Notes under the pieces: model-generated
What the model was told of the DNA's origin: nothing
What the model saw: only the letters and a program-made list of their open reading frames with translations
Databases searched by the model: none
Origin: Branchiostoma lanceolatum
Taxonomy: Eukaryota > Chordata > Leptocardii > Amphioxiformes > Branchiostomatidae
DNA length: 64,000 nucleotides
Reading direction: 5' to 3'
Assembly: GCF_035083965.1 (NCBI RefSeq)
Contig: NC_089732.1
Location: 2,772,883-2,836,882 of the forward strand
In this document: positions 1 through 64,000 of the stretch, piece after piece
How positions within the stretch are numbered: position 1 is the first letter of the stretch
Layout of the letters: every line of letters begins with the position of its first letter
Program-made: the position numbers and the translations under genes

Positions 1-167
1 TTTCTAAGAGAACATTCAGATTTGAAAACTTTCAAGATGGTGTCTGGATCTAGGTAAATATGGATTCGAAGCTGACATTCAAAACTTATATTTTGCAATG
101 GATAATTTAGCAACTAGCATCAGTTCATTCTTAATTTTGATCTTCTTGCGTCTTGACTTTCTCTCAG

Positions 168-3100
168 AGAAGCGGACGTACAACGGCCTGCCCGACTTCA
201 TGACCAGAGTGGCCCGAGAGGAGCTGGGCAAACTGGACGACAGCATCACGGAGTGTAACGTTATCTACCTACCACAGGTCAGCTTTCAAAATTCAAGATG
301 GCGCTATAGCTCAAACTGGTAGCAACCTCACAGTTGAGCTCCTGGTTCCTATTAGTTGGTAACTGGGAGTACCCTGTTTAGTGCTGGGTCAGGACATCTC
401 GATTGGGGCTGCACACGTATTTTGGAAGGAGCGTCAAAAGGGGTCTCAATTTGTTAGAGGAGATGCCTTGAGCATGTTAAAGGGGAAGGGCTAGCAACCC
501 CTCCCTGTAAAATATATATCCTGCTTCTGAAACAACAAGGAAATTGCTGCCCTATGTGACTCTAGATGAAACAAATGAATGAAGGAAGGAAGGAACGAAC
601 AAACTTTATTGCTGGATCGCTCGTGGAATTTGTGGAGAGCACTGTCAGTGATCTGTTAATTTCCCTTCAGCTGGGTTACCTGCTGGCCATCCCGTGTACA
701 TCACAGATCAAGGAGGAGGAGAACTTTCACATGCCTGGTCTGGAATTTGTGGTGAGGACATACATGTACAGACTTTAGAATACCAGAAATTCAGAAATCT
801 AAAGCTGTCACGTGCTACATGTATATCTAGCTCATATGATACATGTGTGAAATTTAAAGAAATTTGAAGCAGCGAACTCTAATATCATTGAATTTTAGTT
901 GTGTTCTATAATAAGATTTTTGAAGACTTTTTATAGTTTAATACCCAATATTTATTGCAGTTCCTGTCTAATGGCATGGTCCACTACAAAAGTGCCAGTA
1001 CAAGAGGTATGTGGATTAGGCATATGGATCATAGTTACTCTCCAATGTTTAAAATAATTGTCTCTCAACAATTCTTTTTCTTACAAAGCCATCAGGCCAC
1101 AGTCAAGATTGTTAGTAAGTCATTTGATTAGTATATTTACAATATAATTAACTAGCAAAGATAGACCTTTTTTCTCTAATTTCGAAAAAGAAAAAATAGT
1201 GAAGATTTGATTTAATTTTTTAATTATAAAACCTTTCAGAATTGGATGCTCTTCTTGGAGACACACAGTGTGAGATTACAGGTAATTTCAATGTCATACA
1301 ACACAATAAATCTACATGATTGTACAAACTGTACGGTATTTAAGTTTCAGTTACTATTAAAAGATGTGTTGTTTCAGTTTTAGAATTTGAATGGACACTG
1401 AGTTTGACTGTTGGATAGTATCTTAAAATACACTTCAAGATTCTGTTATATCTTTGTTTCTCTTTTAACCAATTCATATTAACTTTGGAATCTATTATAT
1501 ATATATAGTAATAAAAATATTCTTATACATGTGCTTTTTTTCTGTAGAAAATACATTGTACGGGACCAGCACCTGGCCTGAGCACATTATGGGATACATG
1601 ATCAAAGTGGGTAGCCTCAAACTTCACTGACATATCAATGACACTGTTGTTCCTCAGACCATGAGACCAGCATCATGCACAAACTACAGAACACCATCCT
1701 GGACCATGCTGCTGTACTGTTGGACGTTATGGAGTGTGTGGCAGAGATGGACTGGTTAGTGTTCTTCAAATACAGTCAAACAGTCAAACTTGTTGTCTGA
1801 GCAACAATTCAAGACTGTGGAAAATGGTTGCTAAGGTGGTTGCTCATTGCTTAGGACAGAGCAGGTTTGAACTTTAAACTATTTAAAAATGGACGAGGCT
1901 ATTTAAAAGTGGTACAGCCTATGCCAATTAGTTTCCTACGCCATGCGGTTGCCTGACCAAGTTTGACTGTATTAGAACTTCTTTCACCTAGTTACTACTC
2001 CAGGTGACTGTGGTATATTGTAATCATGTTAGGTTTTCGCTGTCCCAAGAATATCTCTATATAGCTTAAATTTTTTTCTGTCCTACTCCCTGTCCTGTCC
2101 CATTCACAATTAAATAAGACTACCTTTCTTATTCCCCAGCTTGATTGCATTTGCATCCGTTGCCAAGGACAACAATTATGTGCGTCCAGAGTTAACCAAG
2201 GAGAGTGGCATCAGGATTGTTGGAGGCAGGTATGTTTGAAATTTCGTATCATTATAGTAACTTTATTCGAAAGAGTACAGTAGGTGTGCTTGGCTTAACA
2301 CGTGAGCTGTCGCGAAGCCGCATTGCACTACTATCTAACAAAAAAGCTCCATTCTTCGTCCTTAGTCTGAGGTTCGACTGCTTTAGTTTTACCTACCTTT
2401 ACATTAGTGTGACAGTCTTGTATCAACCACTGGTTTCTGCATCTGCAGTTGTAGAAACGTCTTGTAGCTGCATTTAATATATCTTTATCTTCCTCCTCTT
2501 TGCCTTGCATCTCGCGAGCTCCCTTAGCTCCTGGAGTTTCTTTTCTCACCTTGTATACCTGCAGTCTTTTTTCATGTTACACTGACCCATATTTTCAGGC
2601 ACCCCCTGCAGGAGATGTGTGTTAGCCCGTTTGTTCCCAACAGCACCGCCCTGGGAGGGAGCGGCCACCGGCTCAGCGTCCTGACGGGCCCCAACGCCAG
2701 CGGCAAGAGCGTCTACCTCAAACAAGTTGGCCTGGTCGTGTTCCTGGCTCAGGTGGGCATGACTAAAACTTGAACATTTACAGGAACTATGCAAAATCAT
2801 TATTTCTCTATAGAGAGAGAGCCTCAGAGGTCGTGGTAGACCAAAGAAATCCTGGATTGAGTGTGTTAAGAAGGACATTACAGAGTGCAGCCTCACCAAC
2901 GTGGACCCGCTGGATAGAGCCGCTTGGAGGCGCTGTGTGAAGACAGCAGTATAATCTAATACTGGATAATGCTAATAGAAAACATGTTTAAGTACATAGA
3001 CAGCTTGTTTATTGTGAAGTGAGATTACTATATAACTCAGAACAAGCACACATTTTAACTAGAAATTTGTTGAAATATAGGCTCTGGCACAGTTGTCTGA

Positions 3101-6100
3101 GATGCTAGCCCACTAGAGGCTGAATTCTTGGCCTGGTAGTTTAGGCTGAGCCAGGCCCTGGAGGAATCATGGAAAATTGCAGCTTACACACCTCTTTCCT
3201 GTGATTTGGTGGCCCACCAGGGCAAAATTGTACCAGTGGTCTCTGTTCTTTTAGCCAATTTGGACCATATGGGCCAACAGGCCAGCCTGATTGTCCCAAA
3301 TTGGCAAGAGTGTTTAACTGAAACAGGTGGGTCTGTTCGTGTTCCTTGCTCAGTTGGGAAGTTTTGTGCCGGCGGAGTCTGCCACCATTGGCGTCGTGGA
3401 CAGGATCTTCACCCGGATCCACACCAGGGAGTCGGTGTCCGTGGGGCTGTCCACCTTCATGATAGACCTCAACCAGGTTAGCCTGCTCATTCATTTACTC
3501 TCACTCACTCACTCACTCACTCACTCACTCACTCACTCACTCACTCACTCACTCACTTACTCACTCACTCACTCTAGTAAGTGAAGTCTATTATATTATT
3601 TGATATCAGTTTGTCAAACATTTCATCAAGCAATGATAAAATGTAGTAACATCTTATGCTGTTTTCATTTTCAAATACCACTGTCTTTAAAGTCAAGTTG
3701 AACATGAATGGAGATACATGAAACTCAATTTTGTTGATGCTGACATACATGAAACGTTGTCCATTGCAGGTGTCTGTTGCTCTGCGCTGCACTACAGCCC
3801 AGTCTTTGGTGCTTTTTGATGAGTTCGGCAAGGGCACTGCAACTGTAAGTTGATCAAACTGACTTACACTAACTTTTTAACTGAGATCACTGTTACTGTA
3901 ACTGGCTCTATTGTAACTGCCAAAGATGTCCTTCTGACTTACAGAGAATTAAAAAATCTTGGTGTAGGTAATGGTAAATGTGTTTAATATAATAGGTTTG
4001 GTAATATAATGTGTTTGTAATTAGTATGACTACAGGAAGACTAGTGTTACATACAGTCAAACCTGTCCATAGCGGTCACGCAAGGGACCGACAAAAAGTG
4101 ACCACTATGCCCAGGTGGTCGCTATGCAAAAGTAACCGCCAAGACAGGTTTGACTGTATATACTCAATATTGGACATCTGTCCAATAAACAAGTAAAAAT
4201 GGATTGAATGTACAATGTACCTCTCTGATCTTGTAGGTAGATGGCATATCACTGATGACAGCAAGTCTGGGTCATCTGCTGTCCCGCGGTGCAGCCTGTC
4301 CCCTCACGATTGTCTCCACGCACTTCCACGGACTAGTCAAACAGAACCTGCTACCCCCTTCACACCATCTCACATATCAGGTTAGTCAAACAGAACCTGC
4401 TACCCCCTTCACACTATCTCACATATCAGGTTAGTCAAACAGAGCCTGCTGCCCCCTTCACACTATCTCACATATCAGGTTAGCAGACTATAGAACCTCA
4501 CCCTTTTTTTGTTTTTATATTATTATTATAGAGAAGAACATATTTCCAAAAGTATGATTATGAAGGTTTGAGACATCCAAGTTAACATTATTTCAAGACA
4601 ATTCAATCTCTACAACTAAAATTCGGAGGTTACCTCTGGACGTTCCAAGTGACATCCATCGCTCTTCTTCAGCGTCAGAATGAACTGGCAGAAGAGGTCA
4701 ATATTAGTTCATCTAGGTAGAAAAACGCTGATCAGTTCCAAAAGTGTTGTCTTTTTCTATACTTTTATTTACTAATAGGCCATCCTATCTAGAGACACCT
4801 CAATTCACATGGAAGACCTAAGAGGGCCATGGCAGATGGACTGGTGTGGTCGGAAGTTGTGCATGGACATCCACTATAAGCAGTTAACCTGTTATGGCTC
4901 CTATCAACATTGTTTTCATTGATATATTATTTTAAAATCTTGTCCACTTGTGATTAGCATGTTTTTTTTAATCCAGGAAACATCAAATTAAAAAAAATTG
5001 GTATCATGACTTTTGGAACCTGACTGTTCCAGATGATGGAGACGATCCAGGACGGGGAGCAGCTGGTGTTCCTGTACCAGCTGGTAGAGGGCGTTGCTGA
5101 GAGCAGCTACGCCTGCACCATCGCCGCTCAGGTTGGCCTGCCCAGTGAACTCATATCCAGGGGAGCAGAGGTGCGCAATTGACTGATCCAGAAGGACATT
5201 TTTATGCCAGGGCTCAAAATAGTGGGTGTATGTGCACCCGTGTGCACCCAAAATTGGAGCTGTGCACCTAATTTTTTACTGTGGGTGCACCAGTGCACCT
5301 AGATATTTTTGTAGGCTGTAGGATAAGGGTATTATTGTACACTAGTATATAGAATATTCTACCAGAAAAGTAATATAACCTTTTGTTGTACTATATTTAA
5401 TGTATCACTTGTTTGAAATTATAAGGTTAATCAAAGAGCGTTAAACATTGTAATTATGTTTTGCTGACATACTACTTTATTCTATGTGGTGCACCCAAAA
5501 TTCTTACTGTGCAACAAATTTTTTGGCTTGGGTGCACCAGTGCACCTATTTCCAAGAATGAATTTCGAGCCCTGTATGCAATATACAGTCTGCATCCATA
5601 GAGACTGTACTCACATGTATGGTGATTGCAATACATGTAGCTGTATGTACATGTACACAATGTAGGTGTATGTAGTCTGCAACATGGAATGCAGTTTGCA
5701 TATACCGGTAGGTGTATGCAGTCTGCACACAGTGAATGCAATATGCATATACATTAGGTGAATGCAGTCTGTTAGGTACGTTGTATTTGCATATAGCATT
5801 TACCTGTATCAGATGGAAAACACACAGACGTCACCAAATGCACAAACCTGCATTTCCCCCTGTGATATGCTGGGATGATTTGAAAGCTTTGGATGATATC
5901 TGTTAAACTTTGACTGTCCTTAATGTCCTATATGTAGGTATCAGAGTTGATCAGAACGAACCAACCTGTGCATCGTGTAGACACGGCCAGTACAGAGACT
6001 CAGTACCAGAGGTGGGTCCATTGTTCTTTCTCAGGCATTCAAGTTTTACATCAGATGATATTCATACATTGACACTTTCATTCGTTCATTCAAACCTTAA

Positions 6101-6569
6101 AGTTTCTAGTGCCTAGTGGCGCAAAGGGCAGCAAATTTCTCTGCTGTTTTAGTAGTAGGCTATATCTTTACAGGTTCCTAGCCCTTCTCCATTAACATGC
6201 TTTAGGCGACGCCTTAAAACATGAGACCCCCATTTTATGTCCCTTCTGAAAGACGGGTGCAGATCCAACCGAAATGTCCCCAAGCCAGAATTGAACCAGG
6301 GTTACAAAGTTGAACCAGGAGCTCAACTGTGATGCTACTACCAGTTTGAGCTACAGGGACACCCCTACCATACATACACAATAAGGAATATCGGTATTGT
6401 TTTTTGAGGGTAGGGAAATGATAATCTGAATATTAGGTATACTTGTCCTACGTTTCTCCTTAGGTGCTCAGAGGTTGTTGAGGAGTTCTTGACCTTGGAC
6501 TTGGAGAAGAGGGATCTTGTAGACTTCCTCAAGAAATTTGTCAGTCCGAAAAGCCAAGGAATGAGCTGA
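168..6569 (+). CDS. MSH5: MSH5, MutS homologue 5 (3' part; 5' end outside window)
   Basis: MSH5 pairs with MSH4 in a nuclear clamp that stabilises meiotic recombination intermediates. The coding exons read here are 168-277, 671-751, 961-1006, 1240-1281, 1658-1754, 2140-2229, 2599-2752, 3354-3476, 3770-3844, 4237-4380, 5033-5170, 5938-6011 and 6464-6569, and all junctions keep frame. They give about 425 residues, roughly the C-terminal half of the family's usual length of about 830. The Walker A motif TGPNASGKS is in the 2599-2752 exon. [13 protein letters not shown]-type and STFMIDLNQ motifs follow in the next exon, and the Walker B segment [11 protein letters not shown] is at 3770-3844. The protein ends SPKSQGMS. 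The first visible exon starts in phase 1, so upstream exons exist. Two of the introns and the 3' end carry exon-edge duplications. The assignment to MSH5 rather than another MutS rests on the whole C-terminal pattern and is firm. Confidence 0.95.
298..612 (+). mobile_element. tRNA-derived SINE, family A, in an MSH5 intron
   Basis: The 5' part contains a pol III A-box-like stretch (TAGCTCAAACTGGTAGCA) followed by a weak B-box (GGTTCCTATTAG). The body (GGGCTGCACACGTATTT) is shared with 56060-56240 (+) and, in reverse, with 6112-6362 and 61915-62145. A shared 3' segment reads AACAACAAGGAAATTGCTGC. Head, body and tail of one family recur at four places, which supports a dispersed SINE. Confidence 0.75.
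1772..1970. mobile_element. Short inverted-repeat element with ACAGTCAAAC ends
   Basis: The left end reads TACAGTCAAACAGTCAAAC and the right end is its imperfect complement, AAGTTTGACTGTA. A related element is at 4053-4160 and a half copy lies near 17470. It sits in an MSH5 intron. Confidence 0.55.
2832..2954 (+). mobile_element. Non-LTR retrotransposon 3' remnant (C-terminal tail of the RT protein)
   Basis: An open stretch in the MSH5 intron encodes [15 protein letters not shown], continues through a [11 protein letters not shown] motif and ends at a stop. The pattern G-R-P-x-x-x-W followed by DRAAWR is the usual extreme C-terminus of several LINE reverse-transcriptase proteins. No RT core is present, so this is a 5'-truncated remnant. 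Confidence 0.7.
3489..3578. repeat. (TCAC)n microsatellite
   Basis: About twenty tandem TCAC units, with an occasional TTAC, start just after the donor of the MSH5 exon ending at 3476. Confidence 0.95.
4053..4160. mobile_element. MITE-like element with CAGTCAAACCTGTC inverted ends
   Basis: The ends ACAGTCAAACCTGTC and GACAGGTTTGACTGT are inverted copies. The interior holds a second complementary pair around GGTCGCTATG and CATAGCGGTC, so the whole element can fold. It lies in an MSH5 intron. Confidence 0.7.
4333..4479 (+). repeat. Three 49-bp tandem copies of an exon end with its donor (MSH5)
   Basis: The unit runs from TAGTCAAACAGA to CACATATCAGG. The first copy is the true 3' end of the exon ending at 4380. 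Two further copies (4382-4430 and 4431-4479) lie in the intron, each with the same CATATCAG|GTTAG donor context. The unit is not a multiple of three, so use of a later donor would shift the frame. Confidence 0.95.
5208..5574. mobile_element. MITE with CAGGGCTC ends and TATGC target duplication
   Basis: The left end is CAGGGCTCAAAAT and the right end is ATTTCGAGCCCTG. Both are flanked by TATGC (5203-5207 and 5575-5579). The inside has two copies of a TGGGTGCACCAGTGCACCTA segment. It lies in an MSH5 intron; no coding capacity is visible. Confidence 0.75.
5575..5775. repeat. Degenerate minisatellite (TGCAGTCTGCA units)
   Basis: Loose tandem repeats of about 55 bases carry ATGCAGTCTGCA and TGCATATAC motifs, directly after the CAGGGCTC element. 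Confidence 0.6.
6112..6362 (-). mobile_element. tRNA-derived SINE, family A (reverse orientation)
   Basis: On the minus strand this shows the A-box-like TAGCTCAAACTGGTAGTAGC, a GGTTCAACTTTG/GGTTCAATTC B-box region, the shared body and the AACAGCAGAGAAATTTGCTG tail. It is the most complete copy of the family also seen at 298-612. Confidence 0.8.
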
Positions 6570-6630
6570 GCCACAACACCTGTATGTTGCACTGTTGTTA
6601 TTTTGTTTTGTTGCTCTTGGAGTTGACATG

Positions 6631-6636
6631 AATAAA
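6631..6636 (+). promoter_or_regulatory. MSH5 polyadenylation signal (AATAAA)
   Basis: An AATAAA hexamer lies about 60 bases after the MSH5 stop codon and is the likely primary polyadenylation signal. A second AATAAA at 6798-6803 lies in the duplicated copy of the same 3' end. Confidence 0.55.
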
Positions 6637-6712
6637 ATGCACTAGCTTAAAAAGCAACCTGATCACATCCAGTGACAGTCAAAGTAAAAAAAAGGTAAAG
6701 CAGCCATCTTAG

Positions 6713-6820
6713 AAACCAAGGAATGAGCTGAGTCACAACACCTGTATGTTGCACTGTTGCAATTTCGTTTTGTTGCTCTGTAAGTTGACATGAACAAAAT
6801 AAATGTACTAACTCAAAGCA
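6713..6820 (+). repeat. Duplicate of the MSH5 terminal exon 3' end
   Basis: This block repeats 6551-6650 with a 162-base offset. It carries the last few codons, the stop codon and the polyadenylation region, including its own AATAAA at 6798-6803. Identity is high but imperfect, for example gccaca against gtcaca after the stop. Confidence 0.85.
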
Positions 6821-8322
6821 GCCTCGGCAGTCATGTCATGATAATTCACTATGGGAAATCTCAGTGTTCCTAGCAACTGTTAGTAACCAAGTGTTAGCAT
6901 TGGATAGCAAGCAAAACGATTGAGCCAGTGGTTACTACGGAGGATGGTACCCAGGCCAAGCATTGGTGACTGTTTGAATGTAAATATTTAATGTTCTGTG
7001 AAAGAGACTATTGGTAAGCTGGTTAGAACAGCCGTCACATACAGGGCACAGTTTGCGTAGAAATGTCATTCAACTGAACTCAATTTTCCTCTTTATTTTA
7101 CTTTAAGTGGTAAAGACTATAACATACAATTGGCTACAAGCATCGTCCGTCTTTTTTTAACACTGATGTCAGAAAAACACTGTCAAGATACAAACATTTG
7201 TAATGCACCAAATGCGGTGCACGGTTGTGTTACCAAACCTTATAAGCTATACATGGTATGAAAAACATCAATTTAAAGCACAAGTCTGTTTATCCTAAAT
7301 TCCTAATGCAACCGATATAGTCCTAAACATTTTGTATTATATAGGCTTTATACCTATGGTTATAATCCTATATGATAGCTCTAATATACAAATTCTAGTT
7401 TCAAGTTAATATCCATGAAATGTACACTTCTTTTGAAAATAAAACTCTATTTCAAAATCTCTATACAAACATTTCTACTTAACTGGTCTTTAAACATTAT
7501 CAATTAAGGTATTTTTTGCTGTAGTGTAATACAATCTTCTAAGCATTTCTTCTTAGAGCAAAAAAAATGCTTTCTAGACTACACTATTGCAGACTGTGAT
7601 CAAGGACATTATAAAGGATGTCCTTTCTGGGATCAAGCCTCTAGCAAGCTTGAAGTGAAGTCAATGACATGTTGATTGTTGAATATTCAGTATGCTAAAC
7701 ATTTCATCAAGCAATAATAAAAGAAAGCTATAATAGTATTCGTAATATGGCTTTTTTCCACCACACAAAAAATCCCCTGTCCAAATGACATTTCTTTTCT
7801 GTAGTATCATTATGATAGAATTATTCCATTTTCAAAGCATAATTATCTATACTGAAGAATAAGAACTTTTTAATGATTATATATAATTCTGTTATATTAT
7901 TTGCTGTGAGTTTTCTCGAACTTGCTGTATCATATTTATTACCTTGTACCATGATAGACTTTTGGTACAATTCAATTTCAAAAGCTACTGATTATATATA
8001 ACGTTACCAATATTATCATTTTGCTGGTATCTCAAAGTCATGTCTTAAAGACACTAAATGAGAAGAAAAGAAGCTACAAGACCTGAGACTAGGACAGTGC
8101 GCTGTCTTACTTTCAAATGACGAGTGGTCATGCTTCAAATTACTATGTCCTACAAAGTCCCTCCCATCGCAGAAACCGGAAAAACATCTCACTTCATACC
8201 TCTGACATAAAAGTTAGATATTTTTCTTTCAGATTTAAGTTTCGTCACTATCTTTGGTTTATATTCAAACTTTTGTAGCAGTACTGCAGTTACAAACAAA
8301 TGTACATACATGTAGGTGTCAT
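6821..8322. other. Intergenic region between convergent genes
   Basis: About 1.5 kb of A+T-rich sequence separates the 3' ends of MSH5 and the MyTH4-FERM gene. It includes the presumed 3' UTR of the latter; a minus-strand AATAAA at 7935-7940 could be its polyadenylation signal. No ORF or recognisable repeat family stands out. Confidence 0.6.
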
Positions 8323-11300
8323 TCATGTTCTTAAACTTTCAGTTGGTTGTGGTTCGTCCTTGTCAAATAGTCGAGTGGGGAGTTTTACCACCTCTCTCAC
8401 ACCAGATGCAATACCCCACAAGGCTGTCAGGGGGAGCTGCAGGAGCCAAGTCAAGCCACCTGCGTTGTTCTGGTCGGGGGGCGGTCGGGGACGTTTGGCC
8501 TTTTTAGCTTCTGCAAAACAAGACAAAACTTCCTTAACACATGTGGAAAGTTGTCCTAATTTGTGTGAAAAAAACATCATTGAAGAGGTTAGTACATTTT
8601 AAGTGGTGTGGCTAAAAGAACTAGAAGGAAACATTACTAACTGCATGTAAGTGTGTTACTTCAAAATCTATTTCCAAGTCAAAGGCATACACAATTTCAA
8701 AATGGATGCTGAGCGAATTAAGATTGTGTAAAGATACAATGTACTAGCTACTTGTGAGCATTCTGACACATTTACACATTCAATTAGTTTACCATTTGAC
8801 TTAGTCTTTTTAATATAGTCTTTTAGTCATTTTGAAATGAAAATACAAATGTAGTTGCATACTGGAGATAAATAAAGTAACAGGACATTATAAATAAAAC
8901 AACACAAAACTGATGTTCAACTTGGTAACCAGAAAGTCTCTTTTAAGAAAGCTTGAATGTATAAGTCTTACCCATCAAGGCATCGAGTTCCTTGCTGTAT
9001 TCGTTTTTCCCAAGGAACAAGGAGACCAGTTCACGTAGCTTCTCAGCATCTGGCATCTCAAACATAAACTCTCCACCATCCTCCGTTTGGACCATCACAT
9101 AAACCCCTCCTCTGTAAGGTGCAAGTAAACATGGTGACCCGTCATGTTGACATTAACTGACATATGGTTCAGAGGGTTCTCACTGTGATTTTTTCACAGC
9201 ATAGGGGTCTGACTGAGGTACAGAAGGCCAACTTTGCGCGGCGCTTTAGAGGTTTACCGAAGACATGACCACAGTAGGGTGTCCAGCATCCTCCCCCCAG
9301 ATAGTTTTGAAATTCAGAACCCCCTGAGACACTATTTCTTGCATTTTTGGGGACAAACTTTATGACTTTAATTCTAATGATAAAGCCAAATATCATTCCG
9401 GCGGAGTTATTTTTTTATACGAATGTTGTAAAATATAAGAGGATGCACCTTTCGCAGACGGCCTTGTTGATATGACGGAATTCCAGCTCCAGTAGCAGCT
9501 GCTACTTCCCGTTCTCATTACATTATGATTCAATTTTGGTAGACATTCATAAAAGGCTTCATACTTGATAATCATGCCCCGAAATTTGAGTTGTGCACTA
9601 AAGAACTTTTTTATCACCCTTGTACCAGGACTGTCTCCAGATTTGATTTTGTTCTGTCTCACTCAATGTTTAGGAACCCATGTTGTTAGTTTCCGTTGTT
9701 TAATCTGTTATTTCAAGCTTACAAAGGACATTTTCTTAAATTTCATGACAATGGGACGGGTCCAGGAGACAGCCCTGCCTTGTTCTGTACGTGAAAACAC
9801 GCACCTTTCGCAGACGGCCTTGTTGATGTGGCGGAACTCGAGCTCCAGTAGCAGCTGCTGCTTCCCGTTCTCGGCGCGCGCCTCCTTCAGCAGGAACAGG
9901 CCGCGCCAGTTCACCGCCACAATCAGGTTGTGCAGCTTCACGTCCTCACCGTCAGGCCCCGGCCCGCAGAACTTCTCTGGAGAACAAGAAGAGACATTTA
10001 AGGAAATACTGAAAATGCAGAAATGTTTGCGGCGGTTTTATGTTCACGGTTTTCGCGGTAAGCACTTCGCTGCAAACTTAAAACCACCGCAAAATATTTT
10101 TGCCCACCTACTCTCTTGTCTACTATTGTCTCAAATGCGAACTTAAAACTACTGCAAACACTTCATTTTCTCCCTACCGGAAAATTAAAACAACGCTTAC
10201 TTAAATGCATTTACAGTAGTACCCCTGGGATGACAATGAAGTACTGTAGATCTTGAATTGTTCGCGGCAGCTGTATTTTTGCATCGCTTTTACAGTGTAC
10301 ACCGTGAAATTTTGACACCTTGAAAATGTGTTTCGTGCTACAGCATAATTTCAACGGCAAACTTAAAACACACTGTTGAACTTCTTTTCCACTCCTAGAG
10401 TGTTTAGTACTGCAAATATCAAATCTCAGCAAAAATGAATGATTTTCCTAGATTTACAGTATACATTGTACCATTGCCTGCTATTTCTGACCTTTGCCCA
10501 GTGCCTTATACTGTACTCATTCAAGCATCCATTTGGAAAATGCAAAATTCACCACAGGATTTGGTATACGTCTTGCTAGTACTAGTACTAGTATAGAAAA
10601 GAAACCTTGATGATAAGGTAGACCTTGGCTTACCTGCAACAAAGAACCTGGAGAAGAGAAACGGCCATTCCACCATCGCCTGACGCACAACCTCCGCCTT
10701 TGCCTTGTCGACTGTCATCTCAGGGTCTTCTCCTAGGAACTGTAACAATAATCATAATATCATGATTACGTATCAAGAGTCGACCATACGTGTTTGCACA
10801 TGGAAGTGTACTATGCAACCAAATAAACTCTATGACTACAAACAGCCCCAAAGCATCTCTGAATGCCTATAGTAATCAAAAATCAACTTGCCTCTGATTT
10901 TTAGTCTAGTCTTATTAGTAGTGACATATAGATATACTGTATTTATACATGTATATGATTGTGTGATGTTTATATAAAATTGATTTTGCATATTTCAGTT
11001 GATCTCAACACTCAATGTTGAGCTATATGAAGGGTAAGGGGATTTATTCAGTCAGATGTGGAAAAGTTGGGTGTAACAGGGCCGTTCAGTGTAATATAAC
11101 CAGCTGCCGCTGCCACGCCGCATGCCTGCCAAGCTGGTGTGTTACTAATCTCCAAGCAGATCCACACCGGGCGCGAAAATCGTATATGCTAGCCAGAGAA
11201 GGTCCAGTCAGCCAGAGAGGGTTCATCATCTCTGGCTGACTGGACCTTCTCTGGCTAGCATATACGATTTTCGCGCCCGGTGTGGATCTGCTTGGAGATT

Positions 11301-14300
11301 AGTGTGTTACGCCGAAGGGTGGTTATACCGGCTATGCAGATACAGATACAAAATTCCCTGGTCAACCCTCTAGAGCTGAAATGCCATCCAATAGGTAGTA
11401 CAATTTAACAAAAAGTTATACAAAGTCACAAGCTGCATTACTGAGGCAAAAGGATAGGGGGAGCTGTGCCCTGGCCAGCCCTCTAGTGCTGAAATGCCCT
11501 CCAATAGGTATTACATAGTTACATGTATATAAAGTGACAAGCGCACTTCTGAGGCATTTGATAACAATGTTGAACTTTTTTCAACTTCTGGTGCATTGAA
11601 ATGTGTGTTCTCTCAGGTGGGTATGAAATAGATAAAATACAACACGGTGAATTCCGCATCACCCTCGGTCCCAGCCCTCCTGCGGGTTGGATCACCCTAC
11701 GGTGATACGGAATACCCCGTGTTGTATTCTATATGACCACACTGGGCCCACCTATCAACATCTACACAAGTCATGTATCTGTATCTGTATATATTTAGCC
11801 GGTATAACCGCCATTAGGCCTAACACACCAGCTTTGCAGGCACGCGGTGCGGCAGCAGCTGGTTATATTACACCGAACGGTCTGTTACACCTAGTCTTTG
11901 CATATCTGACTGCAACCGTTCTTTAAAGCTATTCAGTGAGGATGCAGTACTTGATGACAATGAGTTCCTACCTTCTGGAATGTATCGAATATGAGCTGTG
12001 CCCAGTAGTCCTCCTTACTGGACTTGAACTTGTCTTCGGGCAGGTAGAAGTGCAGCGTATTCTTGATACTCTCCATGGACGCAGGCTTGCCTCGGTCGAT
12101 GTAGTAAGACTTGGACACAAAGTCTGCATAGTCTTCATCCTGTAAGGTTTTCAAAGTATACACTCAGTGTTATCATTTGTGGTTCTGGGATAATGACTGT
12201 GCTGAGACGGGATTCGACCGGTTTCGACTTTACTGTCTTTATCAAGAATGACAGAGGTCGGGCCACTCCTCCTTTTATACCTTTTCTGTGCCTCCCTAGT
12301 GCAGGGCGCTCTAACCTGAGCTTAAGATATTGACCAATCAGCGTTAGACTCAGTGTTAGAAATCTTAACTTAAATCATTGAATAAACCAGTTCTTAAAGC
12401 CCCGTTATGTACTGTTCTGTCCGTCTATGTCACCCTTGCCGAGTCGCTTCTACAATTGTATGTGTGAGACTGTCGGCTATCTTGGTTCCCGACTGGCTGG
12501 CTGTAAAAGCTAGTTGTACATATGTAGCACCAATATTGTTTCGACTGGGAACTTAAAACCACCCCAAACACTTCATTTTCTCCCTACCGCAAAATAAAAT
12601 TGCAGCGAACTTTCAGTTGGTATATTTGTATATTTTAACTTTTTTTAGGCAAATACTGTATTCAAAATTGCCAATCATTTCTCTATAGCTATTAATAGGT
12701 GCCAGTCATGGTATACTGCAGGAAAGCGATAAAGGAGACTCGGAACTGAGCTAGAATAGGATAGGCTAGTCCTGATACGTGTATTTGTTAACAATCCGAG
12801 ATCAATTTTTGCATTGTTGGTTCGGTGACTTACCGTTTCACACTTGTACTCCTCAAAGCGAATCCCTCCAACCACCTGTTGGAAGACTAGATCTGCCGCA
12901 AACTTGTCGTCACTCGGGTCCTGAGGGAGCACAACAGGGAAAGGGTGAGGAAAAGCATAACCACAACATACACAGTTGAAGGCAGTTACTATTAAATATA
13001 CAGTCAAATGTCTAGAAGGTAATGTGTGAAGTCCAGTCGTTAGTGACTATGGACCAAGAAGTTGGGAGTTCAAATCCCCGCTGTTGTTGCTAACCTGACA
13101 AGCATGCTACTAGAAAGGGTTGCAGTTCTTAGGACGGAATGTAAAGCCGTGGTCCATTGTTCATTGTACTTGTGAAAAAGAGCTAGGGGAATTTCCCCTG
13201 TACAATGAACCTGTAAATACCGTACATAGCGTCTTGTCTTCTCTCTCACGACCAGTGGAAGAACAGCTCTTCAGTGAGCTAAACTGGTTCGAGATCACTT
13301 ACTCACTTTCTTTTTTTCTAACCTTGTGTTTGAAGGGAGCAAAACGTTGTATTTGTACTGACCTGCCAGGGTGCAAACAGCTCCTTCCTGAGGTAGAGTT
13401 CCCAGGACACCTCGCGCTTGTTCACGTTCTTCAGCCCCAGCTCAATCTCCGCAATGTCGTCCATTATTAACTCATGGCCATCTCCCAGGGAATACACCTG
13501 CAACAAGAAATCAAAGATCTCATACCTCTTTGAATTATGATAATTGTTTTAATTTGTGAATTTCTTGCTTTATTCAACCTGTGAATATCTCATTCTGTAT
13601 AATGCATTTTCCCTATGGTTCTTACAAGGCAAAAGACATACAATGTGTATATGCATAACTTGCATGTACTAATCATATAAAAATAACTTCATTAGGAATT
13701 GAAATAACCTCTTCTGGGACTCTTCTGGGACCTTTGACCTAACTTCCTGTTAGTGTCCCCAAGGTGTCTAGCATGTGGAAACCAGCCTCCAGCCAACCAT
13801 CGGTCCTAGCACTCCTGTGGGACGGGCTGGTACCTCGGGTGATACGGAATATACCATGTTGTATTCTATATATATGTGCTGTTGCATACAAGATACTGTC
13901 ATGTACTGTTCCGTACCTGATGTGATACTGTCATGTAGAGGCAGAAGCCGAACTTGTCCCTGATGCCGACCTTCTTGGCGACCTGGTGAGTGATCTCCTG
14001 TATGGTGGAGGCGGAGTCCATCAGAACTCTGACAGTGTTCCCATCCATAAGGGTTACTGGGACCTGGAGGGGCTTCATGGTACAAATCGCCTGCAGAAAC
14101 ATACATGTATAATTCTGATCATACTAATACATACATATTAACCTTTAGCACACTAAAACAGCTGTTTGGAACCCCATTCCCTATTGGTTACAGAGTTAGG
14201 CAGCAGGAAGAAGTATAAGCATTCAGCAGTGACAAGGTAAAAGTAACTTAAAGGTAAAGCGGTCAAACCTCAGACTTAGGACAGATCATAATGCATGACG

Positions 14301-17300
14301 CTTTTTCGTTAGCTAGTATTGAATTGTGGCTTCGCTACGGCTTGCCTATTTAGCCAAACACACTGGGTCACCCCTTCTCTTCTCAATCAGTGTGTTGGGT
14401 TCTTTTACCTGCAGAGGTTTGACACCCTAAAGCTCCGTCATACACTAACTTTACTATTTTAGCCAGATTGATGAACATACCTGCAACTCAAACCATGAAG
14501 GGGGCAGAGACCTGGCATGGTACCCTGTAAAAATATACATGGTAACATGCGCTCTGCTACTGAAACAGCAAGGAAACTTGCTGCCATACGTGCATGTGCC
14601 ACTTGACAATATGAAGAATGATGACCGTACCTGCAACTCAAACCATGAAGGTGGCAGCGACCTGGTGCCGTTCTCCAGAGTCCGTCTTAGTCTCCTCTCG
14701 CAGAAGGAAGCTCTGTTACCGCCCGCAGTCAGGATGTAATTAACGAGGCACTTCAGGAACTGGACAGAACAAAACACGTCTTTAATTAGATGTTTTATTA
14801 ATACAATCATGTATGTGGATGCTGACAGTGCTGACTCTTACAGGTGGTTCCATAACCTTTTAAAATTCCCGATATAGTAACTGTTACAAACTTATCCAGC
14901 AATTTATCAGCACAATCAAATTTTCTCTTCAGATCTCTTTTTGGGTTCCCCTTTTTTTCATTTGTTAGATATTTTGGCTCTTTTATCAGTCGTAATGAAC
15001 GTCCAGTGCACAGGAGTCCACTCAAGCCTCAAAATAGCCCCAAACACGCAGAGAGTTCCACAACACTACACCAAAAAGTAAAAGCCTGTATAAAAGTAAC
15101 CCTATACCCTGTTTGAAATTATGACCTGATAACTTTGAGACAAGTTGAGTAACAGGGCTAGCCCTTAACAATAGCCATTTGCTAGTTGGGCAACCCTGGC
15201 TGTTAAAGTAAGAACGTACATGCCAAACCAATAAATAATTAGAGAAACAGAAATCTTACGAAGGGTTGATGTGAGGGGAGGAAGCAGCTGACACAGGCGG
15301 ACATGAGGAGCCATCCCCGCTCCTGGCTCCTGCTGGAGGGGTTCTTGGACAACTGTTTACACAGCTGGCAGTAGATCTCTGTCCTGTACAGTAAAAAACA
15401 AGGAGTTGAGTTAAAACTGATCTCAATCCAGTTTCAGCTCACTGAAGAGCTAATCGTCTTCTGACTGTTCTTGGACAACTGTTGACACAGCTCACAGTAC
15501 ACTTAGTCATTTAATACAAGAAGTTAAGGTTTATCTCAATCCAGTTTCAACTCACTGAAGAGTTACATGTAATCGTCCTTTGGTCGTAACAGAGGAGATA
15601 TCGATTTTTGTTATGAGCATTTGGTAGTATTCAATATTATTTTGCTTTCAGTCATGTAGTAAATATATTTACACTGTATTCTGAGTTGAAGTGTTGAACT
15701 TGTAGGATGCTTTTCACAAATCTCAATTTCAAAAATCTGAGAACGAAGAAATCAGATTGTGGTAAAAGTAAAAGACGTACCTGAGATTAGAACTGATGAT
15801 CCCGTTCCCCACGATGATGCAGATCTGGTTAATCTCCGCCGGGGTGAGTCCTAGCAAACCCAGGTCAATCTGGGGCGCTCTCCTCAGGGCTGAGTTGACA
15901 GGACTCTCCACTGTGGGGGAGCTCGGGCCTGGGCTACTCTGTCTGGACACGCTGTCACCGGGGGACACCTGTGAGGTACAGACATGCTGATTGGTTATCA
16001 TGGAACAAACATTATGATTGGTCAAACTGTCACCATGGTACACCTGAAAGGTACAAACATACTGATTGGTTATCATGGAACAAACAAGCTGATTGGTCAT
16101 CTGAGGGGCTCTCTTAGGGCAGAGTTGACAGGACTCTCCACTGTGGGGGAGCTCGGACCTGGGCTACTCTGTCTGGACACACTGTCACCAGGGGACACCT
16201 GTGAGGTGCAGACATGCTGGTTGGTCATCATGGATCAAACAAGCTGATTGGTCATCATGGATCAAACAAGCTGATTGGTCATCATGGATCAAACAAGCTG
16301 ATTGGTCATCATGGATCAAACAAGCTGATTGGTCATCCAGGAACAAACATGCTGATTGGCCATCCTGGCCCTGGAACAAACAAGCTGATTGGCCATCCTG
16401 GAACAAACATGCTGATTGGTCACACTGTCACCAGGGGACACCTGTGAGGTACAGACATGCTGGTTGGTCATCATGGAACAAACAAGCTGATTGGCCATCC
16501 AGGAACAAACATGCTGATAGGCCATCCTGGCCCTGGAACAAACAAGCTGATTGGCCATCCTGGAACAAACATGCTGATTGGTCACACTGTCACCGGTGGA
16601 CACCTGAGAGGTACAGACATGCTTATTGGTCATCATGGAACAAACATGCTGATTGGCCATCACGGAAGGCTCTCCTCAGGGGTAGGGCAGAGTTATCGGG
16701 AAGCTAGGGCCCGGGCTACTCTGTCTGGAGATACTGTCACCGGGGGACACCTTTGCATGGTAAAGAGTATGGAAGTTAAACACACACCACTACCTGTGGA
16801 CTAGCCCCCAGCTATATATATAGACTTGCAGTTGAGACTTGTAGCTGTGTGGCCTTAATTTAAGGGCTGCAAATTGAAGATAGGCGCCGCCAAAGGCTCC
16901 ACCAAGTGGCATGGAAGGACAGTATCATTAAGACAAACAGAAGATTTTAGCTAAAAAATATGTAATCCGCAATGAATGATTGAAAAAGTCATTTACTCAC
17001 ATCTTCCCTTGAGATGTCGTCAGTTTCCTCTTGTATCTCCCCCATGAACCGAAGTATCGTCATGAAGTTCTCTAGAGCAGCCTGGAGAAATAATGCAGCA
17101 ATCGTATATTCATTCATTCATGATATTAGCTACAAAGCATCATCATCATCATCTGGTCATGAAGCTATCATGGATGTTCATGGCCCAAAGCTAGGAAAAA
17201 GGCTCATTGGATGGTTTCCTGAGGCTAGCACCTGCGGAATTCCTCAGTTGAAAATGAGTGCTACTGGGCAGGTTGCCACTGTCTATGAATGTTGGTTGTT

Positions 17301-19844
17301 GAGTGGGGTGTGAATGCCCCCTGGGAACCACAAAAATGTGGTTGCTAGTTGGATAAGACAGTTGTTTGGTTAGCAGAGGTTCTTAACTAATGTGTAAAAT
17401 TGGATGAGACTGTTTCAATGTGGTCTCTGACTGCAGGTGGTTGCCTGCGCCAGGTGGTCGCTCGGCCAGGTTTGACTGTAGTTTGAAAGTTATGATAATA
17501 CACTGTATATAGACTGACAGACTTGCACTTGCTGAGGAGTTCTGGGGCTCCCCCATCCATGTGCAAGCACGTCCAGCCCCCATATGATGGGGAATAAAAG
17601 ACGTAAAATTGGAGAGAGAGAGAGACATGTAGTACCTGTTTATCTTCCCGGGTCTTGTACGGCAGGAGTGGCTCGTGCAGCGGCTCCACCTGCCTGTGTA
17701 CCCTGGTCCCCTCTCGGTAGTTCGCCTTCGCAAACTTCTCATACGTGAACTCTTGGGTCACGTCTTCGCCGGCCTCTTCCCTGTCTGCGGCAGCGAGTGG
17801 GCCAATGTCGCGAACGTAGGATATATGCGGGCTGGCTGACCGCTCGCTGGGACTGTGACTGCCAGAATGGCTGGAGTGGCTACCATTGTATGACCTGCTG
17901 TCAGGCACCTGAAGACGATCGCCTTGAACATCCTGTAGACAGACAAAATCATCATCATCATATTTCATACTCTTAATCTTCTCCCTAATGCCTAACTCGG
18001 TAACTAATTAGCTGACAGAGAATGGGGCACCAAACAGCTACTTCAAAGTTAAATGTGCTAATTGTCAATGTTCTGTAGGCAGCCAAACAAAATCATCCTC
18101 ATCATACATGTATTTCATAGTACTGTTTTTACATTACCTTAACCTTCTCCCTGCTGAAGTACTAGCCTTTTGACACCAAATTTGTATTGGTTACAGGGTT
18201 AGGCAGCAGGGAGACGGTAAAGTTAAAAGAGTTGGAGCATACATCTTGTAGTCCGCTCTTTTTCACTTCAACAACATTTATCACTCTGAAGTAGCCGTTT
18301 GGCACTCAATTCCCTATTGGTTACATAGTTAGGCAGCAGGGAGAAGGTTAAACTAGTTGCAGTCTTGATAAGTTTCTTAAGGTGAAGTATGGACAGCCTC
18401 TTCTCCTTTTGATTTCTGGAGCCTGACCAAAGGAACAGTTTACCAGCTGGTTCGCCATGGTAACAACAAGTAACGTGGCCAGTGAAACCTTAAACAAACA
18501 GAAGGCACGGTTTATCTTGATATCCAAGCAGATATTTAGGATCTCGCTCAGTGTTTTAGAAATGTTTTTGCAACATGTAGTATCCAGAAGTGTAATCTCC
18601 AAGCAAGTCTATTGGTTTGAAGGTACATGTAGTATTCTTTCTGACTTCTGCCTGAACTTGTGGTTTTTCCTTTGTTTCAAAGTCTAGCCTCTGATAATTT
18701 GATACACTTTCATTGATAATTTGGAAAGAAGAAGGTTAAGATTTAAAAAGATTATTTTTCAAATGTGTTAGTTTATATCAAAATTTAAAGATTATATATG
18801 TGTTTGTTTCCAATAAGTAAAGGATGCTTTTTTAGTTATGATAGATACTCGATTATTAGATAGATTTATAAGTATTATGGGCTATTCATTGTATAAAGGT
18901 GGACACCAGAAAGAAAATGTTAACAATCACTAAATGGAGATGTTACCAAACAAACAAACAAAGTTGATGTTGGTTCAGTGCAGCAGGTTCTGTTAGTAGA
19001 AAGCCTGGGGTGCCTTCTGTTATGGTGCTGTACAGTAACTGATCCAATACTGACACATTACAGTGACTGTAACTGTATTGTACAGTATCAGATTACAGTC
19101 CTGTTGGGTTGCGAAGGGATCTTACCTGTGTTGAGCGGAACGAACCATTGTTGGTAGAACAGGGGCTGACGGACCTACTATCTACCATCTCCACATCGTA
19201 TTGCACCGTCGACAAACCTTGGGTCAGACCCTGTGGGGTCGTGATGGCGAAACGGTCGGGTTAGTCATAACATGACCAACGAGGGTGTCAATTAGTGTCT
19301 GAGGATGTGGGTTTTTTCAGTTTGTGTGGCAGGGTGTATACTGAAAAACTTAATAAAATCTGCAGCATAGTGTGGAAAAAAAAACAGTTTGCCAATCATC
19401 TTTAGTTTGTGGTCTCCATTACTTAAATAGTTACTGTAGTACAAGTCAAGGTAAGACAGAAGTATATATAAGGACATACACTGAGAAGTCACCGCCAAAA
19501 CTGTAACCTTAAAAATTACAACGTGAAAATTTCTTCAACATGACTGTACATAGGATTGGATTGTGTGCAGTCGCATAACGTTGTATCAACCTGTTTGTGG
19601 TGTGATGTGTCACTGAGAGAGAGAACCAAAAAATGCAAAATTTACACTCAGGTACCTCCAGGTTCAGCCCTTTTCTCTCCTTTTGTCCTCTGGACGGTGA
19701 TGAAGTTTTTCCCAAGTGTCGTTCGATTTCCTTGTCGTCTGTATCGGTGTCGTCGTCGGTCGTAACTGGCCGGTTGCCGTGGTCGATGGAAGTCTTCTTC
19801 TCCAGATCACCGAGCGATATCTTACGCTCCGCGTCGTCCGCCAT
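8323..19844 (-). CDS. Motorless myosin-VII-type MyTH4-FERM protein
   Basis: Fifteen exons on the minus strand give about 756 aa: 19656-19844, 19126-19230, 17636-17932, 17001-17081, 15781-15968, 15260-15383, 14631-14759, 13929-14090, 13363-13497, 12834-12920, 11972-12139, 10634-10739, 9805-9976, 8972-9111 and 8323-8510. Frame holds at every junction. Residues 1 to about 160 are acidic and serine-rich, starting [13 protein letters not shown] MyTH4 domain follows ([44 protein letters not shown]). A FERM domain comes next: F1 has [10 protein letters not shown]2 has LVFQQVVGG and YWAQLIFD, and F3 has [13 protein letters not shown]. The closest family memory is the first MyTH4-FERM tandem of myosin VII. 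There is no motor, IQ, SH3 or second MyTH4-FERM module. The tail after F3 is proline-rich and basic. MyTH4-FERM modules bind microtubules and membrane-receptor tails, so a cytoskeletal adaptor is likely but inferred. Confidence 0.88.
9445..9516 (-). repeat. Intronic copy of an exon 3' edge (MyTH4-FERM gene)
   Basis: These 72 bases repeat 9801-9872, the donor end of the exon at 9805-9976, with few mismatches. The donor GAAAG|GTGC is kept. The copy lies downstream of the real donor on the minus strand. Confidence 0.85.
11088..11345. mobile_element. Dispersed element (CAGCTGC... type) split by a MITE
   Basis: The outer parts (11088-11145 and 11302-11345) match 50040-50125 and the reverse of 11776-11900. 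Shared motifs are AACCAGCTGC, AAGCTGGTGTGTTACGCC and TACCGGCTAT. It is interrupted by the hairpin element at 11146-11301. Confidence 0.75.
11146..11301. mobile_element. Perfect-hairpin MITE with 9-bp target duplication (copy 1)
   Basis: Two 73-base arms (11146-11218 and 11229-11301) are perfect inverted copies around a 10-base loop. The ends read TAATCTCCAAGCAGATC. Both sides carry the 9-base direct repeat GTGTGTTAC (11137-11145 and 11302-11310). The uninterrupted target sequence GGTGTGTTACGCC exists at about 50080-50092. Confidence 0.95.
11565..11735 (-). mobile_element. Hairpin element with ACAACACGG motif (copy 1)
   Basis: The arms ATACAACACGGTGAATTCC and GGAATACCCCGTGTTGTAT are inverted near-copies. 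The flank contains CTTCTGGTGCATTGAAATG. Related elements are at 13795-13875, 25285-25447 and 37956-38125. Confidence 0.75.
11776..11900 (-). mobile_element. Dispersed element (CAGCTGC... type), uninterrupted copy
   Basis: Reverse-orientation copy of the element at 50040-50125, with AGCCGGTATAACCGCC and AACACACCAGCTTTGC. Confidence 0.65.
12205..12262 (-). ncRNA. Hammerhead-like segment of a dispersed element (candidate)
   Basis: On the minus strand the order is CTTGATAAAGAC, a short loop, GTCGAAACC. The AGAC/GTC pair would form stem II next to a GAAA core. The sequence around it (TCGACCGGTTTCGAC) is typical of retroelement ends. The core deviates from CTGANGA, so activity is doubtful. Confidence 0.35.
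13035..13190 (+). mobile_element. tRNA-derived SINE, family E (candidate)
   Basis: An A-box-like AGTCGTTAGTGACTATGG is followed about 30 bases later by a good B-box, GAGTTCAAATCCCC. A non-tRNA body follows. It lies in an intron of the MyTH4-FERM gene. Confidence 0.55.
13795..13875 (+). mobile_element. Hairpin element with ACAACACGG motif (copy 2, partial)
   Basis: GGTGATACGGAATATACC followed by ATGTTGTATTCTATA matches the right arm of the copy at 11637-11735. The left arm is lost. Confidence 0.6.
14310..14455 (-). mobile_element. SINE-like element, family C
   Basis: The segment around GTGTGTTGGGTTCTTTTA matches, in reverse, the AAAGAACCCAACACACTTAT core seen at 26912-27016 and 52250-52455. 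Its neighbour block GGGTCACCCCTTCTCTTC is also shared. Confidence 0.65.
14479..14620. repeat. Intronic copy of an exon 3' edge, separated by a SINE tail
   Basis: Bases 14479-14515 repeat 14629-14665, the donor end of the exon at 14631-14759, which encodes PPSWFELQ. Both copies have a CAG|GTA donor on the minus strand. Between them, at 14520-14605, is the 3' tail of a family A SINE. Confidence 0.85.
15343..15585. repeat. Tandem duplication spanning an acceptor (MyTH4-FERM gene)
   Basis: The exon 5' edge around GTTCTTGGACAACTGTTTAC (exon 15260-15383) and its upstream intron recur about 120-130 bases away as GTTCTTGGACAACTGTTGAC with the same flank ATCTCAATCCAGTTTCA. Confidence 0.8.
15984..16665. 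repeat. Intronic 27-bp minisatellite plus copies of the exon 5' edge
   Basis: The unit GGATCAAACAAGCTGATTGG with a TCATCAT end is 27 bases long and repeats with variation. A long copy of the exon 5' edge (exon 15781-15968) lies at 16104-16215 and shorter ones lie at about 16413-16460, 16575-16620 and 16666-16760. All keep a GACACCTG acceptor core. The array is open in several frames on both strands because its unit is a multiple of three and lacks stops. Confidence 0.9.
18068..18150. repeat. Intronic copy of an acceptor region (MyTH4-FERM gene)
   Basis: TGTTCTGTAGGCAGCCAAAC with ATCATCCTCATCAT resembles the acceptor flank CATCCTGTAGACAGACAAAA at 17929-17960, which precedes the exon at 17636-17932. 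Divergence is greater than in the other cases. Confidence 0.55.
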
Positions 19845-22538
19845 TTTGTCTCCTTCACCTCCTTATTGATGGGAAGAAATCGGGTATTAGATGGAAATGT
19901 ATACCAAGAGCGAGACATTTTGGGATATTTGTTGGAAGTCAATTCCATGGGCTGAAATATCAGTTTTAAGACAGAGTATGATGGATTAAATATGACACTC
20001 AGATGCTTTTCTCCCAGCTCTCATATTTCTAGACTTTAACTTTTGATTATAGAATTTAACTTTGAAGATCTAACAACCAATTTGGTTTGGCCTTAGCAAG
20101 GAGGTTATATAACCTCCTTGTCCTTAGCCAACTCTATCACCAACAGAACATTTTTTTGTTCTGGAATGAGTTTTTATAAAATGTTAATTTAACCCTCCAG
20201 CCATTTTTATTGTCACTTCACTACAGCGGAAGTATTTCAACACCCACCCAAAGTAAATATTTTCTGTGCCATGACTTGTAAGTAAGCAAAAGTTGCATGA
20301 ATGTCAAAATAACTGTAGTGTGGCAGCTAATGGACAAATTTGTTTGATCACTCTATGGCCAATGAACATTGATTTTGATGTGACAGTGAAAAAGCTAAGT
20401 TTAGCTTTTAGAACTAATTTAAGATATATTTAATGGACTGGGATAAGTGTATACATGTCCCATAACTTTTTTAAAGCTAGATTTGCATTCAATCATTATT
20501 TTAAACCCTTCAAACACAATCATATAAATACTGCTTACACAAACCCTACAGTGTTGTAATAATCTTCAAAATTCCCATATCTGCATGGGGCATATAGATT
20601 TGAAACAAAAAATACCAAAAGTTAACTCGTAACTTTATTAAGTACCTGTTTAACGAACCCAATAGCCAACAAGGCAACAAGCCATTATAATGCTTTAAAA
20701 ACATAATTTGCTTGGCGTGAATAATCATGCTAGTCTAGATTGTACACAGCTCAAAATTTAATGTACTACCAATGTTTTTAGTTATGCACATAGTATACCC
20801 ACTTTTGAAGACTTCAAACTGACTGCATTTTTCGTCTTTTGCAACGATGTCAAAAATAAGCAACCAATCCAACAGCCTGCCATGCCCCCAAGGACAATAC
20901 CCAGGTCAGAGGCAATGACCTGGTGATCCCAATTCACCAACAACTACTGTAATTCTTGACTCGTTAACAGTAACTTAATTTTAGCTACTTAAAACGTCAC
21001 CGATCAAACGCTTAAATTTCATCATGGCAAATGTTTCATTACTAACATTTGAGACAGTGATGTTTGTTGCCACTGTTAAAATCAAAAGCTGTGAACTACA
21101 GTAACTCCCTTTCCCCCTACAGACTAAGATTACCAACAGTTACTGCAATATTAGATAGATTTACAGTATTTGGCCACAGGCTAGGTCTGATGAAACAGTG
21201 GTGAAAGACTGCCTGACAACTTCTGAACCAGTATTTCTATCCCAGTGTGGCTGATATACTTGTACATGTATAAAATTAAATAGGACAATATATGAAAATA
21301 TTAAGAAATATTTGAAGAATGATCAATTTGACACTTTACAAAAGGAACAGGCCTGATTTTTGTCTTCAGTGATGGACACAAATATCGCACATGGCTTCCA
21401 GGGCCTTTACTTAGCTAATGAAGTGAAATGTCAATTACACCACCAATTTAACATATGCCTGGAAAGAGGGAATTTTCGGTTTTGCATTTTTCAAAGAATG
21501 CTGAATTTTCTTCTTTATTCCCATCGCGATCAATCAAACTTGAAGGAAAGTAATTAAAGGCTCTGCTGTCAGCAGTGCAATGATTTAAGATTAAATAACC
21601 TGCACAAATAAATGTGCAAGGGGTATAATTATCCAATTGTCTCAGCAGACTGGCTGGCGAATCCTCCACCCAGCTCTGCAAGGTTGTAACTCTATATCAA
21701 AACGTAACGTTACCGTGTTACTGCAAATACACGCATACCTGACACACTTGTGCCTCCAAGAACTAGATGATATCTGTGGTATGCTCAAACGCCTCCAGAT
21801 ATGAAGCTTACAGAGTTTGACAGTGCAGAAATGTCCATCGACTTTGCTATGACCTCTATCGGAGGCTACAGGTACGACAGGTTCGTACCTGCTCGACTAT
21901 AAAAGCATATCGGTTGTCTTAACGTTCTAGCTTTGTTGTCAACAACCTTTACATGTGAGAAACGCCTTCACAGAAATGTCTACTTGGAAGGGAAGAGTTT
22001 CTTACCTTTTCTTGGGCGTTGAGCTACATGATCGGTGGCCTGTGCCCGGCATACGTGGTAGGTTAGAACGGCCCGGTCTTAACCGGTTGTACCGCTCGCT
22101 TCAAACACCGGAAAGGTGTCTGTATTGTTGTCACCTGGCGAGACTAAACCACTTTGGTTCAGAGGGGGGAATAAAGTAGCACAGCTCTCTCTTTATTTTT
22201 CTCGAATGCCCTCGGCTTGTCTTTAGATTTATATAGCAACGTCAGTGCTATAGTGGTATCGACTGTAGTAAGAAAATTAGTACTTTTAAACATAGAAATA
22301 CATTTTGTAATGAATTCGTTTTGTAGACTGGAATGGTGACAATGGGCGTGTCCACGTAAGGTGAGCTCAACGTAATGGTTACGTCACAGCCTATTGTTCG
22401 CATACCTGTATACGTACAGTGGTCATGGCGGGCAGAAATTACAGGATCTCTGTGCGACGTGTACACGGGTGATGATACCTCAGGGTTCTAGACTTGATTG
22501 TAGGGTGCCGACACGACACGTTGCACTTATCTATTGTA
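19845..22538. other. Upstream region of the MyTH4-FERM gene
   Basis: No coding exon is recognised. It should hold the 5' UTR and promoter of the minus-strand gene. A small perfect palindrome, AAGGAGGTTATATAACCTCC (about 20098-20117), is present; its role is unknown. Confidence 0.5.
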
Positions 22539-22690
22539 AAAATCCAAAGGGGCGAGTACGCCTCTCCCGGGATTAGAGCCCGCGCCAATCCCGATCCGCA
22601 CGGCTTGGGAATTCAACGCGCTAACCACTAGGCTAAAGGTTCGAACCAGTTAGACCGGAGGTTGATCCCCACTGTTACACTACTCCCCCT
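22539..22690 (-). mobile_element. tRNA-like element, family D (copy 1)
   Basis: On the minus strand an A-box-like TAGCCTAGTGGTTAGCGCG is followed by a B-box-like GGGCTCTAATCCC. No acceptor stem forms, so this is a tRNA-derived repeat and not a working tRNA. A second copy follows 248 bases later. Confidence 0.7.
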
Positions 22691-22786
22691 TTTCTTTCTA
22701 GACTCGTCCCGAGTCTCCGAGTACGACATCCTGTGTGATCTGATCGTTACTCACAGGGTGAGTTACTCGTGGGAACCACTGTAAAA

Positions 22787-22940
22787 ACCCAAAGGGGCGA
22801 GTACGCCTCTCCCGGGATTAGAACCCGCGCCAATCCCGATCCGCACGGCTTGGGACTTCAACGCGCTAACCACTAGGCTAAATGTCCGGACCAGTTAGAC
22901 TGGTCAGTTAGTGGAGGTTGATCCCCACTGTTACACTATT
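22787..22940 (-). mobile_element. tRNA-like element, family D (copy 2)
   Basis: Nearly identical to 22539-22690, with B-box-like GGGTTCTAATCCC on the minus strand. The pair forms a direct repeat. Confidence 0.7.
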
Positions 22941-24002
22941 ACTGTGTATGAAATATATCAAAGAATGCTTAGACCTTAGACCCAATAGTGTATATATACA
23001 AGAGTACCTCCTTAACTTTCCTTAGGCGTACGCCTTATATATATACCCCCGCGTGGTTTTGCCTAGTAGTAGATAAATGTGGTGATAAATGTGGTGATAG
23101 ATGTTGATGTGTAAATGATACGTTAAACTCAACATGTGGTTTTATTCCTATAACGTTACATGTACTTGTACGTAGGTTTACTTGTACGTATGTACTACGT
23201 TGATAATGTGTATCCATTTGTTTGTATGCATAGATGCAGTAGGCCTTACAAAAGGCTCTGTACTTTTGTTGTGTCAGTTAAGGTTGTTGTTGTTCTATAG
23301 TCCACGCAGTGACACGCACGCTTTCAATGCTGGGCGCCGATAAAAAAAAAAGCCAGAAGATGGGTCAAACAAAAATGCAAGATGCTTACAATAGTAAATG
23401 TAGAATTCGACAAGTATTGATATAAGAACTCGTAATAGTAGACTATTCACGTTTGTTCTATATAACGTCAACATGTAGAAATAGCAGAGAGGGGATTCTC
23501 GATGAATAGTGAAGACAGACACCGGTTGTCGTGGCCGCCCTCTCCTCTCAATTCATTTTCCCTGTCTGTCCTCTTTAACTTACTCTCTTCCTGATCCTAT
23601 ACGTTTCACAACAGACGTCTTCTGGCAGATTAAGTCATACCTCTGCGGCATTTGTCAAGATTAGTCATGAAGGGATTGGTCAGGGATATGATGAAGGAGT
23701 GAGTACTCGAGTCTTAAGGGGACTGGTCAGCCTGACGCCATCGTGCACAGACTTGAACACTCTTTAAGTTATACGCACAGTCATGCTCAGTAAATATTTC
23801 TCATTTTGCCTTTATTGAAGAAAATCCATTAGTGGTGTGCCACGAGGCATTTGTAAAAACAATTCTTCTAAAAGTGCTCATTGTGTTCAATAATAGTTTG
23901 GTATTCACAGGTTTGTTTGTGGAGGTTAGACATCCAGGTAAACAATATATAAAGACAGTTCAAACTCTACAACTGGATAAAAATTCGGTGATTTATTTCC
24001 GG

Positions 24003-24045
24003 GCGTTTCGAATGACATCCATCATCACTCTTCTTCAGCGTCACT
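24003..24045 (-). ncRNA. Hammerhead-like segment of a dispersed element (candidate)
   Basis: On the minus strand: CTGAAGA, then GAGTGA, a loop, TCATTC, then GAAACGC. CTGAAGA and GAAA match the hammerhead core, and GAGTGA/TCATTC can form stem II. Similar segments are at 4638-4680, 26105-26146, 26288-26325 and 61721-61756. Such motifs are known from Penelope-like elements; that link is inferred. Confidence 0.45.
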
Positions 24046-24125
24046 AAAGTGAACTAGCAAGTTTCCACAATGGCTTCGTTGATCGTCCTCGATCAGCGAA
24101 AATTCCGCTAGAGGGCGTGTTTTTC

Positions 24126-27100
24126 CTATGCCCCGTGGCAGGCCAGAATCTCCTTGCCAGCCTTGGGTTTGTCAGGGATGGACCAGGAGAGCGGGGTGAG
24201 ACCCAACAGCGTGACGTTGCGCTCGTGGGCCTTGGTACGGCGGAACTGCTCGTCGGTCCCGTGAAGACGGTCGAGGACGCCCGTGAAACCGTAGCACTGG
24301 TTAAACCTGTAACAACACACCGTAGTAGTCAGTCTGGTTAACTGTAGAACCGCAACATTACACCGTAGCACTGGTTAAACCTGTAACAACAATACACCGT
24401 CCGTAGCACCGGTTAAAGCTGTAGAACTAGAACAACACGCCATAGCACTGGTTAAACCTGTAACAACAACACACCGTAGAACTCAGTCTGGTTAAACATA
24501 ACAAAAAACAACATCGCATTGAAGCACTGGTTAAACCTGTATAACAGCAACGTCACACCACAGCATTGGCTAAACCTGTAGAACAACAACATCACAGAGT
24601 AGCACTGGTTAAACCTGTAACAACAACACACCATAGCAGTAATTTAACCTGTGTAACAACATCCCCACATTGCAGCACTGGTTGAACCGGTCGAACAACA
24701 TCGCACCATAACACTGGTTAAACCTGTATAACAACAACATCACGCCATAGCACTGGTTAAACCTGTATAACAACAACATCACGCCATAGCACTGGTTAAA
24801 CCTGTATAACAACATCATCAGACCATAGAACTGGTTAAACCTGTAACGTTAGAACAACATCACATCGTGGCACTGGTTAAACCGGTAGAACAACAACATC
24901 ACACCGTAACACTGGTTAGACCTGTTTAACAACCTCATCACACCATAGCAGTCAGGTTACCACTGGTGCCTTGGATTGACAGTGGTAACGTTACATCTTG
25001 TATGACACTACTTAGCTTCCTCTCTATAGTGGCCGACCACATGTCTATAGTGATCACTTTTGCCATTAAAGTGGTTGCTGTATACACGTTTTTATGTCAT
25101 GCCTGGGCAGGGATAACGTACAATACGGGCGTTCCGGACCGGTCTATATTTTACCGCATTGCACGGGCTTCGAAGTCGCATTGCCCGGGTTTCCATTGAA
25201 TGATTCGAACGGGCTTCGCGTGCGCTACTGTCGAAAATTCGAATACCGGATTCGGACGTTGGAATCGATGTTGTTGCAATTTTTGGGCGAGCACACAAAA
25301 TTTTCTCAACTTCTGGCGCATTTTTAATTTAAATTGTTTTTTTTTTCGGGTTTGGTATGGCATAGATATGATACAGGGCGATCCAACCTGCAGGCGGGTT
25401 GGTACCTCGGGCGATACGAAATACACACCGCATTGCATTCTATATTTAACTGCACTTACTTACTGTCAAGTTGGCCTGTAGCAACCTACATTGGAACACC
25501 CGAGACGGACACAGGCCTTGAGGTTGCCAACATGTACCAGGCAATGGGGGGCAGAGACATGGGCAGCTATCACGACTCGAGATAGGAGAAACCTATTCTC
25601 TACCAGACTAACCGCACCGGCTATAGGGAAATATTTGCCAGGGGTGTTTGGCCATCGAGGGTTTCATTCGCAGGCCCTCTCTCCGCAGCCTGCTCCCTTC
25701 ATACAATTCACTCAATTTGGCCAATTTCTACTATTTTCCCAGCGACCCGAGGAGCCTGGTAGATGCTACGAGAAACCTGGACTCGACATAAGCAAGCACG
25801 TACAAGTAACGATAAGTAACTAAGTACTTACTTGGCATGGTGGAAGTCGTGTGCCTCGTTGGAGGGCAGCAGAGGGAAGTGGTAGCCGCTGTGGGAGATG
25901 GTCGTGGCGGTGAGACACAGGCAGAACCACAGCCAGAGTGTCGCCACGTGGGACCCCATGAGGATGGGACCTGAGACGGGGAATAACGAACAGGGTACAT
26001 AAAAAAGGTACAACGAACGAGTACGTTGCTGAAGGTTAGACATCCAGGTAGTAAGATACTCCAAAAATAGCTACTCAAGCAACTGGATAAAATTTGGAAA
26101 CAGTCAGGCGTTTCAGATAGCACCCACTATCTTTCGTCAGTGACTAAGGACAGATCTGGTAGAATTGGGTTTTGTCTTAACTTAACTATCTGTCTTAACT
26201 TACTATTCTATTGAACCATCTGAAATTATCTATTCAGAGGTTTGGTATAAAACCCCAGTTCTACCAGATCTGTCCTTAGTCACTGTCACACTGACGTAAG
26301 ATAGCGGATGCTATCTGAAACGTCTAACAAACAGAGTACATAAAAAAAGTACAACGAGCAGGGTATATAAAAAAAAAGGGAGATGCCCTTTTCACGAATT
26401 TGCTCACGTCACTAGAATGAAAATGAGTACCTTAGCTATAGCTTGAGTTTGGGACGTCCCTCGGAGAAAATGTGAAAAAATTCCAGTTGCCTGCGACTAC
26501 AGGTAGCACGTTGGACAGAACGTACTCCACAGGTGCGTGTTTAGCACAGGCACAGCAGGTGAGTACAGGTGAGAAAATACATTCTTACCTGCGACTACAG
26601 GTAGCACGTTCGACAGAGCGTACTCCACAGGGTGGCAGTACAGTGCGTGTTAGGGTACGATGAGCACAGGTACAGGTGTACACAGGAGTACAGGTGAGAA
26701 AATACATTCTTACCTGCGACTACAGGCAGCACGTTGGACAGAGCGTACTCCACAGGGTGGGCATACAGAGCCACCATCCCGATGGGCGCCGTCCACTCGT
26801 GGTGCTGCTTGTGAATCCACTTGTACAGAACGGGCCGGTGCAGCAGCCTGTGGGAATTAAGATGTCACATGTTAATCACATTTAGTACATGTTAACCAGT
26901 ACAGTGGCATCGTATAGCCGTCGAAAGAACCCAACACACTTATCGAGAACAGAAGGAGTGACCCGTTGTGCTTGGCCAAAAACGCGAGCCGTAGCGAAAG
27001 CGTATTGCACTACTAGCCGAAAAAGGGTTATGCCTCGTATTCAGTCCTAAGTCCCAATTATCTTAGTGTTGGCTATGTATATGTTAGCCGTTTCATAACA

Positions 27101-28680
27101 TGTCACAGGTTATCTAAACTAGTTAATGAGTGGGACTGACCTGTGAAAATAGTAGAACAGAACCTCCAGCACGAGCACAAACACTACAAGCTCCACCAGA
27201 ACCCAGTGGAACAATGGGAGATCCCGTCCGCATGGCATTCCCCTCCAGCGCAAGACGGGCGGCGCACCAAGGCAGATGATCAGGCCGCCAACAACCAACT
27301 GGTTGAATAGAACCAACTTAACGGCTTTCCACAGCTTTACATGGTCCACCTTAAAAAGAAAAGGAAGAAAATGGTTATAGCTGTGATTTTCCAAAAAAAA
27401 ATTCAGCCGCTATTGCAACTGTCAGGCTGCAGCGAAATGAAATAAACCAGTCATCGTAATGTTCACAAGTTGTGGCGTCGCGGTGGCGCAGTGGCAGGGT
27501 GTTTGGCCCAGAACCCTGAGGCCCTTGATTTGAATCCAGGGTTCCCTGGTTTGTCTCGTTGACGTTGTGCACTTGAGAAAGGCTCTTTACACAACTTCTT
27601 GTCATTGCACTGAGGTGAAAATAAGTACCAAGCTTCGGTTAGGGACGTACCTTGGATAGAACGAGCCACACCTCGAACACGTAAAAGAACCCACCACACT
27701 TGTCGAAAATCAAAAGAGTAGGGGTCCTTCCCGGTGTGAGTGGATCAGATAAATGCAGCTTGTACTCTATAGTGCAAACCTGGTGTGTTACGCCATGAGG
27801 CGATTTACCGGGTATGTAATACAAACAAACAAACAAACCAGTTAACTGGAATGTTGACAAGATGCTCACCGGAACGTTCTTGTCCTCCTGTATTTTGTAC
27901 CTCAGCAGGGCGGCGGGATGACCGGTCATGTCTACCACCAGGAGGCAACCGCTCACTATCAGGAACACCAGCGTGGGAACCAACCATGTGCCTGCAAAAG
28001 AAAATATGGATTTTCCTCATTAATCATGCAAATCAAGTCCAAATTTGACTAATCTGCACTTCAGTATGTGCATTTCTGTTTAAGCTACATGCGTACTAAA
28101 TATCATGGAAATCCGTCATTCCTTCGTTCAGTTATTTCCCTTGGCATATTGACAAAAACGCCCCTGCAGTTCCAGAGCAAGCTGCAAGGGGGCCCAAACC
28201 TGAGCAACTCCTTCCTTACATCGCAAGCTATCTGCCACCAGAAAATCAAGACCATAGCGCGTCCAGGTCCCTAAAAGATACGAAAACCGGAAGTTCTGCT
28301 GCAGTACCAAGGTCACACACCAGGGGACCCAAAATCGACCTTGACCTTGACCACCTACCCACATTCCAAATATCATCACAATACACCAAGAGGTTCTAAA
28401 GTTAAGCTAACTACAAAAGTCCGGAAACACACTCAGACACGCCCAAGCAATATTTCTATTTTTCATGCAGATAAAAACTGCCAACCATAACCTATCCATT
28501 ATTTATCATAATCAAAGCCTAGGAGAGGAACCCTTAAGGTAGAAACAGTAGTGTTCATCTGAGTTGTGATCTACGAGAAATCGGCTTCCACTCACCAAGA
28601 GCTCCCAGCAAATGTTCATCTTCTCCAAACAAGTCGTACACCAGATCCCACTGGTCCTGCCAGAAGCTATTTGATGCCAT
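24126..28680 (-). CDS. FAXDC2: FAXDC2-like fatty acid/sterol hydroxylase
   Basis: Six minus-strand exons (28596-28680, 27870-27991, 27141-27349, 26714-26847, 25832-25970, 24126-24306) give 289 aa in one frame. The family consists of ER-membrane di-iron oxygenases acting on sterols or fatty acids. The histidine clusters are visible: HRLLH across the third/fourth exon junction, [12 protein letters not shown], and HDFHHAKFNQCYG near the C-terminus. Hydrophobic segments include [34 protein letters not shown] and [20 protein letters not shown]. The order of motifs, plus [19 protein letters not shown], fits FAXDC2 better than SC4MOL or cholesterol 25-hydroxylase. Human FAXDC2 is somewhat longer at the N-terminus. 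The start [11 protein letters not shown] is the first Met of the first recognisable exon; an extra 5' exon cannot be excluded. Two exon edges are duplicated in introns. Confidence 0.92.
24313..24960 (-). repeat. Minisatellite built from a splice acceptor and exon start (FAXDC2)
   Basis: About a dozen units of roughly 39 bases each contain, on the minus strand, ACAG|GTTTAACCAGTGCTA. This is the acceptor and first bases of the last FAXDC2 exon (from 24306), which encode FNQCYG. Several units near 24710-24840 are nearly identical. Every unit therefore carries a potential 3' splice site. Confidence 0.93.
25285..25447 (+). mobile_element. Hairpin element with ACAACACGG motif (copy 3)
   Basis: CTTCTGGCGCATTTTTAATT, then GGGTTTGGTATGGCATAGA, then GGCGATACGAAATACACACC match the order of blocks in the copy at 37956-38125, reversed. 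Confidence 0.6.
26105..26325. mobile_element. Inverted pair of hammerhead-like element ends
   Basis: 26105-26146 (minus strand) and 26288-26325 (plus strand) each show CTGACG, AGATAG, a loop, CTATCT and GAAACG. The flanks GACAGATCTGGTAGAA and its complement extend the inverted symmetry. It lies in the FAXDC2 intron upstream of 25970. Confidence 0.65.
26489..26640 (-). repeat. Two intronic copies of an exon 3' edge (FAXDC2)
   Basis: 26489-26532 and 26562-26640 repeat the donor end of the exon at 26714-26847 (original block 26692-26764). The nearer copy keeps GCAG|GTAAGAATG exactly; the farther copy has a changed donor (GCAG|GCAACTGG). Confidence 0.9.
26912..27016 (+). mobile_element. SINE-like element, family C
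   Basis: Contains AAAGAACCCAACACACTTAT and the following block GTGCTTGGCCAAAAACGC, shared with 52250-52455 (+) and 14310-14455 and 59846-60030 (-). Confidence 0.65.
27476..27815 (+). mobile_element. tRNA-derived SINE, family B
   Basis: A-box-like GTGGCGCAGTGGCAGG and B-box-like TGATTTGAATCCAGG are spaced as in a tRNA head. The body (CACACCTCGAACACG, CGGTGTGAGTGGATCA) recurs in reverse at 47128-47400 and 60205-60495. It lies in a FAXDC2 intron. Confidence 0.75.
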
Positions 28681-28726
28681 CCACAGGCGTTGTATATACA
28701 TACAAAACAGCAACGTGAAAGGCATA

Positions 28727-28990
28727 GTCCCTCGTTTGTAGCACGCGACGAAAACTCACCTAAAAGTTACTTAGTTCCTGCCTCGTAAGAAGGCTATGAA
28801 GGGGAACTTGACGACGAAACAGCTCGTCCCTCGTTTGTAGCACCTGTACCCTTGTCCCTTAACCTTATTTGAAAGGGATGGTCCCTCGTTTGTAGCACGT
28901 CCCTTAACCTTACTTGAAAGGGATGGTCCCTCGTCTGTAGCACTCGTCCCTAGAGGCCCTCGTTTGTAGCACGCGACTGATCTCTAATCA
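28727..28990. repeat. Interspersed CCTCGTTTGTAGCAC repeats upstream of FAXDC2
   Basis: CCTCGTTTGTAGCAC or a one-base variant occurs about five times just upstream of the FAXDC2 start. The segment ACTCACCTAAAAGTTAC occurs at about 28757 and again at about 29070; on the minus strand it reads as a donor (TTTTAG|GTGAGT), so it may be a duplicated 5' UTR exon end. Confidence 0.6.
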
Positions 28991-29499
28991 GAGATATCCG
29001 TCGAAAAGACTAGGAGTGGCCGAGATTTTTGACGTTTCTCCCTGCTTGGAGAATTCACGCGACCAAGACTCACCTAAAAGTTACACAGCTCATGCCTCGT
29101 AAGAAGACTACGAAAGGAAATGACGACGTTCGTTCATGACAGGATAAACCAGGTCAAGGTCGCCGACGCCTACACTCTTCGCCGATGAACATCGTATAAA
29201 CATAGTTGTTTCAACAGCAAAACAAATGTGATAAACATAACCATTTACCCACGCATATTTATGAACTTGTGTATTCTTACGGCATTTTCAGCTACGGCAG
29301 GTGCAAAAATGACCTGCAAAAGCACCGCGCAACCCTCGTCCCAGTTGGTTTGTCCCAATCCACGGTTTCAAAATCTGGCTTTTGTTCAATAGCTGCACTA
29401 CCTGTTTTACCGACGGGGCGACCAATCAACATGGGTGACTCATCTAACCTATTTCCGGCGCTGGCACTTTATATCTTCGGATACACGAATTAAGGGCCA

Positions 29500-29665
29500 G
29501 TTCACCTCCCCTCTGGCTCACCTCACGTAACCTCATCTCCCCTCATCTCACCTCCCCTCACTTCACGTAACCTCACCTCACGTAACCTCACCTCACGTAA
29601 CCTCCAGCTCCCCTCACCTCACCTCACCTCACGTAACCTCCCCTCCCCTCATCTCACCAGTTCCG
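29500..29665. repeat. CCTCACCTCACGTAA minisatellite
   Basis: Irregular tandem units built of CCTCA and CACGTAA lie between FAXDC2 and the lectin gene. Confidence 0.85.
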
Positions 29666-30129
29666 TAGCTATAATCAGCCGTGTGGGCAGCATGACGTCC
29701 AGCATAGCTCTTCCCGTTCACAGTTGTGCGTATAATCAAGACCACATATTGTTGTCGTAATTCTGTACGTTTCCCAACAGACGTGACGGATAGAGCCATG
29801 ATTCTGCAGTCTTCAACATTAGTCATAAGGGGTGTGGTGAAGGAGTAACAGTCTCAGGGGCACGGGACAGCCTAAACACCGTCTGGCACAGCCTTGCACA
29901 TGATTAGTCATACACACGTGCCATACACCGAGTACGTTTGTCATTTCTACCCTAATTGTAATGAAGAACTTTATTGCACGACAATTGTACACGGTACAAA
30001 GTATGGCAAGAATTCTTAAACATGATACAAAATAGAAGAATAGAATAACATCCTAATTACTACAGTGTACAATACAATAAGGGCTAGCATACGTTTTTGA
30101 TATAGTGTTACTATCGAGTGGGGCTAATA

Positions 30130-30535
30130 TAACTGGGGCTTTAAGCGGGTGACCTCAGACTGAGGACACAAGGTCACCGGGGTCACCTACCATAAAGTGC
30201 ACATAGGGACATCCACACATCGATATGCATGCAACTGACGCATGCGTGAGAGGCTGAATAACAGCTTTCTTTACTGCCAATCATACAAATCAGGACGCCC
30301 CAAAACTCCCAAGCCACTCCCAGCCATGGTAGGGGGGGAGGCTGGGAGGCCATGCGTGGCAATGTATAACTGGGGCTTTAAACGAGTGACCTCAGACTGA
30401 GGACACTGGGTCTCCAGGGTAACCTACCATTAAGTGCACATCGGGACACCCACACATCGATATGCATGCAACTGACGCATGCGTGATAGGCTGAATAACA
30501 GCATGTTTGCTGCCAATCATACAAATAAGGACGCC
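30130..30535. repeat. Direct duplication of about 170 bp
   Basis: Block 30130-30300 recurs at 30366-30535 with few changes. Shared motifs include AACTGGGGCTTTAA, GACCTCAGACTGAGGACAC and GATATGCATGCAACTGACGC. No gene is visible in it. Confidence 0.85.
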
Positions 30536-30936
30536 CAAAATTATTATGCATGTTCATCTCAACATTTGTTTTTCTTGGAACGTGTATCCGATTGGCCCAA
30601 CGATGTACATTACGTCATTTTACTTATGTAAAGGTAATGCAGGTTTTGCATTTGTTCATGAGTCTTAGAATTAGTCTGGTGCTTCTATAAAGCAACGAAT
30701 ACTCAAGCGGGCAGTTATTTTCATTGAGGACAGCTAGGACTAAACATCTTGACTGTCTACAAGAGGGAAAAGTGGCTGAAGGTACTGTGAATCCATGTAA
30801 TATTATATATTGCGGTTGGAAATTTTAGCGGTGGGGGGAAGGGGGTAATTTACTGCACTTAATCTTAACTGTGGGAACAAACATTACCGTTTCAAATATT
30901 AGTGATCAAATATTTGCGATAATGAAATTTTAGCGG

Positions 30937-31632
30937 TTGACACGTGACGTTGAATTAGCTAAAATTAAGCTAAAATTAAGTTACAATAAACAAATCAAGA
31001 ATTACAGTATATCTGTTTGTCTGTGTTCTTTTATGTGTTCCAAAGAAAAGAGTAACCAGTATTGTCTAAAAGAAATATTAGACAATACTGGTTACTCTTT
31101 TCTTTGGAACACTATGAATTTACCTTTAGATAGGAAGCGTATATGTGCATTGTTGAGGAAAAGGCTGGAAGATGTATTCAGTCAAACATTTCTTTATCAA
31201 TTGTCTACAGATCACGGTAAATTAAGATTTTACAAAAAACTGAAAACAGAATACTCAATGGAAAAATATTAACTGTTACCAGATAACTTTGAGCTAAGAT
31301 CGGCAATTAGCAAAATTAGAATTAGCGCCCATCCTCTTGAAATTGAGAAAGGGCGGTACAAAAAGTTACCTGTGGGGGAAAGATTATGTAACTACTGTAT
31401 GTCAAAAGCGGCGGAAGACGAAATACATTTTATCTCAAACTGCCCCTTCAATGATCGGGAAAGAAAAGAGCTTTTTAAAGAAGCCTCCAAAACTTACCAC
31501 AATTTCCAAACGTTTACTGACGAAAATAAAACTAGAACCTTGTTAACCACCCAAAACCCACTCATTATAAAAAAAGTGGGACACTTCGTCTTCCACTGCT
31601 TCCAAAAAAGAAGTCAAACCCAAAAAGCGTAG
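30937..31632 (+). pseudogene. Non-LTR retrotransposon ORF2 C-terminal fragment
   Basis: One frame is open from 30937 to 31632 except for a single TAA at 31270-31272. The translated part has LRFYKKLKTEYSMEKY, then after the stop LLPDNFELRSAISKIRISA, and a cysteine/histidine cluster CNYC...EDEIHFISNCPFN. That cluster is typical of the C-terminal region of many LINE proteins in aquatic animals. No RT core motif is present, so the copy is 5'-truncated and broken. Confidence 0.75.
31035..31112. repeat. Perfect 35-bp inverted repeat at the LINE fragment 5' side
   Basis: Arms 31035-31069 and 31078-31112 are exact inverted copies (GTGTTCCAAAGAAAAGAGTA and so on) around an 8-base loop. Confidence 0.95.
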
Positions 31633-31639
31633 ATTGTAT

Positions 31640-33167
31640 TCCGTAGTAGTTTTTAGAATAGCCATGTGTTCTACAAGTCAACATTGTTAACTCGCATTAT
31701 CTGCACGGTATACCCTTGCTATGTATTGTTTCATGTTGCAATTAGCCCCCGGGCAAGAACTTGCAAAAAAAATTATTATTTATTCGTCCAGAAGTACAAC
31801 TCATCAGGCTTCCCACGCTTGCTCTTGTGATGCCTTCTTACAGCTGAAGTCTGTCAAATTTGTCAAATTTGTCATTGAAATAACCCTCAACCGTACACAT
31901 GGGTACATCTGTAACCAGTGCTATTTGTTTGTAGTATTTTCAGAGTTATTAGTGTTTCATCTCTGATATTTTAGGCATTTGTCACCCAACATGTAATCAA
32001 AACGCAGCAGACCATAGCGATTAATGCATTTATGGCGTTTCGATAGTGAATTTGTACCCCAAATCTATGTTTTTAATAGTATTTTCAGTACCATTAACGT
32101 TGCATCTCTGATATCCTAGGTATTATTAAACCAAAATGTTGTTAATTAATACACAGCAGATTATTGTGATGTATGTCATGGAATTCAGTCTTTCCTTCGT
32201 TCAATTATCCTCCTTGAAAGAATTTAACAAAAACGCCCCCGCAGATCCAGAGCAAGCTGCTAGTGGCCCAAACCTACATCATTACCCCCTATATATTCAG
32301 GGGTACATTTTGGATGGAGGTGAGGCCCCAGTCTGTCTCGGAATAGGCCGTAACTAACGAGCAATTCGCTGATCAATTATGTGCACAATCGTTGAAAATC
32401 ACGAGCCTACAAAAAAGTGTTTTGAAAGAAAAGAACTCGGACCGACGTACTAGCTAGCAAGATGGTCAGATTGTTCCCAAGTGAAAATCCGTAATCTCTT
32501 TGTGCCAAGTGGCCGAGAAACAAAGTCGTAAAGCGGGGGTGTCAGGATCATATCTTGTGGCGATGAATGGATAAGACCCTTTGGTGGTTTTGACACCGCA
32601 ACAGCCCCCAGACCTACATGTATATCCAAGTCAGTCTTAGCGCACATCTCGCGGTGAAAGCATACCAACTTTTGCTGTTTCCGCCAAACCCGATTTTGTG
32701 TCTGCCCACGTTTATCCTTATGCCCCCCTGAGGTCGGTAAGAATTTCTTGCATTGTAAAATAAGTTTGCCAATTGGAAACCTGACATGGTAAAATAGTGT
32801 CCTACACATTTTAGAAGAGAGAATCGGTAGAAGCAACATTCTGATTCTCGTCGGCAAAAGTTGTTTTCGCTGATGTGCATTTTTCGAGACCAATTACGGA
32901 AAAGTGCTTTGAATTTCTAACATTTGATTTTTGATAAGCTCTCTTTTACATATCAAATATTCTATGATATTACAAATTCAGTTCAGAAGGGATAAAGCGT
33001 TCAAAAAAAAAAACGAATCACAAAACACTGGTCTTGAAAGAACAGCTCGGCACTTTTGCCATTTCGAGTGATCGAACAAACATGTTGTATCACTGTAAAC
33101 AGAATGTAAAGATGTCATAAATTTGTATTCATAAATAACTGAATTGAATTGTGTTGTCAAGAAACAG
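31640..33167. other. Region upstream of the lectin gene
   Basis: No gene is recognised. A block at 32176-32290 (AACAAAAACGCCCCCGCAG) resembles 28100-28215 and is a dispersed repeat. The lectin promoter is expected near 32900-33160. Confidence 0.5.
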
Positions 33168-36100
33168 ATGGCGGAGCCCGACTCAGACGTACTGCCCAAA
33201 AAAACCCAAAGAAAGATGGAGACATCCACCCGTGAAGAGAAAGGCCCTGCCCCCGATGGTGTCGCTTCTGGTGACCGTAATGACGCTGCGTCGGTCGGAT
33301 CTGAGCCTCACACGTATTTGGATCTTGGTAAAGACGGGCCCACACTCCGTTCATACCTACGTAGGGAGGACCACGTAGAGGCCTTTCCTCCGCCGGCGGA
33401 GTCCTGCTCCGAGAGCAGCGACCAACCAGAGGATCCGCACACATACAAGAAACCCGAGGGCGCCAGCATTGGTGACAGGGCACGAGGTATATTTAATAAA
33501 TTTGAACTCTCGTTAGTAATCAGTTGTCTTCAAGCCGATGGGGCCACATTTTGAGTTCAACCAACCAATCAACCAACCAACCAACCAACCAACCAACCAA
33601 CCAATCAATCACTCAATCAATCAACAAACCAATCAACCAACCAATCAATCAATCAACAAACCCATCAATCAATCAGTCAAGCAATTAATCAACTAATCAT
33701 TAATCAATCAATCAACCAATTCATTAATCATCGAACCAATCAACCAATCAATTAATCAATCAACAGATGAAATGAACAGATGAAATGAATATATGAATAC
33801 ATCAATAATGAATAATCATTTACTTGTAAGTTTTCAAATATAAGAGTGTTGCAATAAAACTCCTTTTAATTTTCCAGTTGGATACGGTCTTTTCAACCGT
33901 TAGATCTGCTTGGAGATTAACAGAATGAACACGTCTTCTAAATTCCTTATTGATCTTATCTATTGAAACTTTGTGGGATATAAATTAATCTTCACCCTTT
34001 GGTTTATTTTAGAAAGTGCCATTGGGATGTGGGCTAGGGTGAAAACGTGTAAAGGCTGCCTGCTTGCAGTTGGTTTGGTACTCCTAGCGATACCGTCATG
34101 TGTTGCACTGGCAATACTGGCACCTCGTCTCGCAGCTGACTGTAAGGTGGGTCTTTTAATTTTCTTGAACTTATTGAATCTCGTTGCTAAGAGTTGAATA
34201 ATCAGATGATGTTCAGTTTACTATGAGGTACCTTTTTTTTTGCCTTTTTTTTTAAAGCTAGGCGTCTTTTCCATTTTTAGTCAGAGAGTCAGAGCATGAC
34301 AAATGGATCGACCCTGAATGTGTCAGGTACCCCATGGTCGATCACATCGTACGAAGAAAACGGCTCGATCCCGGCAACAAAATCAATTACTACCATTGGA
34401 ACCGCTGTGACCTTGCGAACCACCGGTATGACCTTGCCAACCACGGATGGGACTTTGCCGGCCACCGCTGCGACCTTTCCAACCACTGCTGTGACCTTGA
34501 CAACCACCGATGCGATCTTGCTAACCACCGGTGTGACCTTGTCAGCCACCGCTATGACCTTGCCAACCGCCGATGTGACCTTGACAACCACCGATGCGAC
34601 CTTTCCAACCACCGCTGTGACCTTGACAACCGCCGATGCGATCTTGCTAACCACCGATGTGACCTTGTCAGCCACCGCTATGACCTTGCCAACCGCCGAT
34701 GTGACCTTGACAACCGACGATATGACCTTGACAACCACCGCTGTGACATCGACAACCGCCGATGTAACCTTGTCAACCACAGATGTGACTTCACCAACCA
34801 TCGCCGCATCTCCGTCAACCAGGGGTAAGCAATGTTGATATCCCTTATGAGAAGTGCTAGAAACATGCTTCTGACATTGTTCCTTTTCTTCAAAATTCAT
34901 TTCCATTTTGGGTGAGATATGACTTTGGAAATGTTGTTCAAATGCATCAATATTTTCTGGGTAGTACAGTAGGTAAAGCAATGTCAATCATGCCAAAAAC
35001 CTACAGCATTTCTTTTTTCTTTTCTTCTCAGACAGCGATGAGTGTTCCAAGAAACCATGCCAACATGGATGCTGTGTGAACAAAGATGGCGGCTACAAAT
35101 GTACCTGCTCACCTGGATGGACGGGACAGAACTGTCAGCAAGGTGAGTTGATTTATTGCTTATTGTCACTAAGGTTTAATTTGTTCTTCTGTGATAGAAT
35201 AATAGTTGTTGCATTTCTTCTCATTTTAAAATAGTTTATCTTTAATATCATGATAACTGGAGAAAGGTTAATTCTCAAGGTTATTGTGGATCAGTAATGA
35301 CCTTCATCATGGCTAGTGTAATGACCTTCACCAAAAGGGTTATTTTGAGGGCTGCGTGTGTTTGCCACCAAAATAACTCAAGAAAATCTGGATGGACTGG
35401 TTTCATGATATGTGTTGTTCAGTTGGTTAATAAGCTGGTTGGTTGGTTGGTTGGTTGGTTGGTTGGTTGGTTGGTTGGTTGGTTGGTTGGTTGCTTATTC
35501 ATCAATCGTTTTTGACACCTAAGTACGTAATTACTAGTAAGCGTCCTTTAGCGCTGCGATGTGCTTACTGCTTGGAGATTGTTTCTGTTTTAGGAACGTG
35601 TGGACTCTCCGCGTTTCGCCACGGGCCCCAGACTGACTGTGCAGGTGCTGGAGTGGACATAGCCGCGCTTGGTGTTGTTACCCTCCAGGCCTGTGCAGAC
35701 GCCTGCTGTGCCGACTCGACATGCCTGTCGTTTCAGCACAACATTCGCAATTTATGCTTTCTGAAAAACAAGATCTGCTCTGCTGAGGAGAAAGGCTTTA
35801 CACCACGTGGTAACATGTACGATCGGATTGATACATCAGGTTGGAGCATTTTTTTAACAATCTCGCTCAATGCAAGGCCGTAAGAGGCCACTTCTCGGCA
35901 TTGAACTAATTGAACTAATGTGGCATAGGTGAGAGACAGCGGTGTATGTTTGTTGAAGGTTTGTAGGTCGTATTCGGGGGGAAAGCAGTGGGCTGGGAGG
36001 GAATTCCAGAGTTTTGCAGTTCGTGGAAAAAAGCTGTTACTGTAGAATGACTTTGAGGCTGGTAGTTGTACAGTATAGTGGTGTGAGTCAGAGGCCATTA

Positions 36101-37923
36101 ATTATGTGGGCATGTGGGCAGGTCTTCATGAGACCTCGAAATGATTAGATTTTGGGCCCCCTAGCGGTTTGTTATGGTACTGCAGTGGAACTCCCGGTTT
36201 TGATATCTCGTGTTCTGGACATGATATGTCATGATTTTGAGTGGTCAATTGCTCTTGGGAGGGAGAGTCATGCTTAGGTCATATTTGGAAAAAGGGGGCC
36301 CCCGGGTAGTTTACGTGTTGTTTTTTTAACTCTCAGGCGTGCCCCCTACGTGGCCCCGTGGGACACCCTGTGGCTGCCGGGCTATTTTAGGATACGGCCG
36401 GGCCCTGCGGTGACTTTAACTCCGACTTAAAATCAGCGCGGGACCTCACTTCACTAACGTACTGTTTCTTACAGACAATCGCTGTCCGGATGGAGGGAAG
36501 GAGTACAAGAGCAACTGCTACAAGTTTGTGGCAGACAAATTCAGCTGGTCTATGGCAGAGTCTCGGTGTAGAAGCTATGGTGCCGATCTGGCCTCCATCA
36601 CAAGCCCTGCGGAGAACAGCTTCATCAAGGATTTCATCCCGAATGGTGGGTACTAATGAAACAGATCCTTGTCGTTAATTATGGCAGGTCTTAGATTCTT
36701 GGAGATTTACACTTAGTCCACAGTAATCGACACTCATTTCACTGGTTCTCAGATTTGGAAAATGATACTAAAAACTCATCACATACTTTTTACTGACTGA
36801 CTGACTGACTGACTGACATTAGATCAATAGTAGAATAACTACATATTTGCCAGTGATAGTTTTATTTATTTATTTATTTAGTCTCCGCATTGTAAAATAT
36901 AGGACATTACAAGAAAGTGTCTAGACATGACAAATTGCACCAAAGACTGTGCAAGTATATACTATTCTCTTCCTTTGCTACATAGTCTATTGCAGAGTTG
37001 ATTAGTTTCTTAGCTAGAGCAATATTAAAGTTATCGTCATTAATCACAAGACTCTTCCCTCTGGGTTGATCGCAGGCCCTGGAAAAGTCTGGATTGGACT
37101 GCGTAGAAATGGCAGATCTTGGAGGTGGAGCGATGGGTCACGTGTCGACTATACGAATTGGGACCCTGGTGAGCCCAACAACAACCTCTGGAACGGTTTC
37201 CGCGAGAAGTGTGCCCAATTTATCCGTAAGGTGGGTGCTCATTTTTTTTTCTTTCTATTAGAGCCTTAATCTCCAAGCAGATCTTCACGGGGCAGAATCG
37301 TAATATCAGCCAGAGAAGCTCCAGTCAGGCCCCGTAGGCGCCTCTGGCTGACATGACGATTTTGCCCCGTGTAGATCTGCTTGGAGATTATTAGAGCCTC
37401 ACTTTACTTTACTTTGGTCGAGCTGCCACCCCGCTCGAACCAAACTTGAAAGCTCTCTACACTGCACTCTATCTTTCATCGGGACTGGATTTTCTTTACT
37501 TCAGTTAGATTCGAGTCATCTCTTAGGTTGTCAATGAAGTTGACTTTTGGTCTTCCACGGCTTCTTTTCCCTTTTATAGGTTCCTATAGTACTAGTTTGG
37601 AGTTGTAATTCATGACAATTCATTGAGAAATGTTTTAATATAATAGTGTCTAATCTGAGACATAAAGGACTGTAAAATGACAATGGAAAAGGTAATACAT
37701 GGGGACTCGATATTAGGAAGACTCGACATGATCAAGCAGTCGTTGCTTTCTTGTTAAAGGCAACCTAGCAAGACGTTTTTGCTGCAGAAATTAACAATAT
37801 TTCTGCATGTCACATTTCCCACAGAGCGGAAGAAATTTGACATATAAGTGGACTAAAGGCAAATGGAATGACAACAACTGCGGCAAGAAGTTTCCCTACA
37901 TTTGCAAGAAGCATAAGAATTGA
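33168..37923 (+). CDS. Type II membrane C-type lectin with mucin stalk, EGF and PAN modules
   Basis: Eight exons (33168-33486, 34013-34146, 34281-34824, 35032-35142, 35594-35839, 36475-36645, 37076-37230, 37825-37923) give 592 aa in one frame. Residues 1 to about 120 are charged and cytoplasmic, with no signal peptide. Residues about 121-143 are a membrane segment ([19 protein letters not shown]). Residues 152-332 are a Thr-rich stalk of 7-residue repeats (TLTTTDA type), probably O-glycosylated. Next are an EGF-like module (333-369), a cysteine-rich PAN/apple-like module (370-451) and a CTLD (452-592). The CTLD has the WIGL fold motif, EPN (mannose-type sugar choice) and WND (calcium site), so calcium-dependent mannose or similar binding is expected. 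The whole is probably a surface recognition or adhesion receptor. The start ATG follows an A at -3. The exact ligand is unknown. Confidence 0.92.
33556..33770. repeat. CAAC/CAAT microsatellite
   Basis: A long run of CAAC, CAAT and AATC tetranucleotides lies in the first intron of the lectin gene. Confidence 0.95.
33878..33919 (+). mobile_element. Right-end fragment of the 9-bp-TSD MITE family
   Basis: TTGGATACGGTCTTTTCAAC followed by GATCTGCTTGGAGATTA matches the right end of the element at 59090-59233. The left end is not found. Confidence 0.75.
34390..34824 (+). repeat. Coding 21-bp minisatellite (mucin stalk)
   Basis: About fifteen to twenty units of 21 bases (ACCTTGACAACCACCGATGC type) encode [28 protein letters not shown] and variants. 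Blocks of several units recur as larger repeats. Because the unit is a multiple of three, other frames and the reverse strand are also free of stops over most of the array. Confidence 0.95.
35430..35497. repeat. (GGTT)n microsatellite
   Basis: About fifteen tandem GGTT units lie upstream of the PAN exon. Confidence 0.95.
35878..36098 (-). mobile_element. Non-LTR retrotransposon 3' remnant
   Basis: The minus strand encodes [16 protein letters not shown] with a preceding [13 protein letters not shown] and a following FNKHTPLSL. The F-x-R-x-x-x-x-WNSLP pattern is the usual C-terminus of CR1/L2/Jockey-like reverse transcriptases. It lies in a lectin intron and is 5'-truncated. Confidence 0.75.
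37267..37390. mobile_element. Hairpin MITE with 9-bp target duplication (copy 2)
   Basis: The ends TAATCTCCAAGCAGATC and GATCTGCTTGGAGATTA match copy 1. The flanks repeat TTAGAGCCT at 37258-37266 and 37391-37399. It is 124 bases long and lies in a lectin intron. Confidence 0.92.
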
Positions 37924-37955
37924 TATCTCGTTCCTAGTGGGTGTAAAACATACAT

Positions 37956-38125
37956 ATAGAATACAACACGGGGTATTATATTCCGCATTACCAGAGGGCG
38001 ATCTTCTCCGGAGGGCTAGGACCAAGGGTGATGCGGAATACACCGTGTTGTATCTTATTTATGTCATACCCACCCGAGAAAACACACATTTCAATGCGAA
38101 ATGCGCCAGAAGTTGAGAGAAGTTG
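37956..38125 (+). mobile_element. Hairpin element with ACAACACGG motif (copy 4)
   Basis: AGAATACAACACGGGGTATT and AATACACCGTGTTGTAT are inverted. The tail AATGCGAAATGCGCCAGAAG matches the other copies. It begins about 30 bases after the lectin stop codon, so it probably lies in the 3' UTR. Confidence 0.75.
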
Positions 38126-39164
38126 ATGTAATGGAACAAAAAATTGTGTTTGGCAGAAACTAAAGTACTGGTGTTTTTTTTACCTATGGAAAATGCTGAA
38201 AGTAATATTACTAGTATTAAGTGCTCCTGAATCACAACAATTCTATCATATATCTTCAGGCTTAACTTGCAAGTAGTAATCAACACGACTATCTACACTA
38301 AGTTGTTCCAAAGGGAGAATAGTCACTGCACACAAAAAGTGTAACCAAAGAAGAATTTTAACAAAATCTACATGTTAGATCGTGGCAATTGATTAGAAAA
38401 TATGATACAGACATTTATGTTCTGTACATATTAGTAAGTATATCAACAATCAAAACTTTGCATAATTGCAATGTATTGTAATAGACGCTTTTTTTAAACA
38501 ATCCGAATTTCGGTTTTCTGGAAACCAATGTTAAAAATTTGTCATGGCCTAACAGCTTCTTTGTTAAGTTATAGAATGACTAAACTATGTAGCCTGTAAG
38601 AACTAAATCATGTTGAACACAGAAAAGTAATTAAAAATGTTTATTTCATATATCTATAGTTCATTCTGAATTTGACTCTTATAATGTACTGGGGAGGCAA
38701 TTGGTACAAAGTGCTGATCATACAAAATGAGTGAACTTTGGAATAGGACAGCCTACGTTTAGAATTGAAGCCAAGTATATAAAAAAACTTCTGTATAACT
38801 TTGCTTTATTCAATGCATCAGCAACTACTAATAAATCAAACTTCTTTACGTAAGGCATGCAATGTTGGAAAGAAGTAACGGGTGTAATACTGTATGTAGT
38901 GCGTAGCTTGTTACAACTAAATCATGTTGTATTAACACAGACAAAAGTTGCGAAAGAATTATTTAAGATTAAGTAAACTTCATAATCAAAAAAAGAAGTT
39001 GCAAAACGATTTATGTGACGTCATTAGCCCGAAGGGGAATTCGATTTCCAAAGCATAGGAGTTGTGAAATTGTGGAGAATTGGTTTAAGAACGCTACTTG
39101 ACATCTATTATACATTCCGTTAGTTTCGACTTAAGGTAACATTTGTATACTTGAGTACCATGAA

Positions 39165-39506
39165 TAGCTGAGTGCCATCCTAGATTACTACCGCGTACCG
39201 GGGTTCCCTACCGGGGTTAGCCTCCTTCGCAGGCTTCCTAGAACGGCGGCGTATATATTTGGGGAGACGCAAGTTCTTACACGGGCCAAGGTTCTCTAAT
39301 GCCGGCAAGGGAGTTTCGCTGCCGAGGGACGATCGCTCGGCAGCGAAACTCCCTTGCCGGCATTAGAGAACCTTGGCCCGTGTAAGAACTTGCGTCACCC
39401 CCCTCCCCCAAATATATACGCCGCCGTTCTAGGAAGCCTGCGAAGGGGGCTAAACGGGGTAGGGAACCCCGGTACGCGGTAGTAATCTAGGATGGCACCC
39501 AGGCTA
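39165..39506. mobile_element. Long hairpin element with TAGCCTGG-type ends
   Basis: Two arms of about 155 bases are near-perfect inverted copies around a short centre at about 39330. The right end reads GATGGCACCCAGGCTA; the left end TAGCTGAGTGCCATC is its imperfect complement. A smaller relative lies directly after it (39519-39587). Confidence 0.9.
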
Positions 39507-39518
39507 CTTTTAAATAAC

Positions 39519-39587
39519 TGAGTGTCATCCTAGTTAGTTCCAGGGCGAAGTGAAAGTCTGGGACTAACTAGAATCACACTCAGGCTA
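39519..39587. mobile_element. Small hairpin element with TAGCCTGG-type ends
   Basis: CTGAGTGTCATCCTAGTTAG pairs imperfectly with CTAACTAGAATCACACTCAG, which is followed by GCTA. Same family as 39165-39506. Confidence 0.7.
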
Positions 39588-39589
39588 CC

Positions 39590-40533
39590 TGTTTAATGAA
39601 TCACCTTTCTTTGTCATTGTAGAGTTAACCACACATATTCATTTTATAGGTTCTCCGACATTTTTAGCAAAAAAATGCAGAAAAAGCTCAAGACGAAAAC
39701 ATAGACACTAAGGAAGACATGATCAGGCCATACTCAGTTCCTGAAACTGTGGGCATCAAAGCACAGACTCTACTTACATGTTGATTTTGCTGTTCAGCAT
39801 AATTTGCAGAGGACCAACAAATTTAATTGGTGTTGCCTTAGCAGGAGAGGAATAGTGTTGTATGAAGATGTAGACATTTAAGACTTTGAATACATTGAAT
39901 ATACAAACAATCTTGTTTCTGTGTTTCATGTCAGTGTTTATTCTAGACTTGCCTCCCCCCCGTGGTGATGTTTCTACACAATGGCGGTTAAGAAGTTGCT
40001 GTTTCCTTGCTTCAATTTTGCATTACAGAAAGAGATGATGATGATGAATGACTTTGTTTTCACCATCAGTTGGCTGACATACAAGTGACTGGCCTAAACC
40101 CATGCTGGAAGTGTTAGGGAAAAGGGTGTAACAACTTCTATGAATACGACTGACACATCAAAAAAATGGTGTCTTCTCAATAATGTCTTGAACACCTAGA
40201 TATCAGAAGTGTACATGCCTCAGGGATTACTAATGCTGCATTTAGTTTGAGATTCTAGATTCTGTTTCGCTTTTTCCCAACAAAAGTCACATACATGTAT
40301 TTACATGCAGTAGTAGCAATAGACCAATTTGAAAACCAATTACAAGTCTAACACAGGATTACTAAATCATAATCTGTATAATATTTTCATTTATGGCATT
40401 TATCAATTCATTTGCTAATGCTATCTGGAACATAAATAAGGCTGAGAAGCAAAGCAACTGAAAACATTTCAAGACCTACAGTATACTAATGCTACATGAA
40501 TTACATTTTTACATAATGTTAAAAGCATCACCA
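39590..40533. other. Region 3' of DOHH, probable 3' UTR
   Basis: A+T-rich sequence without a recognised gene lies next to the DOHH stop codon on the minus strand. Confidence 0.45.
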
Positions 40534-43051
40534 TCAGACAATGTTTTCTATCTGCCCCTCTGTTTGTACTTTCGACAGCCCGTCCGCATATTGGAACTGT
40601 TGACTGTTCTCGTAGTTCAACATGTCTAGTGCGACCTCACAGCTTTCTCGTACAACCCTCTCCTGGTCCGATGCATACTTCTGTAGCACATCGGTGCACG
40701 CGTCTTCTGCGATGGAGCCTAGCGCCTCCGCACACTCGTGCCTCACCATGGGGTTCTCGTCCTTTCGTTCCAATGCCTGGATGAGCTGAGGGACGCAGGC
40801 TTTGTGCTGGATCTGGCCCAGGACATACGCGACCTCGTGTCGGAAAAGGGCACTGTTGCACTTCAGACCTACAGGGGTATAATAGAGTTTTTTTGGTAAT
40901 GAATGCACTAGATAAATAAACGAACAATCAAACTAATATATGATATGTAAATAATAAAAGATAGTTCCATGGCCTATTCACTGTTCTTCTTCAGACCTAC
41001 AAGGCTAGAAGTAGAATAGAGGGTTTTTTTGGTACTGAATTAACTAATGTATGATATGTAGATAATGAAACAGTAGTCACATAGCCTTGAAAGGTAACCC
41101 TATAGCCATTGTGAGGCCGCAGGGGCAGTGGGTCACAAGCACTTCAGGTCTACAAGGCTACAATAGATTTTCCCTTTTGAAAACAAAATGAAAGATTTCG
41201 GACATAGAAATATGATAGATACATATCCTGCATGAGATATTTGAATGTTATTTCAGCTGAATCAGACTTACCTTCAGCAAGTGCCAGGACCGCGTCCTGC
41301 CCACCCCTATTCCGCAGAGTGAACATGGCCCGGTACCTCGCAAACAGTGGTAGGGTCTCATCCAACAACACTGTCCTCAGCTCGGACACCTCCATTGCTG
41401 GTGCGGGGGGCGCAGGGTCCACAGACGAGTAAGGGTTGGGTCCGAGGTTCTCCTCTTCTGACTGCTTACTCTTCAACCACCGGATTCTCTGCACAGCCAA
41501 CTCACAGGTCTCTGCAACCTGGGTTAGTGGGGGAAGGAAATATGTTAAATTGTGGTCATATCTCAACATCTCATAATCCCAGCGGGTACCCTAAGACATA
41601 AACAAAACGGTGTAATCAAGGCCTTCTCTAGCCTGGAAACCATACTGTCGGGAGCTCCCCAGTGTCTAGACTCTACAGCGCTGGGAGTGGTGCCACCCGC
41701 CCAGACCGATTAGGCTTGGAATATGCCAAAAAGAGGATGTCTACTGACAGAAGGAATCATTATAGCAGACTGGGCCCTGTAAAACACCCCTAAGCCGACC
41801 CGTAGGACAGGGACTGGTGACCAGGCTAGGCTTTCTCAAGAATGTCTTGAAAACCTCAATATTTTATTGATGCTGTATTTATTAGATGCTATATTTATTA
41901 TATTATATAACGTAATACCCTTTACCGAAAGCTTAGGAGAAAAAAAATCACTATATACTGAATATACTTTTTCTGGAACAATTTGCATAGACCCGCAATC
42001 AACTTACCTCAACAGAGTCATCCTGGGCATACTCTTCTAACACATCCAGCACTTCAGCAGAACCGATGGCACCCAAGGCCTCTCCTGAACAACAAAACAA
42101 TACATCAGGTTAAAATCAATTATGATCCAAGCGTGCGCTACTGTACTATACATTTTTTTGTACCTACTACTACTACTAGTATTGTAATTTGTACAGTCCT
42201 ACTGTTGTAACACACACACACTTGTGCACAAACAAACACATACAGTCACAGATATAGACACAAACACAGATATGCACCAGCACACACACATACAGACACA
42301 CAAACATACATAGATCTACAGACACACACACATACTAGTACCCTTGTGCACAAACACACAGATCTACGCATACATACACACACACACACAGAGTCACAGA
42401 TCTAGACACACAGAGACACACACATACATACAGCAACCCCCATAGCCAGAATATTCATCGTAATGAATGTGGGCTATTAAAGGAATTGTTGATTACTGTT
42501 AGGTAGTTTAAATTCTGCACTTTTTTTTGTTATGGAGCACCACCACCACCGGCCGCCTTAGGCGTGCACCCTGGGCGCGATACCTACACCGGGTTTTGCC
42601 CAGTATCGTATATAGATAGATAGATAGATAGATAAAGGAAGAAGACAAGAAGAAGAGAAGACACACACACACAGACAGAGAGAGAGAGAGAGAGAGAACA
42701 AAGAGAGAGATAAGTGTGTGTGTGTGTGTGTGTGTATGTGTGTGTGTGTCCAATAATTTTCCACCTACCCGCCTCATGCCGCACCATGGCCTCCTGTCCC
42801 TTGTCCTTCAGCACGCGGATGAGAGCCGGGATGGCGTACGGGTCCTGCATCTGCCCCAGGCAGTACGCCAGCTCGTGCTTCAACAGCGCAGAGGGGTCCT
42901 CAAAAGCCTGGGCGATCCAGTCTACCGCCGCGCGGCCACCCAGGTTTCGTAACGTGAACAGGGCGCGGAATCTCTCGGTCAGCGGCCGCGACCCGTCCGC
43001 CAACATTCGCCCTACCTCGTCCACATGGGCCTGCTCGACTTGGACAGACAT
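40534..43051 (-). CDS. DOHH: Deoxyhypusine hydroxylase
   Basis: DOHH hydroxylates deoxyhypusine on eIF5A to hypusine in the cytoplasm, using a diiron centre held by HEAT-like repeats. Four minus-strand exons (42769-43051, 42008-42084, 41272-41518, 40534-40868) give 313 aa; the human protein has 302. All four His-Glu metal motifs are visible: [12 protein letters not shown] and MVRHEAGEALG in the N-half, [12 protein letters not shown] and [11 protein letters not shown] in the C-half. The N-terminus is [29 protein letters not shown] and [12 protein letters not shown] mark the two symmetric halves. The linker [13 protein letters not shown] also fits the family. The gene is divergent from C9orf72. 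The acceptor region of the last exon is duplicated in the intron. Confidence 0.97.
40850..41070 (-). repeat. Tandem duplication spanning the DOHH last-exon acceptor
   Basis: The block from CACTTCAGACCTACAGGGG through GGTAATGAAT and TATGATATGT (40850-40954) recurs diverged at about 40978-41070 (CTTCAGACCTACAAGGCTAG). A short third piece is at about 41143-41170. The first bases of the exon and the acceptor AG are in the repeat. Confidence 0.75.
41629..41828. mobile_element. MITE with TAGCCTGG ends and imperfect 9-bp target duplication
   Basis: TAGCCTGGAAACCATACTG at the left and GGTGACCAGGCTA at the right are inverted. The flanks are GGCCTTCTC and GGCTTTCTC, 8 of 9 identical. It lies in a DOHH intron. 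Confidence 0.75.
42190..42430. repeat. ACAC-rich simple repeat
   Basis: Irregular CA-rich repeats lie in the first DOHH intron. Confidence 0.85.
42608..42750. repeat. Compound GATA/CACA/GAGA/TGTG microsatellite
   Basis: Runs of GATA, then AC, then AG, then TG follow one another and stop about 20 bases before the DOHH exon 1 donor. Confidence 0.95.
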
Positions 43052-43566
43052 GGTAGCGAGAATTAGAGATCTAAAGTTAATTTTGAAGATGGTAAAAGAC
43101 ACAGATGTGAACAGCCGATTTTATAACGTGTCGGTCCACATGCTTCCGCACCGGAAGTAGGGCTATTCTATTCACATATCCGGGAGACATTTGCCAAATT
43201 CTATTTTGCTATAGAAAGAAAAGTAATAGTTATGACCTATTATCTAAGTTAGAAATTGAGTCATCTATTAATTTACGATCAATAATTATTTTCTTGATCA
43301 GCTTAGATTCGTTTAAAAAGCACAAAATTTTGGGGTAGGAAAACCTGTGTTGCAGTCGTATGTTCCGACTGTAGGTCAAAGGTGATGTTAAATGGGTACA
43401 TTTGCTGCTAACACTAGTAACAGGTAAGATAGTTGACTGAGGCTATTTGACACAATATTCTTGCCAAGACTTCTTTGGCACTATTAAATGACAGAAATTT
43501 CATGTCAATAAGAATTCGTTAGCACTATTGACAGGATGACAGGTATTGACAGGGTGTGTGCGTGTT

Positions 43567-43705
43567 TTATGTGTGATGGCAGCTTCTTCGCTCTCGAAGA
43601 TTACTGGGAAGGTTGTCCTCCTCTGCAGGCTCTTCTGTGGCTGTGTAGCCCAATCCTGGATCCGCACACTCTGCTGCAGGCCGGGCATGTAAAGCCCTGT
43701 GTAGG
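43567..43705 (-). mobile_element. Non-LTR retrotransposon 3' remnant (C2H2-like tail)
   Basis: The minus strand encodes GFTCPACSRVCGSRIGLHSH followed by RRAC and a stop. This CxxC...SRIGLxSH...C pattern is the usual C-terminal finger of a common animal LINE protein. It lies between DOHH and C9orf72. Confidence 0.7.
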
Positions 43706-43799
43706 TGCAGACTGGGCAGCAGCAGCTTTCCTGTGGCTTCTCTTCTCTGCAGCAGACTTCTTTGTATGTGTATGCATATGATAATGTAACTTTTGTATG

Positions 43800-43970
43800 T
43801 TATGTGTGTGTGTGTGTTTGCCTGTGTGTGCGTGCCTGTGTGCGTGCCTGTGTGTGTGTGAGTGTGTGTGCATGTCAGTGTGCATTCTTTGTGTACTTCG
43901 TGTGTCTCCACTCTTTGTCTATCTGTGCAATATGAATGTGTGTATGTGTGTGTCTGGGGGGGGGGGGTAT
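43800..43970. repeat. TG-rich microsatellite and G run
   Basis: Irregular TGTG repeats end in a run of about ten G residues. They lie upstream of C9orf72. Confidence 0.9.
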
Positions 43971-44236
43971 TTTTCCCAAAGCATTTCTTGTTTAGTAATT
44001 GCCTTTATTTAACTTTTATACACGTCAGGTGGCATTGAGTCGTCTATTAACTGAAAAGTGAAAAAAGTAGTAGACTTGAACCTTTTCTTTAGTCTTACCT
44101 TCATCGACGAAGTACACTTTGATATATCAGACTTGGTTTGGTGACAGTTGACTTACTGTATGCTTCTGCCCTTCTTCTAACGTGCAACAATTTTACTGTA
44201 GGCTCTTAAAGGGTTTATGCGACAACATCAACAGTC

Positions 44237-47200
44237 ATGTCATCTCCAGAGTCAAGCCAAAAGTCCCCCGAGGACAGCCTCTCTCCCCTCAGCCCCCTGC
44301 CACCAGAGTCCAACATCCCTGACACTGAGAACTCCATCATACAAGCCGTCGTGCTCTCCGTCTGGGACAACATCCTCGGCCCCAGGACGCAGCACGTATG
44401 GCGTACACAGTGCCAGGAACCCTCACCGACCGGCATCGTACCGTACATTTCCAACCACACGCTGTCAGGCGAGATTTGTCGATGTGGGGAGGAAGAAACT
44501 GCGGGAAGCGTAGACTCGAAATTCTACATCCTGCCCGACAAGAACATTATCGCCAGTTCCTTTATCTTTACTGGAAAGGCAAAGGCGGGGAGTAGCGTTT
44601 ACGCGTTGTCGGTTATTTTGCCGTCGTCGAAGTTAAAGTTGTACCTCCCATGGCACGACCTGTGTGGGGCCAGACTGACAAAGATTATCATGCAACTTCA
44701 GCTGGACCTAGAAACTCTGGTAAGGTTTGGTCATTTCCATGAAAAGGGTTTTGGTGCACATGAAAAATCTGTGTGTGAAAGTATGCAAACTAGACAAGGG
44801 GTTTAAACTTTTTTGTTGTTTTGAACTTAAGTGATTAAAAAGAAATGACAGGAAATGGAATTGAATATCATATTGTTGCATTGTAGAGTACTTCTGTCAA
44901 TGTTCCATTGATTAATCAGATTCTCATTCAAAACATTGCAGGTGAAAAAAAAAGTTTGATGTATTTTTCTTGTGCCTGTTTAGGATGGTGGTGATGTCAT
45001 CATGTCCCTGTCTGACAGTCTACAGCAGTTTGTCCATCTCATGTTGTCTCTACAAAAGGACTCTCTCAACCCTTCCATGGATGTACGTATTGTTTCTTTT
45101 TACTATACATATCTAGTCTACTAGCCTGGTATCCAAATCGATTAAAGCTCTTGAGTCTCTTCTGTCCTCTGCGCAAGGGGACAGAGGATTCTTGGGAGCT
45201 GTAATAGGTTTGGGTATACTGTACTGCTCAGTCTACTACTAGTAGTCTACTCCTGATTATTTGCCTCTCCGCAGAATAATTAATTTGCACCTGTCTCCAT
45301 TTAGAAATTTGGTTCTTACATCGTTAATTAATTATGGTATGTAAGGTTTTTCAGAAGCAGCGTACTGTGGATAGATCATGCTGTCAAAAGAGGACTGCAT
45401 GTGTACCTCAAAACCAATCAGAGTTTTGTTAATGACTTTGTGTAACCTATAGTGGGGATGTTGCACTACATGTACAAGGAAACTTGCACTACAAGGGTCT
45501 TAACGAATGAACTAACTGCAACAGACATTTAGTAGGAATGAGAAGTACGCTTAAAATCACATTCCCATTGACTTCCAGCTGTCTGAGTCCGTGTTTGCAT
45601 CAGGCAAAGAGAGGATGGTGGAAGAGGGTTTCCTCAGAAGGTATTGTGTATGCTCATTTCAGTACGGCAGTTTTTGCAGTAACCTCTTTACCACAAACTT
45701 AAAACCACCATTTTCTCCCTACCATGAAATAAGTATTGCATTGTGACATTGACTCTGCTTTAGTTTTATACATTTGAGAGATGAAACAGCATACAAATGA
45801 AATGTGAAAGGATCTCTTTTTTTTAGCAAATAGCAAAAGGTGATCAAAAGTCATTTCTTTAAGCTTGATTATCCTAGAAATGAATATGCAAGGATGAGGA
45901 GTCACCTCTGATGTTGAGAAACTGTTTTTGTTTCCGCAGGGCCATCATCTCTCATCTTCAGACACTCGGTTGTTCAGTTGTGTACGGCAAGTCGGACAAA
46001 ATCATCAACATGGTAGGTCTACAGTATGAGCAGTGTGACTTGTGCTTGCGCTTGTGACACAGATTACACCAAAAACATCATTTTCTTTTTATACTCAATC
46101 ACAACAAATATTATCCAATGAACAAAGATGATTATGGAGGTGATGATGATGATGATAATGATTATGATGCTGCTACTGCTGGTGATGATGGTGATGATGG
46201 TGATGATGATAGTGATGATGGATGATGTGATGATGATGGGGATGATGATGATGATGATGATGTGATGATGATGGTGATGATGATGATGACATTGATGATG
46301 ATGGTGATGATATTTATGTAGCAGTAAAGAATGTCACATTTCCCCCTCCCCTAGGTGATCCACACCCTGGCTGCCTTCCTAAGTCCCACAGAGAGACAGA
46401 GATCACGTGCCTGTGTGAGAAGCACAACTCCTCACCTGTATGAACCCGACCTCTTTCTGCAGGGAATCATAGAGGTACGTGTGTGGATAGGACAGAGGAA
46501 GAGTGAGTAATGATAGATGGATTGAGGGATGGAAGAGGAAGGGAAAAAGAGAGTACTTACTTATGGAGAAAGGAAAAAATAATGACAGAAGGAGGGAAGG
46601 CTGTAGAAGCTTAGGATTGAGGAGGGAGGGAGAAAGGGAGTGATAAGGAGAGGAGGGGTTGGTGGAGAAAAAGGAGAGTGAGAAACAATAATGGATGGAC
46701 CAAGGCGGAAGGGAGAAGAAGTGATGAGGAGTGCGTGATGGAGGAGGAAGGAAGGAGGGCGGGAGGGAGGGAGGGATTGAATGTTTTAAAGCCATATAAC
46801 TGACTCTTTTTATCAACCAATGTCTTCATGACAGGACAAGAAGAGTGCAGGACTGGACCTGCCGATGTTTGACGTGCTGACCAGTCGCTACCCGACCTCC
46901 CTCATCAACCTGACCAACGCAGAGGTGCGACAGACGCCGCCGTTCCATGTACACTCCGCCCGGAGACACGAGATCCTCACGTTACAGATGTACGCGGATG
47001 CCGAGGAGAGTCCGCTACCGGACATGTGAGGCAACCTGTTTGTTTGTTTGTTTGTAGACCGTAAACTGACTACGGGAGTTGCAAATCAGTTTTGTATAGT
47101 AAGTTAAAGCTGCGTAAGAGTGTAAGGTTTGATCCACTCACACCGGAGGACCCCTACTCTTTTCAATAAGTGTGATGGGTTCTTTAATGTGTTTGAGCTG

Positions 47201-48757
47201 AGGCTCTCCGCATACACAGGACCTCTTGATAAGTGCCTCTAACATGTATAACTAGTTGCTCATTTTCACCCAAGTGGAATGAGGAAATAGGTTTTAAAGT
47301 GTCTTTCCGAAGGGCACAGCATTGGGGTCTGCCAGGGATTGGAACCCAGAACCTATAGAATCAACAACCTAAACACAAGACCACCTTGCCATCTTAAGGG
47401 ACTAAGGTCATCTTCATCATTATAACTGCATAAATCTTTATCTCCCTATTTGTGCATTACTGACATAGTGATTAACTGATACAATTAATGGTAACTATTG
47501 CCCCTCATATCTGCATCTTTTTTCTGTTTTTATAGGAGTATATTTGAGCTTGTGGATACAGATGAGTCCTTTGTTCAAACATTTCTGGCTGAGGTAAGTG
47601 ATGGTTTCATGGATCTTACACTGAATTTCTTGAGGGTTCCACCTTGTAGTGTCTATGATAAAAACCAAGCCAAGGTGTTGTAGACCTATCTCCACCCATG
47701 CATGTTTTCCTTGTATCTCCCAGGTGTTCCAACTCCATCCGTCCTGTGGCGTACGTGAGGTGTACATCGAGAACTTCTGTCGGATGTTGGAGCGGAAGGC
47801 CCTCGCGCTCATCAAATACCTGGAAACGGAAACGTTAGTATTAATCTTAGCTCTTCCGATCCCCATCCTACACTGATGTTTTCTATCTCCAGGCTACCCA
47901 GTTTGTTGATTCTCATGAATCACGCTCTTGGCCAAGTGGTTAGTGACACTTGAGTTTTAACTTTGTACTAATTGGCGATGCTGTTGGCATCGAATGGCCA
48001 TGTGGCAAGACTAGCAGACACAAGATCAAGAGGTCACAGGTTCAATTCCTGGCATTCCATGCTAGACGTTGTGTCGTTGGGATGGGAAAAGTAATTTACA
48101 CCACTTTCCTGACTCCACCCAGGTGTAAAAATCGTACCTGACTTCTGTTAGGGAGGTAAAAGGCAGTGGAAGGAGAGGGTTGGGTTCTGACTTCCAATAC
48201 CGTGCCCTAAACACAGGCGATTAACAGCAATGCAATGCAATGGGACTACCTAACATTCTTTTTCAATTGACAAGTCAAGTCAAGTCAAGTTTATTGCACA
48301 ACAATTGCATCAGGTACAATGTACGGCAAATAACGTGGAATTTTAACAACTACAGACTATTTTAGTATTTATACTAGTGTACTAATCTTATATCATTACT
48401 CGATACACAAGATAATGGAACGATACGTTTCACATCATGGCATAGCCGTCGGCTTCTGTTTTGCATAGTAGTATATTATGTATTGGCCTAGGTAGACAGA
48501 TACAGAGGCAAGGCATGATAGAAGTACATTGACAATACTGTTCTATTTCCCTGTGCCTTCCCAGGGAGAGAGGCCAGCAGCCCCTGAAGATCTCCAGTCT
48601 GAAGAGGATCAGGAACGACCTGTCGCTCAAGCTGGAGGGGGACTTCTGCACCGTCCTGGCCACTGCCGAGAAAATGAAGCCGGGAGTCTACAACTTCTGG
48701 TACCACTCCGCCATGCACAGCGCCGACCAGCTCAGAGACACTCTCGCTAGTCTTTAA
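44237..48757 (+). CDS. C9orf72: C9orf72 orthologue (DENN-family protein)
   Basis: In vertebrates C9orf72 forms a complex with SMCR8 and WDR41 that acts on small GTPases and autophagy/lysosome control. Nine coding exons (44237-44719, 44984-45082, 45579-45640, 45940-46012, 46355-46474, 46835-47025, 47536-47593, 47724-47833, 48565-48757) give 462 aa against 481 in human. Landmarks are VWDNILGPRTQHVW, ISNHTLSGEI, SSFIFTGKAK, LSVILPSSKLKLYLP, ISHLQTLGCSVV, LFLQGIIE, DTDESFVQTFLAEVFQL, ERKALALIKYLE and AEKMKPGVYNF. The N-terminal 25 residues are Ser/Pro-rich. A 5' acceptor at 44200-44201 suggests an upstream non-coding exon. Parts of the last exon are repeated downstream. The orthology call is firm. 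Confidence 0.96.
46135..46320. repeat. (GAT)n-rich microsatellite
   Basis: An irregular GATGAT run fills a C9orf72 intron and ends about 35 bases before the next exon. Confidence 0.95.
47128..47400 (-). mobile_element. SINE, family B (reverse orientation)
   Basis: GATCCACTCACACCGG, then GTGATGGGTTCTTT, and at the far end ATTGGAACCCAGAACCTAT reproduce, reversed, the body and B-box side of 27476-27815. It lies in a C9orf72 intron. Confidence 0.75.
47950..48235 (+). mobile_element. tRNA-derived SINE, family E (candidate)
   Basis: A-box-like TGGCCATGTGGCAAGACTAG and a good B-box GGTTCAATTCC are followed by a body ending in GCAATGCAATGCAATG. It lies in the last C9orf72 intron. Confidence 0.7.
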
Positions 48758-49440
48758 AGCCGTTGTTAAAAGAACTTTATTGATAAAGGAAGGAGAATGA
48801 GAAGCAATGATGGAGAGATGAGGAAGGAGAAAAATATGAGGTATGAAAGGAAATAGGGAGGAAGGGAGTGATCATCATCATCACCTCAGCTCAGAGACAC
48901 TCTCGCTAGTCTTTAAAGCCGTTGTCAAAAGAACTTCATTGATAAAGGAAGGAGAATGAGAAGCAATGATGGAGAGATGAGGAAGGACAAAGATATGAGG
49001 TATAGGGAGGAAGGGAGTGAGCATCATCATCACCTAGGGATGGATGGACAAAGGAGGGAGAAAGGGTGATGCAGATTGGGAGAAGGAAGGAGGAAGGGAT
49101 TGAAAGCTGTATAGAGGGATATAACTGACTGTTAAATGTTGCTGTCACTCAAACTGGAGGGGGACTTCTGCACCGTGCTAGCTGTGGCCGAGAAAATGAA
49201 GCCGTGAGTCTACAACTTCTGGTACCACTCCGCCATGCACAGTGCTGACCAACTTAGGGACACTCTCGCTAGTCTATAGTTTATAAAGCCAACAGCACAC
49301 TTTCAACAACCTTCAGTCAAATCAGAAGGTTGATGAATTTAGAACTTGCTACAGATTGTACAATATGTACATGTACTTTACCACTCCACCATGCATAGTG
49401 CCCACCAGCTCAGGGACACTCTCGCTAGTCTTTAAAGCCA
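48727..49440 (+). pseudogene. Tandem decayed copies of the C9orf72 terminal exon
   Basis: Block 48727-48885 (last codons, stop and 3' flank) recurs at 48886-49035 with a 159-base offset. A longer copy of the exon (49145-49290) matches 48623-48760 but has a GGA-to-TGA change at 49205-49207. A fourth piece is at 49380-49437. None has a clear acceptor, so they are non-coding remnants. Confidence 0.9.
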
Positions 49441-49444
49441 ACTT

Positions 49445-51235
49445 CCACTGGCTGGGTTTACAGTTCAGTTCAGTTCAGTTCATCCTCTTTTTAGAGGTGA
49501 CACAAGTGTTTCCACAAGTTCCTGTCGCACATGACAGATCGAAGTTCCTCATCTTCAAGGCCAACATCCTGGGTTTACATGCAGGTTTATTGATTTGACT
49601 CGGAGTTGATTCGGTCAAAGTCCACTCAGGAGTATTCTGTTTAAATGCTGGGCCGCGAAGTGACTTTGAACGCCTAGTTTCACCTGCAGTGTGACGACCC
49701 AGCCATTGTAAACAACCTTCGGATAAATTTGCTGATCGCCAAAATGTCGGTGAATTGAAAAAAATAAGATGCAAGCATATATTTACCCTTTTTGGGTTGG
49801 CGAAAAACCTCTGAAAAGAGGGTTTCCTGGCAATGCTTAACGCTTAATTCAGCAGAGTCAGCAACATTTAACGGTAAATTCAGGAGATTGGGAACACTTA
49901 ACTGTAAATTGATGCACATTCCTATGGAATTAGCAGCATCACGAATGGTCCATGGGTGCACCCAATGGAGGGGGGCATGCGCTCCCAGAAAATCTTAACC
50001 CTCTTAAACGAGAAACAGTCAACAATGTCTTACAAAGTACATTGTAACCAGCTGCTATCGCGCCGCGTGCCTGCGAAGCTGGTGTGTTACGCCTTATGGC
50101 GGTTGTACCGGCTATATAGATACAAATTGTATACATATTCTATGACAGCCAATTGTACAAGGAAAATGTAATCAAGACAGTCTCAATGTTAGACTGGGAT
50201 ACTGACTGAACTATTAATTAAATAAAACCATTTTTCTGTAAATTGCTATTACTTCTTCCTGAAGATAATGTGTGTTTCTGGTGTACTTTAACTTCAACCC
50301 CGCTGCCCCTTAAAACAAATCTGCAAACTAGCAACAAGCGTCCACAATTTTGGAATGTCTTGTGATCGTCGAAGCAAGGCGGTATTTTTAACCTCCTAGG
50401 TCGAAGGTTCATGTCTGCAATTTACAAGCGTACAATTCACGTTTATTTGCTTCTTTGCTTGTTTATAAACATTTGCATTGACCACTCCTATAGTAGCTGA
50501 AAGCAGCTGTAAAACAATAAAACATTCTAAGTGAGTGACGCATCTGTTTTCTTAACAAGTTAAGTAAATACGCTTGGATAGAAACAAACAGAAAGGACGA
50601 CAGCGTGCATGGATAAACAAACTTCCCATGGCGTTAGACCGGCAGAACCCTGCCTAGCTTTATAGTACACAACTCTATCTAGGCGTGACTTCTACTCCAC
50701 CCGTCCAACAGGTTTCTCTCTCAGCTGTGGGTCGAAGGTCACCACTTGTTAAAGGTTTGTGTGTTTCTGTTTGTATCTTCTGAACAGCCACTGCAAGGTT
50801 AGCGTCCGGCAAGCAGGCCTTCCTAAAGTGTCATGGATAGTATAATTTAGCAAAAATCGGTTTAATACCTGGCCAGTAGAGAGAGAGCCCACGGTAAAGG
50901 TAACATTTTCCCCTGGCCTTGTGCAGCCAGGAAATGAAACCCAATGGCGGCCAAACTCCCCCTGGCAAATTCTTCTTCCTAGAATTAGCCGACGTAGTTA
51001 GTCTGGTAGAGACTAGTGCCGGGCACAGTTAACGTTAAGGCTTCTAATGGCTATATATTTTAGTTTCTGTGGTAAATACTAAACGGCGGTCGATCAAAAA
51101 AGAAGGCTATGGTCGGACGGGTAACCGGAAACGCGACCTTTCTTCCTTCAGGACAATCAAATCTTAAGTTGTCCAAGAATGAGACAACAAAGATGTTAAG
51201 GGCCTTTACAAGCTACAGAAGACGCCAGATAATCA
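49445..51235. other. Intergenic region between C9orf72 and the TRPM gene
   Basis: No gene is recognised. A copy of the CAGCTGC-type dispersed element is at 50040-50125 and contains the intact GGTGTGTTACGCC site. The TRPM promoter and 5' UTR are expected in the last part. An acceptor-like CTTCCTTCAG ends at about 51151. Confidence 0.5.
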
Positions 51236-54200
51236 ATGATGAACAGCAGAAAACGTCTCAAGACCGAAGAGGTAAATAATGAATTTTTATTGTGGAAGTT
51301 ATTATGGTAATTTGGACTTACCATTTTTATCTAATAACAATGTCCATAAGTTACGTTCCATTTACTTATCACACAATGCGTTTTCCGTACGCGTTTGATC
51401 TCGTCGTTTTCGCATGCATGTCGAAGGCTTTTCAAGAATGTATTGAACACCCGGATATCTGAGGTGAGGGGATTACTGATGTTGCATTAGTATATCACTT
51501 TAGATCAACTGTTTTAATACGGTGTTACGCTAGGGTCACATTTCCAAGTCGGGGCCCGACCGGGCTGTTTGAGAAAACAAAGAACAAAGGATGCATATGA
51601 AGAATATACATAACGTATGGAAATGAATGACTTGTGTGTTTCGTTGTCTTTTATATCATAGTTTTTGTTCCAACAAGCTGTCCGGCAGGGCCCCGGGTTT
51701 GAATTGTGACCCAAGTATTACCCGGTGGGGGGGGGGGGGTTACGTTTAGGACACGTTCTAGTTGACTAGCGAATACTCGTACCTCAAATTTAATTTTTTC
51801 CTTCACTCAAGAGTTACTCTGACTGTCATGTTCCACTGCAGGAGCTGCCTCTGACAGTGACGACCGATAACGATTATGGCGCTTCTACGGTGAGTTATTG
51901 TGCGAAGTATTGCATTTTTTGGATACAGCACTGATTCCACAGTTGTTTCAAATGTTGTGAGGAGTATATAGAAGACAGCACTCACCAAGGTGCGTACGGA
52001 TGAATATATATGACTCCATATAAATTGTGTTCGTAGCTTTGTTTATATAGTGCGCTAACTTACCACCCGAATGCCGCCCAGTTATTCTACTTAAATCTGG
52101 CAAAGGACCACATCCGTCACAAGAAATGTCATAACATGTCCTGTTTGTCCATCTGCAGAAGCTGAGGGCCTTTGTAAGCCGGTACCGTGACAGTGGGGTG
52201 GTGGACGGGTCATTCGGGGAACTCAGGTTCCGTGGCTACGGGCAGGCGTCACCGGTATGTTGCAAATTGGTCATTTCGGATGGTGACGTAAAGCCGGCGG
52301 CCCCGTGTATGAGGGAGCTTCAGGCATAAGCTTAAGCCTCAAGCCTCAAACCTCTGCACATAAAAGAACCCAACACACTTATCGAGAAGAGTAGGGGTGA
52401 CCCGGTGTGCTTGGCCAAAAACGCAAGCCGTGACGAAGCCGTATTGCACTGCCACTAGCTACTTGAAAAAGCATCATGCTTTACCTCAATTGAGGATGAC
52501 TGTTTTTTCTTACCTACTTTTAAGCTCTAAGTCAGTACTTGCACATACGCAGACCAAACAAGTGGCTTTAATTAAGAAACAGATATAACTAATGGGTTTT
52601 GTGTAACTCATACTTAAAAAGAAATTGTCACAACGTTTTTCTTTCTTTTCCAGTACGTGCGAGTGACAAATGACATTGACCCTGAGGTCCTGTGGGAGTT
52701 GATGACGTCATGCTGGGACATGAAGCCCCCGAACCTGATTATCTCCGTGGTCGGCGGAGACGCCAAGTTCGTCTTGAAGGAGCGGCTTAAGAAAGTCAAC
52801 AAGGGGCTGGCCAATGCAGCTCTTAGCACTGGTAGGTGGGCCATAACAATACGCCGCGCTTGATATAATGATATGATGTTGACTTAGCTTGTCTTGTCAT
52901 CTGCTGTTAACCTGAGTTATATGTTACGTTGTAATTATTAGTTTCTTTTGTTATCTCTGACCGTCATCGGTATTTTCTGTATTTTATGAGCAGAAGCCCA
53001 TCATAAGCAGATATGCTTCTTGTCCAATGCTCATTAAATGTTATGTGAATAAAATAAAATAAAATGAAATAAAATATATAACCTCCATTAACATTAACCC
53101 GCCGGGTTACATAAATCCTTACCAGCTGCAACGTCATGTTAATGCTTCAAGTAATGCGATTGCACATACGCTTGCAAATTGTCTCATTTATTATACATTT
53201 GTGTTTCCGTGACCTCCCTCTCGAACTGGACCTCTTGGTAGAGCGGCCAAGGCCGACAGGGTATTTTCCAGTTAAAATAAAGGTTATTGATTGATTGATT
53301 GATTGATTGGTTGGTTGGTTGGTTGGTTGGTTGGTTGGTTGGTTGGTTGGTTGGTTGGTGAATAGAGATGACCCTTGGTTTGGCCCTGTCAGGAGCGTGG
53401 GTCTTCACCACTGGCTTACACCGCGGCGTGTCCAAGTACGTGGGAGAAGCGATCTGGGGAGGGGCGAACTGCCTGGCTGACTCCGGGCAGCCCGCCGTCA
53501 ACGTGGTGGGCATCACCACCTGGGGCAACGTGCCCAACAGGCACAGGCTGAAGGGGCAGAAGGTGAGTTTTTCTTCTTGTTAACGAGTTTGCCCTGTGCA
53601 AAGCCACATGGACCACTTCTGGACACTGAACTAATAACGCGCACTGAAGCAACATCTCTTCGCCCTAAGTCAGAATCATCAAGCTCAGGCAATCTCGACT
53701 GACTCAGCAGGCCTCAGTTTGGCAACGTGGTCGGCATCACTACCTGGGGCAACGTGCCCAACAGGCACAGGCTTAAAGGACAGAAGGTGAGTTTTTCTTC
53801 TTGTTAACGAGTTTGCCCTGTGCAAGGTCATGGACCACTTCTGGGCACTGAACTAACGCTCGTTGAAGCAACATCTCTTGCTCAGGCAAGCTCTACTGAC
53901 TCGGCAGGCCTCAGTTTGGCAACGTGGTCGGCATCACCACCTGGGGCAACGTGCCCAACAGGCACAGGCTGAAGGGGCAGAAGGTGAGTTTTTCTTCTTG
54001 TTAACGAGTTTGCCCTGTGCAAAGCCACATGGACCACTTCTGGACACTGAACTAATAACGCGCACTGAAGCAACATCTCTTCGCCCTAAGTCAGAATCAT
54101 CAAGCTCAGGCAATCTCGACTGACTCAGCAGGCCTCAGTTTGGCAACGTGGTCGGCATCACTACCTGGGGCAACGTGCCCAACAGGCACAGGCTTAAAGG

Positions 54201-57200
54201 ACAGAAGGTGAGTTTTTCTTCTTGTTAACGAGTTTGCCCTGTGCAAGGTCATGGACCACTTCTGGGCACTGAACTAACGCTCGTTGAAGCAACATCTCTT
54301 GCTCAGGCAAGCTCTACTGACTCGGCAGGCCTCAGTTTGGCAACGTGGTCGGCATCACCACCTGGGGCAACGTGCCCAACAGGCACAGGCTGAAGGGACA
54401 GAAGGTGATTCTTTTTTCTTGTTAACGGGTTAGCTCAGTGCAAGTCCACATGGACCACTTCTGGGCACTGAAATAATATTGGCCCTGAAGCAACATCTCT
54501 TCGCCCTAAGTCAGAAACATCCAGCTCAATCATGCATTAGCCTAGCCCGACTGACTGAGCAGGCCGCAGTTTGGCAACGTGATGGGGATGACCACCTGGG
54601 GCAACGTGCCCAACAGGCACAGACTAAAGGGACAGAAGGTGATTCTGTAAGACAGAACAGTTTATAAGCAGTCTACATATGAACGGAGCTCTTCATAAGT
54701 TTACCTTCCCAATAGCTTTGGTCCAACCAATATAGACACCTGAAAAAGGTTGGCAAGATAGTCATCGTAGGGAAGGATGTGGTTTAAAACATACGTCTCG
54801 GATAGGAGATAGATAAAACATAAAACGACTGCGTTTATCATTGGGGGAGCGCTGATTTGCAATTTTAAACAAATTAAAGGCTACGGGGTTCTCTAATGCC
54901 GGGAAGATCGTTGGCCCCGGCATTTTGAGAACAAGTTGAAAAAATTGCAGTTTAGCGCTCCCTAAAAAACAAACGCCGCCCGCACCAAGAAGGTCTGCGA
55001 AAGATGCTATTAATTTTCGGTGCCTCTTTTCAGGGGATCGGGAAGTTTCCCGCGAGGTACCGACTGCAGAACGAGACTGCCCCTCTGGACCTGAACCACA
55101 CACACTTCATCCTGGTGGACGACGGGACCGTGGAGACTGCCGGCTGGTCCGACGTTGAGGTGCGGACACGGTTGGAGCAGCACATCGGCCAGCAGACCAT
55201 AGGACAGGGCGCTAAAGGTGCTATACGGTGTGGTGGTAGGTCGTTGTATGATTTTAATGTCACTTTTAAGCAGACTGTGACAACCAACCGCAACAAAAAG
55301 CAGTTGACGCAGGCTATTGATGCTATTCGTTTCGGTGTGATTTTGATGTCGTAGACTTTTCAAGCAGTCTGCAAAGAGAACCGACCACCAACAATGATCT
55401 AAGACAGGATTTCCGTAACGACTGACTACTGTCCGACATACGTATGACCGTCCCAAGAATAACTTCAGTTTACAATCGTACGACGATCCGGATACGTACG
55501 ACCAATGACAATGTGACTTGGCCCATAGGTTGCATTTACCTTGGGCAAGATTATCTCAAGAATGACATTTCTGAAATGTTCCAGAATCGATATATCTCGA
55601 TGCTAGAGTTGTTCCCTATCCTTTGGCATTGCTTACTAGATTTACAGTTTACTAAATGGGGTGGGTGTCTTATCAATTTGCTCATTTCGTTCGATGAAAT
55701 TACGATAGTTGTTCCGGATTCGGCAACATACTAGCCAAGCTCTGCCAACTCTTTACCCTCTTCGCTCGGGACACAAAGAATAAAGGCTCTGGTGCGAGCC
55801 TAATGGTATATATTTCTTTATCAAATGCAGGCCGGACGATTCCCGTGGTGCTGATGCTGATAGAAGGCGGCTCCACCACTTTAAAGAGCACCAAGAAAGC
55901 CTTAAAGAAAGGAATTCCTGTCGTCATCTTGGACGGAAGTGGGGGCGCGGCGGACGTCATCGCTTTGGCTGCTCGGAAGAAAATAAAGAAGTGCGAATCT
56001 ATTACGAATTAGTCTAATTTTGCCTTAGCAGTGTTCGTTTATCAAGCACACACATCGCTTGTTCCCATAGCTCTAATGTTAGCAGCTTCATGATAGAGCT
56101 GCTGGTTCCTACAAGTTGCTAACTGGGATAGCCCTGTTCAATGCTCGGTCAGGACATTGTGGTTGGGGCTGCACACGTATTTCGGAAGGGCCGTAGAATA
56201 TATGCGGGTCCCGTTTTTGAGGAGGTGCCTTGAGAACATCAAAGGGGAACAACTTTCAGATTTTGACTTGCGGAGCTGGAGTTAGCAGCGTTTTGGGATC
56301 TAATGGAGATTTGATTGAATGAATCATTCTACTTTCCTTCATTTATGATTTTTCTCAGTGAGCACTTGAAGCTTGAGGACGTCGACGAGAAACAGGATTC
56401 CGCCCTGCCAGATAAATGTATCCAAGACGCTTTTGGATCTGATGATGATTTGATTTAATGAATTATTAAACTTTCCTTCCTTGATGATTTTCCCCAGTGA
56501 GCTCTTGAAGCTGGAGGACGTCGAGGAGAAACTGAGGTCAGCCCTGGACCTGAAGTGGGAAGGTGCACACGTCCCTCCTTACGTCATCAGCCTCATGAGA
56601 CATCTTAACAGCATCCTGAAGGAGGAGAACAGGAACCTGGTGAGACATCTTCAGAAGGTCGTACTCTAATCTCTAAGATGTCTTGTGATAAGCAACCCTA
56701 CTCTTCAGTCAGAGGTGGGATGGAAAAATTGTGACATTCTGATGTGTCCTGTTTCCTAACAGTCCAAGCCATCTAGCTCTGGAGCTCCCGGCCCTAGTGG
56801 TCAGATCTTGGGGTCCAGTTAGAAACGGTCACGATTTTGTCCCTAAACGTTTGTTTGAAGATTATAATGACAATGTATCTGTCCATGAAGACCATTGGGG
56901 CTCACTCGACATGTATGCGTCTGAATATGACTGCAAGCGATGGCTATTGTCAACATAGCCCTCCACTGAGTCACGATCGATTGTACCTTTTTCATTCATT
57001 GAACTTGTACTTGATGCCCCTATAGAGTTTTGTCCTATTACGACCATCAGGACAATCGCTATACATTAAACAAAAGTGGATGTGAACATGTATTTTTGAA
57101 AAATGTTCTAATCATCAACATCCGGATCCACCCAGGTGACAGTTGTCCGTCTCAATGAGTCTGACGCCATGGACATTGACGAGGGTTTGCTGCGGGCACT

Positions 57201-60200
57201 CCTGAAGGGTAGGTGGGAGATATGGCGGTAGGGACATGTCCAGTTCGAACATAGGACAGTAGCTATAGGGACATGTCCAGTTCGGACATTGAATACTGTA
57301 GTACGTTAAGGACATAGAATAGTAGAGACATGTGCAGTTCGACAATGATGGCAGAAGGCACAAATGTGAAAACGTTCGAAGAAACAGTGCTAGGACAAGT
57401 ATCAGAAATATGAGAGGGGAAAACATTATTTCCATTCTTTTCTTTAATTCTTCGTTTGGCTTCCTGGGCTACATTGGTTAAAGTTTCAAAATCAAACTGA
57501 CATAATGAGACCTGCCAACAGAAAAAGGAAGAAAATGATACTAGTATATCATCGTCTGCGATCTTCCAGATGAATATATCAAGGGTTCTTGGTTATTTAA
57601 ATGTGGTCTGGGGGACCTCATTGTGTTTTCTCATGAGCTCAATGAAATCAATGCACTAACAGACTCCTTTACTTCCCCCGGAAGCGGAAATTGCGTCACC
57701 GGAAGACCAGCTGGACCTGGCGCTGGACTGGAACACGAGCGGCGTCGCCTGGCAGGACGAAATCTTCACCCGGAACCGGATACGGAAACTGCAGGTCGGC
57801 ATCACTTTGATGAGTTTTGTTTCCAAAACGCTCACATGCAGAGAGCTCTGTTTGTTGCACTCTAGTGACGCTGACACTTGTTAGAAGTAGATATCCTGTG
57901 CATAAAACAAATCCCAAAAATCTTATTTTATACTAGCTCACAACAGGCATAATGCTTTTAAAACCAGTGCATTGCGATATATCAAAGGTAAAACTTCTCA
58001 CTTGCTCGAGACAATACCAAATCTGACGTGAATCGAAGGCATGCACGCAAAGTTCGCACAGGTGTGTTTGTCGCTGCATAGTTCGCTGCTTACCTTTCAA
58101 CTCAATTCATCTTCAAATAAAGTTTTCACCGAGGTCTAGTCTCCTGTATAACATCACCAGCGTTCTTTTCTTGCAGAGTGTGAACAAAGACCCATATATG
58201 GTCATGGCGCTGCTGCAGGATAACGCTGAGGTTGTAGAGATGCTCCTGGACAACGGGATGCACCTGGCGACATTCCTCACCCAAAAGAGGCTCACGGAAC
58301 TGTACAGCAAAGTGAGCTGTTATTATAGATTATGATCTAGCCAGACTGTGTGGACTAATCGCAAGCCTCCACTTCTGCCAATTATTCTGCTATGATGTCA
58401 TGACTTATAAGCATCTCAGGTCAATTAAGACCTGTCACAGTTTCTATCGAACGTGGACATTGCGTTTGGACTATTCCATTTTCCAACCCAGGGGAAGGGT
58501 TACTAGTACTATCGCTATGCATTTTTACGGAATTTCAAAGCTTTCATACGCTGGTGATTGGGATGAGTTTCAATGTCTTCTTCACATGGTCTGTGATTAT
58601 GGACAAGGGTCTGACGGTACAGACTGCCTAGCACTTATGACCAATGGCTGACGTCACGTATCTTTGAAGTCACGTGATCTAGGTGATGGGTCACTTGAAT
58701 TATTAGATTTCAGTACTATGTAAAATATAATTAGAAGGATGGACTTTCGTGCTAACCTCGTATCAAATTTGTAGCTTCTCAATTTGTAGTGCGTATTAGT
58801 TTAAAAATCCTTTATTCAATCGTATCAAATGGTTTATACCGAAAGGCTGTGTACGGAAGAGGCGATGACGGAAGCTCGACGACGCTGAACAGACTGATCG
58901 AGGAAGAAATGAACAGTCGGCATCCAGAGCAGCACACAGACCTGCTGGACCTGGCTGACGTGGATGACGTCATCTGTAACCGGCTTCTGGAAAGTCAGAT
59001 GAAAACAATGCTGAGGTTTGTGCTCGGGGATTAAATCAGGGCATCGTTTGCATGGTAACGACATAATGATTTTTGGGGAAGGTATTGGGTAGTCTCCAAC
59101 CAGACCCAATAGATTGCAAAGACCGTATCCAACTGGAAGAAGGAGCTTGTAATGCAATCTAAAGTTGCGAAACGTACTTCCTCTGCCAGTTTGATACGGT
59201 CTTTATGCAACCTATAGATCTGCTTGGAGATTAGGTATTGGGAACCTTTTTTCAGAAATCATTTAAAAAGAGACGTGTAGGAGTTCACAACTGGACAGTT
59301 TCTTCTGTACTTATAGGCAAACGTGGATATTATTTATTGAGGTAGACGAAAGTTAGTCTTCATGAGAATGTGGCGGTTGTGTAGACCCTTGCAGTGATCG
59401 CTACTCCATGTTCGTTTCCTGACGGCCTGAGTGAGAGAAGGGATCAGTTTTTTCTGTTGCACAGTAGAATGCACGGTGCGTACCCGTGTACATGCACCTT
59501 GTCTTGACGTGTAATTGAACCATGGTTGAGGTGGACCTACTTTTTCATAGGTACTACTCTGTATCCTGATAGACTTTTATGTAAAACGACGTTCAAATGT
59601 TACTGATATTATCACATGACGTTGTTGCCCCGACAGAATGACAGGAGACGGCTCCAGGAACGATAGTGATGATGATGATGACAATGACGATGATGATGAT
59701 GATGATGATGAAGATGGCGTGCCTGAGAGGGACCTGTTCATCTGGTCTGTCCTGACGACGAGAAAAGCGACAGCCCGCTTGCTGTGGAGAAGAGGAACCG
59801 ACCAGATTGGTAACTGTATATGTTATAAAGTACGTCAGTAAAGCAGTCAACCTCAGTTGAGGTGACGGCTTCGCCACGACTCGCGTTTTTGGCCAAGCAC
59901 ACTGGGTCACCCCTACATTTCTCGATAAGTGCGGAGGTTTGACATTTGAGGCTTATGCCGGAAACTCCCTCATACAGGGGGCCGCCGGCTTAACGTCACC
60001 ATCCGAAATGACGAATGCAATCCGGCATGTCCGAGCTGTAGTCGTGAACTCGGGCCCCAGGATCCACAGAATTTGATCCAGATCTAGATAAACGATATAC
60101 TGTGTTTGTATCTGTTTCGTTTGTATTGCATACCCGGTAAACCGTCGCATGGTGTAACACACCAGGTTTGGACTGAACAGTACAAGCTGCAAGGGGCAGA

Positions 60201-63200
60201 TTTCATTTGATCCACTCACACCGGGAAGTACCCTCTCTTATCTTGTGGTGGGTTCTTTTACATGCTTGAGGTGTGGCTCCCCTCAAACACAGGCACTGCA
60301 TTTACCGTTCTATCCGAGGAATGTCCCTAACCTAAGCTAGGTACTCATTTTTAGTCGAGTGAGGAAATAGGTGACTGAGGAAATAGATGTAAAGTGCCTT
60401 TTCAGGGCACAACATCAGGGCCTGTCAGAGATTCGAACTCAGTACCTCCAGGTTCTGCGTCAACAACCCTGACCACAAGGCCTCAGTGCCACCGTAATAT
60501 ATATCATATCATATGTATACATTAGGGTGTTGCCCAACGGGTTATGCTCTTACCCTGTGATACAAGCAGGTAAAATTAACGAAGATTTCCCCCAAATTCG
60601 TGACTATCCTATGTTTTCTTCGCATCAGCCACGGCGCTTACAGCCAGCAAGATGCTGAAAGAACTGTCTTCTCTGTCCAAGGCTGAGGGACAACTGGACG
60701 AGCACAAGCACCATGAGAGTCTCGCTGAGTAAGTTGTGTATTCATTAGTTCAGACGAGCAGTAGCTAGTTGAATTACTTCTGTGTACATGGCGGTGTCTG
60801 TGTTTGGCTGTGTGTGTCTGTTTGTGTTTTAGCATAGGCCGACCAGCATAACTGAAGTAGCTATGGATGGCTTATCATAATATTTTGTATGTTGGTAGGA
60901 CTTGGGTGGGGAGGTAAAGGTAAAGTATAGGCCTGGTGGCGTTTCTTGGTATTGCAGTGGCAAATTTTGCTCTCGTATCTTTAATCCTGGACATGCTTAC
61001 AGTCTTGACTTTTTGTGGCAGATAGCTTGAGATGTAAGGAAAAAGCAGTATAGGTTTGTGAGTTGAATTAATTGAAAATCCCAATTTTCCTGGTATGAAA
61101 ACTGTAGCTGGAGACGGACGCCACTGGTTTTCGTTTTCGTACCCTTTGTCCTGGACATGTTTACGGTCGTGATATTTATCTGGCAGATAGCTTGAGATGT
61201 CAGAAAAAAAGTGGTGTAGGTTTGTAGCCTGGAATCCAAACCTATTATAGCTCCCGAGTGTCCTCCCGAGTCCCGAATACTTGCGGAGACTCGGGAGCTA
61301 TAAAAGGTTTGGATTCCAGGCTAGTAGATTTTTGAGTTGATTTAATTGAAAATCCCAATTTTCTGGTGTGAAAACTGCAGTCAGCTGGAGAAGGACGCCG
61401 CTGGAGTGATGGACGAGTGTTACCGGCTGGACCCTCGGCGGACCCTCGGGCTCCTGACGCGGCCGCAGCCCCGCTGGGGAGAGGGCTCCTGCATGGCTAT
61501 CGCCAACTCCGGCAAGCACATGGCGTTCATGAGCCACGCCGCCTGCCAGACCAACCTCAACAGGGTGTGGTTCGGCCACATGGAGTGGTTCACTCCGCTC
61601 TGGAAGGTGGGACTCCACGCTTCAACTTTCTTTGACACTTTTACTGGACCATCGGCTGGTTCAAAACAGAAAATTTACCATGAATATAGTATCTTTTCAT
61701 GACAAAGGAGTAACAAAACAGCCGACGTTTCGATGACCGTCTGTCACCTTTTTCAGAGCAATAATGGCTGGTTCACTTTGCACTGCAGCTAGGTGGCAAT
61801 GCTTTCAATGCAGTCCCAAACGTTAAGTATTGTCGCATTCATGGATATCAGAAAGTGGGCCCCATCATTTATTCGTCCGCTCGTTCAGACCCTTGCAGTA
61901 CCTAGTACCTTGTAGACCGTAGTGGCACATAGGGTAGCCAGTTTTCTTGCTGTTTCAGTATCAGGATATATTTCTACAAGGACGGGTTGCTAACCCTCCC
62001 TCTTTGACGTGCTCGAGGCACGTCCTCGAACACGGAACCCCCATTTTACGTCCCTTATACGAAAGACGCATGCAGACCCGACCGAGATGTCCTGACCCAG
62101 GATTGAACCGGGGTTTCCCAGTGAAAAACTAATTTGAACCACACACAGTTTTTACCCGGCAAGCCATTTTTGCATCCGTTAAGTTTTCAGCTTACATGTT
62201 AGAAAGGTTTTCTAGCTAGAATTTACACTTTTTCCTTTTCCGTCAGGTAATCCTTTCACTGATCTTTTTTCCCGTCACTGTCTTCACCATCACCTTCACC
62301 GATGACGTCAGAAGGACCGTTCGGACGGTCGGCTGTTCTCCCGCGCATGCGCACTCTTGTGGTATCAGGAGGTATCTCCGAGCCATATACCACTACCAGA
62401 CCGCACCTATTACCAAGTTCTACTACACCGTGGTACGTACGAACTACCCGGAGTCCTTAAGTGAGCGCGATTGCCTAAGTTATCGGAATCAACATCATCT
62501 TCATCTTTCGTCCGGATTTACTGAACCTGTGAGTCCAGTGTCTCTAGGAATCAACATGAGCGTTCATACCTCACGATTCATTGTACATAAAGATGCATTG
62601 AAGTTGTACATTTGGTCAGTGTGATATATTGAATATTCGTACAATTTAGATTGTTGTGTTTGGGTAATGGTTAGGTTGTTTGGACCCAAACTAATTAGAA
62701 TCACCTGACTTGCCATCGATGTCCTCACTCTATCCGGATGCTAACTTACCGTTTTGACTTTTTGTTAAACAGATGTTCTACGTCGTGTTCCTGATGCTCT
62801 TTAGCCTGTTTCTGCTGACCGACCTCCTGAATGACATCATCAGCCCTTCGGAATGGTTCCTGGCAGCGGTGATGGGTGTGCAGCTACTGGACGAGATCAG
62901 ACAGGTGATTGTCATTGAAGTTCATCTCTGTTGGTATGTAACATCATGGAACAGATTTTACTGGTTTTCCTCAGGATGTTCAATGAAGGTTGATGGGCCA
63001 ATCAGAGCTTTTGGGGCAAACTTGTTTCTCTCCTTAATTCCCCTCGATGAATACTACATTGACTCTGTTATAGCCTTAGCTAGCCTGGGTGCCATCCGAT
63101 TACTAATAATCACTACCCTGAAAAGATGGCAACCAGGCTAGCTGGTGTTTGGACGCAATTTAAGATTGATCTGGACTAGAATCAAATTCCAAATGTAGCT

Positions 63201-64000
63201 GAAGGTAGATAAATCTATAATAAAATAATATAATAAAAATCAAACCGCTCCTTTTCCATTCCTTACAGATCGTGTCCCAGGACGCGCGCAGCTGGTTACG
63301 AAAGCTTCAGGTCTGGCAGAGCGACGTTTGGAACCGCATGGACGCCGCCATCTTGGTCACCTTCTTCCTGGCCTTCGGCCTGCACTGCGGGCTGGGGGGC
63401 GGCGGCATGGCGGCCGTGAAGGTGGTGTACTCCTGCGCGCTCATCCTGGCGTTTTACCGCCCGCTGCAGATGTTCTACGTCCACGAGAAAATAGGACCGA
63501 AGATCATCATGATCCGAGAAATGGTAAGGGGTAGATTTGAGTACCGTACATTGAGCCAACATTCATACATTTTGAAAATGGTCTGAGTTGTTCTGTCAGC
63601 GATTAGCGTCTTTGTATTGCAGTGGGATAATATTTCCCTTCGATGCAAGTACCTTAAGTGGGAAGGATAAAGAAGTCCCTCCAAAACACATCCCAAGATA
63701 CGCTGACAGCATGCTTGCTTAAAAAAGCCTTCATGTTTGTAGACAAATACATGTATGCTTTCCTACACGCCTTAACCGTCATAACACTAGTAACGCGCCA
63801 TTTTCCTACCGTCTACTAACTCCTCCATTGTGTCCTCCAGCTTCAGGACCTCTTGATCTTCCTGAGTTTGATGGTTGTGTTCGTCCTGGCGTTCGGAGTC
63901 GTGCGGCTGGCGCTACTCTCACCAAACAGCCCGCTGAGCTGGAAGCTGTTTGTGGACGTGGTTCGGGTTCCCTACTGGCTCATGTACGCGCAGCTGCTGA
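51236..64000 (+). CDS. TRPM-family cation channel (N-terminal part; runs off window)
   Basis: Nineteen exons are visible: 51236-51271, 51842-51889, 52159-52254, 52654-52831, 53393-53562, 55034-55235, 55831-55990, 56498-56639, 57136-57208, 57685-57794, 58177-58311, 58846-59015, 59637-59809, 60629-60728, 61381-61606, 62247-62432, 62773-62904, 63269-63523 and 63841 onward. They give about 917 residues in one frame. The TRPM homology region shows [59 protein letters not shown] and [17 protein letters not shown]. Ankyrin-like segments follow ([23 protein letters not shown]). Membrane segments begin at [17 protein letters not shown] and reach [20 protein letters not shown] (S4-S5 linker and S5). 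The pore lies beyond the window. The start Met-Met at 51236 has an in-frame stop just upstream. Subfamily is uncertain, perhaps TRPM2/8-like. The exon boundaries at 55235, 55990 and 58846 are the least sure. Confidence 0.9.
52250..52455 (+). mobile_element. SINE-like element, family C
   Basis: AAAGAACCCAACACACTTAT and GTGCTTGGCCAAAAACGC match the copies at 26912-27016 and, reversed, 14310-14455 and 59846-60030. Its start overlaps the donor of the TRPM exon ending at 52254 or lies just after it. Confidence 0.65.
53288..53360. repeat. (TTGA)n(TTGG)n microsatellite
   Basis: TTGA then TTGG tetranucleotides lie about 30 bases upstream of the TRPM exon acceptor at 53392. Confidence 0.95.
53496..54650 (+). 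repeat. Higher-order tandem array of a TRPM exon 3' half
   Basis: After the true exon (ending 53562), five copies of its last part start at 53718, 53915, 54139, 54336 and 54570. Each has an upstream CTCAG or CGCAG, then TTTGGCAACGTG, then the codons for [16 protein letters not shown], then a GTGA donor. Spacing is 197, 224, 197 and 234, so the real period is a two-copy block of 421 bases. Each mini-exon is 69 bases, in phase 0 at both ends. Confidence 0.95.
54838..54975. mobile_element. Imperfect hairpin element
   Basis: GGGGGAGCGCTGATTTGCAA and TTGCAGTTTAGCGCTCCC are inverted, and GGTTCTCTAATGCCGGG pairs with CCCCGGCATTTTGAGAA at the centre. The centre resembles that of the hairpin at 39165-39506. 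Confidence 0.7.
56060..56250 (+). mobile_element. tRNA-derived SINE, family A
   Basis: CCATAGCTCTAATGTTAGCA is the A-box region and GGGGCTGCACACGTATTTCG is the shared body. Same family as 298-612. It lies in a TRPM intron. Confidence 0.75.
56320..56410 (+). repeat. Intronic copy of an exon 5' edge (TRPM)
   Basis: TTTTTCTCAG|TGAGCACTTGAAGCTTG (junction at 56360) repeats TTTCCCCAG|TGAGCTCTTGAAGCTGG at 56497/56498 about 150 bases later, with matching upstream intron. The copy keeps an acceptor but diverges after about 60 exon bases. Confidence 0.88.
59090..59233. mobile_element. MITE with 9-bp target duplication (copy 3)
   Basis: The ends TAGTCTCCAACCAGACC and GATCTGCTTGGAGATTA are imperfect inverted copies. 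The flanks repeat GGTATTGGG at 59081-59089 and 59234-59242. Inside, AAAGACCGTATC pairs with GATACGGTCTTT. It lies in a TRPM intron. Confidence 0.9.
59660..59715 (+). repeat. Coding (GAT)n repeat, poly-Asp in TRPM
   Basis: GATGATGAT with a few GAC and AAT codons encodes an acidic run ([16 protein letters not shown]) inside the exon at 59637-59809. Confidence 0.92.
59846..60200 (-). mobile_element. SINE-like element, family C (reverse) and adjoining repeat
   Basis: TTGGCCAAGCACACTGGGTC and, further on, ACGTCACCATCCGAAATGAC match reversed blocks at 52250-52455. The 60100-60180 part holds CACACCAGGTTTG, as in the family B tail. Confidence 0.6.
60205..60495 (-). mobile_element. SINE, family B (reverse orientation)
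   Basis: GATCCACTCACACCGGGAAG, GTGGTGGGTTCTTTTACATG and AGATTCGAACTCAGTACC follow the same order as 47128-47400. The last block is the reversed B-box. Confidence 0.75.
60985..61130 (+). repeat. Upstream copy of an exon 5' edge (TRPM)
   Basis: AATCCCAATTTTCCTGGTAT, GAAAACTGTAG and CTGGAGACGGACGCCACTGG repeat the acceptor region and start of the exon at 61381, where the text is GAAAACTGCAGTCAGCTGGAG. The preceding intron (GGCAGATAGCTTGAGATGT) is duplicated too. Confidence 0.85.
61225..61323. mobile_element. Hairpin MITE with TAGCCTGG ends
   Basis: TAGCCTGGAATCCAAACCT and AGGTTTGGATTCCAGGCTA are inverted, and the interior is nearly palindromic (CTCCCGAGT). Flanks GTAGGTTTG and GTAGATTTT share 7 of 9 bases. 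It interrupts the duplicated intron block of the TRPM gene. Confidence 0.88.
61721..61756 (-). ncRNA. Hammerhead-like segment of a dispersed element (candidate)
   Basis: On the minus strand: CTGAAAA, GGTGAC, a loop, GTCATC, GAAACGTCGGC. Stem II can form, and GAAACGTC is typical of Penelope-like element ends. The first core box deviates (CTGAAAA for CTGANGA). Confidence 0.4.
61915..62145 (-). mobile_element. tRNA-derived SINE, family A (reverse orientation)
   Basis: Reversed tail (TTCTTGCTGTTTCAGTATCA), body and B-box side (GGATTGAACCGGGGTT) match 6112-6362. It lies in a TRPM intron. Confidence 0.75.
63081..63140. mobile_element. Small inverted element with TAGCCTGG ends
   Basis: TAGCCTGGGTGCCATC and GATGGCAACCAGGCTA are inverted with a short A+T-rich centre. 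No target duplication is visible. Confidence 0.75.

What the first reader, a model, noticed from the sequence alone, without database searches (positions are those of the whole stretch)
1..64000. Recurrent duplication of exon edges with their splice sites across the whole window
At least fourteen exon borders have been copied into neighbouring introns or 3' flanks. Cases (true edge, then copy): MSH5 4333-4381 to 4382-4479; MSH5 3' end 6551 to 6713; MyTH4-FERM 9801 to 9445, 14629 to 14479, 15343 to 15467, 15871 to 16104 and beyond, 17930 to 18068; FAXDC2 24297 to 24361-24930 and 26692 to 26489-26640; DOHH 40850 to 40978; C9orf72 48727 to 48886-49440; TRPM 53496 to 53718-54640, 56466 to 56320, 61340 to 61050. 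Each copy holds a short piece of exon and most keep a splice dinucleotide. The number seems too high for chance tandem slippage and suggests a process focused on exon-intron borders. I recall that minisatellites crossing exon-intron borders were reported at an amphioxus Adh gene under the name 'mirages'; that memory needs checking, and the genome-wide extent may be undescribed.
Basis: partly seen in the sequence, partly recalled or inferred. Interest (0 to 1): 0.88.

Follow-up and report, generated by a model that had tools for sequence, protein, structure and literature searches.

The report
Copied exon edges in animal genes
Short stretches spanning the ends of coding exons have been copied into the neighbouring introns again and again in this animal DNA, a habit known from lancelets, and here some copies look as if they were once kept as protein-coding sequence and one may have made a new intron.

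Summary
I found one more, in MSH5. The kind is in print: amphioxus 'mirages'. The species here is not established.

Local direct duplications are common (126 alignments against 0 in five shuffles) and rarely inverted (3 pairs after masking). Within six genes 11 of 18 families cross a splice border, 3.9 expected (P 2e-4; 0.014 with a twofold detection advantage). One window, tested post hoc.

Two results go further. Donor-side copies differ from their exons mostly at silent sites (22 silent, 6 replacement), acceptor-side copies do not (4.2, 14.8). They were probably coding for part of their history, or silent polymorphism misleads; so retention may explain some of the excess. The TRPM array holds five in-frame 69-nt units with AG, CTGAC and GT. 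One MSH5 intron is flanked by a 56-bp repeat in splice register, alone among 47 introns: a candidate intron gain.

The parts
2702..2757 (+). MSH5 exon 2599-2752: last 51 nt plus 5 nt of intron, upstream member of the intron-flanking repeat
   Evidence: 82% over 56 bp to 3303-3358; donor D2752
3303..3358 (+). Downstream member of the MSH5 intron-flanking repeat; ends the intron and gives 5 nt of the next exon (A3354); in-frame TAA
   Evidence: in register with the donor: 47 of 65 positions identical against control mean 17.6, maximum 28; 7 silent and 2 replacement differences, one of the latter nonsense
2826..2966 (+). Spacer of that intron: frame [42 protein letters not shown] then a stop, resembles the C-terminal end of a non-LTR reverse transcriptase (recalled motif)
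   Evidence: no significant Pfam match
4334..4483 (+). MSH5 donor D4380 border, 49-bp unit x3, GT kept in both copies
6551..6800 (+). MSH5 coding end and 3' flank duplicated (6551-6638 to 6713-6800); not a splice border
9801..9872 (-). MyTH4-FERM donor D9805 border (source)
9445..9516 (-). Copy of the D9805 border, GT kept, nonsense CAG to TAG
   Evidence: 93%
14615..14665 (-). MyTH4-FERM donor D14631 border (source)
14465..14515 (-). Copy of the D14631 border, donor score 5.9 against 5.0 in the source; the gene finder chose it as an exon
15341..15565 (-). MyTH4-FERM acceptor A15383 border (15341-15452) and copy (15467-15565), AG lost in the copy
15868..16755 (-). Array of units just upstream of exon 15781-158xx; acceptor uncertain (15850-15968)
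24282..24961 (-). FAXDC2 acceptor A24306 border, 39-bp unit, 14 copies, AG kept in 11
26686..26771 (-). FAXDC2 donor D26714 border (source)
26463..26646 (-). Two copies of the D26714 border (26561-26646 with GT kept; 26463-26533 with GC)
40851..41046 (-). DOHH acceptor A40868 border (40851-40910) and weak copy (40979-41046), AG kept
48620..49439 (+). C9orf72 last-exon coding end and three copies in the 3' flank; copy 49142-49278 keeps the protein except one T to V and a TGA stop; not a splice border
53499..53566 (+). TRPM donor D53562 border (source)
53718..53786 (+). TRPM 69-nt in-frame unit with AG, CTGAC and GT (B1)
53915..53983 (+). TRPM 69-nt unit (A2)
54139..54207 (+). TRPM 69-nt unit (B3)
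54336..54404 (+). TRPM 69-nt unit (c4)
54570..54638 (+). TRPM 69-nt unit (c5, two residues changed)
56289..56546 (+). TRPM acceptor A56498 border (56428-56546) and upstream copy (56289-56407), AG kept
60965..61404 (+). TRPM acceptor A61381 border: tandem duplication of about 164 bp; a 99-bp foldback element (61226-61324) lies inside the second copy

Best explanation
These are mirages: short local direct duplications, units of about 33 to 224 bp, that happen throughout this stretch and sometimes span an exon-intron border. Inferred origin: repair of staggered breaks or unequal exchange, both of which give direct rather than inverted copies. Such a copy is tolerated because the outermost intact edge still makes the normal mRNA (the upstream donor, or the downstream acceptor), leaving the extra edge inside the intron. 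Later insertions (a foldback element, perhaps a retrotransposon piece) separate the copies. Shown: the duplications, their direct orientation, their border excess in this window, their place on the intron side. Supported statistically, with rivals open: donor-side copies spent part of their history as coding sequence. Inferred: that units move between exon and intron positions by unequal exchange, and that some are recruited as exons (the TRPM 69-nt units) or define a new intron (MSH5 2753-3353).
For: 126 local direct alignments against 0 in five shuffles; 26 families after masking, 19 in six genes. 3 inverted pairs within 1 kb after the same masking, none touching an exon. 11 of 18 families cross a splice border, 3.9 expected. 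No family lies wholly inside an exon, 2.1 expected, which alone is not significant (P 0.11). Similar divergence across classes. A foldback element inside one copy of the 164-bp TRPM duplication shows one way in which spacers arise. Donor copies 22 silent, 6 replacement. TRPM units: no gap in the 63-nt exon part in any comparison, and in 6 of 6 comparisons among units it is better kept than the part downstream; all five units keep AG, CTGAC and GT with an open frame. Mirages with the same anatomy are in print for amphioxus; small tandem duplications from break repair are shown in mouse and human cells (passages).
Against: The species is not established. Of 17 non-array pairs examined 16 are not adjacent (spacers 14 to 545 bp), and 12 of those 16 spacers resemble neither flank, so plain head-to-tail duplication is not shown for them. 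Break repair and unequal exchange were not tested against each other. Coding use of donor copies is contradicted by in-frame stops in the MSH5, MyTH4-FERM D9805 and C9orf72 copies, so those are not translated now. The TRPM acceptors are weak (-1.7 to -3.3), and the exon part of the TRPM units is not better kept than the upstream part in 2 of 6 comparisons (A2-c4 and, nearly equal, B1-c5). The donor/acceptor split was made after seeing the data.
Confidence: 0.72

Rival explanations
1. Plain tandem slippage and minisatellite growth with no preference for borders; the excess is detection bias, because exon sequence is conserved and losing the exon side is lethal.
For: Duplications of the same kind occur in introns and outside the six genes. 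With a twofold advantage the excess drops to P 0.014, or 0.045 without the uncertain family; the first rotation gave 0.043 and 0.035. Acceptor-side crossing alone is weak (P 0.03 to 0.11). Splice dinucleotides decay at about the neutral rate.
Against: The intron parts of crossing pairs are no more diverged than intron-only or outside pairs (13.3, 14.8 and 12.4%). 16 of 17 non-array pairs are not adjacent, though two of these belong to one head-to-tail event. Silent excess in donor copies.
Confidence: 0.3
2. A mutational process aimed at exon-intron borders, for example breaks linked to splicing or transcription, copies border DNA into the intron.
For: 11 of 18 families cross, 3.9 expected. Similarity ends 4 to 5 nt past the donor in three of six donor families.
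Against: The same places are where constraint ends, so the sharp ends may be erosion of the intron part. Silent-site evidence allows retention to explain the excess. Duplications away from borders have similar divergence and form.
Confidence: 0.15
3. Assembly artefact: pieces of the other haplotype were joined beside the exon edges in a very heterozygous genome.
For: Donor-side differences are mostly silent, as between alleles. PMC3087553 reports a mirage that appears aberrantly assembled in the B. floridae draft.
Against: Edges, not whole exons, are repeated. Three donor-side or 3'-end copies carry in-frame stops. Acceptor-side copies are not allele-like (4.2 silent, 14.8 replacement). Arrays such as the 14-copy FAXDC2 one are not haplotype pairs. 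For one amphioxus case resequencing argued strongly against assembly error (PGBD5).
Confidence: 0.1
4. The silent excess is ancestral polymorphism: the exon recombined with other haplotypes after the copy was made, adding silent differences only.
For: A very diverse species would give this; the copies are close enough for recombination to separate them from the exon (reasoning, not tested).
Against: Silent difference is 0.285 in donor copies and 0.39 in the C9orf72 copy against 0.025 and 0.03 replacement (from the counts), more than the heterozygosity of about 4% that I recall for amphioxus would add.
Confidence: 0.35

Closest known systems
Amphioxus mirages (globin BflGb6 and BflGb9, Adh3, PGBD5, troponin C)
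   Same: Repeats spanning an exon-intron border, either edge, copies in the intron, AG/GT often kept, unit 10 to 160 bp, normal exon still intact
   Different: Here 12 families in five of six genes in 64 kb; most non-array copies separated by unlike DNA; donor-side copies show excess silent divergence; species not established
Intron gain by tandem duplication of an AGGT exonic segment (Rogers model; ATP2A1; potato RdRp case, PMC4974935)
   Same: MSH5 intron ends lie at the two members of a direct repeat, CAG|GT at the donor member and CAG| at the acceptor member; splicing keeps the contiguous protein
   Different: 545 bp of unlike DNA sits between the members; no outgroup without the intron could be examined
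Daphnia new introns with direct repeats from staggered breaks (PMC4202315)
   Different: Daphnia exon-end repeats are 4 to 12 bp, here 56 bp; the Daphnia introns are known to vary between populations
Tandem alternative exons
   Same: TRPM 69-nt units: in frame, AG and GT, exon part without gaps and mostly better kept than flanks
   Different: Weak acceptors, no transcript evidence; inclusion would add a repeat of 23 residues

Membership tests
Amphioxus mirage | Repeat unit spans an exon-intron border | tested here: met
   12 families at score 20 or more, one with an uncertain acceptor
Amphioxus mirage | Minisatellite-like tandem arrangement | tested here: inconclusive
   Tandem arrays at MSH5 4334, FAXDC2 24282 and TRPM 53499, head-to-tail at TRPM 60965; the other pairs examined are spaced by 14 to 545 bp
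Amphioxus mirage | Genuine exon left intact and normal splicing unaffected | tested here: inconclusive
   Source exons align to homologues for TRPM, C9orf72, DOHH, MyTH4-FERM and MutS; splicing itself needs RNA
Amphioxus mirage | Length instability between haplotypes or somatically | not testable with these tools
   one haplotype only
Amphioxus mirage | Cephalochordate host | not testable with these tools
   no genome held; no Rfam match or tRNA in the window
Intron gain by border or exon duplication (MSH5 2753-3353) | Direct repeat in register with both splice sites | tested here: met
   47 of 65 identical; the other 46 introns at most 24, mismatched pairs at most 28
Intron gain by border or exon duplication (MSH5 2753-3353) | Intron absent in outgroups or other haplotypes | not testable with these tools
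   no eukaryote genome to compare; bacterial MutS aligns without a gap across the site but is intronless anyway
Tandem alternative exons (TRPM units) | Own acceptor, branch motif and donor with open frame | tested here: met
   five of five units, acceptors weak
Tandem alternative exons (TRPM units) | Inclusion in transcripts | not testable with these tools
   no RNA data

The most novel reading that the evidence does not exclude
Mirages are not dead decoys but a working reservoir of coding exon ends. Donor-side copies cycle between exon and intron positions by unequal exchange and are kept as protein-coding sequence; some become exons (the five TRPM 69-nt units) and a border copy can create an intron (MSH5 2753-3353). 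Border duplication would then be a steady engine of exon and intron birth in this lineage, acting at about one splice junction in eight.
Probability: 0.22. Interest if true: 0.82.

Novelty: new variant of a known kind. Interest (0 to 1): 0.58.

Why it matters
How introns and new exons arise is a long-standing question with few caught cases. If about one splice junction in eight carries a copied edge, as in this window (12 families, 98 junctions), this genome would offer many events at different ages to compare within one species. The silent-site result makes a direct test possible: whether copied exon edges are junk or are used. It also warns gene finders, since mine took some intronic copies for exons.

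Tried and rejected
Rejected: copying in either orientation, as templated insertion would allow, since only 3 inverted pairs (score 22 or more, within 1 kb) were left after masking, none at an exon; before masking there were 35 at score 24 or more within 2 kb. Rejected: one 601-bp tandem unit for the MSH5 intron, because only 56 bp match while the rest does not. Not supported: selection to keep the AG/GT of copies, 23 of 30 kept against about 23 to 26 expected. Gene conversion between exon and copy as cause of the silent excess: by my reasoning it cannot raise the silent to replacement ratio above 2; not simulated. Branch point idea for FAXDC2: a CTGAC lies 26 nt before the true acceptor and is absent from most copies, but CTRAY motifs also occur at 24955, 24919, 24852 and 24821, so nothing firm. 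Rfam and tRNA scans gave nothing. Pfam gave no significant match to the reverse-transcriptase-like fragment. The first gene-finder runs missed or misplaced several exons and took intronic copies for exons; the final exon list was set by hand from homology and splice scores, partly with human homologue sequences recalled from memory (MSH5, myosin VIIa, FAXDC2, C9orf72), which come from no call.

Rows dropped before counts: 13 low-complexity intervals masked by hand and pairs more than 1000 bp apart; the two TRPM families 60965 and 61051 merged as one event; unit lengths of families set by hand. The divergence comparison used 9 of the 12 crossing families (the TRPM D53562, FAXDC2 A24306 and MyTH4-FERM 15868 arrays left out), all 5 intron-only families at score 24, and 6 pairs from 5 of 7 families outside the territories. 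The silent/replacement totals left out the FAXDC2 acceptor array and the MyTH4-FERM 15868 array; FAXDC2 array copies differ at 7, 13 and 18 sites of codon positions 1, 2 and 3, not independent. The spacer test used 17 pairs chosen by hand, arrays not included; 4 of 16 spacers did resemble a flank (22535, 26561 marginally, 40851, 61051). A first rotation test that let either copy hold a junction gave P 0.043 at score 24 and 0.035 at score 20.
Full report
Setting. The window is animal DNA (inference from gene content) with no genome held. Homology gives six genes: a MutS homologue taken as MSH5 (+), a myosin VII-like MyTH4-FERM gene (-), a fatty-acid hydroxylase taken as FAXDC2 (-), DOHH (-), C9orf72 (+) and a TRPM channel (+). 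A small gene finder plus hand curation gave 98 splice junctions, 47 donors and 51 acceptors, in 37.6 kb of gene territory. One acceptor (15850-15968) stayed uncertain, and several splice sites have weak scores.

The observation. Self-alignment found 126 local direct alignments at score 24 or more within 2 kb, simple repeats included, against 0 in each of five block shuffles; inverted ones numbered 35. After masking simple repeats and limiting distance to 1 kb, 26 direct families remained at score 24 against 3 inverted pairs at score 22, none touching an exon. The 14 claims were re-aligned one by one: 11 cross a splice border (one uncertain), two cross only a coding end (MSH5, C9orf72), one fails.

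Is it focused on borders? In the six territories 19 families at score 24 become 18 after merging one split event; 11 cross a border, 5 are intron-only, 2 are at coding ends. Expected crossing from uniform placement 3.6, or 3.9 when placements wholly inside exons are excluded (P 2e-4). In 20000 rotations of the junction map none reached 11. With a twofold detection advantage for crossing copies 6.2 are expected, P 0.014; without the uncertain family P 0.045. At the looser cut it is 12 of 21, P 1e-4 and, with the advantage, 0.011. An earlier rotation that let either copy count gave P 0.043 and 0.035. Donor families 6 against 1.89, acceptor families 5 (or 4) against 1.89. No family lies wholly in an exon, 2.1 expected, P 0.11. 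So there is an excess, in one window, tested after it was noticed.

Age. Intron parts of crossing pairs differ at 39 of 294 sites (13.3%, 9 of 12 families), intron-only pairs at 40 of 270 (14.8%), pairs outside the gene territories at 72 of 579 (12.4%). By this measure crossing pairs are not older, which speaks against simple longer survival. The silent sites below say otherwise for donor-side copies; the two measures disagree, perhaps because alignments stop where the intron part has eroded.

Copies are not all junk. Exon-derived parts were compared codon by codon, one copy per family. If the copy was free of constraint from birth, silent difference should be at most twice replacement difference. 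Seen: 38 silent of 135 sites, 25 replacement of 456; 15 silent expected (P 4e-7). Donor-side copies (6 families) give 22 silent to 6 replacement (P 3e-5; 15 to 4 without the MSH5 pair, P 5e-4; 10 to 4 without MSH5 and TRPM, P 0.015), the C9orf72 3' copy 11.8 to 3.2, acceptor-side copies (4 families) 4.2 to 14.8 (donor against acceptor P 2e-4). Against this, the MSH5, MyTH4-FERM D9805 and C9orf72 copies carry in-frame stops, so they are not coding now. I read this as copies that were coding for part of their history, or as exons that carried old silent polymorphism; I cannot separate the two. If donor-side copies do stay recognisable longer, that weakens the border-focus reading.

TRPM array. 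Five units downstream of exon 53393-53562 repeat its last 63 nt. In six comparisons among the distinct units the exon part differs at 4, 1, 3, 7, 6 and 8 of 63 sites and has no gap. It is better kept than the 90 nt downstream in all six (6/85, 14/89, 15/85, 46/82, 39/83, 45/79; only slightly so in the first), and better than the 70 nt upstream in four; in A2-c4 the upstream part is identical (0/70), and in B1-c5 the two are about equal (8/59). Every unit starts after an AG, with CTGAC 19 nt upstream, ends at a GT and is 69 nt, open and in frame; acceptor scores are weak (-1.7 to -3.3). Among the four distinct units 7 of 10 changes are silent (counted by hand, P 0.0035). They are candidate cassette exons.

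MSH5 intron 2753-3353. Donor and acceptor surroundings agree at 47 of 65 positions in splice register; 2162 mismatched donor-acceptor pairs average 17.6 and reach 28; none of the other 46 introns exceeds 24. The downstream copy plus the next exon reads as the uninterrupted protein apart from one stop and one replacement. The spacer holds a reading frame like the end of a retrotransposon reverse transcriptase (recalled motif; no Pfam support). The likeliest story is an insertion bounded by a duplicated CAG|GT segment that is now spliced out as an intron. Whether other animals share the intron is unknown.

Mechanism. Direct orientation, units of 33 to 224 bp and unlike spacers (12 of 16) fit break repair with duplication of the overhang, as shown for small tandem duplications in mouse and human cells (PMC8355091, passages) and inferred for new Daphnia introns (PMC4202315, passages), followed by insertions such as the 99-bp foldback at 61226-61324 inside the second copy of the TRPM 164-bp duplication. 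Unequal exchange between copies would also fit. Neither is shown here.

Prior work. PMC3087553 (passages) names mirages, gives units of 10 to 160 bp, haplotypes with 6 and 3 units, and proposes intron gain from them. PMC3902484 (passages) adds PGBD5 and cites troponin C. The Adh3 paper itself was not held; I know it only through these. PMC4974935 (passages) and PMC10809524 (abstract and outline) cover intron gain by duplication and dual-use AGGT sites. PMC9860276 was seen in a listing only. In the listings, which show only titles and starts of abstracts of the best-ranked papers, I saw no genome-wide count of mirages and no silent-site test of their copies.

Noticed in passing
61226-61324: A 99-bp foldback element (self-complementary, 83%) lies inside one copy of a TRPM intron duplication; a related stretch is at 45121-45213.
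   Followed up: partly
26017-26324: Foldback-rich spacer between two 33-bp direct repeats in a FAXDC2 intron, with a further weak match at 23915-23985.
   Followed up: no
14516-14614: A stretch of about 40 bp in this spacer recurs at 521-558, 6127-6158 and 61925-61964, perhaps a dispersed element.
   Followed up: no
30934-31632: Two open frames of 112 and 119 codons that look like a retrotransposon end (recalled resemblance), without a Pfam match when joined.
   Followed up: no
34977-37269: Probable gene with an EGF-like domain, a PAN domain and a C-type lectin domain (Pfam).
   Followed up: no
34262-34987: A 21-bp periodic array (34401-34821) that stays open in two frames on one strand and one on the other.
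   Followed up: no
48620-49439: C9orf72 last-exon coding end with three copies in the 3' flank; the copy at 49142 keeps 43 of 45 residues but has a TGA within.
   Followed up: yes
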